From Melampsora larici-populina 98AG31 (Eukaryota > Basidiomycota > Pucciniomycetes > Pucciniales > Melampsoraceae), in assembly GCF_000204055.1 (NCBI RefSeq), contig NW_006768795.1:596951-660950 (forward strand): 64,000 nt of DNA. The letters are read 5' to 3'. Below are positions 1 through 64,000 of this stretch, one piece after another (within the stretch, counting starts at the first letter, position 1; the number at the start of each line of letters is the position of its first letter). Under the pieces are notes generated by a model that worked only from the letters and a program-made list of their open reading frames with translations, was not told the origin of the DNA and searched no databases. A program made the position numbers and the translations under genes.

Positions 1-475
1 CAATGTTGTGACAAAAAAAATTTAAGACACTTGAGCGCGGTTGACTCGCCGATCTGGATATACTTGTCTTGGCCATCGGCAGAAGTACCAGTAGCCATCT
101 GACGCATAGCTGCCATGACCTTTTGATGAGGAGACAGACTGAGACGTTTGGCGGCATTGTATTGCTGTATCCAGTAATTATTGTGGTTTTGAAGATCTAT
201 CGGAAGCCTTTCAACAATTACTCAATCAACTCATTACCTGTTTTGGAACTGATAATCTGTGTAGGAATGATTTGGAGAGAAACACTGGCGGTAAATGATC
301 TTGGGGGCAAGTTGACAATGTCGATTGATTTCTTGACATGGTTTTTTATCTTCAGAAGTATCTTGACTAGTACAGCACCATTGAGCAACTGTTTGGACTG
401 CAGCCACATCAATGTCATTGTCATCAAAAAGGTTGTCAAGAAAAGCAATGAGGTCGTTGGGTTCCATTGATGGTG
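1..475 (-). pseudogene. PIF/Harbinger-type transposase fragment, broken, runs off left edge
   Basis: Read on the minus strand, about 475 down to 180 gives an acidic N-terminal stretch (MEPNDLIAFLDNLFDDND) and then a YTDYQFQNR segment. The frame then breaks with stops, and from about 180 to 1 it resumes as SLSPHQKVMAAMRQMATG followed by DKYIQIGESTALKCLKFF. The second block matches the conserved start of PIF/Harbinger transposases (the 'plant transposon protein' family), where a Q-K-hydrophobic-A-hydrophobic-R block precedes a tyrosine/GESTA block. These proteins cut and paste DNA with a DDE nuclease, but the catalytic part would lie left of the window. Stops and at least one frameshift between the two blocks indicate a decayed copy. 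The family assignment rests on motif recall and is moderately secure; the start is uncertain. Confidence 0.6.
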
Positions 476-1930
476 AGATGAAATGTTGAATGTAGATAGT
501 TGTATTTGGATGGTCTGGGTGGATGGGTTTTGAGATTGAAAGTTGATGATTCAGTATAAGCATTTCAATATCACTCGATCGAGTGTGGGAGCCCAAATGT
601 AGGTGCTCCGCTGTGCACAGTCTCTTTTTTTGACCCCCTACATCTGAGATTCACTCTTGGGGGTCTGTCTGCGAGCTCACACAATTGGGGGACCACTGTG
701 GATGCTCTAACTAGCGCTGTGACCCGGCCCCGGCTCCGGCCGGCCGAGTCTGCCTGATGTGTTTCTGGAGGCACACAGTATGTGCCCTGACACACATGAT
801 TAAGGTAATGGGAGCCCTGCGGGTACCTTGGGCGGGGCCGGGCCGCTCGAGGCCCGCTGTATTTTTGCCGTATTGACAGCATCTTTCTTTCTAAATTTCC
901 TCCTGTTGCTCTTTTTGATTTTGACGTGGGCTCATATAGCTTCTGCAAAGCATCACACACACATAAACTTGCAATCAAAATCAAAATAATCACTGTATTG
1001 CCCGGTTTGAGCACCTATAATGAGGTCAGGGCGCACCCTGGTTGGCCCTGAGCACTTTCTGGAGGCCCTCGGGTCTACTCAAGGTCAGGCGAAGCCCCGG
1101 AGCCCGTCCTGACGTTCAGGGCCGGGCCATAGCCCAGGCTGTAACAAAGTCTCTCGAGCTGTACGGGCCAGCTGTCGCCCCCCAATTCTCCGGTTTACTC
1201 GGTCCATCGGGACTTGTTTCAAATGCTCGAGCCTCTGAAGCCAAATCACAAGGCGATGATAACTTGTTTACATTTCCTCAATTTCCAGTATATTTCCTCC
1301 TCCTTGTTCGTTTTCGCAACAATGGTATTACGCGACGTCGAGAGAATGTCTATATTCAAGCGGACTGAGATACATGCGCATCTATCTTGTGTACGTTCCT
1401 TCCCTCTGTGATGCGAGAACAAACAAGAGCTCTATAATGGGCATTCACGGTGAGTATAATGAGCTGATTGTTACATCATTCCCCTGATGTCTCACTTGTT
1501 TCGTCCATCAACCTACGCCGAGACCCAGAAATGGTGTGCTGGTCATAGGGAGCATTTGAATCTCTGTCAATGAAGGCAGTTTTACGCTGAGCAGTTCGAG
1601 TGAGACACTGCAAAAATGGAGAATGGCCAACCTGTCGCATGAAACCACGTTATGAGAAGAAATCATCATAAAAGGGTCAGTGATCTTCTGCTATTTGCAT
1701 TCCACACCAATTTTGTAGCGCTTTACCTCATCTCTCATTTCTTCATCAGTCGTTAGTTTTTAATCTCTCAAAGGTATGTGGAAGACAGTGCCTAACATTT
1801 TTTGTGCCCAAATAGAAACACATCATAACTCTTCTTCATATTCATGAGAGGCCCCAAGCTCACTGGCGGGTTTTTATTTTTTTCTTTGAATTTTTGGAAG
1901 AATTCTTCCAGTTCACATAAGAAAGATAAA
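476..1930. other. Intergenic region with a GC-rich patch
   Basis: No convincing gene is seen. About 700-1180 is much richer in GC than its surroundings and repeats the word GGGCCGGGCC (near 835 and 1120) next to GCCC/GGCC-rich arms, which suggests a transposon terminus or MITE remnant. The open frames here lack domain-like composition. The stretch 1400-1930 is AT-rich and probably holds the promoter of the cutinase gene downstream. Confidence 0.4.
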
Positions 1931-2892
1931 ATGAACTCTATGAACGTTGCAATCATCCTAGCTACGTGCTTTAGCTTCTTAGAAGTTTTAATTGCCAAAC
2001 CATTAGTTGCCGGTGGATCCGCATGCAACACTTACACGATCATCAGGTAAGGCTTGTGCTGTCTATTCTGTATCTTCTTCTTCCTACATCGTTTCCAGTT
2101 TCTCGGTTTCTTCCTTGAATATTTTGGGTTTTTGATTCACAATTGCTTTGCTTTTGACTTTTCGTTGTCTTCAAAGTGCGAGAGGTACGGGTGAGACGCA
2201 AGCCCGTCCCATAGGTAATCGTGGTTTTATCAACGGAGTTCTGGCTGCTGTACCTGGTGGTGCAAACCACGAGGTCGTGTATCCGGCATCAGCAGACTTC
2301 ACGGGAGGACCAATCCAAGGAGCCGCAGAAGCAAATTCATTCTTGACACAACAAAAAAGCCAATGTCCAGAACAAACTTACGTTTTGATTGGATATTCTC
2401 AAGGTGTAAGTGGACTTCGAATTGTCTTTTTCATCACGCGTTCTTGAAGTTGAAGTCATCACTTACTTTTAAATTCAATTGCTGGTGATAGGCCATGGTG
2501 GTAACTCAGACAATGAGAAGCCTGTCAATTTCTCCCGACTCAGTTGTCGCGATTGTGATGTACGGAAATCCCTTTTTCACATCTGGAGCGCCTCAAAATA
2601 TGTGTGCAGCCGTCAGTCCTACCTCTTTGACATATTTCCAAAATGCCTTTGATTTTTTCATTCTGTAAAGCTTTTCATCTGATGACTTGATTTCCGTTGA
2701 CAGAAAACCGGATCGGGCATTGCTTCTGCCACTGGTATCACAATGCCAGCGCAGTTTTCCTCGATCACATTTGATTGCTGCTTAAAAGGTGACGAGGTTT
2801 GTCAAACGTTTGGCTCGATCATCCCTCACTTATCGTACCCAGGATCGAGCAGCGAGAAAGCAGCTATAGACTTTGCCGTCGCTAGGCTTTAA
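1931..2892 (+). CDS. Secreted cutinase (4 exons)
   Basis: Cutinases are secreted serine esterases that hydrolyse the plant cuticle polymer cutin. Four exons are inferred: 1931-2046, 2177-2405, 2492-2611 and 2704-2892. All junctions are GT-AG and keep one frame, giving 217 residues, close to the usual cutinase size. A hydrophobic signal peptide (MNSMNVAIILATCFSFLEVL) is followed by CNTYTIISARGTGE, the typical cutinase opening, which is formed only after splicing exon 1 to exon 2. The nucleophile elbow G-Y-S-Q-G lies at the exon 2/3 junction, the catalytic Asp in K-G-D-E-V-C and the catalytic His in IPHLSYPG, both in exon 4. Paired cysteines are present. The third donor is GTCAGT, somewhat weak. 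Family and start are secure; exact splice sites need a transcript. Confidence 0.93.
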
Positions 2893-5047
2893 GCTGCACA
2901 CAACAAAGGTTCGCAGAGTAATTTCTCTGCTTCTGGGAACCGTTCCACGATGCTGAATCGTTCTCCATGTCAATCTCATCTTAGTCACGTTGCATTCCCA
3001 TTCAATAGACGACTATCCCTTACGAAGACCCTGAGTTTTTTCTTCTGAGAAGAATCATCACTAAGAGTTGACTCCATGCGATTCGGTTGCTTATGTGCTG
3101 GTCACATACAGAGTATAGTCTTGCAGTTGAGGCAATCTTTTAAATTTTATCGCAAACGATTCCCTACTATTCATCATCTTTTATCACTTTCTTTCTATCA
3201 CTTTCTTTTGTACAAATAACCCTCACTCCACCTGGCTCAAATATGCCCCCGAATTAGTAACTGATCACATCAATCAACCGCAAGGACTCTGGTAGTCATT
3301 TTCAATTTCCGCTACAGTCGTACCTACATGTATTTATCTCTACATCTCAAAGTGCAATGAGACACTTCAAAAGGGTTGTAGTCATGCTGAAGCAGGATTC
3401 TGGCTGATGTCTGAAGGAATCACTACAGGTCACCATGACTAAGCGTGGAAAACCAAAGAGCTAATAGTATGTCTTTGGAACAAACCTAACAATTACCATT
3501 GGTTAGTCAAGAAGGTCTATATACAGGACACATGGATGGTGATTCTTTTGCAAACTGGGTATCTACATGAATTTTGCCAAATATGATGTAAAATTGAAAT
3601 AAATAATGATATTGTTGCATTAACATAAAACTCATGATAAACCACTTGTGTGATGAGCACCGGAAGCTTTGAATCTCCGTCCTATCCACTATGGCTTTCC
3701 TCAATTGAGTTTAGACTTGATATTTTCCACACTGTTGTCAACTCTTTCAACCTCTGCTCATCTCTCTCTGGTACATATCTCTTCCTCTGATCTTACATCA
3801 GCAATTGGTCATTGTTGCAGGTTTTCCATTTTCAGCCCCTTCAGGCCGTGTGATATTATCTACCTATTAAGATATACTGTTTTCTTAAACTTATCTAGGA
3901 GTGACCGGCTTGGGTCGGCATGGCACTTAGATAGGTTTACTGTTTTGTATACCTCTCCCTACTGAATCTGAATTGATATGGGTAGGATAAAGTGTAGTGC
4001 TGGTCTAATTTCTCAACTGACTTCAAGAATCATGTCTCTGTTGCACACACAAGAGTTGTTGAACAAGATCCTTCTTTGAATCTCTCATGGGATATTTTGG
4101 CCTTGGGACCACTTAAGCATTGGATGCCCAATTTTCACTCAAAAATGCAAAAAAAACTATCAATCAAAGGCCCTAGGAAAGAGCCCCTGCAGCTTTGAAG
4201 ATAGAGCTGCCCACTCCACATGAAGCTTGTGTTGAATACTTATCCCAAGTTTTCACAGAACTCTTACTTGATCTTATGTACTTTCTTGTGTTGGATTAGT
4301 CCTGGGTGCCTCTTGTGTACTATGTCCTGCATGTCAACTCAGTTAGATAAGTGCTCACATACATCCCTTGTTTAATTACTACAGACTACATGAAAATTGG
4401 AGTTTGGGGTACTTAGCAGTATCAGTTTGTGTGTTTAGAGACTAGTAGCCAAGTCAAGTGGTTACCGTGGGAATGAGGTTTGAGTTCCCTTTTAAAGCTT
4501 ATGAGAAACTGAAGTCTACATGCTAGGAACAGACTGTCCATGAAGACAATACCAAAACATGACCCTTCCCTCTCTCTTGCAAGACCTCGAGAGAGAGACA
4601 ATACCTCCATTTGTCCTTGAAATGACAAAAGGGCAGTGGGGATCTGCGGAGAATATTTAGTGCATTGATATTCGTCCATATTGGCTCAAGTATGGAACTC
4701 AAAGGCCATGAATCTTGGTGTTTGGAAATGCATTATAGTCATTGGATCAGGACATCAGGGCTTCATGAGGTGAATTCTGGACATTAAAGCCTTCTGTCCT
4801 GCATCGCGCTCAGAAGAGGACCTCAACAGTTTGGCTCCTATCAAGTGATATTCTCCAGTCAGCCATGTGGCTCCAGTGTTTTCCCAGCGGAAAGAATTGC
4901 ACAAAAACCCGCCCCAGATATAAATAAGAGAATAAACAGTTGAATAACAATACTTGGGAAAGGCAAAGTATGGGGATCTGAACAGAAAGTGAAGATTGAA
5001 ACCAAAATCTGGATCATTCAATAAATATGAGTTCGGTCCGATATTTC
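2893..5047. other. Intergenic region, no gene recognised
   Basis: About 2.1 kb between the convergent cutinase and secreted-protein genes. Several open frames of 65-140 codons exist but have no domain-like composition, and the one at 4755-5174 on the minus strand is mainly a shadow of the last exon of the next gene. I see no tandem repeat or transposon end that I can support. Confidence 0.4.
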
Positions 5048-6087
5048 TACATACCAACCGGCTTGGGGTTGGCGTTTGTAGCAGGTTCCGGTGGAGGAAG
5101 CTCACTATCATCGAATCTCTGGAGCGTGATGTAGAGCTGAGGAAAAAAGTATCAGCGAAGATTCTTGACGACATTGATCATTTGATGGATCACTTACGCC
5201 GTTAAAGTCTCTGTTGAGGTACTTTTCGAAGAACATAGCTCCACCAATATTCCATGCCTTGCCGGTCAGACAAGCGTTGAACAAGCTTTGGGCAGCCTTG
5301 CCAAGCATAGCCCAGTTGTACTATCATGAGAAATGAGGAGTAAGCATCTCAAGTAAACACAAGTTCAAAATATGATAGTTACCTGAATCTGAGGGGCTCT
5401 CTGGTCAAGATTCTGACTGAAGATGTCAAATGATTGCTTGTTAGAGAAGAAATCCCTGAATGCACCTAGATGAATATTCACTCACAGTACGACGGCACAA
5501 GTCCTGTAACTGACATAGACCACGGTGCCTGGTAAACAAATTGATTGGCCTCATCAGATGTACCCAGGTAGGTTCGCGAGGAGGAACAGGAGAAACTTAC
5601 TGGGGAAAGCAGCCAGACTACCTGTCGAGTTGTACAGCTGAGCATGAATGACAACCTTGCAGTCCTCGCCGTCTGGCTCCTGGAATCCACCTGGGGTTTG
5701 AGGATGTCAGCTAACTTCACGAGATGCATTACAGAAGTTGAAATACCAACCAGTGTAGCACATCCATCGAGAGGGGTCAGCAGGCGTGAGATCGACAGTG
5801 AGATTAGCAGCGCTCAGAGAGTCGTCGCGCTTCATCAAGTGCTGTTGCTTTTTGACGGTTGTGATTGTAAGAAGTCCGTGTTGAAAGCGACTGACGATCG
5901 ACTCTGCCTGAGGAGTCACAGCAGCAACCGTATGGTGGGCAGCTGGACCTGCGAGAATCGACAAGGAGCAAGACTTAATTCCAGGCTCGCCGTGAACGTA
6001 GGCATTTGCGAACGACTTACCAGCTAAGACGTGGTCAGCGCCGAACGCAAAAAATACAGCCAAAAAGATTGAATTGAGAAGTAACAT
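5048..6087 (-). CDS. Predicted secreted protein, unknown function (about 6-7 exons)
   Basis: The ATG at 6087 begins a clear signal peptide (MLLLNSIFLAVFFAFGADHV). Exon 1 ends at 6021. A 72-nt segment with GT-AG ends (6020-5949) is probably an intron, but it keeps frame if retained. Exon 2 (5948-5751) encodes an Ala/Gln/Thr-rich stretch ending in WMCYTG. Exon 3 (5690-5601) gives GFQEPDGEDCKVVIHAQLYN. Later exons give a QSFDIFSQNLDQRAPQIQ block, a block with NWAMLGKAAQSLFNACLTG, and a short Pro-rich C-terminus (5048-5137) ending KPVGM-stop. The junctions between about 5540 and 5470 could not be resolved, because the obvious donor and acceptor would leave an intron of only about 20-50 nt. I do not recognise the family. 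A signal peptide with no later membrane segment suggests secretion. It may be lineage-specific. Confidence 0.65.
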
Positions 6088-6669
6088 CTTTGTCAAGGAA
6101 TTGGCCAAGCTATGAAGTGGAATGTAAATGAAAGTAGGTTGATTCACGACAGTGAAAGTTAGAAAGTTAATGATGGTGTTGCTTGAAAGTAGCTGAAAGA
6201 ATGTGACTTGTAAGTGCGGGTGTAGTTCCTCAAGGCTCCAGGAGTCGTACAAGGGGAAAACGGATTTTATACCAGAACCAGGTGGACTGACTCACCAGTA
6301 TTCACCAGTACTCACATCAAACTACATATTTGTGTCTTGAGATTGACAGGACGCCGTATGCGCCACCATCTCAGCCAACAAAAAGCCCCCATTTGAGACG
6401 AGACGGTCCTGCCCGAAAAAATCATATCGCTGACAGCATGCAAATCACGGAACTGGTGCGGAACTGAACATAGAATGCTTGGGGCTGCACTGACCAGCGG
6501 ACGTCGTCGACATCTGTTTTGGGCTTTCATCGGTCCCCACGCTGAAGAAGATGGTGGAAATAGAGTCACGTGTTTATGCAGTAAAGCTTGGCAAGAATTT
6601 CACGCCGAATCGCTTGAATTTTGCGGGCAAACCTCGGTCAAGCTTTCTAAAATCGACTCTATAAGATGA
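6088..6669. other. Upstream region of the secreted-protein gene
   Basis: This should hold the promoter and 5' leader of the minus-strand gene ending at 5048. The open frame upstream of the chosen ATG continues to 6252 but does not look coding. Nothing else is supported. Confidence 0.35.
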
Positions 6670-6896
6670 ACTATGGAATACGTGTAGACTCATACCGACA
6701 TATAAACATGACATGGATTCCACATGTAATTTTTTCATGTCATGTTTGGTCAAAATTCATCTCCGAGCCAAAAACCGTCCGACATGACTCATACCGACAC
6801 ACATCGACATGGATTTTTGATTCAAAAAAACCGTGTCGTAACATGAGTCATCTCGTACAACATACCATCCGGGAAGTGCCATACTGACACAACATG
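6670..6896 (+). repeat. Left inverted arm of the large TIR element
   Basis: Matches the reverse complement of 14882-15116. Shared landmarks include AGACTCATACCGACATATAA at the outer side and the motif AAAAACCGT followed by CGACATGACTCATACCGACA inside. Confidence 0.7.
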
Positions 6897-7541
6897 ACAC
6901 CAAATGTAAATGTCTCTATAATCAATCCAATTTTTTGAGTACATATTTCCTTTTCATCTTTCATAACACAACAGAATCAAACAAAGCAACAAAATGAATT
7001 CACAACCACAAATTGAATTATATTCAATTTAGTAAAGTAGGATTGATGACCAAAGATCAATAAGAAATGATAAAAGCTGTTAAAGAAAGATCAATTCTAT
7101 AGCCTATCATGTTTCTTGCAGTTCTCTTGATCAATCACTTGTGAGAGCTGATAACTCACAGAATTGCTCATTTTGATACAACAAAAGTAGTCAAATCCAT
7201 TTCACCTTTTGACTTGTTGAAAAACTTGCTTCCTCTGGCTATGTAAACAATCATCAACTTTAAAATCTCAATGTTTTTATTCAATTCCTTTGAAATTTTC
7301 TGAGTAAAACAAAGAAAACAAATCAAATCAAACTGAATACATAGACCAAGAAGTAGAAAAACAGCTACAAGGCCATCTTCAATTGAAGGAAATTTGCTTG
7401 AATTGCAATATAATACATGCTAAGATAAAATTGAATATATATCATGATCATTTGAATTATATACCAAATCAAATCTTTTGTTGATTTTTGTACAAGTAAT
7501 GAAAGAAAAATTACTAAAAAAGGAAAACGAGCCAAGCAAAT

Positions 7542-7730
7542 TGTTATGATCCTATAACATATGTAACAACGAGTGAAAGACGGGTTAGACATGTCACGGA
7601 TAGAGATTGAGTCCCTAGTTGTACACATTGCTATTGTACAAGTTTCTCTTCTCTTCATCCGACAAACTACTTTATAGACTTGTCACCAGATCCTTGACCC
7701 TCGTCCCAGACCCCAGTACTGGCCTTAACA
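7542..7730 (+). repeat. 5' LTR of element A
   Basis: 189 bp, TG...CA ends, nearly identical to 13442-13630. It should carry the promoter for the element transcript. The segment at 7657-7665 (ATCCGACAA) is complementary to the sequence just after the LTR (see the primer-binding entry). Confidence 0.95.
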
Positions 7731-7731
7731 T

Positions 7732-7741
7732 ATTGTCGGAT
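7732..7741 (+). other. Putative self-primer binding site of element A
   Basis: ATTGTCGGAT lies one base after the 5' LTR, where a primer-binding site belongs. It is the exact reverse complement of ATCCGACAAT in the 3' LTR (13557-13566) and matches 9 of 10 in the 5' LTR (7657-7666). In the fission-yeast element Tf1 and its relatives the first bases of the transcript fold back on the primer-binding site to prime reverse transcription. The same geometry is suggested here. No tRNA 3' end was recognised at this place. Confidence 0.6.
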
Positions 7742-8128
7742 CTACTTATTTCGACGAGCGCCGAGGAATCGAGAAGAAACAGAATACACCACATTACCGA
7801 TATTAGATTAGAAAACTTTGTTTGATTGAGATTGAAACCTTGTGTCTGCAGAAGAAGATTCACCACAAATACCAGCGAACTATTTCAGGACCAAGATTCA
7901 GTAGATTAGTCAGAATTAAAATTAGATAGATTAGATTTACCCAGAACAAGATCGATTGAACCAGAACCTTGCAGATTCAACTCACCAGAACCCCGCACTC
8001 CACAACCGACCACGTCTCCTTTGTACAGAACCCCCAGTGCCGACGATCCGGACAGTGACTCTGAGACTGAAACCCCCTTCGTTGACGTAGATCCATCGTT
8101 ACCTGTCACCGAGCTCACTAAAGGCAAA

Positions 8129-9178
8129 ATGGAAGATATCCAACGTCAGATCGCCGAGCTGCAGAATGCATTAGCAGGAGAACGTAACTTACAAGAGCAA
8201 GCTGAGGCGCGAAGCCGGCAGGCCGAAGAACATTTGGCGGCGATCGAAGCAGGCCATACTCGCCAACCACCTGCTGCCCAACCAGCGGCACCCATGCCAA
8301 CTCAGCCTGAAGTGGCGCATACCCCTAAGGGGCCTAAAGTCTCGACCCCAGACAAATTTGACGGTACCCGTGGTAGCCCTGCGGAGGTTTTTGCAAGCCA
8401 AGTCCAGCTTTACATGCTGGCACACCCCCACCTTTTTGCCACCGATCTTAGCAAGGTGGTATTTGCGTTGCCGTACCTGACGGGCACCGCCAGCGCATGG
8501 GCCCAGCCATTGATGCACAAACTACTTGACGATGCCAAATCTGCGACAGTGACTTTCGAGCGTTTTGTTAACAACTTTAAAGCCATGTATTTCGACACGG
8601 AAAAGAAGTCTAAGGCGGAGAAGGCAATACGGTCATTATCTCAAAAGACAACGGTCGCAGCTTACACTTATGAGTTTAACATGCACGCCACGAATACCGG
8701 TTGGGAGGTACCTACACTGATTAGCCAGTTCAAACAGGGACTGAAACGTGATATTAGAGTTGCTATGGTATTGAATCAGGAGGAGTTTACTTCAGTAGAA
8801 CAAATTTCAAACTTAGCCATCAGATTAGATAACAAGCTTCACGGAGTAGCTGACACAACCATGCACACGGCCACTCCCGCACGTGACCCGAATGCTATGG
8901 ACATTTCGTCCTCTTACACCCGACTCTCTCCTGACAAACGTGCTCGACGTCTACGAACCGGATCATGCTTTCATTGTGCAAAACAAGGCCACATTGCTAG
9001 TGACTGCCCGACCAAAAGCGGTGAGAGGAAAGGGAAAGGAAGGGTGGATTATCGTGCTAGAGTTGCCGAGCTGGAAATCAAATTAGCAGCCATGAGTGGG
9101 AAGGAGAGTGTGATTGGAGATCAAATGGAGGGTGGCAGTCGTAGTGATATTTCAAAAAATGGAGGCGCTCAAGCCTGA
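8129..9178 (+). CDS. Element A gag (capsid and zinc-knuckle nucleocapsid)
   Basis: Gag forms the particle in which the element RNA is reverse transcribed. The first ATG is at 8129 (MEDIQRQIAELQNAL), giving 349 residues. The frame is open upstream to about 8000, but only with non-ATG codons. The N-terminus is a predicted coiled coil rich in Gln and Glu, then a Pro-rich linker, then a retrotransposon capsid domain (around FDGTRGSPAEVFASQVQLY and FERFVNNFKAMYF). A CCHC zinc knuckle, CFHCAKQGHIASDC, lies near the C-terminus. The stop is at 9176-9178, and the pol frame overlaps the last 30 nt. The family is secure. Confidence 0.92.
   Translation: MEDIQRQIAELQNALAGERNLQEQAEARSRQAEEHLAAIEAGHTRQPPAAQPAAPMPTQPEVAHTPKGPKVSTPDKFDGTRGSPAEVFASQVQLYMLAHPHLFATDLSKVVFALPYLTGTASAWAQPLMHKLLDDAKSATVTFERFVNNFKAMYFDTEKKSKAEKAIRSLSQKTTVAAYTYEFNMHATNTGWEVPTLISQFKQGLKRDIRVAMVLNQEEFTSVEQISNLAIRLDNKLHGVADTTMHTATPARDPNAMDISSSYTRLSPDKRARRLRTGSCFHCAKQGHIASDCPTKSGERKGKGRVDYRARVAELEIKLAAMSGKESVIGDQMEGGSRSDISKNGGAQA
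9154..9160 (+). promoter_or_regulatory. Candidate -1 ribosomal frameshift site, A AAA AAT
   Basis: In the gag frame the codons read TCA AAA AAT, so the heptamer A AAA AAT fits the X XXY YYZ slippery pattern. It lies inside the 31-nt window (9148-9178) where the pol frame is open and gag has not yet stopped. Slippage by -1 here would join gag directly to pol. No downstream pseudoknot was assessed. Confidence 0.5.
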
Positions 9179-12100
9179 AGGTTGTGCCTAGCTTGAGCTT
9201 AGAGGCTTTGGATGATTCAATAGGAATAGGAGCGAGTGGAGTTGTACCTTGCAATAACAGTGATCCACGTTTGTTTCTGACAGCTTCACTTTCCTTGACC
9301 CAAAGACCTCGCGCCACACCATTTTTTAGACCCACCACCCGACTCTTGATTGACTCAGGTGCCACTCACAATGTTTTGGGGGAAGCCTTTGCCTCAGAGA
9401 GAGACCTGTTACGACACGGAGTGAGCACATCAAGAGATATCACCGGTTTTAACGGATCCAAAGCCAAATCTTCACACAAATTGAACTTATTCATTGACCA
9501 CGACTCATACCCAACCAATTTCATCATCACGAGCCTCAAGAACACCTATGATGGCATTCTTGGAATGCCCTGGATTCGAGCAAACCACCGGAAAATCGAC
9601 TGGAAGACCGGCAACATAGATGTTGCTGAAGTTTTCACTGCCTTCACTGATGTGGAGTCGTCAACGCCGACAAACCCCTCTTTGGGTCCCAGGACGGAAC
9701 TTTGGAGGGACACTAGGTACCGTGACGAGGGGATTTGTACTAATACTAGTACATTAGCATCCCCGCAGAGTGAGTCTTGTATTTTTTTTAAATCACCGTC
9801 ATTGTTAGAAGCGGAAGACAAGCTTTTTCCCCTACTACAACAACAGTTAGACACACCCACGCCGCCCGAATTTATAGACAGTACGACGCAAGACGACGCC
9901 ATTACAACAGTAGGCTTATCAGTTACCAAAACCACACCAGAGACGAATCAGGTTGCGGCTGTTAATCCAGCCTCGTCACGTCTGCCACAAACCCCTGCAG
10001 GTCCAATGGAGGAGCCCACAGGGCACGCTAGGAATGATGACGAGGGGGCGTGTATTTTTTCAAGTACACTAACGCCCCCGCAACGTGAGTTCGATATCTT
10101 ACACTCTCATGCTTTACCCGAAACAGCTAGCAAGCAAAATTCTCCTTTGAATGACAGCCTAACGGTAGCAGTCGACGCCGCAAATACTTCCTGGTCCACC
10201 TCAGCACGACTCGCAGCAGACAAGAAGAAGAACCAACTGACTAAAACCGTAGAGGACTTAGTACCAACAATGTATCACAGGTACCTTCATATGTTTCAGA
10301 AGTCAAAAGCTCAATGCTTACCTCCCCGACGGAAGTACGACTTCAAAGTCGAACTGATCAAAGACGCGCAACCCCAAGCTAGCCGCATCATCCCGCTCTC
10401 GCCAGCTGAAAACGCCGCTTTAGATGAAATGATCAACGCGGGCCTTGCCAACGGCACGATACAACGCACAACTTCACCGTGGGCGGCGCCAGTATTATTC
10501 ACTGGAAAAAAAGACGGGAACTTGAGACCCTGTTTTGACTATCGCAAGTTGAACGCATTAACGGTCAAAAACAAATATCCATTACCGTTAACAATGGACC
10601 TAGTGGATAGTCTACTGGACGCTGACGAATTCACTAAACTAGACATGCGGAACGCATACGGAAATCTACGCGTAGCTGAAGGCTATGAAGAGATCCTTGC
10701 GTTCATCTGCAAAGCGGGCCAGTTTGCACCGTTGACAATGCCATTCGGCCCAACGGGAGCACCCGGCTATTTCCAGTACTTCATACAGGACATCTTACGC
10801 GCACACATTGGTAAAGACACTGCGGCCTTTTTGGATGATATCATGGTATATACAAAGAAGGGAATGAAACATCAAGAATCTGTCTTTCAAGTCTTAGACA
10901 TCCTAGATAAACAACAACTATGGCTCAAACCGGAAAAGTGTGAATTCTCACGATCAGAAGTTGAGTACTTAGGATTAATTATATCTCGCAATAAGATCCG
11001 AATGGACCCGACTAAAGTCAAAGCCGTTGCTGAGTGGCCAGCGCCCCGGAGCGTCAACGAACTCCAGCGTTTCATTGGATTCGCTAATTTTTACAGAAGG
11101 TTCATACATCAATTCTCCAAGACGACTAGACCTCTTCACAACTTGACTAAAGACAATACCCCATATAACTGGGATGACAAGTGCGACAAGGCATTTGTAG
11201 CATTGAAGACGGCATTCACATCAGCTCCTATATTGAAGATTGCTGATCCATACAAACCATTTGTATTGGAATGTGATTGTTCTGATTTTGCCCTTGGGGC
11301 GGTCTTATCTCAACGCAGTGACGACGACAACGAGCTACATCCCGTAGCATATCTTTCACGATCCCTGGTACAAGCAGAGCGGAATTATGAAATATTTGAT
11401 AAGGAGCTCTTAGCGATCGTAGCATCGTTTAAAGAATGGCGACATTACCTGGAAGGTAACCCAAACCGATTAGACGTCATAGTCTACACTGACCATCAAA
11501 ACTTAGAGACGTTCATGACTACTAAACAACTCACCAGACGTCAGGCTAGATGGGCTGAGACGCTTGGATGTTTTGATTTCCAAATTAAATTCAGACCTGG
11601 AAGGCATGCAACTAAACCTGACGCGCTTTTGAGACGACCGGATTTAGAACCTGACCAGGCGGAAAAGCTCACTTTCGGACAACTCTTGAGACCTGAGAAC
11701 ATCGGACCCGACACTTTCACCGAAATTGCTACTATGGAATCCTTCTTCAAAAGTGAAGACGTGAAATTCAACAACGCCAAACATTGGTTCGAAGTGGACG
11801 TGTTGGGAGTATCAGACATCACAACGGACGAGCACCTATTAGAAGAACCGACGCTCAACGACCAAGCGTTAATCACTTTGATTAGGGAATCAACACTCAA
11901 GGACTCTAGACTACAAGAACTGATTCAGGCTGCCGAAAACCCAATATCTTCCAGCATAAAGAAAGCGGTGGTAGCTTATAAGGTAAAAGACGGGATTTTG
12001 TACAATCATGGCCGCATTGAAGTACCCGACGACAATGACATCAAGTACAAAATACTCAGAAGCCGCCACGATAGCTTGTTGGCAGGCCACCCAGGTAGGT

Positions 12101-13347
12101 CTAAAACGCTGAACCTGATACGTCGCAGTTTCGTATGGCCGTCACAAAAGGCGTACGTTAATAGGTATGTCGACGGCTGTGACTCTTGTCTGAGAAGCAA
12201 GGCAACAACACAAAAACCTTTCGGATCCCTGGAACCGCTTCCCATACCAACCGGCCCGTGGCTCGACATTAGCTACGACTTAATCACTAAACTACCAATA
12301 TCCAACGGAAAGGACAGTATCCTGACCGTCGTGGAGAGATTGACCAAGATGAGTCATTTCATCCCGTGTAACGAGGCAATGTCGGCCGAAGACCTAGCAG
12401 ACTTGATGGTCAGATTCGTATGGCGGCTACATGGAACACCGAGGACTATCACATCTGATAGAGGGAGTATTTTCATATCTCAGATAACGAAGGAGTTGGA
12501 CAAGAGACTTGGAATACGCTTACATCCATCTACAGCATTCCACCCACGCACAGACGGTCAGACAGAAATCGTGAACAAGGCTATCGAGCAATATCTACGA
12601 CACTTCGTCAACTATCGTCAGGACAATTGGGAATCACTACTACCAATCGCGGAATTTTCTTACAACAATAAAGACCACGCTTCTACAGGGGTTTCACCTT
12701 TTAAAGCGAATTACGGGTTTAATCCTAATTTTGGTGGAGTACCATCTAGTGACCAATGCATCCCAAGTGTTGAAAATAGATTGCAACAATTGAATGAAGT
12801 ACAATCCAAACTGACTGAATGTTTAAACGTTGCACAGCAAGAGATGAAAGCACAATTTGACAAAGGCATAAGAACAACACCCGAGTGGAACGTGGGTGAT
12901 CAAGTATGGCTGAACAGTAAAAATTTGTCAACTACTAGACCGAGCCCAAAGTTGGATCACAGATGGATGGGTCCTTTTAGCATCATTGAAAAAATATCAC
13001 GATCTGCTTATAAACTGATGTTACCTGTTTCTATGAGAGGCATTCACCCTGTGTTTCACGTTTCATTACTTAGGAAACACAAACCGGACACGGTGGAGGA
13101 ACGACACACAACTGAACCACAACCAATCATCATTAACGATACGGAGGAATGGGAGGTGATGGAGATATTAGACTGCCGTAAGAAATTCAACAAGATGGAA
13201 TACTTAGTTAGTTGGAAAGGATTTGGACCGGAGCATAATTCATGGGAACCTCGAGTCAATTTGAAGAATTGCGCCGAATTACTACAAGACTTTGACACAA
13301 GATTTCCAAAGGCGGCAGAGAAGTACAAAAGGACACGGCGTAAGTGA
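9157..13347 (+). CDS. Element A pol (protease, RT, RNase H, integrase, chromodomain)
   Basis: Pol lies in the -1 frame relative to gag with no ATG near its start, so expression by frameshift at 9154-9160 is likely. From a count starting at 9184, the domains are: protease with LLIDSGATHNVLG near residue 55; reverse transcriptase with the catalytic FLDDIMVY near 547; RNase H with DVIVYTDHQNLETF near 768; an HHCC integrase zinc region at about 960-1000 (HPGRSKTL ... CDSCLRS); integrase core with YDLITK, TSDRGS and DGQTEIVNKA near 1031, 1088 and 1124; and a C-terminal chromodomain (YLVSWKGFGPEHNSWEP) near 1340-1365. The chromodomain marks it as a chromovirus, a clade that can target modified chromatin. 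One oddity is DALLRRPD, where DALSRRPD is usual. No stop interrupts the frame. Confidence 0.94.
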   Translation, partial: KWRRSSLKVVPSLSLEALDDSIGIGASGVVPCNNSDPRLFLTASLSLTQRPRATPFFRPTTRLLIDSGATHNVLGEAFASERDLLRHGVSTSRDITGFNGSKAKSSHKLNLFIDHDSYPTNFIITSLKNTYDGILGMPWIRANHRKIDWKTGNIDVAEVFTAFTDVESSTPTNPSLGPRTELWRDTRYRDEGICTNTSTLASPQSESCIFFKSPSLLEAEDKLFPLLQQQLDTPTPPEFIDSTTQDDAITTVGLSVTKTTPETNQVAAVNPASSRLPQTPAGPMEEPTGHARNDDEGACIFSSTLTPPQREFDILHSHALPETASKQNSPLNDSLTVAVDAANTSWSTSARLAADKKKNQLTKTVEDLVPTMYHRYLHMFQKSKAQCLPPRRKYDFKVELIKDAQPQASRIIPLSPAENAALDEMINAGLANGTIQRTTSPWAAPVLFTGKKDGNLRPCFDYRKLNALTVKNKYPLPLTMDLVDSLLDADEFTKLDMRNAYGNLRVAEGYEEILAFICKAGQFAPLTMPFGPTGAPGYFQYFIQDILRAHIGKDTAAFLDDIMVYTKKGMKHQESVFQVLDILDKQQLWLKPEKCEFSRSEVEYLGLIISRNKIRMDPTKVKAVAEWPAPRSVNELQRFIGFANFYRRFIHQFSKTTRPLHNLTKDNTPYNWDDKCDKAFVALKTAFTSAPILKIADPYKPFVLECDCSDFALGAVLSQRSDDDNELHPVAYLSRSLVQAERNYEIFDKELLAIVASFKEWRHYLEGNPNRLDVIVYTDHQNLETFMTTKQLTRRQARWAETLGCFDFQIKFRPGRHATKPDALLRRPDLEPDQAEKLTFGQLLRPENIGPDTFTEIATMESFFKSEDVKFNNAKHWFEVDVLGVSDITTDEHLLEEPTLNDQALITLIRESTLKDSRLQELIQAAENPISSSIKKAVVAYKVKDGILYNHGRIEVPDDNDIKYKILRSRHDSLLAGHPGRSKTLNLIRRSFVWPSQKAYVNRYVDGCDSCLRSKATTQKPFGSLEPLPIPTGPWLDISYDLITKLPISNGKDSILTVVERLTKMSHFIPCNEAMSAEDLADLMVRFVWRLHGTPRTITSDRGSIFISQITKELDKRLGIRLHPSTAFHPRTDGQTEIVNKAIEQYLRHFVNYRQDNWESLLPIAEFSYNNKDHASTGVSPFKANYGFNPNFGGVPSSDQCIPSVENRLQQLNEVQSKLTECLNVAQQEMKAQFDKGIRTTPEWNVGDQVWLNSKNLSTTRPSPKLDHRWMGPFSIIEKISRSAYKLMLPVSMRGIHPVFHVSLLRKHKPDTVEERHTTEPQPIIINDTEEWEVMEILDCRKKFNKMEYLVSWKGFGPEHNSWEPRVNLKNCAELLQDFDTRFPKAAEKYKRTRRK

Positions 13348-13427
13348 GAGGGCAAGCTTTTTCCCTCTGGGTTTTTTAATGCTGCCCGTGGGAGGAACGC
13401 AGATCTTGCAAGAGGAAGATTGGGCGT

Positions 13428-13438
13428 AAAAAGGGGGA
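13428..13438 (+). other. Polypurine tract of element A
   Basis: AAAAAGGGGGA lies three bases before the 3' LTR, the expected site for priming plus-strand DNA synthesis. Confidence 0.8.
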
Positions 13439-13441
13439 TAC

Positions 13442-13630
13442 TGTTATGATCCTATAACATATGTAACGACGAGTGAAAGACGGGTTAGACATGTCACGGA
13501 TAGAGATTGAGTCCCTAGTTGTACATGTTGCTATTGTACAAGTTTCTCTTCTCTTCATCCGACAATCTACTTTATAGACTTGTCACCAGATCCTTGACCC
13601 TTGTCCCAGACCCCAGTACTGGCCTTAACA
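13442..13630 (+). repeat. 3' LTR of element A
   Basis: 189 bp, differing from the 5' LTR at five positions noted by eye. It is followed at once by CAAAT, the duplicated target. Confidence 0.95.
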
Positions 13631-14340
13631 CAAATCTGAACAATTGAACTTTTTGTTCATTAGAAGCAGGATTCAATTTTTCAATTTGATTGTTTTCAAC
13701 TTTTAAACAATTGATTTTTCATGAGTGATAGTAGTTGTCAAAGGCTTCCTCATTTTTGATGTTCCAATCACAGGTTGAATTGCATTAGCTACAAAAGCGG
13801 ATTGATTTTTTTTTTTTTGATTTTTTTGGTAAAAGTTCAAGACAGCAACCCACTTTCAGTGTCCATCCCACACTTGGATAATGATGACTAGGCTTGCATA
13901 AGGTCTGTGTCGAACCCTCCCCACAAGATTCTGGTGCGTGAAGCCAACCCATTCTTGGGGAGGACAAGTACAGTTAAACCTCAGCAGTGACCATACATCA
14001 TCATGATCCAAAACCAATTTGATAGAGGAATGGCATTGGTGAGATCAAGTAGTTCCGCATTCACATAGTGAAGAATGAACATGCAAGATCCAATTCCATC
14101 CTCTATCAAATTGGCCTGTGAGACTTCCCATCATGGAAGAAAGAATTAAGTTTTATCTCACATCATTCTCATGATTTAGATAGATAAATCTAAAGATAAC
14201 AAAGTTGGATTACTTTGAAGAAATTGAAAAGAAGTGTTTTGAATTTAATCAATGAGATTGCTTGATTTAATTAGGAACTAAAGATTCAATCTAATTTGGT
14301 TTGATTGGATGATGAGCTGTTGAGATGATTGATTACAGGT

Positions 14341-14550
14341 GAATCAGATGGAGACGATTGATTTTCATTGAATCAGATGGATGGAGTCTGGAGATGATTG
14401 ATCTTGATTGAATCGGATGAAAACGATTGATTTCGATCGAATCGGATGAAATCGATCGATTTTGATTGAGTTGGATGAAAACGATCGATTTTGATCGAAT
14501 CAGATGAAAACTATTGATTTGGATTGAATCAAATGGAAACAATCGATTTA
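14341..14550. repeat. 29-bp minisatellite, about 7 copies
   Basis: Imperfect tandem copies of a 29-bp unit of the type GAATCGGATGAAAACGATTG followed by ATTTNGATN. Copies diverge by a few bases, with some length change in the first two. It lies in the right half of the large TIR element. The open frame across it on the minus strand (repeating FDSIQINS / FHLIRSKS) is a by-product of the repeat. Confidence 0.85.
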
Positions 14551-14881
14551 TCAATTGAAAATGAAATTGTTTTCATGTCTAATCACTAAAAAAGGTTAAA
14601 GCATTGTTTGTTGAGAAATCACAAATGGATTGAAAGGGGGTGGGACCGAGAAGAGGAATCTAAACCTGAGCAAGAGAACAGAAAAGCAAGGGACTTTTGA
14701 TGGAAAATTGATGAGTTCCAAGTTGAATATTGTGAGTAATTCAAAGATAGAAGGAGTTGAAATACTTACCCAAAGAAACCAAAGTGAGAGAAGGAATGGT
14801 TGATGATTTAAAAGGTACTTTACTCCAGAGAAGGCATATATTGCAACCTATGTACCGGTGGTGAATCGGGTAAAGCTATTA

Positions 14882-15116
14882 GATGTGATACAGTGTGATG
14901 TTGTTTGTCGGTATGACACTTGTCGGCCATCAGACCATCCGCCATGACTCATGTTACAACACGGGATTTGGAAAACAAAAATCCATGTCGATGTGTGTCG
15001 GTATGAGTCATGTCGTACGGTTTTTGGCTTGGCGATGAATTTTGACTCAACATGACATGGAAAAATTACATGTTTAACCCATGTCATGTTTATATGTCGG
15101 TATGAGTCTATACGTA
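14882..15116 (-). repeat. Right inverted arm of the large TIR element
   Basis: Reverse-complement partner of 6670-6896 with the same internal order of GACTCATACCGACA-like words. Confidence 0.7.
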
Positions 15117-15192
15117 CACCGCAATGAACACATAGAGTCAAATGCATCATATTTGAAGTCTTCTTTAAATTCTACCTGGCTGCATTTAACAA

Positions 15193-16013
15193 GGCAATTG
15201 ATAAACCACGCCGACTTCAAAGCTGGTTTGACGCCGGGTTTTTCAAACCGGATTCCTTCAGAAGATGTACAGCTGCTATACTGAGGTACAGACTGGTACA
15301 GAGCTGTACCACTTCTACTGCCTTCAGAGTTTTTCTAGGTTTTTCTGCAGCCGGGGTTTTGTTTTGCTTCTGACGCCGGCTTTTGATTCGGATAAAGATG
15401 TTTGAAGTTTGGACAAAAATAACTGAAGCCGCTGCCTACCTTTAAGAATTAGGAGCCGCGAGTAGATAGAAACAATCATGAGGTTTGCAATTGGTTTGCT
15501 TCTTCACAATGGAAACCTCAAAACAGAGCATGCTATCACAATAATCGGTGATTTCTAGTAGTGTCAAAGAAGTCGATGAACGATGAGTCAAAGACAGAGA
15601 TATGCCGCATTTTGATGTATATCATGTTTCTTGTGATTGGTCCAAGCTTTGTTCAATCGTCCAACATTGCAAATGGAAACATTTTCAATAGCCCTTCATC
15701 TCAGACAAGTAGAAACTCTCAATGTTTACTACAACTACCAAAATTGAGTATGTAGAACATGAATTTCTCTAGTCACCTTCTCAGAAACAAGAATTAGGAT
15801 TGATCAGCGGTGAAAACAATCCAAAAACTTTCAAAAGGAATAACGCCGAGTCTGTCAAAACCCGGCGTCAGAAATAGTTTGAAGAGGTTTGAAGGCTGTA
15901 GAAGTGGTGCAGCTCTGTACCTCAGTATAGCAGCTGTACATCTTCTAAAGGAATCCGGTTTGAAAAAACCGGCGTCAAACCAGCTTTGAAGTCGGCGTGG
16001 TTTATCAATCGCC
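15193..16013. mobile_element. 821-bp non-autonomous TIR element with 8-bp target duplication
   Basis: The ends GGCAATTGATAAACC (left) and GGTTTATCAATCGCC (right) are inverted copies. Homology continues inward for roughly 150-200 bp, including GACTTCAAAGCTGG and CAGCTGCTATACTGAGGTAC. Identical 8-bp flanks TTTAACAA lie at 15185-15192 and 16014-16021. There is no coding capacity beyond shadow frames in the arms. An 8-bp duplication is typical of hAT elements and also falls near the MULE range, and the long arms favour a MULE-like origin. Joining the two flanks merges two open segments (see findings). Confidence 0.85.
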
Positions 16014-16021
16014 TTTAACAA

Positions 16022-17465
16022 ACTTGGCCGACCCGAACGAAGTCTCCAAACGGCTACTCCAGCTGCTACTTTTTTGAATACGCTAGCTTATTCAGCATAC
16101 TTGCGGGCCCAGCGCTCAAAGTGATAGATTGAAGTCGGCTCTCCTGGTTCAGCTTTCTGCAAGAAGACAGATGCATGAAGACTACGACATTCGGGAGACC
16201 TTGGAATCTATGACTTCTCATCAATTGTTGAATTCTATTGAATTCGAAGTGACCAGTGCCCTTTAGCTTTGAATTTCCTTTCGGTCTTTCAAGAAACTCA
16301 TACATCCTGAGAACTCCCTTGACAGCCTGGGGCACCGATCAATGCCCCGCGTCGGCACGGTTGGCCGGGATTCCCAGCGCTGTAGCCAATGGGATAGACG
16401 AGCGAGTTTCGAGAGGAGATGGGATCACGGATGGCTTGCAATTCAGAGCTCGAACGTCTTGTTGTACATACGCAAATTTACGTGGAATGGATCGAGCTCT
16501 TGTAAGTTCCTGCAGACTAAATTTCCGCTAAGCTCCTTCTGTTGCCTACTTCTTCTAGCTCTGATCGACAGCAGTTTGAGAGTGTTTGAAGCAGTGGATC
16601 GAGAGTCAGATACAGCTGTTGCATGGTCGTTGATCGGCGTACATTCGGGGTGCAGCCACTGTGTAGGCCCTTGTAGCCTAGACCTGGAAGTCGACCGAAG
16701 CGATTTATGCAAACAGGAGGTGTCAGGATTACTCCTACAAGCCCAACAGACCCGACTGTCAGATGATTTCACCAAAACCAGAGCGAGAGCAACCTGTGAA
16801 AGGTATATCAGGCTATCCAGAAGCGTTCTGCCATAGGCTTTTGGCTGAGGTGGGGGGGGAAATTTTGAATAGACAGCTCGTCTTAGGGAGGGTCATGCCT
16901 GTGCGCCACCCTATTTTTTTTAGTGCCATAAAGCTTACTAAAAAAAATAAGGAAATTTCATATTGATTGAACAGTGGCTTAGCTGTTTGCAACTCGCTTT
17001 CAACTACGGTTGAATTGCAATTTTGCAGAGCTTCGCCCAGTCCCTATTAGACGAGCTTCCGTTTGAAGGACCGGTGAGTTTAGATCGATTACTTTCGTCG
17101 GTTTGGTTTGACTTGTTTGTTGGAAAGTGGTTTGATAGCTCAGGTTCAGGAATTATAACGCCACTTGCGTACAGTCACAATTGAAGTGGGTCAAACATTT
17201 CCAGTCTAGAACAAACAGCTACTCAGCAATGTTGTGCATCCGACCAAAGAAAGCACCCTTACAAAAGGAAGCCGTATCCAGGGCGACTTGTTATGGAAGA
17301 CCCCTTTGAAAGAATAGTGATATTGCGGTCTTCCCAATCATCGGTCTCAAAGTCTGTGAGTCTATCTAATCGATTTGGAAACATCAAACGCCGGCATATT
17401 TTGCGTGCAAGCGTGCCTCATAACTCACGTCTTCGAAGGCCGTGCCAGCATTGCTACCTTCGGAC
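16022..17465. other. Intergenic region upstream of the first carboxypeptidase
   Basis: Open frames at 16066-16335 (-), 16342-16836 (+) and 16443-16775 (-) overlap one another and show no recognisable domain. The first 50 bases may be the tail of the frame cut by the 821-bp element. A short homopolymer-rich stretch occurs at about 16850-16950. The carboxypeptidase promoter should lie in the last few hundred bases. Confidence 0.35.
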
Positions 17466-20131
17466 ATGCGATTCGTTTCAAGCTGGAGAAAGCCTTCAAG
17501 CCTTACCGGCCTCAAACGGGCTTCAATAACATGGGCTATCCTCAGTCTTATCGCAACCAGTTGTAATGTCTTCGCGCTAGCAACATCCATTGCCGATCCA
17601 TCGCAACGGCCTCGGGACCGGCATCTGCAACGAAGAAGCGGGCAGATCCCAATATATAACGGTATCCCTGGCGGGGGACAAGAGAGTGAGGCAGTCGAGT
17701 TGAGTTCCGAGATACGAATCAAACAACTGGCAACAACGGTAAACGACCAGGCTCCCACGACACCTGATTGGAATCAACCTCGACCTTCACCGGAAACGCC
17801 TATAAATCTATCAACGTGTTCGCCTTCTCAAAACTCCTCCCTCCGAATTGTTTCAAACTCTGGCGTTTGCGAGACTCATCATGGGGTGCAAACCTCTTCG
17901 GGATACATACCTATCAATCAGAATCAGTCAATGTTCTATTGGCTTTTTGAGGCGCGGTAGGCAGCTTTCTATATTGGTGTAGGAAGAAGTTGAGCAGAGT
18001 TGAGTTTTATTTCCGTGATATGCCCATTTCAGGAAAAATCCCGACACGGCACCTTTAGTACTGTGGGTCCTCCGCCGATTCACAATTCACTTTTGCGCTC
18101 AACGAAAAATCTTACAGTTTTTATTTGTCTGAATTTTTATGTTGCGACTGAAGATGGTTAAATGGCGGCCCAGGAAGTAGCTCGATGATCGGTACGTTAC
18201 CACTCTCAGACTCCACTCATCTTCAGAAGAGTCTAACTGACATCCTTTCGAACCCCGGTGCAGGCCTTTTCCAAGAGAACGGTCCCTGTAGAATCAAATT
18301 AGATTCAAGCGGTCTTGACAACAATCCGTACTCTTGGACTGAAAGCGTGCGTACAAACCTTCTTGACTGTAACTTGGAGATATGGTCTGATCGATGTGAT
18401 GTCTTCGACCGCTTCCCGCAGGCCAACATGTAAGAAGCGATCTTTCTTATTGTAATAAGGGCAGAACTTGATCAGCCTTCAACTTCACATTCCGTAGGCT
18501 TTACATAGATCAGCCTATCGGTGTAGGATACTCCTATGGTACTACGACTGTCAAGACTTCCTCAGAGGCAGCTATTTCTGTTTATAATGCACTTCAACTA
18601 TTTTACTCAGATAACAAGTATAAAAAGTTCATCGGGCGCGATTTTGCTATTTGGACGGAATCATATGGAGGTCAGTCCAATTGATCTGATAAGCTATGGC
18701 ACATGAATCTGTTTCCTCAATGACGCTCGACTATATAGGTCATTATGGCCCGACCATGGCGGATTATTTTCTTCAGATGAATCAGAACGTCAGCCAAAGT
18801 GGCAACTTTCTAATACCTGTCAAGACTCTAGGTATCGGCAACGGTATTGTTTCTCCCCTTATTCAATATCCTTACTACATGGAGTACGCGAAGTCGAATC
18901 CGGTAGGTCAATTCGATGAATAAAATACATATCGAAAGTCATTCCCATTAATGATGTTTCAAGGACACATGCTTACGCGCCCTTGTTCACTTGCCCCAAA
19001 AGTATGAACAGTTAGTAACCGATGATATCATCGCCAATGCGACCAAAATGTACAATCAGGAAGGTGGATGCAAGGAGCTGATCACGCTTTGCCAGACCAC
19101 GTCCGACCCATTGCGATGTTCAAATGCCCAAGCTTTCTGCAATAACAACATTTTGGGAATTCTCAACGGAAAGCGTGATGTTTATGATGTTCGGTATGTA
19201 GTTCTGTCTGCACTATATTCAGCATCCACATTTTGATGGATAGCTGAGGGTCTTACATTTGGCCATTCGGGATCTATAGATCACTTGATCCCAATCCGTA
19301 TCCACCAGATCTTGAGCCCATACTGTCTCAGAAAAGCTTTCAAGAATCAATTGGTGCGGAGACCAACTGGACACAAAGTAACGAGGATGTTTATGATAAT
19401 TTCTTCAAAGGGTCTGCCTCGTCAATTGATGCCAACCTCTATCAATACTGAAGCGCCACTTTTGATTACCAGTGGCGATTGGATGATGAGCTCGGCTCCT
19501 CAGTTAGAAAGAATAATCAATTCAGGAGTAAGAACCTTGTTAGTACTGATCATTCCTTCATTATATCCTTGATCTTTTGTCCAGCTGACCTATCTTTTGA
19601 TGTACATGCTTCTGCTTGCAATTAGAATATTTGATGGTGATGCAGACTACATACTCAATTAGTGAGGGCATCCTCCTGAGTATAAGTTAACTGCTCACTA
19701 ATTTTACCTTGACATTTGTAGCATGGGAGTCGAAGCGATGGTCGATAGCCTCAATACCACTTTCTCAGAACAGTATAAACAACAGCAATTTTCAGATTGG
19801 TTGGTTGATGGCCAGAAAGCTGGGCTGTACAAAAATGCTGGCACTTTTTCTTACCTGCGAGTCTTTGGCGCAGTAAGTTTCCTGCCTCTCTTTCTCATTT
19901 TGAAAAAGACATTCTGACACGATTTGAAAATAGGGACATCAAGTGCCAGCATATGGATTTGAGAAAATAGATCCTGGGAAAGCTTCATTGATATTTTTTC
20001 AACAAGTCATGAACGGCCTTCCTATCTCAAGTTGGCCAATTGGAACCTCTTCTCTCTCTAACCCACAAATGGAAAGCAGGCAGAGTTCTGCTGGTCGCTT
20101 AAAATCTCCCTTCTCGCTCTTCATCTCATAG
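17466..20131 (+). CDS. Serine carboxypeptidase, S10 family, copy 1 (13 exons)
   Basis: Secreted or vacuolar enzyme that removes C-terminal residues from peptides. Exons inferred: 17466-17956, 18033-18062, 18154-18191, 18264-18346, 18422-18429 (8 nt), 18498-18670, 18739-18902, 19003-19193, 19280-19411, 19473-19538, 19626-19661, 19722-19872, 19934-20131; total 586 residues. All junctions are GT-AG and hold frame. A signal-anchor-like segment ([19 protein letters not shown]) follows the N-terminus. Family motifs: [11 protein letters not shown] (oxyanion hole), WTESYGGHYG (catalytic Ser), GDADYILNY (Asp) and GHQVPAYG (His). The first 160 residues include a long, poorly conserved stretch before the [16 protein letters not shown] block. 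The intron at 18063-18153 is absent from copy 2. Function is secure; the N-terminus is less so. Confidence 0.9.
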
Positions 20132-22208
20132 ACAGTCGTCAACCGCTTTTAAAAGTATATTATGATAGACATTTCTAGAAACACTTGTACAGTAACATAT
20201 CCTTGTTTTTTGTTCTCTTAGGAAATTTAGACATTCGCTAGAATTTGGATATTCCATGCAACAACTTTTTAAATCCTTGGGATTTCTTGCTGAACACCAG
20301 TCTTTTTGTCAAAAACCAAATACGGTATTTGGCTTTGGTGGGGTATTTGGTTTCCAGCCAAACAGGCCCTAGCTGTTTTAGAGGATTTTCTTAAAAAAAG
20401 CAAGATATCAAATTTTATAGATTCTCAAGAGTTGTTTTCAAAAGTTACTAATCAAATTCTCAAGAGCTGTTTTCAAAAGTTATCAATCAAAGAGTTTATC
20501 AGCAGATGAAGTTCGTATTTTAGTTAACTCTCACAAAACTTGTTTTCAACTTCCTGATCCCAGCATGTTGAGCTGAGGACTGTTCATTTTTTTCCCATTC
20601 ATTACCTTTGAGGAGTGTTTTTTTCAATTCCAAAGATTACCTTAGATAGACCGTTTTGTGGTATACCCAAACTGATGTATTGATTTAATAAGAAGAAGAA
20701 TAACTGAAAGAAAGACATAAACTCAATAAATGAAAAATGAAAATTCCAAACACAAACAAGACTGATATGGAATGTTCTCACTTTGGATTTTGTGACATGC
20801 AACCAAAATTAAAATAGGTATCTTGTGTCTGTGTTGCCTTTGGATCATAGTTAAATTGGAGGCATAAGTGTGAGAAGTCTTTGACCATGAATTTTTGAGC
20901 ACACCAACCTCCCAGGAATTATTTTTACATCCAATGCTTTTTTATGCATTTAACATGACTTCTACCGACATTTAAGATACTTTGATTGAATTTATGTGCT
21001 GATGCCTGCTGTATATTCAGTTAAAATATCAGCAGCCTTAGTGTCCACTTTCTGTGTGTCAAAATTCTGGTCCATTTGTCTCATCCAGGTTTTTTTTGTT
21101 GAAAAACATGTAAAAACAGTAGTTGTTGATGCTTGATGTTGGGGACCTGGAATGATTCTTTGAACTTTTTTTCAATAGGTTTTTTGGAATGATACCAGCA
21201 AAAAGGTTTTCTTGGCATTCATGGGCCTCAAATACAGGTCAAAACAACTGTATTTTGGGACATTTTTTGTTGGTACATTTACTACGTAAGAGATATCCAG
21301 GGTGTACATACAAAGAATATGTGACAAATAAGTTCAGAGGTTCAGGCGGTTTGTTAGAGCATTGCCACCAATGTCCCTGGACTGCCAACCAATAAGAGTC
21401 ATGTAAAGTGTGTTGGACACTTCCAGAGAAAACACAATCCACCAACAAAACACAACAAGACTGTAGGCCAGCTGTGAAAATCCACAAGTCAACCACACCA
21501 GGTCTCTTAGCATAGACCCCAAGGTTCTTTGGGGCTGTCTGGAACACATTTTTTAAATCTTTGATCCACTGTGTGACACATTCTTTCCAAATGCATCCAT
21601 TTACTTACCCTAAATCATCTTATCAATCTTGTAGCTGTGGTGATACCTGGATGATTATGGAAAGAGCTGGCAGGCATGAGATTGTGGAGCAGAGTTTCAG
21701 AATGTTCCAGGATGGTCAGTGCTAGGTGCTCTTCCTGAAGGGAAACTACAAGAACACCACAAGTTCAGACCACACCCAAAAAAACTTCTGGTGTTCTGGG
21801 AAGACCCTTCTGGAAATTTCCATAACCATATTTGTATACCCAAATTCAGGGTGGGGAAATACAGAATCAATTTGGTATAGATTTATGATGACATACAGCA
21901 TCATCTCAATTTTGGTAACATATCAATGACTTCTCAATATATGGGTGATATCCATCTGATATACAATTCAAAACAAATTAAAAGCATTCTCAAGTTGTGG
22001 GGTGCACTGGCCTGCCAGTGACTTGTGATTGGGAGCCGTGGATGGCCCTATCACCCTTGAAACTCAGCAAAACAAACAATGTATCTCCTGCCTCCCAATG
22101 AATGGACAACAAAATGATTGCTTTTAACATAGATTTGACCCCTGATGCCACAATTATAATGAAGTTTTTACACACACTTTTGCACCACAGATGTTGTGGC
22201 AGAAGTTT
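20132..22208. other. Repeat-rich intergenic region
   Basis: No gene is recognised. Near 20315-20365 a self-complementary patch built on CCAAATAC/GTATTTGG precedes GCCAAACAGGCCCT, which looks like a transposon end. The segment at about 21763-21842 resembles the right end of the 49112-50461 element (shared TTCTGG...GGAAATTTCC...ATATTTGTNTACC). The rest is AT-rich with shadow frames only. Confidence 0.4.
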
Positions 22209-22409
22209 CTACTTTCCACAGGTGTGTGCCTTTCCTTGCTCGTGACACCCAGGACATCCATCAAACTCCAGCGTCTCTATGGTGGGGTCTAGCGGGTTGA
22301 CCAAGCCCTCATCAGTCAATAGAATTCCTTGTTCGTGAGTCATTGAACCAAAAACTTGTTTAAGTGATATGGACACCATGAAGATTGCTGCAAAGATGTT
22401 GAGTTTCAT
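22209..22409 (-). CDS. Small candidate secreted protein, 66 residues
   Basis: The ATG at 22409 gives a hydrophobic start, MKLNIFAAIFMVSISLKQVF, that reads as a signal peptide. The mature part is short and acidic (ILLTDEGLVNPLDPTIETLEF) and ends with a small cysteine cluster, CPGC...C, before the stop. I do not recognise a family. The size and layout fit small secreted proteins of plant-associated fungi. It may be only the first exon of a longer gene, because the cysteine cluster sits at the very end. An upstream in-frame ATG eight codons earlier (22433) is less likely, since it would bury the signal peptide. Isolated between repeats. Confidence 0.4.
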   Translation of the reverse strand: MKLNIFAAIFMVSISLKQVFGSMTHEQGILLTDEGLVNPLDPTIETLEFDGCPGCHEQGKAHTCGK

Positions 22410-25258
22410 GATGTTATCTAATTGGTTGATCAAGCTTTAGATACAGTGAATTGTGAAGAAGATTTGGTTGAGTATATCAAGACTCACTGGGATTTTAAAG
22501 CCACAGGATTTGAAATATTGTGTGTGGGTTGGGTTCAGGCGGAAACTGAAAGTATCTAGGCCAATCAAAAGGGTGAGGCAAGGGACCATCAAGTATGAGC
22601 TTGGTTCATGTTTATGAAAAATTCTACAATGCGTTGATGAAAATTGTTGGGAAACATACCCAGGAAAGTGTGCAGGTTAGACAAGCAACTCAGTAGGATG
22701 ATTGGATAGGGAACAGATCTTCAAAAAATTAGTTGACCTTTATGGAATATCATGTTAGAAACTCAAATTATGTCCAAAACCAGAAAGAGTTGGGCAAAAA
22801 CATTGAATACCCACATATAAGAAGATTTTTGTTCAATCAATTCAATACTTGCAATTTATGAAAGCCAAATACTGTGTCTATAATGTTTATCAAGGTGCTA
22901 ATTGGTGTAATAATTTCTGGTCTATCATAGGTTTCCTGCTGTGCATGGCTATTGTTGTAAAGTATTCATTCTTGAAGACACAAAGCTGGTTAGCTTGTAG
23001 AGCCAAAATGAGGCATTTGCAATGCCAAAGACTTATATGTGTTGGATCAAAGTTGACAATTTTATTGGTCTTGCAAGGTCACTGTTTCAAAGCCTGCCAG
23101 TTTTGGACCAAAATTGGGTTTGTGACATTATCTGCACTGTGGGTGTCACTGAAGGAGCACCAATTTGAATCTCGCAGGGAAATCATACGTCGCTTTCCCG
23201 AGCCCCCCTTTGATAAGTTCTGGGGTTTTAACGCCAGGCCTCAAGGGGAACACCTTTGACTACAAAATGAAATCGTCATCAAGAAAATTGAATGAAGAAG
23301 TAAAATCAAATTCAGTCCGCGAATTCGAATTTCCACTATTCGAAGAAATTGAGCCAATCTGCACCACCAAATCACATTTATTCCAAATGCGGCATTGAGC
23401 AACTCAATATCTTGCATCAAGATGGCGATGTGCACGGTAGCCAATGCACAATTGCATTCGACTTCAAATCTGGCTACTCCAAGACTTCGAATTCGACTTC
23501 AAATTGAACCTGCATGAGTCTCGATTTTGGTCATGGCTCAAGTCTTTACCATCAAAACGGTATCAAGATTGTTGTAAAAGTATGACTATTAATCAACATT
23601 GAAAGCATTAGAAAATAGTTCAAATTCAATTCAAACTCCCTCAAAATTCACCTCAAAGACTTTATCCAGATTCCGAATCCAGACAAGATGATTTTGTAGA
23701 AGAAAACCTTTCAAGGTGTTGATTTGAGATGAAATTGGCAAAGGTTTATGAGACCGATTTGATTGTTGGAGTGATTATTGAAAATCTTCAAAGCAAACAA
23801 ACTTTATTTGAGACTCTAGATGAAGTTCTCAACTCAAATGGTATGTTGACTGCTCATACAAGTATCATCAAATTGAGTGAAAGTTCAAAAGTGATCAGTC
23901 AAGAAAAACAAAGTCAAGTTGCTGGTTTACAATCCTTGAAGTGAGTTCAATTTTTTTTCTGTTTTGTTAGTCACACAAGGCGATTGTTTTATACTTTAGT
24001 AGTTTATTTGAATCATTTTGAAGAGAACTAAAAAGACCTAACCGAGCCAAGACCATTCCTGCAAGGGCAATGTGCAATGCAAAATCGGATTCAAGTCCTT
24101 GAACACGACGTCAAATTCGAAATTGAAAGCGAAACCATCGGATTCGAACGCGAATTCGAACGCAAAAGTGAATTCCAACGCGAAGTCGAATTCGGATGCA
24201 ATACTGGATGTCAATGTGAAATCCAAATGAAAACTATCCAATGGTCTCACTTAAGAAGTGTTGAATTGAACTTCATCTCCACACCTGCGACTTTGACAGC
24301 AACGTTCGAATACAAGGACTCAACAAAATTGGAGAATCACTATGTAGGAATTCAACTTGCATACGGAATCAGGATTGAATCCAAATTCGAATGCGAAATC
24401 AAAATGTAACACTAGCTCGAAGTTCCATGCAAGGTCAGTGTCCAATGCAAAATCCGAGTCAAGTCTTTAAACACGATGTTGAACTCAAAATCAAACGTGA
24501 AATCACATTCGAACTCGAAGTTGAACGCGAAATCTAATTCGAATCGAACACGAATTCGAATTCAAACGCGAATTACTTGATGCTTTATTTTCAATCTTTA
24601 TCTCTGTATCGTTATGAAGAAATCTCAATTCCACCAGCCTAACAAGTTCCAATGAGATCAGATGAGAAATTCGTTGATTTTTTACGATTTAGGTCATATT
24701 GCTCGAGCTTCTTGTCCTGTAAGCTGAATTTCAATTCAACTCTCTTTCCGAGGAGTTTTTCTGAGGATCATCATTGATTAATCCACTTGCCTTTTTGTCA
24801 CGTACACACTTTGAATCCAAACAGGGCTATGAATCTTTGAGTAGATTGCAGAGTGCTGTAGAGTGGAGACTACGCTTTCAGGGAAGGAAAAAAAGAAGGA
24901 CACCTATGTGTAGCACACAATGTATATGGGATGAGGAGCTCGCTTCTGAGCTAGCAGGAAAGATGAGAATAAGTATATCATCTAGTTTTCACTATTCAAT
25001 TTGTTTACACTTGTCCGAAGGACATGCTAAATGCCATAGTAGATATGGCCAGGTTCGATCCATACAAACCAGCAGTTAGTGATCATCATCAAACAAATCC
25101 AACTTTGAACTCAAATGAGCTCCAGATGGTCAACTTACCTCCGTTCAGATGTCGGCGCTTGCAAAAGTAGTCAACCTGTTGGCCCTGTTCAAAACGTGAG
25201 CAAACTTTTGAAATCCAAAAGGTAAAAACGATTACAATTAGCGCTCTAGTCCGTAAAA
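22410..25258. other. Intergenic region, AT-rich, with GAATTC/TTCGAA-rich patches
   Basis: No gene is supported. From about 23160 the sequence becomes rich in TTCGAA/GAATTC words, peaking at 24055-24590. The open frame at 24077-24409 (+), reading with repeated Phe-Glu pairs, reflects that composition. The 12 bp before the LINE (25259-25270) are its target duplication. Confidence 0.4.
24055..24590. repeat. Diverged duplication of a TTCGAA/GAATTC-rich unit
   Basis: Two blocks starting near 24060 and 24430 share the order AATGCAAAATC(C/G)GA, then TTCAAGTC or GTCAAGTC, then a dense run of GAATTC/TTCGAA/GCGAA words, about 370 bp apart. The words are short palindromes, so the region is highly self-complementary at small scale. 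Confidence 0.5.
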
Positions 25259-25270
25259 CTTCATTGGGAG
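25259..25270. repeat. Target-site duplication of the LINE, left copy
   Basis: CTTCATTGGGAG here is repeated exactly at 47901-47912, directly after the poly-A tail of the LINE. The pair fixes both ends of the element. Confidence 0.9.
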
Positions 25271-25455
25271 ACGATAGCGAGGTGCCAAGTGATCGTACAG
25301 ATTTTTTCTCCTGATCACGTGACCTGTTCCGTGACTGCGCAAGCACACATCCAAATTTCGTCCTCTCATTCTCAACAACTTTTTTCACCTTTTTCATCAA
25401 CCCTTTTCCTCTCTAGTTCTTCATCCACTTATCGTTTTCAGTTTTCGTTCGGTGG

Positions 25456-27009
25456 ATGCCTTTCTCGAGGGTTTTAGGCCTCAGGGACGGGGTGAATACC
25501 CCAACCCCGAACCCCCAGTCGCAGATCGAGCCTGGTGAAGTTAGTGACGCTAACATGACCAGGCTGGACTCGATTGGGATCACCCAGCTACCCAACACGC
25601 CGCGAACTAACCGAGTTTGCGACTTAGTGGGTGAATCGATTGTAGGCAAAGGAAACCTACCACAACTGTTGGGGGAGCTCAAGCTCAAGCTTCAAGAGCT
25701 AGCTCCCTCCAAGCCTGGCAGATCGACTGTCTCCTCTTTGGCCCCGACGGGTTTAAGCCAAGCAGGTCCGGTCAACTTCCTGTGCGACAGAGCTGGTTTC
25801 CAAAACGTCCAAACGTTGGTGGAATTCTGTCACCGTATAGCTGTTTCGCAAGAAACAACCCAACCAACCCGTGCGCCGGAAGCGCTCATGGCAGGCGTCC
25901 ACGCTAGCATCCAGGAAATGGAAGCTGTTATAGCGGAACAAGCCGCAAACCTTGCGGACCAAGCCGCCAATCTCGAATCCACGATCAAGAGGCTGCAGGA
26001 GAATGCAGAGAAACAGCAGACCTCCTTTGCCAACGCAGCTAAGGCAGGCCTCAATCAACAAACCCAGCCGGCCCAACAGAAGGGCCCAAAACCACCAAAG
26101 CAGCAGCTCCAGCCACCACCCCGTGCCCTCCCATACCTCACCTTGGCTCAAGCCTCGCGTGATGGCAAAGAGGAGCTCGAGACAGATCCCCAGGACCTGT
26201 CCAAACGGCTCAATCGCGCCCTAGCTTGCGTCAACCCAGCCAACCCACCGACCATCAGAGGCCATAGGCGTATACACCGAACCGGCGAATTGATAGTGCA
26301 ATTCCGCAACGAGGAAGAAGCCGATAAGGCTCAAGCACAGGCGGACACGTGGATCCAAGTCTTTAACCCCAGGCTTAGATTGAAAACTAAACTGTACACC
26401 ATCATGGTACACGGAATTCCAACTTCCTTCGACACCAATGACAGAGAACAGGTTATTAACTTTGTCAAAGAAAACAACGGCCTAATCGACTCAGTCGAAA
26501 GCGTTAGGTGGGCCAACGCTCACTCACTAGCGATCGCAAAACCCTTTTCATCCTTGTTTCTTAGCCTATCCGATCCAGAGGAGGCAAACAACGCCATCTT
26601 CAACAAAATCAGCTTCAACGGAGAGCTTAAAACCACGGAGCGCTCCAAGAGAGCAGAAGGAACAACTCAATGCTTCTCGTGCCAAAGTTACGGACACGTA
26701 CAAGCTAAATGCCCTAACAAACCTCGCTGTGCAACATGCACAGGCGATCACGCCACCACCGCTTGTACCTCTCGCCAAAAGCCGGGAACAGCTCTTTGTA
26801 TTAATTGTATAGACAAACATATTGCAATGAAAAGAGAAACCGTTCCATCCTATGCTACAACTAACATCACTCAAGATGAGATGACCAACTTTGCACACTC
26901 CTCCCTAGCCTCAAACTGCCCCATTCGCCGAGCACGCACTGCTCCATCTCGTAACCGAGACTTCTTCCCGGTTACGAAGAAGAACAACACCACCCATGCC
27001 GTCCGTTAG
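25456..27009 (+). CDS. LINE ORF1, gag-like RNA-binding protein
   Basis: 517 residues from an ATG at 25456. LINE ORF1 proteins bind the element RNA to form the transposition particle. A central coiled coil is visible (repeats of Gln, Ala and Asn around EAVIAEQAANLADQAANLES), followed by a Pro/Gln-rich linker. Two zinc knuckles lie in the C-terminal third: CFSCQSYGHVQAKC and then a cysteine/histidine cluster CATCTGDHATTAC. An RRM-like region probably precedes them (around LYTIMVHGIPTSFD). The stop at 27007-27009 overlaps the start of ORF2 by 14 nt. The role is clear; the exact subfamily is not. Confidence 0.9.
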   Translation: MPFSRVLGLRDGVNTPTPNPQSQIEPGEVSDANMTRLDSIGITQLPNTPRTNRVCDLVGESIVGKGNLPQLLGELKLKLQELAPSKPGRSTVSSLAPTGLSQAGPVNFLCDRAGFQNVQTLVEFCHRIAVSQETTQPTRAPEALMAGVHASIQEMEAVIAEQAANLADQAANLESTIKRLQENAEKQQTSFANAAKAGLNQQTQPAQQKGPKPPKQQLQPPPRALPYLTLAQASRDGKEELETDPQDLSKRLNRALACVNPANPPTIRGHRRIHRTGELIVQFRNEEEADKAQAQADTWIQVFNPRLRLKTKLYTIMVHGIPTSFDTNDREQVINFVKENNGLIDSVESVRWANAHSLAIAKPFSSLFLSLSDPEEANNAIFNKISFNGELKTTERSKRAEGTTQCFSCQSYGHVQAKCPNKPRCATCTGDHATTACTSRQKPGTALCINCIDKHIAMKRETVPSYATTNITQDEMTNFAHSSLASNCPIRRARTAPSRNRDFFPVTKKNNTTHAVR

Positions 27010-29697
27010 TACAACGGAAGGCAGGGCAATCAGAGATCCGCTCAGGATCCTGCAACTCAATGTACATAGATCGGAGAAAGTGATGCTTTCTCTTTTCAAC
27101 TCTTCTACCACACGCTTATTTCATTTTTTATTAATTCAAGAGCCGCACCTAAACTGGGCTTCCCATCTCCCCATGTCTGACCCGAACTGGCATGTTATCC
27201 CCCCCCTTATGAACTCTGCTCCCACCCTGGAAGGTGACACGCGCATTAAAAGCGTCGTTTATGTTAATAATCAACTCCCAAGCCATTCCTTTTCTCCTAT
27301 TTCCACAAACTCAGCCCTTATTGCAGGGGTTGCTTTAGCACTCCCGCTCCCCCATCCTCCTATCAATCTCATTTCTGCCTACTTACCTCCGGGTCAGGCC
27401 CAAACAATGGAACCGTTAGGCCCCATTCTTGAGAACCTGCGCCCTAATCCTGTCCTGCTGGGCATGGACTCTAATCTCCACCACCAGATGTGGAACCCCA
27501 GGGGGTACTCCCACGTTCATCGTGAGGCGGATGGACTCATCTCCCTCATGAACTCGGCCGGCCTGCTTCTCCGTTCTGAAGCAGGCGTTCCCACTTTCAC
27601 AGCTAGTAACGCACAAAACAGCCAAACCACAGTCGACCTGCAGTGGCTCTCGCCCGAGTGCTACGATTGGGCGACAGTGTGTAAAACAGACTCATCCTTT
27701 GAACATTCCCACTTTTCAGATCACATGGCGATCGTCACGGAACTGGACCTCCCAGCAAGCCCATTAGACGACTACTCACCGCGACCCAGGCCAAACTGGG
27801 CTAAAACAGATTGGGAAAAATACCAATCGGTTCTGGGGACCGCCTTACGACCCCTTCAAAACGACCTCCAACCTCTGACCTCCCAAGAGGCTATAGACAA
27901 GCTGACAGACGACATTACGTCGGCAATCGACAAAGCCGTCTCAGAATCAACCCCGATGCTGAAAATCACGCAGCGCTCCCGGCGCTGGTGGAACGCTGGA
28001 ACTCTCAACCCCTTTAAGGGACACGCGAACAATCTGCGCCGCGTAGCCCAACGCTCCGGACAGCGGACTGACCGAGTAGCTTTCCGAGCGGCTCAGCACA
28101 AGTTCCAAACTGCCTGCAAAGAGGCCAAAGTCAACCACTGGCGCTCGTTCTTGGCTAATCTGACAGCCAAAGACCTATTCACAGCAGCAAACTACACCAA
28201 TGGACCCACAGCTTCACGTACTCTGCCGCCGCTAAGGAAGCAGAACGGCGATTTGACAAGCGCACCGGACGAACAAGCCGACCTCTTGTTCCAGGCAACA
28301 GGGGGCCCAACCATCCCCTGCGATCTTGCTGACACAACTGATCTCCCTGATAGAGAACCAGCCCCTCTGCTGTTTTCCACACAGGAAATTCTAGCCTCGA
28401 TTGACAGACTCAAAATAGGCAAAGCGCCTGGAGCTGACGGAATCACGAACGCAACGATTAAGAAGGCCCCGAAATCACTCGCCGACCTACTAACACACCT
28501 CCTTAATGCCTGCCTAATAACGGGCTTCTACCCAAGGCTGTGGAAAACCGCTAACACAATAATTCTGAAAAAGCCTGGGAAGCCAGACTACACTAACCCG
28601 TCCGCGTACAGACCTATCGCCTTACTAAGCTGTCTCAGCAAAGTCTTGGAGGCTACGATTGCTGCACGAATGCAGGAATACGCGGAGGCCAACCAAATTC
28701 TCCCAGAAGGCCACTACGGCGGGAGAGCCAAACGTTCCACTACTGATGCTCTGCTTAACTTGACAGTCTGGACCAAGAACCAGTGGGCCAAAGGCAATAT
28801 AGTTGGCACGCTATTTGTCGACGTAAAAGCCGCTTTCCCAACCGTCAACCCTACTAGACTTTGCCACACCCTAAACGAAATGGGTTTCAGTCCCAGCCTC
28901 ACACAACTCATGACTAACTTCCTCAGCAGCAGATCAACGACCTTCCAACTGGGAGATTACCAATCAGAACCGAAGCAGCTCACCATAGGGCTCCCGCAGG
29001 GTTCACCACTTTCGGTGATCCTGTACATCTTGTACAATTCACCGCTCCTCAGACAACCTGATGGAGTGCCCAACACGATCTCCCTGGGATTCATCGACGA
29101 CGTGGCATTCGCCACCGCCCGACCCACGCTGGAGGAAGTAACTGAACAACTCCAGGCCCTGGCAAACAAGGAACTCGAATGGGGCAGTCGCTACGGCGCT
29201 GCCTTTGACCGAGCCAAAAGCCAATGGATGGTGTTATCACACAAGAAACCACCTACTATCGCCCCGTCGATCAATCTGGGAGATGTAGAACTCACCCCTC
29301 AGCCGCTCATCAAGTGGCTGGGCGTACTAATTGATCCTAAACTTCGCTTCTCAGCTCACATCTCTTCACAGGTTGCGAAGGGTATAACGGTTGCAAATCG
29401 TCTAGCAGGCCTAGCCAGAACTGGCTGGGGCATACCGCTGAAACAATGCACACAGCTAACGTCTTCGCTAATCCACTCGAGAGTGGACTATGCCAGTGTG
29501 GTTTGGCACACCTTTGGAAAATCCACAGGTCCGGCCAGCAAGCTCCAACGTGTCGATAACATTGCGATGCGTTTTGCCTTGGGAACTTTTCGAACGCACC
29601 CCACCCCATTCCTCCGCCACGACACCAACTCGCCACCCGTCTATGCAAGACTCGATGCCAAGTCAGACACCGCCATCCTGAGGCTGCTAGAACTGCC
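26996..29697 (+). CDS. LINE ORF2, 5' part: endonuclease and reverse transcriptase
   Basis: ORF2 nicks target DNA and copies the RNA at the nick. This part starts with the ATG at 26996 and is cut at 29697 by element B; the frame resumes at 45735. Endonuclease motifs in order: LQLNVHRS, LLIQEPHL, LLGMDSNLHH and HFSDHMAIV, supplying the usual Asn, Glu, Asp and His. The reverse transcriptase follows with KAPGADGITN, the block around SAYRPIALLSCLSKVLE, VDVKAAFPTV, GLPQGSPLSV and the catalytic FIDDVAFA. Ile replaces the more common Ala in the F-A-D-D box. Beyond the LTR boundary the open frame continues a few codons (SPEPYS-stop) into LTR sequence, which is not native. With the 3' part the protein would be 1,354 residues. 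Confidence 0.93.
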
Positions 29698-30642
29698 TGT
29701 CAGCCCCGAGCCCTATAGCTAGTACCAAAGGGCTGAAATATAATAATAAAATAATAAAAATAATACTTACAACTCATGGCTCAGTTTCAAGAGCCAATTA
29801 CATATGAAATTACATATAGTTACATATGTAATGACATGTGTAGGTACAAGTAGATCAATACGAGAGATTACACGAAGTAATATAACCTTTCACAAGGCTT
29901 ATCACATGAGCAACACAAGAGTTACGCATGTGTGTAATAAATGTAATAATTAAATAATTAAAATATGATTACATACTACAAAAGAGTATGTAATCCAACC
30001 ACAAGTTGTGCGCAAGGGATTTTCTGGGTTATGAGTATATAAAGAGCTCTCCCACCCGCCAGGAAAGTCCATCATCATCATTACATATCATCAAATTATC
30101 AGTAAACATCATCAATCAGATAAATAAGAGTCCTTGTCCTCTTTTATTAGACATTGTATATTTCTCTAATTGATCATTGCTTTTGTTATTTGTAGAAGTT
30201 CTTTTGAAGACTTCTTTCAGGAGGTGATCCTTGCAGTACTGCTCAAGTTATTAAGGGAATTCAATAACTTGAGAAACTCTAAATTCACGGGAGTTCCTCT
30301 GTGTTCAGAGTTTAAAGAACTTTAAATATCACTAGGTGATATTTCCCTTGTTTAATAAACTCTAGAGTAGAGTGTTATTAGCTTGGGCACGAAACTAGAC
30401 TGTAGTTTCTACTTTTATTCCTGCTAGAAGACTCCTGTCTTGCATTAATTCCCGGAGTGATATCCAAAACCCTTTGTTAAAAGGTCAATTAACTGAAGTC
30501 AGTGCTGATTTGATCACACTACTTCATTAATTACTTTGTTTTAGAACTTTAAACAAAGATCTCACGCGCTCAACAAACTTAGTTTGTTAAGCAAACCTTA
30601 TTCTTAGTGTTTTACTAGCCCAAAAGACGCTAGTAGCTCACA
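29698..30642 (+). repeat. 5' LTR of element B
   Basis: 945 bp with TG...CA ends, matching 44785-45729 almost base for base. It contains a TATA-like motif at 30036 and several short inverted pairs of the type ACATATGT. Confidence 0.96.
30036..30043 (+). promoter_or_regulatory. TATA-like promoter motif in the 5' LTR of element B
   Basis: TATATAAA sits in the middle of the LTR. The same motif is at 45123-45130 in the 3' LTR. It is a plausible RNA polymerase II core element for the element transcript. Confidence 0.55.
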
Positions 30643-32300
30643 ATTTGGGGGCCTCATCGTGTTTTTGAACCCTTTATATTTTTTTTTGAGTTGTTATCTC
30701 ATCTTTTTATTTTATAAAAACATTAAAAACAAAAACATATCAGTTTTATTTTATATCTACATTTTTTTTGACCTGTTTTACTTGAAAACTGAGTGAGCTC
30801 AGCATTTTTCAAAATCAGGAGAATAGGTTGGAGGAAAGAAATAAATCATTTCCCCCCTCCAATTTTCGCATTTTTTTTTATTTTTTTTAATTTTCCAATT
30901 GTTTGGATCATCAGTTGATCCAGTACACTTGAATTACATATTCAAAAGTGTTGTGTTGCATAAACAAACACCTGTAAGCCACCTTTTTGATATTGTAATT
31001 GGCCTGCACGCGCCAATTACAATTACATATACAGTCAGGTGACTTGTATACATATACACCAGTAATTCCAACAAGCCCCGCGCGTGGTCCGACAGCCACA
31101 ACGCTACAATACTCTACTGCACTTTGAAATTCAAGATCTCGAAGGCTGCAGCTCAGCAACCCTCAACCCACACCTCACTCAATCAACGATCACGCCGTCT
31201 ATTCGACATCACTGTCGAATCCTTTCGAACTCGCAGTCGGTGTTGATTGTTCCACGAGTTGTGGCTTCCCGCTACGAACTCCAGGAGCATTTGTCCCGCT
31301 TCAAAAGCCGCCACACCCCGTACACTCCCTCGATCACGCGGATCAAACACCTCATACTCTCATTTTTGATCACGACGATCAAGACCAAATCGCATCACTT
31401 CAAAAACCTCAATTGAAAGGTGTTGTTTAGAATACCATCGTTGAGAAGTAAGTAATATTATAATTGAATCAGTTTCAATTTAAAACAATTTTAAATAATA
31501 AACTTAATTCGTTGTTTATTTTATTTTTTTTATTGGTGTTTTATATTAGAATCGATTATAGATAGATCTTTCTTATATCAACGGTCAAAACTACCTTCGA
31601 TCGATTATCTACAAACCAAGTTTTACTCGGGTTTGGAGTAGAGCATTTTCTACGATTTAACATTGACCAGATTTCTTTTCAAGTTATCATTTGAATCATT
31701 ATCTTCTTCTAAAAAGAGTAAGCTCTTAGATTTTTTTTTCGGAAAGTTTTAAGACTAGTAGAAATCAATAGAAAACTTACCAAGTACCTTTTTGGTTCAA
31801 TAATTTTTTTTTCCTTCGGCGATTTAGTTCAGTCTTGATTTAGCAAGAACAAAGCTTACACCCAGTAACTCACTACTTTAGTTTTGACAAAAGTAAGTAA
31901 GTAATACATACCTGGTCAATCGTCCCGAATTGAAAGTAAAATCTTTAAAATTTTTAGTCTCCGTCTGAACCAATTGACCTAGACCGTTTATTTTCGCAAT
32001 CGATCTTTTATCTTGACTTTCTTATACTCGACTCTTGATAGTGAGTACTTGAAATCTTTCCACATCTATCAAGAGAAAAGGAGAATACTTACAATAGCAT
32101 TATATTTTAGTTCAGTCAATCTTTTCGAATCAACTTACTCTCTGTTTACCAGACTCGTTGAGATAATAAAAGTTTTAGAACTTTAAAAGTAAGTATCTTA
32201 GTTGGCTAATCTTGTTCTTGATCTTATTTGAGCCTTGTCAATATCTAGAAACTGACAAGTTTCATTACTTGTTGTTTCTTGTTTTTGTTTTCATCCTCTT
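30643..32300 (+). other. Long leader of element B
   Basis: About 1.7 kb of AT-rich DNA between the 5' LTR and the first convincing coding exon. It has homopolymer T and A tracts and many GTAAGT-like donors (for example near 31448 and 31893), suggesting that the leader is spliced. The frame at 31084-31416 (110 codons) shows no domain. A leader this long is unusual for Ty3 elements. Confidence 0.5.
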
Positions 32301-33406
32301 CTTCAAGTGGAAGGAGAGGGAATTCAACTAGAACTCCCCGAGATCGAATCAGCCGATCTCGAAGGTACTGGACCAAAATTCCAATCGGTTTCGCAACGAA
32401 TCACGGATCGAAGCGACACCGAATCACGCCGATCAGCGTCACCTACGCTGTACGCCGAGTCCATCTTTCCAGGAACAACCCCTGGCAGATCACCTGAGCG
32501 ATTCCAGAGCGATCGCCCAGCTGAACTCCCGCGTCATAGTACCGCGAACAACCCGACGTTCGTCTATACCACAGCGCGCTTCTCGACTCCACGTAAGTGA
32601 TACTTACAGATTTTTTTTTTCTCTCTATCTCTATCAATCTTCCCTTGTCTAGACAATGTCTGACAAAAGATCATCGTCTGCTCGTAGCCGGACCGAACCC
32701 AGCCGCTACGGGAACCTCGTCAAGGACGGAGGACGTACCGATGGCCGAAAGATCGAACCAAAGGCCGGACCGTCCAGAGAGCGAAAGGGCTCCCGTGGAA
32801 GCAGCAAGAGCTCCACAGGAGCCTCGCATGCCGGTAAGTCCCTCACTACTCCACCACCTCATATGCCAGGCAGCTTACCAACGTCGTCTTTGATTCCAGA
32901 CGACGGAGCAACTGGCAGCCGAGGCCAAGTACAACAAGCTTTGGCAGAAGCTCAAGCTAGCGTACTTGGAGTGGGAGGTAGCTCGAGCCAAGGACGACTC
33001 GGACCCGGTCAAGCTCCGACTTTGCAAGGAGTCGATCTTCAGGGCTTGCAAGACCTGGAAGGCCCTGATCGACAATCACAAACAGAACGACTTGTCGATT
33101 CAAAAGTGGCTCCAGTTTTATTTCAGGAACGGAACCAAGAGTTGGAATCCAAACGACATGTCGATTCAAGGCTTTTTCTTGAGGAGCGAGGAGCCTCAAG
33201 CTCAGGTGGGTACCTCTCAGCCTCAAGCGACCATGGAGGACCGACCCCAAAAGCGCTCCAAGCACTTCCACAACGACAATCGTCACCGAGCGGAACCCGA
33301 CGATGCGAGAGCCTACGTGAGGGCCCAAGTCATGATGGGTCAAACCCTCCTTCAAGAGGAGGGTTCCAACAACTCCAATCGGCGCCGCGGCAAGTACAAT
33401 CGTTGA
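32301..33406 (+). CDS. Extra spliced ORF of element B, overlapping the gag frame
   Basis: Three exons are proposed: about 32301-32592, 32688-32833 and 32900-33406, with introns 32593-32687 and 32834-32899 (GTAAGT...GTAG and GTAAGT...CAG). Splicing joins frames smoothly. The third exon reads like a genuine globular protein: EQLAAEAKYNKLWQKLKLAY, EWEVARAKDDSDPVKLRLC, NDLSIQKWLQFYFRNGTKSW, and a basic tail RRRGKYNR before the stop. I do not recognise the family. The Trp/Lys/Glu-rich helical character and position suggest a structural or gag-associated protein. The same DNA from 32656 is also open in the gag-pol frame for 750 nt, so one of the two frames may be incidental. The start of exon 1 is unknown, since no ATG was fixed. 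Confidence 0.5.
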
Positions 33407-33780
33407 GGCAAGTAAAAAAAGAACAAGTAAGTCTTTTGAATACTCAAGAAAGATCTCTCATTCATAAGTTTTCTGAACTAACTAAGAATGATTTTGCTTT
33501 ACCTATGTTAGATGAGATGGCTAAGAACTTCAAACAAGTTCTTATCAGATTTGATGAATTAGATAAGGTTGACAGAATTTTTGAAGATCATTTTTTGACT
33601 AGTAGCTCTAATATGGAACAAATTTTTAATAAAGTTGATTTAATTTCTCAGTTAAGTAGAAAGTATATCCAGAATACTTATGAAGTAGTTGATAAATTAG
33701 ATAAGAAAATTTTTAGTGAAGGCTCTCCTTTCATTTCTGCTTTAGATTCTTTCAAAAGATTTTTAAATGAAAATAAAAAA
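32656..33780 (+). CDS. Element B gag-pol, 5' part (cut by the MULE)
   Basis: Open from the ATG at 32656 (MSDKRSSSARSRTEPS) to the MULE at 33781. The last 120 codons are the clearest coding part, rich in Lys, Asp and Phe (FSELTKNDFALPMLDEMAKN and similar) and probably coiled coil. The first 250 codons share DNA with the extra spliced ORF and are Ser/Gly/Gln-rich, so the true start of gag could lie later or be reached by splicing. Without the MULE, the frame runs from here straight into 39438, because the 9-bp duplication (AATAAAAAA, residues N-K-K) is in frame. The joined length would be about 2,146 residues. Confidence 0.65.
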
Positions 33781-33824
33781 GGATTTCACTATTTAACGCC
33801 CGCAAAAAAAAACCCCAAAGCCCC
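33781..33824 (+). repeat. Left terminal inverted repeat of the MULE
   Basis: Pairs with the reverse complement of 39385-39428. The shared outer 23 bases are perfect; the A-tract and following CCC(C/G)AAGCCCC differ slightly. Confidence 0.9.
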
Positions 33825-34211
33825 CTTTCATATCGGGTAATTCCAAAAACTTTGAGCCAAAACAAAGTTACACAAACTTATTTGGACCTGAAAGCCCCAT
33901 TCCAAGCGCCTTTATTTGCCCTAACAGCCCCCATCCACAATGAGAGGGCTGTCCACCCCTCAAACCGGGCTATGAATCCACATAGCAGGGCTGCAAAAAG
34001 AGCTTCCGCCCCCCAAGCCCAGAGCAAGAGGGGGATTGGGTCATGAAGCACAACGCACAACGAAGAAGTTCCCGTAAGGATACTCTACCGAGGGCCAATG
34101 GCCCGTCTGTATCACGGACTCAAACCTTGAGAACCCCAGCCACAACCCCAAAGCCTCCTCCATCTACAATCACAGTTTGTGATTCAACAAACAAGTCACG
34201 CGAACCATATA

Positions 34212-37135
34212 ATGGCCCCCACACAACTGCCCACCCAAATAACACCACAACAACCGGCAATACCCCAAGATCACCCTATTCCCACTCCACAAATAACACC
34301 ACAACAACCGGCGATAAACCAAGATCACCCTATTCCCACACCATGCATACAACAGCCAATACCACCATACTTGTATCCACCACCCGTTTTCTATCCAACT
34401 TACAATCCACCACCTCTTAATCCATTCCATCTGATGAATGGAAATCCTCAAAGTGTTTCATCTCACTTGTACCCTCCTCACTTTCAGATTCCTAGTAGTT
34501 CACCATCATCTCAGCAGTTTTCATTCAATGCTCCCCAATATCCGTTTCATCCGTTCTATATGAACCATCCGATACCGCACTTGACATCTTTCCCTTTACC
34601 ACCACATCCCTCATCGATACCCACTACTATGGAACCTCCAGTTTTGTCTATTCCCACCACATCGACTACTCCTATTTCCATTCCCGTAACATCAAACACC
34701 AGATCAACCAACATAACCACGACTCCGACTGTGATTTCCATTCCCACGACGTCAACCAACGCGTCTTCTTCAACTGACCTAACCACCACATCTGCTATCA
34801 TAACTACACAATCGAGTTTAACCAACAAAATTGACACAACTCCTGATCCTATTACGTTGTCTTCTTCAACTCAACCAACTCAAAACACAACTTCTACAAC
34901 CAATACAAACAATCCAAATCTCGATGGTGTTGTTGAAGACGAAGATGGTGTTGTAGAAGAATTTCTCAAAGAGCGAGATGAAGACTGGCCACCAATTGGT
35001 GCGTATCTCATTGTTTGATTTGTAGAGTTTTCCCAATTGATAGCTGATGATGTGGTGGTTATTTACTAGGGGCTGCACCGATACGATTACTGGAGTCACC
35101 TAAAGTTGGCAAACGGTTTTTCGAGATGGCCAACGGTCTCATGTACCTGAAGGCTGTTGCACGACATCAAGGATATGCCTTGGCCGTAAAGAGCCATAAA
35201 ACCAAACATGAGCGAACCCTTCGAATCTACCTCCGATGTTCACTTGGTCACGTCGTTCCATCTGTAGCTAAGGAGCGCTCAACTTCTACAAAGAAGACCA
35301 ACTGTGGCTTTGAAATCTCACTCAATTACCGAGGAAAATCAAACCAATGGTTTGTGCATCAGGACAGCAAAAGCCCCACCAAACTTGTACATAATCACCC
35401 TCCGTTTGAAAAACCTCACGACCTGGCCGTCTATCGTCGATTTACACCCGAGATGGAAGCAGAAATCAACTTACTTTATGCTGCTGGATGTCGTGCTCGT
35501 CAGATCCGATCTTTACTCGCTGTCGAACCTGGTTGTGAACCGCTCTTGCGTGACATCCACAACATCCGTGCTCGACATAGGGATCGATGGTTGAATGGTA
35601 GAACACCTATTCAGGGGCTCTTTGACTTGATATCGGGTCACAACTGGGCATTCCGAACTCTCACCGCACCCAATGGAGCTCTCCAAAACCTTTTCTTCGC
35701 CAGCCCAGATGCCATTCGCTTAGCTTGAAGATTTCCTACTGTTCTTGGCTTAGATTGTACTTACAAGACAAATCGGTTTAATCTTCCACTTCTACATATA
35801 GTCGGTACAACCAATACACATAAGTCTTTCACCGTGGCTTTGTGTTTCTTGCATGAAGAAACTGAAATGAATTACGAATGGGCTATGAATCAATTGAAAA
35901 GTGTTGTTTTCGATTCGACGGAAGAAGGCGTCCCAATCCGTTTACCACAAACCTTTGTAACCGATGCCGAGCCCGCCCTTTTCAATGCTATCAATACCGT
36001 ATTTCCTGATTCCGGTCACCTGTTGTGCGTATGGCACATCAACCACAATATCGCCAAAAACTGCAAGAAGAAGTTCAGTGATCATGACTGGAAAGAGTTC
36101 TTAAAGATTTGGAACTCCTTTATAGCTTCTTCGACACAAGAAGACTATGATTCGAACCTCAAGAAAGTCACCGATATCGCACAGAAGCACCAAATTTTTG
36201 ATTACCTTAAACGTACATGGCTCAATAGGACCGAAAAATTCGTTTCCCTCTTCACTTCCAAAAATCACCACTTCGGTAACTCTTCTACTTCACGAGTTGA
36301 GGGCAGCCACTTCCGACTCAAACAGTTTCTCGAAGGCCGCAATAATGATTTTGTGACTTGTTTCAATGCTTTCAAGCAAGCCGGCGATCAACAGATCAGC
36401 GAAATCAAGGTGTCCACGGGTATTGAGATGACAAAAACCCTTCAAGGCCTTCCACCTTTTTTCAAGAATGTTTCGGGTGTAGTTTCTCACTTTGCAATCA
36501 CGAAAATGAAGAGCCAATATGATCTATTACCTCAATCACTCAATAGGCCTTGTACAGGAACCTTTCGTGGGGCTTGGGGGCTTCCGTGCTCTCACAATAT
36601 CGGAAAGGCTAGAGACGAAACTGACTACTTATCGCCAAATCTCTGTCATGACCAGTGGAAACTCGCCATGGACATCGCACCCGAAACTCACAACGCGCTT
36701 AAGGTGGCCGCTCAATCCAAATTTGCTTTACTTTCAGAGCTACCTGAACACACTCTCCAAAGATTGTATGAAGACATTTCCCGATTGGAAACTGGAAGAT
36801 ACTCTCTTGTACCCATCTTATTGGCCGAAGTCAAAGTTAATAATCGTGGCCGACCTTCCAACAGCCAGAAACGAAAAGTTGAAATGTCTCAAACCTCTCC
36901 ATCTACTGAGAAACCGAAACACAAAACCCAAAAGTTGCACGTGGGTCAGCAGGGCCGATGGATTTCAGATTTTGAGGCCAAAGAAACCCAAAAGGGTAAG
37001 GAGGCGGCTAAGGAGGCTAAAAAGCTCGCTACCAAGGCGTCTACAAATGTTAAAAGGCCTGCTAATGTGGTGCGGGTGAAGAAATGCAGCCATTGCAAAA
37101 CTCCCGGTCACCAAATAAACACCTGTCCGAATTGA
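34212..37135 (+). pseudogene. MULE transposase with FAR1-like DNA-binding domain, one in-frame TGA
   Basis: Two exons: 34212-34998 and 35070-37135, joined at PPIG/AAPIRLLESP. Exon 1 is Pro/Thr/Gln-rich and contains two 18-residue repeats (QITPQQPAIPQDHPIPTP). Exon 2 begins with a FAR1/WRKY-GCM1-type zinc domain (YLRCSLGHVV, TNCGFEISL, HNHPPFE). The MULE catalytic core follows: LGLDCTYKT (first Asp), FVTDAEPALF (second Asp), LCVWHINHNI (the C/W-H motif) and RVEGSHFRLKQFL (Glu). A CCHC knuckle, CSHCKTPGHQINTC, closes it. A TGA at 35726-35728 sits where the flanking sequence continues in frame (AIRLA-stop-RFPTVLGLD); the simplest origin is CGA to TGA. The next frame (37136 on) is directly in phase after a TGA at 37133. 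Confidence 0.85.
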
Positions 37136-38917
37136 TTGGCTGTGGATGTAAAGACCGATCAGGCCGATATTCAGCTCAATCTTTCAGTCATCAAAGTCAA
37201 CAATCCGGTGTTGACAAATGAAACTCAAACTGATACTACTTCAGAATCATATTCCGAATCAAATCACTCAGGTTCTTCTGATACCGATTCGGATGCTAGT
37301 CAAGTTTCCCAATTGTCCATCAATCACAATCTATCTCTGTGTCCATTCTGTGATGATCCGCTTCCGAAAGAGCCATCTAAACGTCTTCTACATATGAAAG
37401 AACAACTGATGGCTATGGCCAATGTCAAGTCGCTTCATGTATGTCTTTGATCTTATATTTTACACCTTTATAATACTACAATTTGATCTGACATGTGTAG
37501 ACTCTTGTTTTGGTTCCAGTTTGGCCAATACGCTGAATTCTGCCATCTCCATGAGGCTGAGCGTGAGCTTATACCTTCTGGCATAAGCAAGGGTTGGCCG
37601 ACCGAAATCGATTTTGATGGTTTACATAAGTAAGTGTTTACACAATCAGTAATAAAAGTCTTTCTTACCTGACTCTTTATGACACTTCACCAGTCGAATC
37701 AAGAAGTTTCTGGGCATTTTAAGTGAAATCATCAAGGGTGAAGAAGCCTCTTCCTCCCTGGAAGAGGCCAAGAAGCAGTGGGCCCTGCACGGCAATCGAT
37801 CCTTGAGTTTTGCAAAGCAGTTTGATGGATTTCACGTCGAGCAACCGGGGTAGTAAGCAGTTTTCACATCTCATCTAATTGAAACTTTAGAAAGACTAAA
37901 TGAATTGCTCTTTTGTCCAGTTATGGCTATAAGGGCCTCTAAATAATCACCAGCTCCCTTAATCAGCTCATTAAGACTTCCGAACCCGAACCTTTGCTCA
38001 AGGTGCAACTACTGGAGCCTCTCTCAGTTGACTACTTGATCCAACGTGTCCTTATACCCGAACTCAGTTTATGCTTGATTGCCGAAGATATGAAATTGGA
38101 TCGAAAGGACACCAACGTCAAGGCCACTTTGGAAGCTAGTCGCGAGTTTGGCGTTGTGGTGTTTCCACTGGAAGACAACTCGTTTGGAACATCTGCCAAA
38201 CCTTCAAACTCAGAAGACCTACCAACATCAGACGTTCACCAATCACAATCAATTGGCTTACATACTCTCCAGCGTACCTTTGAGCAGAGCATCTTAAAGC
38301 AGCTACCGCTGTTTACTGTTCCATACATATGTTCAATCTTCAATCCACTGTCTTTTGGGAATTGCGGATATGATGCTATAGCCTCATCCCTGGGTTTACC
38401 TATGAAAAAAAGTTATCTCACGGTTCGGAATCAGTTATTGAAAGAACTCTCGAGTAATCAAGATATTCACAGACAGCTGATTTCGACCCCTTCAATCAAA
38501 ACTCGCCGGACCAAAACTTTTGCTGATGAAGTAGTGGATGACCTACTTGTCCGGCTGGATAATCAAGAAGCTGAATGCACCCAAGAGTACTGGTTACGAA
38601 TGCCACTCATGGGTTACGTAATTGCAAGCACTTATGAGCGCCCAGTGATACTTTTGAACCCTAAAACCATCAACTGCTACACCTTCTTTCCTTATCGCAC
38701 GCCTCCTAACGATAACGATCCACTACCTATTGTGATTGCCTTTGTAAATGGCGAACACTTTGTTAGTCTGGGCATCACGGCTGTTAAATCGGTTCCTTTC
38801 CCGGAAGTGTATGGCTACCCCAAGAATTCAGCTATGCTCGAAACCACCGAGATACCTCAGTGGATTAGCAAACACCAACCACAGCTGAATAAGTGGGTCG
38901 AATCTCTGACAATATGA
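37136..38917 (+). pseudogene. RTC4-like plus OTU cysteine protease-like protein carried by the MULE, one in-frame TAA
   Basis: Exons inferred: 37136-37437, about 37530-37629, about 37695-37850 and 37921-38917. The first part is Ser/Asp-rich with a CPFCDDPLP zinc-like motif. The middle (FGQYAEFCHLHEAERELIP ... GWPTEIDFDGL ... RIKKFLGIL ... RVLIPELSLCLIAEDM) resembles the RTC4 (restriction of telomere capping 4) domain. The C-terminal third has FGNCGYDAIASSLG, the catalytic Cys of OTU-type deubiquitinases, and NGEHFVSLGI, the matching His. A TAA at 37940-37942 splits YGYKGL from IITSSLNQLI; CAA to TAA is the simplest cause. The frame follows the transposase directly, so it may be a separate gene or an extension of it. 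Family calls come from recall. Confidence 0.65.
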
Positions 38918-39384
38918 TGATTTCCTTCCCCCGCTTTGAATGAAATCGATACCTTTGTTGTTCCCTCTTGTTTTCCCTGTTTCTCTTTCTATATGTTCTC
39001 TGCTTGCTACATACATGAAGTAATACATTGTTTTCCCTCTTGTTTTCCCTCTTTTTCTGCTCTCTCTGCTTACTCATACATGGAGTAATACATAACATAA
39101 CTAGCTGTTGGAAATCGGTCACTCTCACTTATCTTAGTCTAGTGTTCTCTGATTTCTCTTTGTTCTGGCTGTCAGTTTGAAATTACATACATGAAAACAT
39201 ACAAAGTGAGATATTTACACACGCACACGCACAACGCAAAATCACAAAAAGTTTGAACGAAGTCGAACTCGAACTCGGAAAGTTCAAACAGAGGTTTCAA
39301 AAAGTTTGAAAAAGTTTGAAAAAGTTTGAAAAAGTTTTGCAAAGGGGCTGTGGAAAACGTACAGCCCCCTGTCATTTTCAAAAA
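38918..39384. other. 3' subterminal region of the MULE
   Basis: Non-coding. It includes imperfect direct copies of a TGTTTTCCCTCTTGTTTTCC-type unit near 38955-39060 and the four-copy AAAAAGTTTGA array near 39295-39340. Subterminal repeats of this type often serve as transposase binding sites. Confidence 0.5.
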
Positions 39385-39428
39385 GGGGCTTCGGGTTTTT
39401 TTTTTGCGGGCGTTAAATAGTGAAATCC
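39385..39428 (-). repeat. Right terminal inverted repeat of the MULE
   Basis: Reverse-complement partner of 33781-33824, followed by AATAAAAAA, the duplicated target. Confidence 0.9.
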
Positions 39429-39437
39429 AATAAAAAA

Positions 39438-42400
39438 TTGTCTGTTTCCAATTCTTTTACCAAGTTGTCTCCAATGCCAAATGAAAAAGTTTCTTCTACT
39501 GTCCCAAACTTTGAGAGTACAGAGCCAAATAGTGAGAATAATAAAGTCTTTATGACTATTTTGAAAGATATGAATGAGCAACTATCTGAGTCAATAGAAA
39601 ATATCTTGAGTAAGAAATTTGACACTTTAGAGAAAGAATTGACAACTCTCAGTAACATTCTTGAAGAAAATCAGAAATTAGCTTTTGATGAAAAAGAACA
39701 ATTTGAGAACGTACAGAGAGTTCAATCCAGTAATATTGAGAATATTATAATCAAGCAAACTGAACAAGAGAAGTATTTAGACTCAAGGTTTAACAAACTT
39801 GAACAAATGATTATTGATATGAACAACAATAACCATAAAGACAAAACTTCCCTTGTGGAAGAGTTTCATCAACTTCAAGAGTCCACTCGAGCAGGTCCTA
39901 AAGTTGAATCTTTAGTGAATAACTTCGAAAGACTGAGAATGTCCAATCGAAGTATGCAGAGAGATCATAGACCTCCCTCACGGATGGTACCTCCGCATAT
40001 GCAGAACTTGAATGAAAGTGAAACCTCACCTATTCAAGATAGAAACAGGGTCCAGTATAATGAACAGAGTTTTGTAACTGAAAGGCCTCCACGTAGAGAG
40101 AGTTCAATTGTAGAACTTCAAACTACTGAAGCTTTACAAGCTGCAGCACTGAGAAAAGAAGTTTTACGAAACTTTCCCAATGTTAAAGACTGGCCCGAGT
40201 TTAACGGTGAAGGTGAATATAACCACCAAGAATTCATTGACTGGGTGGATCAGGTACGGACTACTATGAATCCACCAGATGTTTTAATAACATCTAAATT
40301 ACCTTTGGTTTTCAAAGGAACAGCTAGACAATGGATTTTAGCCGTAATAAAAGAAAACGCCCCATATAATAAAACATGGGACAAATGGAAAGAAGCCATT
40401 CAGTCCAGATTTGGAAATGCTCAGTGGAAGAATAAAATGGAAAGAGCATTCATGGCGGATTATTTTAAACTTGAAAATGCTCATGAATGTGTTCAATGGG
40501 CTAACAAACAACTTGTACGAATCACGGCATTTCAACCTGAAGCTACTAGTAGTGAAATGGTAGACAAACTGTTGTGGAGAGTTCCAGCCGCTATTAGAAT
40601 TCCGGTGAGAAACAGGATTGGTGTAGATGGTAAATGGACTGCATTCATTCTTGCATTTGAGGAGATCAGCAAGGATATTCCTCAACCTAAGAAGTCCTTA
40701 CCATTTAAGAATACCTTTGTCCGGAATAATGATACTGCAAAACAAAGCAGTAGTACAAAAGTACAAGCTCCTACAAGTTTTAGAAAGACTGCTAGAGCAT
40801 GTAATAACTGTGGTAGTACAGATCCAACTCATGTCTGGAAAACATGCAAAGGGAAAGGCAAAGCCATCAACAATGTTGACGCTGAAGGGGTAGAAGAAGA
40901 AGAAGACTACACTTCCTATAACATTAATGAATATGAAGATAGTGATGAAGAAAAAGAGACAGAGTTGGCCACAGCAGTGGATGCAATTGAAAGTAACTTT
41001 GAGCCAGAGGTTAGCATTGCACAGCTACACTCTGAAGCAGAATTGCCTCTCATTACATCTCCAAGAGAAGGAAATGTGAGAATAAGTGACGCAAAACTGC
41101 TGAAGTGCCGACCAGCTGCGGGTAAGGCCCATGCCATTGGTTATCATAGTTTGACAAGAGTGATAGTTAATGACCAAGACGCAGAAGCACTTTTAGACAG
41201 TGGTGCATCTTGTTCAGTGGTGGGGAGTCAATATCTCACCACTTTATTACCAGACTGGAAATTGAGAATGGTTCCCTGTGAAAATAACATAAAATTCACA
41301 GGGTGTGGTGGAAGTTTATTTCCTTTAGGTGTAATTTCTTTGAAACTTGTTTTTCCGCACCCGCAAGAATCAGTCAGGATTGATGCTGAATTTGTAGTTA
41401 TGGAAAACTCACATACCAAATATCTCATAATAGGAGATGAGTTTTTATCCATGTATGGAATAGATATTTTTCATAGTAAAGATAAATACTTCACATTTGG
41501 AAATGATGTCAAGAAAAAGAAATTTGGACTTCCAATTCAAAGACCAAAGTTGACAGGACTTGTCTTTAAAAAACAAGAAGATGTAGAAACTCCGCAAGAT
41601 GAGAGAATTCCTGCAATTGAACCGGTTAATGCAACTCCACCATTAATGGAGAATATCAAAGAAGCCAAGTTTAGTCCCAAGCTCACAGAGAAACAACATG
41701 AACAAATTGTCAGATTGATTGTCAAATCCAAAGACCAATTTGGGTTAGGTGATAGCCCACTAGGAACAATTGACAAACACAAAGTGAGTATTCAATTGAG
41801 TATTGAAAAACCATACCCACCTATATTGCGGAAAGCAGCTTATCCAGCTAGTCCTAGGAATAGAGTGGAGATTGAAAAGCATCTTGATGAATTATTGAAA
41901 CTTGGTGTAATTCGTAAAGTTGGAGAATCAGAGGAAGTCGACATTACTACACCAGTAATCATTGCATGGCACAATGGAAAGTCTAGACTGTGTGGTGACT
42001 TCAGAGCACTGAACACATATACATTACCTGATAGATACCCCTTACCAAGATGTGACCATGTGCTGATCAATCTTGGTAAGGCAGTATACATCACAACTAT
42101 GGATGTATTCAAAGGTTTCCATCAAAATGTTATAGACGAGGCATGCAGAAATTTTTTCAGAATTATCTGCCATATGGGTATCTTTGAATATCTGAAGATG
42201 CCCTTTGGAATCAAGAATGCACCGGCTTTCTTTCAAAGGATGATGGATATAGAATTCAGCAAAGAACTGCGAGAAGGATGGTTAAAAATCTTCATTGATG
42301 ATATTATCATATTCCATGATAACTGGGAGGACCATGTCAAAGCTATTGAAAAAGTTTTGATTGAAGTTAAGGCTATGGGGATGACAATTTCTTTGAAGAA

Positions 42401-44753
42401 AAGCAATTTTGGTTTCCATGAAGTCCGAGCACTAGGGCATTTAGTATCCAGACTATGGATTGCAATTGACCAAAACAAGACAGCAGCAGTGTTGCAAAAA
42501 CCTCCACCACAAGGCATCAAAGACATGCAAAGCTTCTTGGGGTTTGCTAGCTATTATAGAAATTTTTTAGAAAATTATGGTAAAGTTGCAAATTGCCTGT
42601 ATAAATTGTTTGCCAAAGGTGTTTCCTTTGAAATGACCGCTGAAAGAATTCATGCATGGAAAAAGATACGAAATATGATTACCACAGCACCAGTTTTATT
42701 GCAACCGGATTTCACTAAACCGTTCAAATTGTATGTTGACGCATCATTTGAAGGTCTAGGTGCTGCATTGCATCAAGTACAAATTATTGATGGTAAATCC
42801 AGGGAAGGCCCGGTTGTATTCATATCCAGGCAGCTCAAAGACAGTGAAACCAGATATGGTTCACCACAATTAGAAGCACTCGCATTAGTTTGGGCATTGG
42901 AAAAGTTACACTACTACTTAGATGGCGTGTACTTTGAAGTGATTACTGATTGTACAGGAGTGAGATCTTTGATGAACATCAAAACTCCAAATAGACACAT
43001 GTTAAGATGGATGTTGGCTATTCAAGAATATCGTCCATACATGACTATTACACATAGACCAGGTAAAATGCATAACAACGCAGATGGTCTCAGCAGAATG
43101 GCTTTGCCAAATGATAGCAGTAATCCTGCGTGGGATCCAGAAGACGCAGAGATAGACATCCCCGTCATGGGATTAAGTTTGGCAGAACTCAGCACTGAGT
43201 TCTTTGAAGAAATCAAAGAGAGCTATAATACTAATGTGAATACAACCAAGTTAGTATCAATGATGTCCAAAGACAAAGCTAATTTAAGTCTAGCAAGTAG
43301 TCTTGAGTCACCATGGAAAGAATTGTATGCAGAAGGGAAATTCTCATTACAATCCGGACTTTTATACTTCAGAGAGAAGCATAGCTCAGTAGTTGTTCTT
43401 GTTTCAGAAAAACACATTGAACAAATACTGCAGACATGTCATGATGAATTTCTATCTGGACATATGGGGGTGGACAGGACTCTAGAAAGAGTGAGTACCA
43501 CAGCTTGGTGGTTTCAGTGGAAATTGGACACGGAGAAATACGTCAGTAGCTGTGACAGATGCCAAAAAGCAAACAAAGCTACAGGAAAAAGGTATGGTCT
43601 CCTACAGAGTATTGAGAAACCTACATATCCTTGGCAAGTAATTAACATGGACTTTGTCACAGCATTACCACCAGGTGGCAGAGACAACTACAACTCCGCT
43701 TTAGTTGTTGTAGACCGATTTTCAAGACGAGTGAGATTTTTGCTGTGCTACAAAGAATCTTCAGCAATGGATATTGCTCTACTCTTCTGGGAAAGACTCA
43801 TTAGTGACGTAGGATTACCAAGGGTCATAATCAGTGACAGAGATCCTAAATTCACATCTGAATTTTGGAAAAGCCTGTTTGAAATCATGGGAACAAAATT
43901 AGCTTTCTCAACAGCATACCACCCGCAAACAGACGGTTTGGCGGAAAGATGTATCCAAACATTTGAAGAAATGTTAAGGAAATTCTGTGCTTTTGGTCTT
44001 GAATTTAAGGATAAAGATGGGTATACGCATGACTGGACAACCTTATTGCCAGCATTAGAAATTGCATACAACACCAGTGTTCACAGTTCTACCAACAAAA
44101 CACCTTTTGAGATAGAAAGAGGTTTTTGCCCTAGGTTACCTAAAGACAAATTTAAGAGTAGAGATGTAGAAATTCACCCAACTTCTCTAAGTTTTGCCAC
44201 AATGATAACAAGAGCAAGAGAATTTGCAAATCAATGCATCAAAGAAGCAGAAGAATACAATAAAGAAAGGTGGGATAAAACTCATAAGGAGCCAAACTTC
44301 AAAGTTGGAGATCAAGTCCTGTTATCAACAGTGAATTTCAACAACATACAAGGGCCAAAGAAATTAAGGGACCCTTTTGTTGGACCGTTTGTCATATCCA
44401 AGCTTGTGGGACCCAATGCAGTGGAACTGATATTGCACGGAGAACTAGAAAGAAAGCATCCAGTCTTTCCAGTATCATTAATAAAGAAATACAATGATCC
44501 AACAAGAGACAAGTTCCACAGAAAGACCAAAGTGATAATTCCACCCTTTGAACCAGAAAAAGAAAAGCAGTTTCTTAAAATTCTTCGAGATAAAAGAGTG
44601 AAGAATAAAGACAATAAAGACGAAGTCCTATACCTGGTAAGGTACAAGAGTCATGGAGCAGACTCAGATGAATGGTTACCAGCGGACAAAGTCCCTAACT
44701 CCAAAGTAAATCTTCGAGCTTTTCGAGCAGCAAGGAGAGATCATACTCAATGA
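39438..44753 (+). CDS. Element B gag-pol, 3' part (capsid, protease, RT, RNase H, integrase)
   Basis: This continues the frame cut at 33780; the native protein resumes at LSVSNSFTKL. Counting from 39420, a coiled coil comes first (to about 180), then a capsid-like domain (WPEFNGEGEYNHQEFIDWVD, about 265) and a zinc-knuckle variant CNNCGSTDPTHVWKTC near 460. The protease has LLDSGASCSVVG near 590. The reverse transcriptase has TTMDVFKGFHQ and the catalytic FIDDIIIF near 957. RNase H follows (LYVDASFEGLGAAL). The integrase has an HHCC region near 1340-1382 (SGHMGVDRT ... CDRCQKA), INMDFVTALP, ISDRDPKFTS and DGLAERCIQTFEEML. The tail YLVRYKSHGADSDEWLPADK is chromodomain-like. There is no stop in 1,772 codons, and gag and pol share one frame. 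Confidence 0.93.
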   Translation: MSVSNSFTKLSPMPNEKVSSTVPNFESTEPNSENNKVFMTILKDMNEQLSESIENILSKKFDTLEKELTTLSNILEENQKLAFDEKEQFENVQRVQSSNIENIIIKQTEQEKYLDSRFNKLEQMIIDMNNNNHKDKTSLVEEFHQLQESTRAGPKVESLVNNFERLRMSNRSMQRDHRPPSRMVPPHMQNLNESETSPIQDRNRVQYNEQSFVTERPPRRESSIVELQTTEALQAAALRKEVLRNFPNVKDWPEFNGEGEYNHQEFIDWVDQVRTTMNPPDVLITSKLPLVFKGTARQWILAVIKENAPYNKTWDKWKEAIQSRFGNAQWKNKMERAFMADYFKLENAHECVQWANKQLVRITAFQPEATSSEMVDKLLWRVPAAIRIPVRNRIGVDGKWTAFILAFEEISKDIPQPKKSLPFKNTFVRNNDTAKQSSSTKVQAPTSFRKTARACNNCGSTDPTHVWKTCKGKGKAINNVDAEGVEEEEDYTSYNINEYEDSDEEKETELATAVDAIESNFEPEVSIAQLHSEAELPLITSPREGNVRISDAKLLKCRPAAGKAHAIGYHSLTRVIVNDQDAEALLDSGASCSVVGSQYLTTLLPDWKLRMVPCENNIKFTGCGGSLFPLGVISLKLVFPHPQESVRIDAEFVVMENSHTKYLIIGDEFLSMYGIDIFHSKDKYFTFGNDVKKKKFGLPIQRPKLTGLVFKKQEDVETPQDERIPAIEPVNATPPLMENIKEAKFSPKLTEKQHEQIVRLIVKSKDQFGLGDSPLGTIDKHKVSIQLSIEKPYPPILRKAAYPASPRNRVEIEKHLDELLKLGVIRKVGESEEVDITTPVIIAWHNGKSRLCGDFRALNTYTLPDRYPLPRCDHVLINLGKAVYITTMDVFKGFHQNVIDEACRNFFRIICHMGIFEYLKMPFGIKNAPAFFQRMMDIEFSKELREGWLKIFIDDIIIFHDNWEDHVKAIEKVLIEVKAMGMTISLKKSNFGFHEVRALGHLVSRLWIAIDQNKTAAVLQKPPPQGIKDMQSFLGFASYYRNFLENYGKVANCLYKLFAKGVSFEMTAERIHAWKKIRNMITTAPVLLQPDFTKPFKLYVDASFEGLGAALHQVQIIDGKSREGPVVFISRQLKDSETRYGSPQLEALALVWALEKLHYYLDGVYFEVITDCTGVRSLMNIKTPNRHMLRWMLAIQEYRPYMTITHRPGKMHNNADGLSRMALPNDSSNPAWDPEDAEIDIPVMGLSLAELSTEFFEEIKESYNTNVNTTKLVSMMSKDKANLSLASSLESPWKELYAEGKFSLQSGLLYFREKHSSVVVLVSEKHIEQILQTCHDEFLSGHMGVDRTLERVSTTAWWFQWKLDTEKYVSSCDRCQKANKATGKRYGLLQSIEKPTYPWQVINMDFVTALPPGGRDNYNSALVVVDRFSRRVRFLLCYKESSAMDIALLFWERLISDVGLPRVIISDRDPKFTSEFWKSLFEIMGTKLAFSTAYHPQTDGLAERCIQTFEEMLRKFCAFGLEFKDKDGYTHDWTTLLPALEIAYNTSVHSSTNKTPFEIERGFCPRLPKDKFKSRDVEIHPTSLSFATMITRAREFANQCIKEAEEYNKERWDKTHKEPNFKVGDQVLLSTVNFNNIQGPKKLRDPFVGPFVISKLVGPNAVELILHGELERKHPVFPVSLIKKYNDPTRDKFHRKTKVIIPPFEPEKEKQFLKILRDKRVKNKDNKDEVLYLVRYKSHGADSDEWLPADKVPNSKVNLRAFRAARRDHTQ

Positions 44754-44784
44754 AAATAGTATGACCTCCTTTGGTGGTGGGGAA

Positions 44785-45729
44785 TGTCAGCCCCGAGCCC
44801 TATAGCTAGTACCAAAGGGCTGAAATATAATAATAAAATAATAAAAATAATACTTACAACTCATGGCTCAGTTTCAAGAGCCAATTACATATGAAATTAC
44901 ATATAGTTACATATGTAATGACATATGTAGGTACAAGTAGATCAATACGAGAGATTACACGAAGTAATATAACCTTTCACAAGGCTTATCACATGAGCAA
45001 CACAAGAGTTACGCATGTGTGTAATAAATGTAATAATTAAATAATTAAAATATGATTACATACTACAAAAGAGTATGTAATCCAACCACAAGTTGTGCGC
45101 AAGGGATTTTCTGGGTTATGAGTATATAAAGAGCTCTCCCACCCGCCAGGAAAGTCCATCATCATCATTACATATCATCAAATTATCAGTAAACATCATC
45201 AATCAGATAAATAAGAGTCCTTGTCCTCTTTTATTAGACATTGTATATTTCTCTAATTGATCATTGCTTTTGTTATTTGTAGAAGTTCTTTTGAAGACTT
45301 CTTTCAGGAGGTGATCCTTGCAGTACTGCTCAAGTTATTAAGGGAATTCAATAACTTGAGAAACTCTAAATTCACGGGAGTTCCTCTGTGTTCAGAGTTT
45401 AAAGAACTTTAAATATCACTAGGTGATATTTCCCTTGTTTAATAAACTCTAGAGTAGAGTGTTATTAGCTTGGGCACGAAACTAGACTGTAGTTTCTACT
45501 TTTATTCCTGCTAGAAGACTCCTGTCTTGCATTAATTCCCGGAGTGATATCCAAAACCCTTTGTTAAAAGGTCAATTAACTGAAGTCAGTGCTGATTTGA
45601 TCACACTACTTCATTAATTACTTTGTTTTAGAACTTTAAACAAAGATCTCACGCGCTCAACAAACTTAGTTTGTTAAGCAAACCTTATTCTTAGTGTTTT
45701 ACTAGCCCAAAAGACGCTAGTAGCTCACA
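44785..45729 (+). repeat. 3' LTR of element B
   Basis: 945 bp, nearly identical to 29698-30642, followed by the CTGCC duplication that rejoins LINE ORF2. Confidence 0.96.
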
Positions 45730-45734
45730 CTGCC

Positions 45735-47097
45735 GGACACAAACCCGGCTGCCAAATTGGTCAAAGCCGTCTTCAAACGGAATCGCAAGACTCACAAATC
45801 CTCCATTCACACAGCGTTAGCTCACCCAGACAGCATCTGCAAGGCCCTACCGCGCCTACCGGACGTCATTGACCCCCAACAGGCGGGGCTTCCCTCTGAT
45901 GATTGCATCAGCACAAACATTGCCCATGACAAAGACGAAGCTACTAACTTCGCCCAACTGAATACTACTGACCCCCCAGCAGATACAGTTGCCTCATTTA
46001 GTGACGGCTCCCTCATCCCTGGTAAAGGGGTGGGAGCCGCGGCCATCCTCTTCAACTTTGACCTTCCGGCTTCATCGAAGACCCTTTGCCTGAGGGTGGG
46101 GAACGCTGACGAAACCACCCCTTATCAAGCTGAACTCACAGGTCTCGAACTGGCAGTTGCCAACACTAGGAAGACAGCACCGCAAAGCACGAAATACTTT
46201 TGGTTCTTTACTGACAACCAACGTATTATCCGCGAAATGACCGAACCCCTCAAACTCCTACCTGGCTTCTTGTCCTGCGTGCGAATTTGTCGGGGCCTTT
46301 CACGCCTTCTAGAATCTTTCCCACAAGCAACCATCTCCCTCATCTGGTGTCCCTCAAATTCAGGTCTACCGGGAACAGTCCTAGCTGACGCGGCGGCGAA
46401 AGCCGCCACTGAACTCCCACAGATAATCGATTGCCCACCCTGCACGACGACGTTCAAGAAGAAGATCAAAGACAAATTAGTGGACGCGGCCAACATCGCC
46501 CCGACAAACCAGGCGCTCACCCGCATGATGGGAGTCTTTGACCCAGGAGGAACGTTCAAGGCTCTCTGCAAGCTTAGTTGTCCCGCCGCCACCTTCATCA
46601 CTCAACTCCGAGCGGGGCATTGCCCCTTGAATGACTACCTGTTCCGCTTCACAAAAGCGGATACACCCAACTGCGCCTTGTGTACTCAGCGGGAATCTGT
46701 CGAGCATTTCCTCCTCACCTGTAGGAAGTTCGCAGGTATCCGTCGAGACCTGTCGAAAGCAGCGCGGGCCAACAAGACTCCTTTTCACCAAAAAGACCTA
46801 CTAACCACTCCCTCCGCTTTCGAGGCCCTCTCGGTATTTTGTCGTATGTCCTTTAGGTTCCATCGATCTAGGTACAAATCCATCGCTCCGCCACAACAAA
46901 TCATGCAATCCTCAGTCCCTCGACCCAAACCAAACCGCCGCCGCCCCAAGACTGCGCCTTGCAGGCGCCAAACCACTAACCGGACAGCTACCAGGCCAAC
47001 ACCCGCGAGGCCACCTCCCAGACTCGCTACTCCGCCTCTCCCGGACGACGACGAATCGCGGAGCCATAACTTTTTCGCACTTCCATCACTCCTGTAA
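45735..47097 (+). CDS. LINE ORF2, 3' part: RNase H and C-terminal zinc region
   Basis: The frame cut at 29697 resumes here: two bases before the insertion plus the first base here complete a Pro codon (ELP/DTNPAAK). The RNase H domain has all four acidic positions: ASFSDGSLIPGKG, YQAELTGLEL, FFTDNQRII and LADAAAK. A C-terminal CCHC-type motif, CALCTQRESVEHFLLTC, is typical of LINE ORF2 ends. The tail is basic and Pro-rich. The first ATG-like codons in this part are internal and should not be taken as a start. Together with 26996-29697 it gives a continuous 1,354-residue protein. Confidence 0.93.
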
Positions 47098-47900
47098 TAC
47101 TTCGAAGCTTCTCATATTCTCGACACCCTCCCCTTCGACATCAAGTCTTCAAGCCCTCCCCTTTCCCACCTCCAACCTCCATCGATTCTCACCCTTGTTT
47201 CATCCCCAACCTCGACAACCAGTTCCGACCAACCGACTCAAATCAATTCAAACACAACCCAACTCACCTCAAATCATCTCACCTCAACCTCATCCTAACT
47301 CGACCAAATCAACTCTTCTTTACAACTTTCTCTCTTCTCGAAAACCAATTTCTCTCTTTCCTCCTTTTTCTCTCACTTTCTCTTATCTCTATTTCTCTTT
47401 GTGTCCGCAGGGAATGGGGCCAGGAATGGGAATAGGGGCGAGCTGAGACAAAGACGACGCAGAGTATTCTCTGTCACAACCTCCACCGACTATAAAGATG
47501 TCTTAACTGACCAACGGGGACATCACCCCGGCGCCTAAGAGTGTTTCCTCCGCACTGGCCATCTGGCGTAGGGAGATTCTGCCAAGTCTACGTCAACGCT
47601 CAACCCTTGATCCGCTACTGCTTAGCTACCTCCCAGACGCCTAGCGTATTATGTCTTTTTCACTTTTTTCTCATCTTTTCCTTTATGTGCTGCTGTTATG
47701 CTTTCTTTCTCCTTTTTGCTTCATATCGCGCAGAGCCGGGTTGACAATTCTCCCAAAGCCACGCAACTATCTTACATATTAGTCCTCATCCCTCAGCGTT
47801 TTAGCTTAAAACTTGTTTTCAGATAGTGTGTTTTTATGCCCTAGGGCCAGGTATCGCACTTTAAATACATTCAATAAAAAAAAAAAAAAAAAAAAAAAAA
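47098..47900 (+). other. LINE 3' untranslated region and poly-A tail
   Basis: About 780 bp of pyrimidine-rich sequence (notably 47310-47410), then CAATAAA leading directly into 25 A residues at 47876-47900. The tail abuts the right target duplication. Confidence 0.85.
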
Positions 47901-47912
47901 CTTCATTGGGAG
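47901..47912. repeat. Target-site duplication of the LINE, right copy
   Basis: CTTCATTGGGAG, identical to 25259-25270. Confidence 0.9.
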
Positions 47913-48019
47913 TTAGAAAGTTTGCACTGAATTCTCAAATACCACAGCAGCTCAAGATATGCACAACCAAAGTGGAAAATCAAGATGTTGATGTCAGAGG
48001 TGATAATGTGCAAATTGAC

Positions 48020-48585
48020 TCAACCAAACTGATATGCCCCGAGCTTGGGCCACACATCGACTCCGGCAGGGCAATCCCATGATCCACCCGGACCCGTGAC
48101 CGGTTCATCGTTGCCGTTAAGGCAGTCATAACAAGCTGTAATGTTCCATCGTTAGCGCTCCGTCTTCCATATTCCATTTGATTGAAGAAAAGAAGATTAT
48201 TTCGCACAAGAAGGTTTGCCATCTCCCCTTCCGCACCACGAACATTCATACACTTGCTGCGGCTTCCCATCATGTTTACCTTTCTTCGAATTGGGAATCT
48301 CTGCTACCATGCACTCTACGAGTTTTTTTGAAAAGATATTGTTTATCACGTCAGTTCACATTATCCCTTCGAATGCCATTGATTGGCTTTATTGAAGTAT
48401 AAAACCAAAGGTTGAAGGGAAATGTTGGACTGACGAGCTGGACCGTTTGGGGTAAACGGTGGATGCCACGACAAGGTGCATTCTATGTCGTAAGCATTTG
48501 CCGAGATATGCGACCCGAGATCTCCCACGAGCAGGAACACGAGTGCAAGATAAAGAATGGGGCTCGCTAGCAGCTTCCAAGACAT
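48020..48585 (-). CDS. Small secreted cysteine-rich protein, candidate effector (about 3 exons)
   Basis: The ATG at 48585 opens a strong signal peptide (MSWKLLASPILYLALVFLLV) followed by SHISANAYDIECTLSWHPPF. A middle exon reads YECSWCGRGDGKPS (about 48195-48245). A final exon begins at about 48136 with CYDCLNGNDEPVTGPGGSWD, then CPAGVDVWPKLGAYQFG and a stop at 48022-48020. Donor GTGCGA and acceptor TTACAG join the last two exons in frame. The exact end of exon 1 is not resolved. Y-x-C and W-C motifs and even cysteine spacing fit rust secreted proteins, so a role at the host interface is likely but inferred. The open frame of exon 1 runs on to 48361, probably into an intron. It lies immediately downstream of the LINE, pointing towards it. 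Confidence 0.6.
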
Positions 48586-49111
48586 TATTTGCAGAGTAAT
48601 ATTGAGTCTTTGACTATGAAACGCTTTCAACAAGATTGTCAGCAGAGAAAGAGAGATTCGGGAAGGCTGCAAAGACTCAGGAGAGAAAGTGGATGATGTG
48701 GGCTTCAGTATGCCTCCTTAGCAAAAGCAGCGTTATATATGTAGTAAATACATCTCAACAACCGATATTGTCGAGCTCAAGGCCCAGATACACGTGTAAA
48801 AGAACTTTGCAGCCTTCAGCCAAGGGCTGTTGGTCAATTGAGAAGCGGCGTGAGTGCCGTAAACGGCTGGCGTATTCACGCAACGTGAAGGGTCCTCACC
48901 AGGCACCGGGACAAATCTCCAAGACACTAATCATCAACGCCCCGTACAAAGTGAACAGGGAAAGGTACACAGACCAGTGTTCACACAAGGTGCTTTTGCA
49001 CTATTCAACAGAGAAAGTTCATCCGACGTAGGGTGGCACCTCCGGAAGCAAGCTTAACCCGACCCTCCCTCGCAAACATTTTGCTCCGGAAGCCTCCGGA
49101 GTCTACAATTA
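48586..49111. other. Upstream region of the secreted cysteine-rich gene
   Basis: This should include the promoter of the minus-strand gene. An open frame at 48636-49031 (+) has mixed composition and no domain; I do not call it. Confidence 0.35.
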
Positions 49112-50461
49112 TGGTACACAAATATTGTTCTGGCAATTTCCAGAAGGTTTTTTCCAGAACTCCAGAACCCTTCGGGAAGCGTTCTGGCGTTCTGGAAAAA
49201 ACACAAATACACACATAAATTTTCTGCTGCAGCCGTTCATTCCCCACATGCATCACCTAACAAACATGGATCAAGTGATCAACAACGACTACCTCAAGCC
49301 AACCCAAGAAGATCAAGTTATCACGCCGTTCACTTTACAAATTCACCCATCTGCGCTTCAGGCCTTTTAATCGACCTTCAATTTGAACTTCAGATCACCA
49401 AACTTCTATACGGAACCCATTCCAGGTATCGAGAAATTTTTATTGGCTTGAGATGGGTCATTCACCGTGAATCAATTAATACTCAGAGGCAAAGCTTTCA
49501 CTGCAATCCAATCGATACATAGAGGTCGTTTTACTCTTATGATTTTCATCCACCTTCTCCCGGTTTTCAAGCACAAAAATCGATCAATACAGGTATCATC
49601 ATATTGAGATTCTTTCTTAAGTCTCAATTTGTACTCTTTGTACTTGTTATCGGGTTTGAAAGCTTTCTCAAAAGCAATCAAGATGTGACTATGCGAATGG
49701 AATGTTTGATATGCATTGGGAAGGAGTATCTTTGAACGATGCACGTTTTATTTTCTCATTCATCTCAATAATAATGAACAAACCCTCATTCAAATCAAAA
49801 TGAATATCAAGTGTATATACCTTACAAAAGATTTGAGTTAAAAAGCTATATAGAAGGAAACTAGAAAGAAAACTCAAAAGCTTGAAAACTAGTGAAACAG
49901 CGACACTAAGATGAAAGATAAAATGATTATTGTTCCCAAGCCCATTTCAAACACTTTGAGTCGCAATAGATTGAGTGAAAAAAGCATCTTGCCGCGTAGT
50001 ATCTTGCCCGGATTCATGAACATCAGTCGTTTGTGCGATGGGTTTGGTGCAAAGAGGCCTTAAATGTCCTGTCGATTGAAACAGGCGTTCAGAGTTCTTC
50101 AATCGCTTTGAACTTTCAACTCGGCAGGCCAATCTTCCCCATCTGCCTTTGAGAAAGTATGCAATATTATACATACGTGAATCTTTCAAGTTGAGGTTGG
50201 GTTTTTTTGAGCCATAATCGAGAAGTGAGAATGGAAGTGCTGAGATGGGAGAGGGATGAGATTTGGTGTCCTAGGGGATGAGGGGAGTGCCAGCGGAGTA
50301 GGTGGTGGTTTGGTTCATGGTGTAGTCGGGCTTCTGGAATTCTGAAGTGTGGGGCATTCAAAGTTGCAGAACACCAGAACGCCAGAACACACCAAACAAA
50401 AAAACTTCTGGCGTTCTGGAAAAAGCGTTCTGGAAATTTCCAGAACAATATTTGTGTACCA
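49112..50461. mobile_element. 1,350-bp non-autonomous TIR element with CCAGAA-rich ends
   Basis: The left end TGGTACACAAATATTGTTCT is the reverse complement of the right end, and both arms (about 90-110 bp) carry several TTCTGG/CCAGAA words. Flanks ACAATTAT and ACAAATAT overlap the outermost base and differ at one position, so an imperfect 8-bp target duplication is possible. No transposase is seen inside; the minus-strand frames at 49947-50448 have no domain. A related right end is at about 21763-21842, so the family is repeated in this genome. Confidence 0.65.
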
Positions 50462-51535
50462 CAAATATTATGATCTTGAGGCCAAACTTAAGTCCCTCGC
50501 CAAAGGCCTGAGCCCCAGCGAGGTAGTGCGTGTTGGCGCGCCCCTTAAGTCAAAGATAATTGTTGCAATAGAGACATCTTGACCCGCGCTTCTGAAAAAG
50601 CGAGCTTTTACGATGCGCGGTTAGTTCTGACGTGCAGAAATCCTTTCAGGATGCAATTTCACCCATAGTCTGGTGTTCAACCCAAAAAATTTCAAACCCT
50701 ATGAGATCAGATCTTGATGACCTTAGATTTATCGTAAACTTACATACATACATATCCAAGTCCCTCCCGCGCCTCACAAGTCTTAGATTTATCGAATCGC
50801 GATTAACAAATATATCCACATTCTCACACTCATTTCGAAAGAGGTGGATTTCAACCTCACGTCTATGTATGACTCTTCTGTGGAGTTTCTCAGTTCTGCA
50901 TGAGTGCGCGTTTAATCGGGGACGACCAAGGCGGAGAATTTTGGAAGCACAGGAGACCAATGCGCCATCAACGCCAAGAATCAGTTCTATGCTCCAACAT
51001 ACAAGCTGAGTGCAGGGGCGCGGTCTGGAAGATAGATGGACTTTATTCAGCTGATCAGTGGCCAAAAAAACCGTTCAGCGCGTAGCCGAGGGGAAGACTT
51101 TATATCTCAAGATTTCTGACCCGGGTACCAATGTTGCATATATTGCACAATTAACGTTAGAAACAAATGGGTAATGGTCTACAGATTTGTGAGCGGAGTG
51201 GAGAATCCCGAAGGTATTCGACGAATACAAACCCGCCTGTTCTGCGGACGCTGCCAAAATCCGTTTGCCAGTGCCACCATCTCTAAATGTGTGCCAATCT
51301 GCAGAATATTCGATTGGAACATCTATGTTGTAGTACATACCCTCACCAAGGATCGTGTTATCACCTACATATATACAAATATATGGGATACATCGATGGT
51401 CTGTTGATGAGCTCGGACTGAAGACCATGTCAGAGAGCTTCTCATCTGAACAAATCTTGCTTAAAAAGTACCATCAATCGGGTCAATTCGTCATTATCTC
51501 CATAACCTCTCTTTCATAAGTCCGATTTCAGTGAC
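50462..51535. other. Intergenic region upstream of the second carboxypeptidase
   Basis: Frames at 50646-51065 (-) and 51075-51428 (-) are open but unrecognised. The last 100 bases before the ATG at 51536 are likely promoter and leader. Confidence 0.35.
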
Positions 51536-54068
51536 ATGCGTCTCGTATTCTTGGTGCTTGTGATCACAAGCTCCCTTTCCACCCAGGTATCCTGTAGAGT
51601 ACTTTCAGATTTACTCCCAGGTTTGATACCTGCCTGGAAGATCAGGTTACACCATCAGGGGGAATCATCCTCAGCACAAGATGATGTTGTCTATCGCCCA
51701 TCCATGTTTCCTGAAACCCCAATCTCTCTGTCTACTCATCAAAGGAATTCCAATTTGCGTCTTCGATATGTGCGTAACTCTGGAGTTTGCGAGACTCGGA
51801 GAGGTGTGCAAACATACTCAGGTTATATACCCAACGACCGAAATCAGTCTATGTTCTTTTGGTTGTTTGAGGCCCGGTGAGATGTTTCCTTCCCAAAGTT
51901 TGGACTTGGAGCTAATTCCAAGTTCTTGCCATTGGCTCGCGTATATAGCAACAACCCCGATACAGCGCCATTGGTGGTCTTTTTGAATGGAGGTCCGGGA
52001 TCTTCCTCTATGCTGGGTGAGTTGATGCTCTTTCAAAAAGTTCCGGATTTTGTCGCTATGCGTAACTTCATCCAACTGATCTTGTCTCCTTAGGTCTTTT
52101 TCAGGAGAACGGGCCGTGTTGGATCAAACGGGACTCTAGTGGTCTTGAGGATAACATTTATTCCTGGTCAGAAAGTGTAAGTGCAGCAGCGCTAAAGTGA
52201 CGTACTGCTGTTAAAACCGAAATTTTCTCAAAGTGACGAGATGCCGGACACTTTCTTTTGAAATACGAAAACAATTGATAATCAGGCCAATATGTGAGCA
52301 ATTCTTGTGGACTTTTCAAAAAAATTGATGGCTAATTCTACATACCACGTCTTCAAAGGTTGTATCTTGATCAACCTATCGGTACAGGCTTCTCCTTCGG
52401 AACTACCAACGTGTCAACGTCATTGGAGGCGGCAGTTTCAGTTTATAACGCACTTCAGCTGTTTTACTCGGATCCCATCTTCTCAAAATTCGTAGGGCGC
52501 GAATTTGGCCTATGGACTGGTGTGTTTCATACGTCTCCAAACTTCCCTGAGCATCGTGTTCACATTTGTATGGATTCAAATGATTAATGGCACTAAAAAT
52601 CTCGTGTCATTGGCGCAGAGTCTTATGGTGGTCAGTCCTGCAAAGTTACGAGTCGTTTCCCTCTCATGTTACTGATAAGTTCCTATATCACAGGTCACTA
52701 TGGCCCAGTCATGGTGGACTTATTTCTTAACATGAATTCTCGTGTTTCCCAAACTGGAAACTTCATCATACCTATCAAGACATTAGGGATTGGTAACGGC
52801 TTGACTTCTCCTCTCGCTCAGTATCCAAAGTACACAACGTATGCGGATACAAACCCGGTTTGTACCTCTACTGGAGAATTATGATACATCCTGTTACTTA
52901 CCAGTAATTTATATTCAACCTGCTTTGAACAGTATAGACGAATCATCTCAACTGATGAAATCAAAAACCTGACAAAGTTATACGAATCTCCTGGTGGATG
53001 TAAATCGCTTATCGTTGAATGTCAGAAAACACTCAAAAAAACTCGATGTAGCAATGCTCAAGAGGTTTGCAATAACAATATTCTGATACCCGCGGCTGGG
53101 AACGCGAGCTACTACGATGTGCGGTCAGTTTGGTCATAGACAGAGGGGATAAAATGTACGGTTTCGACCATATCTTTTTCATATTCTGACCATAAATATT
53201 CTCCTCAAACAGAAACAATGATCCCGATCCATACCCACCCAGCCTTGAGCCACTTCTCACCAATCAAGGATTTCAGCGTGCAATTGGTGCAGAAATGAAT
53301 TGGACAGAGAGTAGCGACCTGGTGTACGATAACTTTTTTGAAAGGTAGAAATTTTTCCTTACTTGATTTTCTCATGCGTATGTTATAGCTCCTTGAGCTA
53401 ACGATGATCCTCCAACGATTTTTTGATGTTTTGATCAGTGGAGACTGGATGATGGATTCTGCGCCGCAGCTTGTGCGCGCGATAGATGCGGGAATCAGAA
53501 CTTTGTTAGCATGATTCAGATTATAATACGTGACGTCTCCATGCTGATTATTTCCATTTGTCTTTCTGTTTTTCGGTAAAGAATATACGCTGGGGATGCA
53601 GATTATATTGTCAACTAGTAAGCCTAAACTTGAAACTTCGAAAACCTTGATCCAAAGATACTTAGATTTCTATGGATTTCTCTATCCATAGCATGGGGGT
53701 AGAAGCTATTATGGACAATTTGAACACTAAATTCTCAGATAAATATCGCCAACAGAAGTTTAGCGAATGGGTCATCGACGGCGAGGTCGCTGGAATTTAT
53801 AAAAACGCCGGTACTTTATCATACATCCGAGTTTTTGGTGCAGTCAGTCATGAAGATTTTTTTTCCATAGTTGGTCTAAGCTGAATTACTTGCATCCTTG
53901 TAGGGACACAAAGTACCAGCATATGGAAAAGGAAAATTGGCTCGTGGTCAGGCCGCCTTGCTGTTCTTCCAACAAACCATAGCTGGTCAATCCATCTCCA
54001 GCTCACCGCTAGATCTAGGTGATCACGAGAACCCAGGGGATACATCCTTCCTTGATATTGGATTATAG
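51536..54068 (+). CDS. Serine carboxypeptidase, S10 family, copy 2 (13 exons)
   Basis: Paralogue of the gene at 17466. Exons inferred: 51536-51876, 51949-52016, 52094-52176, 52286-52293 (8 nt), 52359-52519, 52619-52630 (12 nt), 52694-52857, 52933-53123, 53213-53344, 53439-53504, 53582-53617, 53692-53842, 53904-54068; 525 residues. A clean signal peptide opens it (MRLVFLVLVITSSLSTQVSC). Motifs: [20 protein letters not shown] (catalytic Ser), YAGDADYIVNY (Asp) and GHKVPAYG (His). Eight exons have exactly the same length as in copy 1 (83, 8, 164, 191, 132, 66, 36 and 151 nt). Copy 2 lacks the copy-1 intron before NGGPG and has an extra intron before ESYGG. Several N-x-S/T sites suggest glycosylation. 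Secretion is likely. Confidence 0.93.
52286..52293 (+). other. 8-nt microexon of carboxypeptidase copy 2
   Basis: GCCAATAT between AG and GT, encoding Ala-Asn and two bases of Met in ESANMLYLDQPIG. The equivalent exon in copy 1 is GCCAACAT at 18422-18429. Without it the frame and the conserved block are lost in both genes. Confidence 0.8.
52619..52630 (+). other. 12-nt microexon with the catalytic serine, copy 2
   Basis: AGTCTTATGGTG completes Glu and gives Ser-Tyr-Gly plus one base of Gly. It is flanked by introns 52520-52618 (GTGTGT...GCAG) and 52631-52693. In copy 1 the same 12 nt are the end of a 173-nt exon, which equals 161 plus 12. Confidence 0.8.
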
Positions 54069-56190
54069 CGAGCGCTATTCTAAATAATTGATTGCCTACG
54101 GTTCCTGAGAATGTGATGTATCAGATTCTGGCACTTGTACACTACGGTTCAAAAGATTTGTAACCATTATGTGATTTCACCATTGTGTTCCAACGATGTT
54201 GTTTTCATATGTCGAGAACATGCCCAGTAAAAACATAACGTAAACATAGGTGGTTATGTTGCAAACTTGTAACTCTTATCTTTTTCCAACGCTCGGGAGT
54301 ACCAGAGGATCCGGGTTTCTGTCCTGAGAATAGGTATGGTGCCTGGGTGATCCAGCTAAAACTCAGTGATGAAAAGGTTTTAGCTTGAATTGGGGCGTTG
54401 AGCCCTAGTTGCAAGGTAGTAGATAAATATACAGGACAAATCATAGGGATGTGCAACTAACTCAAAGGTTAATAAAAGGTCCGCTATGGGGCGGACTAAA
54501 AACAGAATTACAAGATCAAAATAAAAGGGAGAGGAGAGGTGTGACAGAATTTTTATAAGAATCAATCAAAGATGATATGATAATATAATGGTAAGTTGAT
54601 CTTGAATAAATGGAGAATATTTTTTTGATAAGAATTATAAGTCCATTGAGAAAGGTTGAAAGTGGGAAGAACAAGTAGTTCCAGATCATCCACTGGAGAT
54701 TATAAGTAATCAAGAGAATGGTAAACAGCTCCCATTACAATTTCAAAAGGTAATAAGGGATTTTAGCAAAAAGATTGCACGTGAGTGTAACGCGTGGGAC
54801 ACAATGAGGCTTTCACATCATTTTGTCGAGGCTACATCACATGGCCCTGTAACCAATTCTTGTATCTAGAAGATTCCTCCTAGTGCCCAATAATCTGAGA
54901 CTGAGAAAATCATCAGAATCTGAGAATACAGCACCTTAGCATACGTAGAAACATATCCTGTGTCATGTAATAATAGACAAAACCCCTATGTTAAAACTAA
55001 AAAAACCTACATGATTCATGTGAACGGTCATGTTCCCAGTCTGTCATCCAGTTTGATCAACCCATACCCTCCATCAACTCATTCTCAGCCCTTGTTTCAC
55101 AATTCCCAAAATGGACAACTCCAATAGCACCATAATGTTTCAACCAGCTCAAAAGGGATGTTGGTACAGTACAAAAGTTTTTGATCACAAGCAATTCAAT
55201 GCCAAAAAAAGAACCAATCAAACCAATCAACATCTTCAATTATGGTTGTGCCAACTCTTATCCACAAACACAATCAATTTATCACCAAAGGCTTCCTGCC
55301 AGAGCCGGCGGTGTGTGGTCTTGTTGGCATCTTGGGTCCAGAATGCACAACCCTGCTCCGTTATCATCCAAAACTGGAAGACACATGGCACATCCACAAA
55401 AGCCTAGCCATTCTTTTCACTTTTATAGTAGACAGATACAACTAATTAACAACCTTTATATTCTCAAATCTTAGTACCTAACACTTCCAAAGAACAACAG
55501 TCACAACTGGCGCACCTGGCGATGTGACCAATTTAATTGCAAACAGGCTTTGATCCTCGCAGGTGTACCACAACCAATTGTTTTGTCTCCTTCCGACTTG
55601 GGCCCCAGAATCTCACCATCTGGTGTCATCCTCGATCCCAAACCCAACAAGAATGATAGGACCAATCAGACCAAAAATCACTGGAACAATGGACATCCTT
55701 TCTTAGGTTAGCCACATGACCCCACATTTGATCACAATCAACTTGACTCACTTGCAGGTTCTCACCATGGCCAAGTTGGCAGAGTATCCTGCCAAAAAGC
55801 TTTACAAGGGCCAGTTGCCCGGACTCACTGGGCAAATGGAAACAAAGGGTGTCCATGCCAGTCACTGTGTGAGGGTAGTGACTCTTTTGAGAGAGGCTAC
55901 ACTCACTAAAAGATAGTACAGGGAGTAGTTTAAGATGAAGTATGATAGGTATTATTATATTTCAATAGTTAAACTAGAAACAAAGGAAGGAGTTGATGAT
56001 GGGAAAGGGGAAGATAATATGGGAAGTTAACAACTAAGAGTCTGCTGGGACAAATGCTGGCAGACTAGACTTAGTTGACTCTTAAATAAGAGGTTTAAGT
56101 TGTAAATGAATACAATAGTGAGAACTGGATCCCAAGATTCTCCAATATCCTTCTATGTAACTGGATAAAGAGTGATTATAAAGATCACTA
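54069..56190. other. Intergenic region, no gene recognised
   Basis: AT-rich sequence. The frames at 55057-55474 on both strands overlap and look non-coding. The stretch 55920-56140 has the feel of transposon terminal sequence but no pair was found. Confidence 0.35.
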
Positions 56191-56280
56191 TCTTGGTTAT
56201 CTCTTAGAGGTCACCAACCTGATGGTTATTAACTTGGAGGTCACCAACCTATTGGTTATTAACTTGGAGGTCACCAACCT
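56191..56280. repeat. 30-bp tandem repeat, 3 copies
   Basis: Three adjacent 30-bp units ending in GAGGTCACCAACCT. The second and third are nearly identical (GATGGTTATTAACTTG versus ATTGGTTATTAACTTG); the first is more diverged. Confidence 0.85.
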
Positions 56281-56815
56281 AGTATATAGACTACTTAGGG
56301 GAAGTAGAGGATCCAGAAGTGAAGAATATAACTTACTAGGATCTAGTCAGGAAGGATCAAGGTAAATAGAATGAATCACTAGTATTACTATTTGTAATAC
56401 TCTTGATTGTTATTCTAATTGAACTCTTGATGGTTCTTTAGAAAGTGGTATGTATAAACTTGGTTTTTCCTTTGGGGATGAAGCAGGTTCTGCTTTATAT
56501 ATTCTAGCTTTTAAACCTAGTATTGTGATATACACAATGTTTGCAATATTAGGTTTGTATTTAATATTTTAATGTTTTTATGATTATGTACACTTAATGT
56601 TATGTTATGTAATCATTAAGTGTTTCATATAAGATAAGCCTGTTTTAACTCTTGATACTGAGCTATGAGATGTTACTAGTGTTTTTGTATGTAATTTTAT
56701 ATGTTACATGTTATTTCTTGGGTATATGCATATGTAACTAGAGGTCATATATGTTTTTCTTACATTTTACATATATATTATAGGCTGTATGTACATGTAA
56801 TTATATTTCTAGGTG
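56281..56815. other. AT-rich spacer
   Basis: No gene. Short ATATGTAAC/TTACATAT words recur and loosely resemble LTR composition, but no boundary can be shown. Confidence 0.3.
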
Positions 56816-57297
56816 ATGGTTATATATCATAGGTTAGCATTTGAGTACATGTGTATGTACTCAGGGCTGACACACTGTGTCCTTGTGGCAGTCTCTCAAC
56901 AACAAGCGCACACGGACTGTTTTAGAGGCACAAAGGCGACTTGTGTGCGCTTGTCAACGGGCAAACACCACAGGGACACGGTGAGTACTGCCAAGCAGTA
57001 AGAATTACTGACTCATGCTTTAATATTTTTTATTCATTCTTATATATTTTATTCTAGTGCTGCCTTGGATACGGATTGGGGCCATGCCCAAAACATGTAG
57101 TGGGGTCTTCAGCTCCTTGCCAACGAGTTCAGTTGGCACAAGGCAACAGCAACACATTGTCTTCAACAACCCATCTGATGGCTCCTGTGCTACCTGTGGC
57201 TGTAGCTAGCACCTCAAACACTCTACCGTCACCACCTGTACCGGCTAGGCCTCATGCTCATCAGTGGACACAAGATCACCACTTGTGTGTTTGGTAA
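56816..57297 (+). CDS. Doubtful two-exon cysteine-containing protein
   Basis: Exon 1 from ATG 56816 to 56980 gives a sequence with scattered cysteines (GLTHCVLVAVSQQQAHTDCF). A GTGAGT donor at 56981 and a TTCTAG acceptor at 57057 join it in phase to CCLGYGLGPCPKHV and a Ser/Pro/Thr-rich tail ending at 57297. Phase agreement across a plausible intron is the main support. There is no clear signal peptide and no known family. It could be chance. Confidence 0.22.
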
Positions 57298-58391
57298 CAA
57301 TCATAATGATCATTTGAAATGACCATATCAATTTTGAGATTCCATCAATTCATTTTAAAATCCTTGCAATCTTTTTAAAAGCCATTGAATGTTTTTAAAA
57401 ACTACCCTTATTGAAAATCTCATCAAATCATTGTTATTTTATACATGTATGATTGCAATGTTCAATTGAACTCATTTGGGTTTATGTCAATAAATGTTTT
57501 GTTTTTGTTTGTTCAATGAAAATGAACAAAGACAAAGACATAAGTTGATAATGAAGACAAAAGATCAGAACAGGAAAGATCATACCATGAAGAGGATAAG
57601 GAAAGAAATGATGACAAATGTTCAAAAGGTTGAAGTCAAAAGGGTGACATTTGAACTTGAAGAGATGATTGGGTATGGTTAAGGAGGGTGATTGACAAAA
57701 AAGGGAGGGAGGATGGCGGAGGGAGAGGAGTTATGGAAAAGAGAGAGGGGCAAAAAGGCTTTTTCAGTCTGATATACGTCCAAAAGGCTGTATATCAAAA
57801 TGGACAAATATATTGCAATATATATTTATTATTTTCTCCAAATAATTGTACCAAACACCACCACTTTTTTCAAAGTTGATATACTGTATATTATTGGTTT
57901 GGTGTAGTATATTACAATTACAGTACCCAAAGCAAATATGTTCATGTACATAGTTGTCATATATAGCTTTTTTTGGCGGGCGAAATACTTTTAATATCTT
58001 TCTTTTGTTTTTTTCCCCGCCAAAAAAAACTATATACAGCAACTATGTAGGCGTACATATGTAGCTTTGAGTACCACAAATATACATATATTGAATTGTA
58101 CCAAACGGGCCCTAAAACTTTTTACATTTGCCTCAATGTCAAGGTTAGTGATTACAAATGAAATGTGATCTTTGAGATGCCAAAGGAGATAGTGATAACA
58201 AATGCTATATACAAATCAGAAAGGTGACAGAGATCAATCTATCAGATAGTCTTCAAGACACATTTGATGATCACACAAGAAAAGGTGGCTGAGTCCCAGG
58301 AAAGGTAGGCAAGTTTACAGTCTAGAAGTACTTGATTAAATCTCAATCTGAAAAGGCCACTCCTGCTGAACTGACCAAAAGAAAAATCCGC
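57298..58391. other. Intergenic region with a foldback hairpin
   Basis: AT-rich, with a purine-rich patch at 57690-57760. It holds the inverted arms described at 57943-58061. GTACCAAAC words occur at 57849 and 58096, the second within ACCAAACGGGCCCT, which resembles a transposon end near 20365. Confidence 0.4.
57943..58061. repeat. Imperfect inverted repeat (foldback)
   Basis: The left arm (CATGTACATAGTTG...TTTTTTTGGCGGG) pairs with the right arm (CCCCGCCAAAAAAAAC...CAACTATG...GTACATATG) over about 40 bases, with a loop of roughly 30 bases. It is probably a MITE core or a small foldback element. Confidence 0.65.
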
Positions 58392-60120
58392 TCATAACGT
58401 ATTGGAGTAACGCAGAGGCTGGTGTACGAATGCTTCGATATTGGCTTGCTTGCAATAATCTTCCATTGAGTCCAATTCATCTCGAATTGCTTGATCTTGA
58501 GCATCTGGAGCGTCGCGTGGGAAAAAAAGACTAGGATTTACAACCAGTCTCTTGAGCTGAGGCCAAGTAGCTCGAGAAAGGATCCCACTTAGTGTCCTGC
58601 AATCTTCTAATGTTATGTAGGTCCATTCAAGACACCCTAGAGATTCACAGTCTCGGAAGCTGTCCAGTAAGTGACGGTTCCAGGTATGGAGTTGCAAGTC
58701 AGTCAGAGACGGAAGAGAAAAAAGATGTCCTGGATTCCAGCCAGTATTGCTCTCCCAGCTGTCATCACTTTGCTTGAAGCTGAGGCCAAGATTTTTTAAA
58801 CGAGGTGCAATGTGGTGGATAATTTGATGCGCTGAACTTGGTGATAAATTATCACACCAGTCAACTGTAAGGTTGGTGATTGTCTTTGGCCAATTGTAAA
58901 GACACCAGTGTTTGTCAATACCTTTAATGCCAGTTAAATGTAATGTTGATAGATGTTGGAGTTTGGACAGTTCAAAACCAAAGGATCCATCACCGAGTCC
59001 ACCTTGATCTGACGACAGAATCATTCCACCACATTGAAGCGACTCAAGCAAGGGTAGACCAAGGATGAGTTTTGCTGGGGATTTAATCATTGCTCCCGAT
59101 CTGATGAAATTTGTAATTAATGACAACTGCCGGAGGTGTTTGAGACTAGTTATGAGAGGAACCAGCTCTGATAGAAAAGCTGAGACTCCGAGTGAGTCGT
59201 CCGAGCGTCTGCGATGAATATAGTCAATTTTCAGCTCAGAGAGGTTAGGGGACCGATTTATTAGGTTTTTTGCATTCTTTGGGGAGACTCTCTCTGGATC
59301 ACCGTGTTCCATATCAACAGTAAGATTGTCGTAAAAGGGATCACGATCAACAACTCCATCAGGTTGACTGCAGTTTTGGGAAAGGTGGAGTGTTAGAGAC
59401 CGGACCAATGAGCCTTGTCTAAGGATGATATCTTCGGTCCATATATCTATCGGTGCTGGAAGCCGAGTAGGAAATTCTAGTTTCTGAGCAGTGTAATCAG
59501 TGTTTGATCGTGGGATGTTTTCACAACAATTCGGTTTGAAAACGACTCACTCGCCACAACCATGGTCGGCAAAGTTGGTATACTTCAGGACAAGCAAGTG
59601 AGAAGGTTTGGATTGTATTTAAGATGGGCGATTTTTGGGGTAAATAAGTCTTATATGGTTGCTTGTTGCCTGAACCCGAGATCACTGCGATACCTTTGCG
59701 CTTTTGAAACGCGAGTGCGTAGCTTTCATTCCTAGACAAGTCATCAAGTGCTTCGAGTATCTTGTTAAATATCTCGATAGGTAAATTCATCAGACCCCGA
59801 GGATGGGATCTGCGTCGTAATTCTTCGGTTTGAATAAGTTCTTTGACTTCATGAGATGAAGTTTCAGATCCCAGAAGAGCGCGCGATTGGAGTATCTCGT
59901 TGACCGATGAGAAAGAGCTATGTGGGCCTTCTGGTAGGCCGAGTTGAAGGAAGATACCAAGGATCGAATCCTTGGACCAAATAAAACCTTCTGAGTCGAG
60001 TTCCTCGAAACGACTTTGAATGAAGTCTAGATGTGGCTCCACTGGCGTAGTCCCCTCGTGACGTTTAGACGCAATCTCGCGCCAAAGGTTCAGCTGCGCT
60101 TTGCGACTAGACGGTGGCAT
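58392..60120 (-). CDS. F-box/LRR-like protein (2 exons)
   Basis: Two exons on the minus strand, 60120-59551 and 59483-58392, joined by a 67-nt intron (GTGAGT...CTCAG) in phase 0, give 553 residues. The chosen ATG begins MPPSSRKAQLNLWREIA; the frame is open upstream, but that part reads like leader. An F-box lies near residues 105-190 (GLMNLPIEIFNKILEALDD, then TFSLACPEVYQLCRPWLWR). F-box proteins act as substrate adaptors of SCF ubiquitin ligases. The second exon contains irregular leucine-rich repeats (LPLLESLQCGGMIL, LSKLQHLSTLHLTGIKG, LPSLTDLQLHTWN). No disabling change is seen. The family is common in fungi, and the substrate is unknown. Confidence 0.85.
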
Positions 60121-61489
60121 CTTGATACATATGTAGAGGCGAGTCCGTTTTATAGAAGCTTCCGATGGATTATGAGCTTTATCTTGAAGGTAAATCCGGC
60201 CCAAGAGGTCGATTTCGTGAATTGTTCAGCGGTTTCAATGAGATTTAATGGGTGTTCAGAAGATTTGCAAAGTTTCTAAATGTCAAAAGATTCTTCCTTC
60301 ATATGGCTGAGTATGGCTGAGTAGTTCGCGCTTCCAAGTGACAATTGGGAGGCAGCAGCATTTGGCCTGAAAGCGGCATGCCCCACCTGACTCTGGGATA
60401 CATACATGTAATTTCGCTGCCGCCATTTTCAACATCTGAGTCTTCTGCCATGCAAATTGTATTGCTGCTTCAGATGACAGACACGAAGAGTCCAGTCCTT
60501 CAGCTATAAGGAAAATTCAGTGCATGTTGACTGGAGTGAACCTGGACGGTCCTATTCCAACTTGTCTTCAAAATCCGCATAACATTCAAGTTTCAAATTC
60601 TTTTGAAGACTGTCCGAATGCAAGTGGTGAGGTGGTCCTGATCAACTTGTCCTTTTGGATCTCATATATCTTCAGATATTCATTCCGTGTTCTGAACGTA
60701 ATCATAATGAAAGAGCTGAATCTATAAGTCAGCTATATCATCACATCCATGGCATTTTGATCACCAACTGTCAGCTGAGTAATTCGACTGTGTAGCAGTG
60801 AATCCATCTTTGGACGGTGCCTTGTTCAGCTCTCATTGTTATTGGTCAGTTTCTCAACTTTTATTACTTCTATTATTTAAGTTGTAAAACTCTCATTGTG
60901 TCTTATTGTAATTAGGTAATCTCGCTTCTGATCTCATGTTCCATTCCTTTCTTTTCTAAGCAATCTTTATGTAGGTCTTTACCTTTTTCAGGTTCAGACC
61001 TGGTGTGGGGGGGGGCCGTAGGCCGGGGACTGCCTGTCCGAGAAAGGTTTTCTACCACCTATTCTCTGGACGGTTGGCGTCCTGAGCCCGTCGAAAACCT
61101 GACTACGGCATCAGTCCAGACGCTCTTGTGTGTTCCAGCATCTTCCATAATTCATTCATCTGCCAATCGCATCTGTCAAGCTTAAACTCTATTTTTATAC
61201 AGCGTGCCTCCTCCCCTTCTACTTCCTCTCTACATCCCAAACCTTAATCCCACTCACTCGTAAGCTTCACTTGATCGACCTATTCACTTGTGGCTTCAAT
61301 CTGTCCGGTTAATGCTCATCAGTACACTAACTCTTTCTATCTAAACGACATCTTCACTCACTTTATCTGGCATTTGTTGTTCTTGAAACTTCAGTAAGTT
61401 CCACAACTCTCTCGTTTGTTTCTTCTCTTCCGGGGTATACTTTCTGAGATATAACTGGTACGCCTTCGACTGTCATCTACCTATTGACG
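60121..61489. other. Spacer between the F-box gene and the DIRS-like element
   Basis: Promoter side of the F-box gene, then mixed sequence. A G9 run with a GGCCGTAGGCCGG palindrome is at about 61005-61025. The end of the DIRS-like element probably lies between there and 61490, but I could not define it. Confidence 0.35.
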
Positions 61490-62449
61490 TTATCTCTTCC
61501 ATCTGAAAGTTGCGCCTCCCACTCTAAACGAGTGGCCAGTCAAGTGATCCTCTTTCTCCTCCGACTTCCACGCTCTCTTATATATTCCCATCAGCTTCGC
61601 CTTTGAAATTACACTCCTCTGCCCGTTTTCTTCTAGGTACGAGAAGAGGGGGTCATTCGGACCCGTTTGATTGACGGCGATCATTCGTTTTAACGCTGAG
61701 TTTGCATCTAGGTATGATTGTTGGGCTTTCAATTTAATGTATTGCACTTGTCCAGGCTTCGCGGTCTTAGCGTTGAATAGGGCTATCGTCAATCTGTCAC
61801 CACCTGATAACACTTGTAGGTCTTTGAATTTTATCAATCGTCTTCTCTTATCGTCAGATACTAACTCTCCCATTCTTGCCATTCCCCAGAAAGCCACCAA
61901 TGCTATCGCTAACGCCGTCTGATCCCTTCTATTCCCGTTCGATAGTTTCCTCAAAAGTTGTACCAGGTGCTTCAATAATACTGGCTTCTTCAATTCCTTT
62001 TCCGACTCCCTGATTAGCGCTTCTGCCATCTTCGAAGATTTTAACAGAACTGACAATTTCAATGAGCTGTAAGTGGGGTACTCCTCGTTGTGAAACAAAT
62101 GCCAACACTTGATGCCTGTGAGATACTTCTTTAGTGTTTCTACCTCCACCGCTGCTGACTTTTCGTTTTTCCTTTCTGTCTTTCCGTCTTCTTCTAGTTT
62201 CTTTCCAGCCCAAACCACAAATTCATATAATTTATTGATTGACAAAGGTAACAATTGTTTCCTTTTGTAACTTTTCTCTTCTGCAAATTTAATTAATTTT
62301 GCTACTCCACTATTATAATTTATTAACGTTGATTCTGCCCAACCTCCGGATAGCATGTGAGTTTGTACACTGTTTAATCTCCATCTTGATTCACCTCTTG
62401 CGTCCTGAAGAAACCACCTAATTTTATGTTCCGTTTTTGGTGAGATCAT
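61400..62449 (-). pseudogene. DIRS-type tyrosine recombinase, frameshifted at the C-terminus
   Basis: It begins at an ATG at 62449 (MISPKTEHKIRWFLQDARGE) and is open to 61490. The N-terminal SAM-like domain includes WAESTLINYNSGVAKLIKF. Catalytic motifs seen: Arg in AFWGMARMGELV and the H-x-x-R box in HSFRVGGATF. Just after this the frame closes (WKR-stop). The expected end is visible in another frame near 61430-61480 as IGR-stop-QSKAYQLYLRKYT, where a TGA stands in place of the usual Trp and the Tyr nucleophile lies in SKAY. So one frameshift and one stop separate the box from the nucleophile. The enzyme cannot be made intact from this copy. Confidence 0.85.
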
Positions 62450-64000
62450 TCTTCCTCTAGTAACAACTTCAAGTCTTCTGGTAATTCTATTCTGATCCTA
62501 TTCGTAACTTGGTCGTTTTCACCTAAACCTCTAGATAGATCGTCGGCGTCGTTGTTTCCCGATTCTACACGTTCCTCCGTTATGTCACACTGAAGTTTTA
62601 GAAGTAAGTCCTGAATTCTCTTCCACTCTTTGACCTCCTTTTATTGATTACAGATTCGGTGGTTGTGTTGTCTGTCTTTACCCAAAAATTCCTTCCGCGT
62701 ACCTCTATCGATACCTCCAGCACCAGAATTCTGATCCTTATCGCTGCCGTTTCGGCCCAAGCGATGTCGCGACGTGTTTCGTCTCCTTCAAGACCTCTTG
62801 TCTCCCATCCGTCTTTCAACTTAAAACGCACCCAACCAAAATCGGTTATGACCCCTAATCCATGACCGCTTGCATCACCGACCCAACCTACTCTCTCAGG
62901 TTCGATCGCCGGCACGATCCTCCGGGGTTCGAAGGTTGTCAAGGCTTCCTTCCAGCTTTCCAAGTCCTTTCTTGCTGCCCTCGACAGGTATCTTTTAGCA
63001 TTCGTCTTCTGCCAGGGATTCAACCACGCGTATAGACCTCTCATGTACGGCTTCATGTGGGGTAAGATATATATCAAGTGACCTATCTTCCCGATTATTG
63101 AGTCCGCTTCTTTCAGGCTCCAAGGTCCTGCCTCATCCAACATTTTTTCTATTGCCTCTAATCTTTCCGTTAACTTTTTGTCCGGTAATCTCACAGTCTT
63201 ATCTCGTCCGTTAAATATGAATCCAAGATATTTTTGTTCTTCGGCGAATCCTCTGAGTTTTTCATAGTTAGTCTTGACACCCATTTGTGTGCTTACGTTG
63301 ACCACGTCTTCGATTTCCAACTGACTGCCTTCTTTCTTCACTATCAGGTTGTCGTCGACCCACCTGAAGATCCTGTCGATCCCCAGTAACTTTTGGATGA
63401 TCAATTTCCAGGCATCTGCCACTCTCCCGAAGGTCCCGCAACCTGCCACCCCGCCAAATGGAACTGCGATGTCCATCCAAATGCGATTATAGAAGTCCTT
63501 TATCATCAGGTATCTCCATTCCTCTTCCTTCGTACAAGCTTGTCTATAAGCTTTTTCCCAGTCGTAGATTGCCATTAATATGATTTCTTCGAAATGTTCT
63601 CTGAAGTACTTAGCAACCGCATAGAAATCATCCCACGTCGTATCGAAGTCGTGCTTGTCTACCATGGAATTTACAGAGGGTACCTCTTCATCTTCGACTG
63701 GGTAAGATAAGTCGTTAATCATACGCAGTGACCCATCGTTGTTGATAACGCTTTCCCATAGGATTTGTCCTGAAGAATCCCCATTTTGCGTAAACTTCCT
63801 CGTGCGTGAATGGGCCAAATACCCTTCCCAGCTGTATTATCTTTTTGTAAGTTTCCCATAATTTTATCTTTAACTGCTGATGCTGAACTATGATTGTCTG
63901 GTGTCCACCAACGCTTATTCCCTAGGTAATGTCCTGGGATTCCTTGAGTGAAACCCTCTACTAAGCCTCTTATCACGTCTTTAACCTCTTCTTCTACGCC
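62450..64000 (-). pseudogene. DIRS-type reverse transcriptase/RNase H, several frameshifts
   Basis: The main open stretch is 62598-63818. The RT region has DWEKAYRQ (first Asp), VPFGGVAGCGTFGR and the catalytic WVDDNLIVKK. RNase H follows with WVGDASGHGLGV, WAETAAIRI and VKTDNTTTESVINK. Upstream, RGLVEGFTQGIPGHYLGN and WWTPDNHSSASAVKDKIM are in a different frame, with a third frame (FTHEEVYAKWGFF) between them, so at least two indels lie in 63720-63850. At about 62640 the frame shifts again after VINK, consistent with a lost A in a short A run. The normal continuation (EVKEWKRIQDLLLKLQCDIT) runs in another frame to just before the recombinase ATG. Confidence 0.82.

What the first reader, a model, noticed from the sequence alone, without database searches (positions are those of the whole stretch)
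25259..47912. Three-level nest: MULE inside a Ty3 element inside a LINE, each with its own target duplication
The sequence shows 12-bp (CTTCATTGGGAG), 5-bp (CTGCC) and 9-bp (AATAAAAAA) duplications around three successive insertions. Each insertion hit a coding frame, and removing it restores the frame exactly: LINE ORF2 becomes 1,354 residues and element B gag-pol about 2,146 residues. The outer copies were therefore coding when hit, which gives a clear order of events (LINE, then Ty3, then MULE). With 945-bp LTRs showing about one difference, the last two steps look recent. An alternative is that the MULE entered a parent Ty3 copy and travelled with it.
Basis: partly seen in the sequence, partly recalled or inferred. 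Interest (0 to 1): 0.85.

Follow-up and report, generated by a model that had tools for sequence, protein, structure and literature searches.

The report
Three nested transposons, innermost carries protease
Three different mobile elements jumped one into the other in a fungus-like genome, which is ordinary, but the innermost one belongs to a large transposon family that also carries a telomere-named domain and a protease-like domain, so counts of that "telomere" gene in such genomes may largely be counts of transposons.

Summary
Empty sites exist at each level: one paralogous locus for the LINE, two of two LINE relatives for the Ty3, six of six Ty3 relatives covering the site for the MULE. The MULE-Ty3 junction occurs once in the assembly, against travel inside a Ty3 parent. 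The LINE itself is not shown to have hit a coding frame. Nesting is ordinary. Less ordinary is the MULE: two of its three in-frame stops are shared with a near-identical copy (C1), so a truncated MULE gave rise to at least one of the two. Downstream of the transposase lie an RTC4 domain and an OTU-protease-like domain (fold evidence weak but consistent). Genome-wide, 91 of 118 RTC4 domains sit behind a MULE domain on the same strand; both control arrangements give 0. A published RTC4 expansion in rust fungi was read as a host DNA-damage family (PMC9370660, passages seen).

The parts
25259..25270 (+). Left 12-bp target duplication of the LINE
   Evidence: single copy with one mismatch at the paralogous empty site in contig C12
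25271..47900 (+). LINE with its insertions (22,630 bp), ending in 25 A
25417..27009 (+). LINE ORF1, stop to stop, weak CCHC knuckle (14.9 bits, below Pfam cut-off 20.8)
26996..29697 (+). LINE ORF2, left part: endonuclease and reverse transcriptase
   Evidence: PF14529, PF00078; ATG 26996
29693..29697 (+). Left 5-bp target duplication of the Ty3
29698..30642 (+). Ty3 5' LTR, 945 bp
32656..33780 (+). Ty3 gag-pol frame, left part (gag region by position; no Pfam hit at or above cut-off)
33772..33780 (+). Left 9-bp target duplication of the MULE
33781..39428 (+). MULE, 5,648 bp, 48-bp terminal inverted repeats (3 mismatches)
35051..37135 (+). MULE transposase region; in-frame stops at 35726 (not in C1, C49, C11) and 37133 (shared with the C1 copy)
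   Evidence: PF10551 E 7.8e-25; stops compared
37943..38917 (+). MULE downstream frame: RTC4 domain (residues 4-74) and OTU-like domain (about residues 136-283), preceded by an in-frame stop at 37940 shared with the C1 copy
   Evidence: PF14474 E 2.7e-9; fold matches to OTU proteases
39429..39437 (+). Right 9-bp target duplication of the MULE
39438..44753 (+). Ty3 gag-pol frame, right part: RT, RNase H, integrase zinc finger and core, SH3-like domain
44785..45729 (+). Ty3 3' LTR, 945 bp
45730..45734 (+). Right 5-bp target duplication of the Ty3
45735..47097 (+). LINE ORF2, right part (C-terminal region, continuous in relatives C10 and C79)
47901..47912 (+). Right 12-bp target duplication of the LINE

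Best explanation
Three separate insertions at one locus. (1) A LINE was copied into a host locus and made a 12-bp duplication and a poly-A end. (2) A Ty3-type retrotransposon integrated into LINE ORF2 with a 5-bp duplication. (3) A MULE integrated into the Ty3 gag region with a 9-bp duplication. Steps and order are shown by anatomy and empty sites; the enzymes of each step are inferred from the families. The MULE belongs to a large family in this genome whose elements carry, downstream of the transposase, an RTC4 domain and an OTU-protease-like domain. Two of its in-frame stops, one after the transposase domain and one before the RTC4-OTU frame, are shared with the near-identical copy C1, so the source of at least one of these two copies already had them; which of the two is the older is open, so it is not shown that the copy landed here in that state. 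The third stop, before the catalytic domain, came after the two parted. So a MULE cut off from its RTC4-OTU part still moved at least once, either with helper proteins from other copies (inferred, more likely) or because that part is not needed.
Confidence: 0.93

Rival explanations
1. The MULE entered a parent Ty3 copy and was carried here by retrotransposition of that parent.
For: MULE and Ty3 lie on the same strand, and retrotransposition leaves the donor in place, so a donor is possible in principle; the mosaic Ty3 suggests that Ty3 RNAs of this family recombine.
Against: 6 of 6 other Ty3 copies covering the site are empty; the junction occurs once; the MULE has its own perfect 9-bp duplication; MULE introns (read by eye) are still present although the MULE lies in the sense direction; none of the seven flanks seen of the four other MULE copies is this Ty3 site (the left flank of C29 was not seen).
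Confidence: 0.03
2. The nest is an assembly artefact that joined three repeats.
For: All three have relatives elsewhere in this genome, and no reads were available.
Against: Each level shows an exact duplication of a target that is present once in relatives, and in each of the two interrupted genes both sides share one frame. A misjoin would not be expected to give this.
Confidence: 0.02
3. The RTC4 domains beside MULEs are host genes near which MULEs like to insert, not part of the elements.
For: MULEs are said to insert close to genes (PMC6446971, passage seen); 27 of 118 RTC4 domains have no listed MULE upstream.
Against: The RTC4 frame lies between the two TIRs of this element and, by coordinates, within the C1, C49 and C11 copies; strand and order are fixed in 91 cases with zero in either control arrangement, 90 of them at 1.2-3.6 kb.
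Confidence: 0.03

Closest known systems
Mutator-like elements (MULEs), fungal sub-groups
   Same: PF10551 transposase, terminal inverted repeats, 8-9 bp duplications, CCHC-like knuckle (read by eye). PMC6446971 (passages seen) tabulates a sub-group spanning plants, Phytophthora, Puccinia and fungi with CCHC, C2H2 and SWIM fingers.
   Different: Carries RTC4 and an OTU-like domain; in the main text of PMC6446971 OTU occurs 0 times and RTC4 0 times.
Ulp1-bearing Mutators and OTU-bearing Ginger1 or Helitron elements
   Same: A ubiquitin-pathway cysteine protease domain carried along with a transposase. PMC2836005 (passages seen) reports Ulp1 in Mutators and OTU in Ginger1 and Helitrons and proposes a role in transposition.
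   Different: Here OTU-like rather than Ulp1 in a MULE, together with RTC4.
Ty3-type LTR retrotransposons
   Same: RT, RNase H, integrase order; 5-bp duplication; TG...CA LTR ends.
   Different: No Pfam gag or protease match; a 2-kb leader whose middle part aligns to almost no relative.
Nested transposon insertions in plants and fungi
   Same: Insertion into older elements is a common pattern (general statement recalled; PMC3903597 on nested insertions and MULEs in maize and rice seen as listing and start of abstract only).
   Different: Nothing essential; three classes of element with an empty site at each level is a tidy but ordinary case.

Membership tests
MULE | MULE transposase domain | tested here: met
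   PF10551, 87.6 bits against cut-off 27.6
MULE | Terminal inverted repeats | tested here: met
   48 bp with 3 mismatches
MULE | 8-11 bp target duplication (range recalled) | tested here: met
   9 bp here; 8 bp in copies C1, C49, C11; C29 left end not found
Ty3-type LTR retrotransposon | RT, RNase H, integrase in this order | tested here: met
   protein 8
Ty3-type LTR retrotransposon | Paired LTRs with TG...CA ends and short fixed target duplication | tested here: met
   945-bp LTRs, CTGCC
Ty3-type LTR retrotransposon | Gag and aspartic protease domains | tested here: inconclusive
   No Pfam match in either frame piece at E 0.01; left piece also none convincing at E 10
LINE | Endonuclease and RT in one frame, poly-A end, target duplication | tested here: met
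   PF14529, PF00078; 25 A; 12-bp duplication
LINE, Tad-like clade | Placement in an RT tree | not tested
   Clade name not claimed
RTC4 domain | PF14474 above curated cut-off | tested here: met
   37.7 bits against 23.7
OTU protease | OTU fold | tested here: inconclusive
OTU protease | Catalytic cysteine and histidine | tested here: inconclusive
   C141 and H272 invariant in 13 of 13; by the offsets of the range ends they face residues 40 and 151 of a solved viral OTU, the catalytic pair there by recall
OTU protease | Deubiquitinase activity | not testable with these tools
   needs bench work

The most novel reading that the evidence does not exclude
This genome, and by extension rust-like fungi with many 'RTC4' genes, harbours a large MULE family that carries RTC4 plus an OTU-like protease under purifying selection. 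The reported RTC4 gene expansions are then largely transposon cargo rather than a host telomere or DNA-damage response, and the OTU-like part is a transposition helper that can act on other copies in trans, as the truncated lineage shared by this copy and C1 suggests.
Probability: 0.5. Interest if true: 0.6.

Novelty: new variant of a known kind. Interest (0 to 1): 0.42.

Why it matters
The nest gives a clear order of events but is ordinary. The MULE matters more. If RTC4 domains in such fungi are mostly transposon cargo, gene-family claims built on them (PMC9370660 counts 45 RTC4 proteins in Puccinia novopanici against 15 in P. sorghi and links them to DNA-damage response; passages seen) need re-annotation, which is a simple computation. 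It also adds an OTU-like case to the open question why transposons of unrelated kinds carry ubiquitin-pathway proteases, raised in PMC2836005 (passages seen), and offers a natural test: a lineage that was cut off from this part and still moved.

Tried and rejected
Chimeric LINE: ORF2 identity to relatives falls from about 80% left of the Ty3 to about 51% right of it, but the two relatives differ from each other just as much (77.5% and 51.8%), so this is a fast-evolving region. Extra nested insertion in the Ty3 leader: 31.2-32.1 kb aligns with almost no relative (only C204 in one 300-base window), yet the unaligned gap in C3 is of similar length (about 0.89 kb against 0.99 kb), so it is divergence rather than an insert. 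Upstream coding exon in the leader: four GTAAGT motifs, but the splice I tried by eye at 32593 runs into a stop; not pursued. The first structure model (6 sequences) had mean pLDDT 39.6 and was not searched. Profile searches of solved-structure sequences found nothing convincing. The viral-structure search gave no match at E 0.001 or better. Rfam and tRNA scans of the window found nothing. dN/dS among seven RTC4-OTU frames (21 pairs): 5 pairs, none with the window's own frame, gave values (about 0.14 to 0.32; one with dS 2.5, near saturation); the other 16 gave none. A second profile search for relatives added one protein. Host identity was not established.

Full report
Observation. The window is C31:596951-660950 of an unnamed assembly of 98,296,301 bases in 243 contigs. 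The three levels and all duplications are as reported: LINE 25271-47900 between copies of CTTCATTGGGAG, Ty3 29698-45729 between copies of CTGCC, MULE 33781-39428 between copies of AATAAAAAA. The two LTRs are 945 bp with one difference. Frame arithmetic, without building any joined sequence, reproduces 1,354 residues for LINE ORF2 and 2,146 for the Ty3 frame. Pfam supports the names: endonuclease and RT for the LINE; RT, RNase H and integrase for the Ty3; PF10551 for the MULE.

Empty sites. LINE level: the left flank matches C12 through window base 25270 and the right flank from 47901, and the two matches overlap on C12 by exactly 12 bp, at 81-82% identity in the longer stretches. The other flank matches (C6, C144, C33, and a 60-bp match on C12) do not reach the site. 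Ty3 level: only two other LINE places were found; in both, the ORF2 pieces left and right of the Ty3 map one codon apart. MULE level: one search found seven other Ty3 places; six cover the site and all six are empty, while C10 matches only 28-176 of the 500-base query and does not reach it. The right-hand query finds the same six relatives. The junction itself occurs once, with up to 3 mismatches allowed. The parent-travel alternative is therefore not supported by this assembly.

Age. LTR divergence is 1 of 945 (95% interval 0.00003 to 0.0059 per site). The MULE differs from the C1 copy at 4 of 5,648 positions (interval 0.0002 to 0.0018). The three other Ty3 copies whose LTR pairs were compared look older: C8 7 differences of 949, C94 13 of 932, C3 32 of 942. 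No rate is claimed, so no years.

The MULE. Besides this copy there are four close ones: C1, C49 and C11 with both ends, C29 without a found left end. The three with both ends have their own 8-bp duplications. All five sites seen are A+T-rich at the junction (right side only for C29). The copy here has in-frame stops at 35726, 37133 and 37940. The stops at 37133 and 37940 are shared with C1 and absent from C49, C11 and C29. The stop at 35726 is absent from C1, C49 and C11; the C29 match does not reach it. Hence the source of at least one of the two copies, this one and C1, already had two stops, while the third is later. Which of the two is older cannot be told, so it is not shown that this copy landed in the Ty3 in that state. 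In C1 the catalytic domain lies in an open frame of 694 residues, so it could still make a transposase without the downstream part. Whether that part is dispensable or supplied in trans is open.

Linkage. Of 41 DNA-level MULE matches (two are pieces of one copy), 39 have an RTC4 domain downstream on the same strand within 8 kb, 38 of them at 1,264-2,262 bp and one at 5,494. Of 118 RTC4 places in the genome, 91 have a listed PF10551 match upstream on the same strand within 6 kb, 90 of these at 1.2-3.6 kb; opposite-strand and wrong-side controls are 0 and 0. The PF10551 list was cut (150 of 154 matches listed, 150 of 191 candidates scored), so 91 is a lower bound. 27 RTC4 places are unpaired. 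Of 150 listed MULE domains 93 have RTC4 downstream and 57 do not, so MULEs without a detected RTC4 exist too. The downstream frame looks to be under purifying selection where dS is measurable (5 of 21 pairs, none with the window's frame, dN/dS about 0.14-0.32).

Literature. PMC9370660 (passages seen) counts 45 RTC4 proteins in Puccinia novopanici and 15 in P. sorghi, links them to DNA-damage response, and has no occurrence of MULE or OTU in its main text. PMC2836005 (passages seen) reports Ulp1 in Mutators and OTU in Ginger1 and Helitrons. PMC6446971 (passages seen) has no occurrence of OTU. PMC12210899 (passages seen) reports MuDR elements in Pucciniales and not in other Pucciniomycotina, and has no occurrence of RTC4. 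Searches for RTC4 with transposase (0 papers), RTC4-like (0), PF14474 (0) and 'restriction of telomere capping' with transposon (1 paper, PMC9370660) showed no paper linking RTC4 to transposons in this open-access library; searches listed no MULE with OTU in titles or starts of abstracts (capped lists in 46 and 87). Subscription journals and Repbase were not searched. That the host here is a rust is my guess from genome size and RTC4 content and was not tested.

Verdict. The nest is confirmed and ordinary. The MULE family is a new variant of a known kind as far as these searches reach.

Noticed in passing
29698-45729 and relatives C160, C81, C3, C204: The Ty3 is a mosaic: 97-100% identical to C160 and C81 in most LTR windows, in 32.7-33.3 kb and from 41.2 kb on, but 83-89% between 39.4 and 40.9 kb, where C3 and C204 are closer from 39.7 kb on (90-96%). 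This fits template switching between co-packaged RNAs.
   Followed up: partly
30643-32655: Ty3 leader of 2 kb with four GTAAGT motifs (31448, 31893, 32189, 32593) and a middle part (31.2-32.1 kb) that aligns to almost no relative.
   Followed up: partly
7542-13630: A second Ty3 element with a chromodomain, 189-bp LTRs (97.4%) and a CAAAT duplication.
   Followed up: partly
6679-6851 and 14944-15116: 173-bp inverted repeat (90%) on both sides of the 7.5-13.6 kb Ty3; it may mark another element into which that Ty3 inserted.
   Followed up: no
47980-48585: Two short minus-strand frames beside the LINE, one with a signal-peptide-like start (by eye), in a region about 81% identical to the C12 paralog. 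Possibly a secreted-protein gene; the LINE ends about 80 bp from the nearer frame. Described only.
   Followed up: no
C81:222000-232000 (L024): The C81 Ty3 relative has its own interruptions, about 0.76 kb in gag and about 1.1 kb in one LTR.
   Followed up: no
L039, flank beyond the left end of the C1 MULE copy: The C1 MULE copy lies about 1.1-1.5 kb from short matches (45 and 38 bp) to the 3' end of this Ty3, so it may sit near a distant Ty3 relative.
   Followed up: no
whole genome: 57 of 150 listed MULE domains have no RTC4 downstream; many of them share identical scores and start at profile position 12 or 13, which suggests a second, young MULE group.
   Followed up: no
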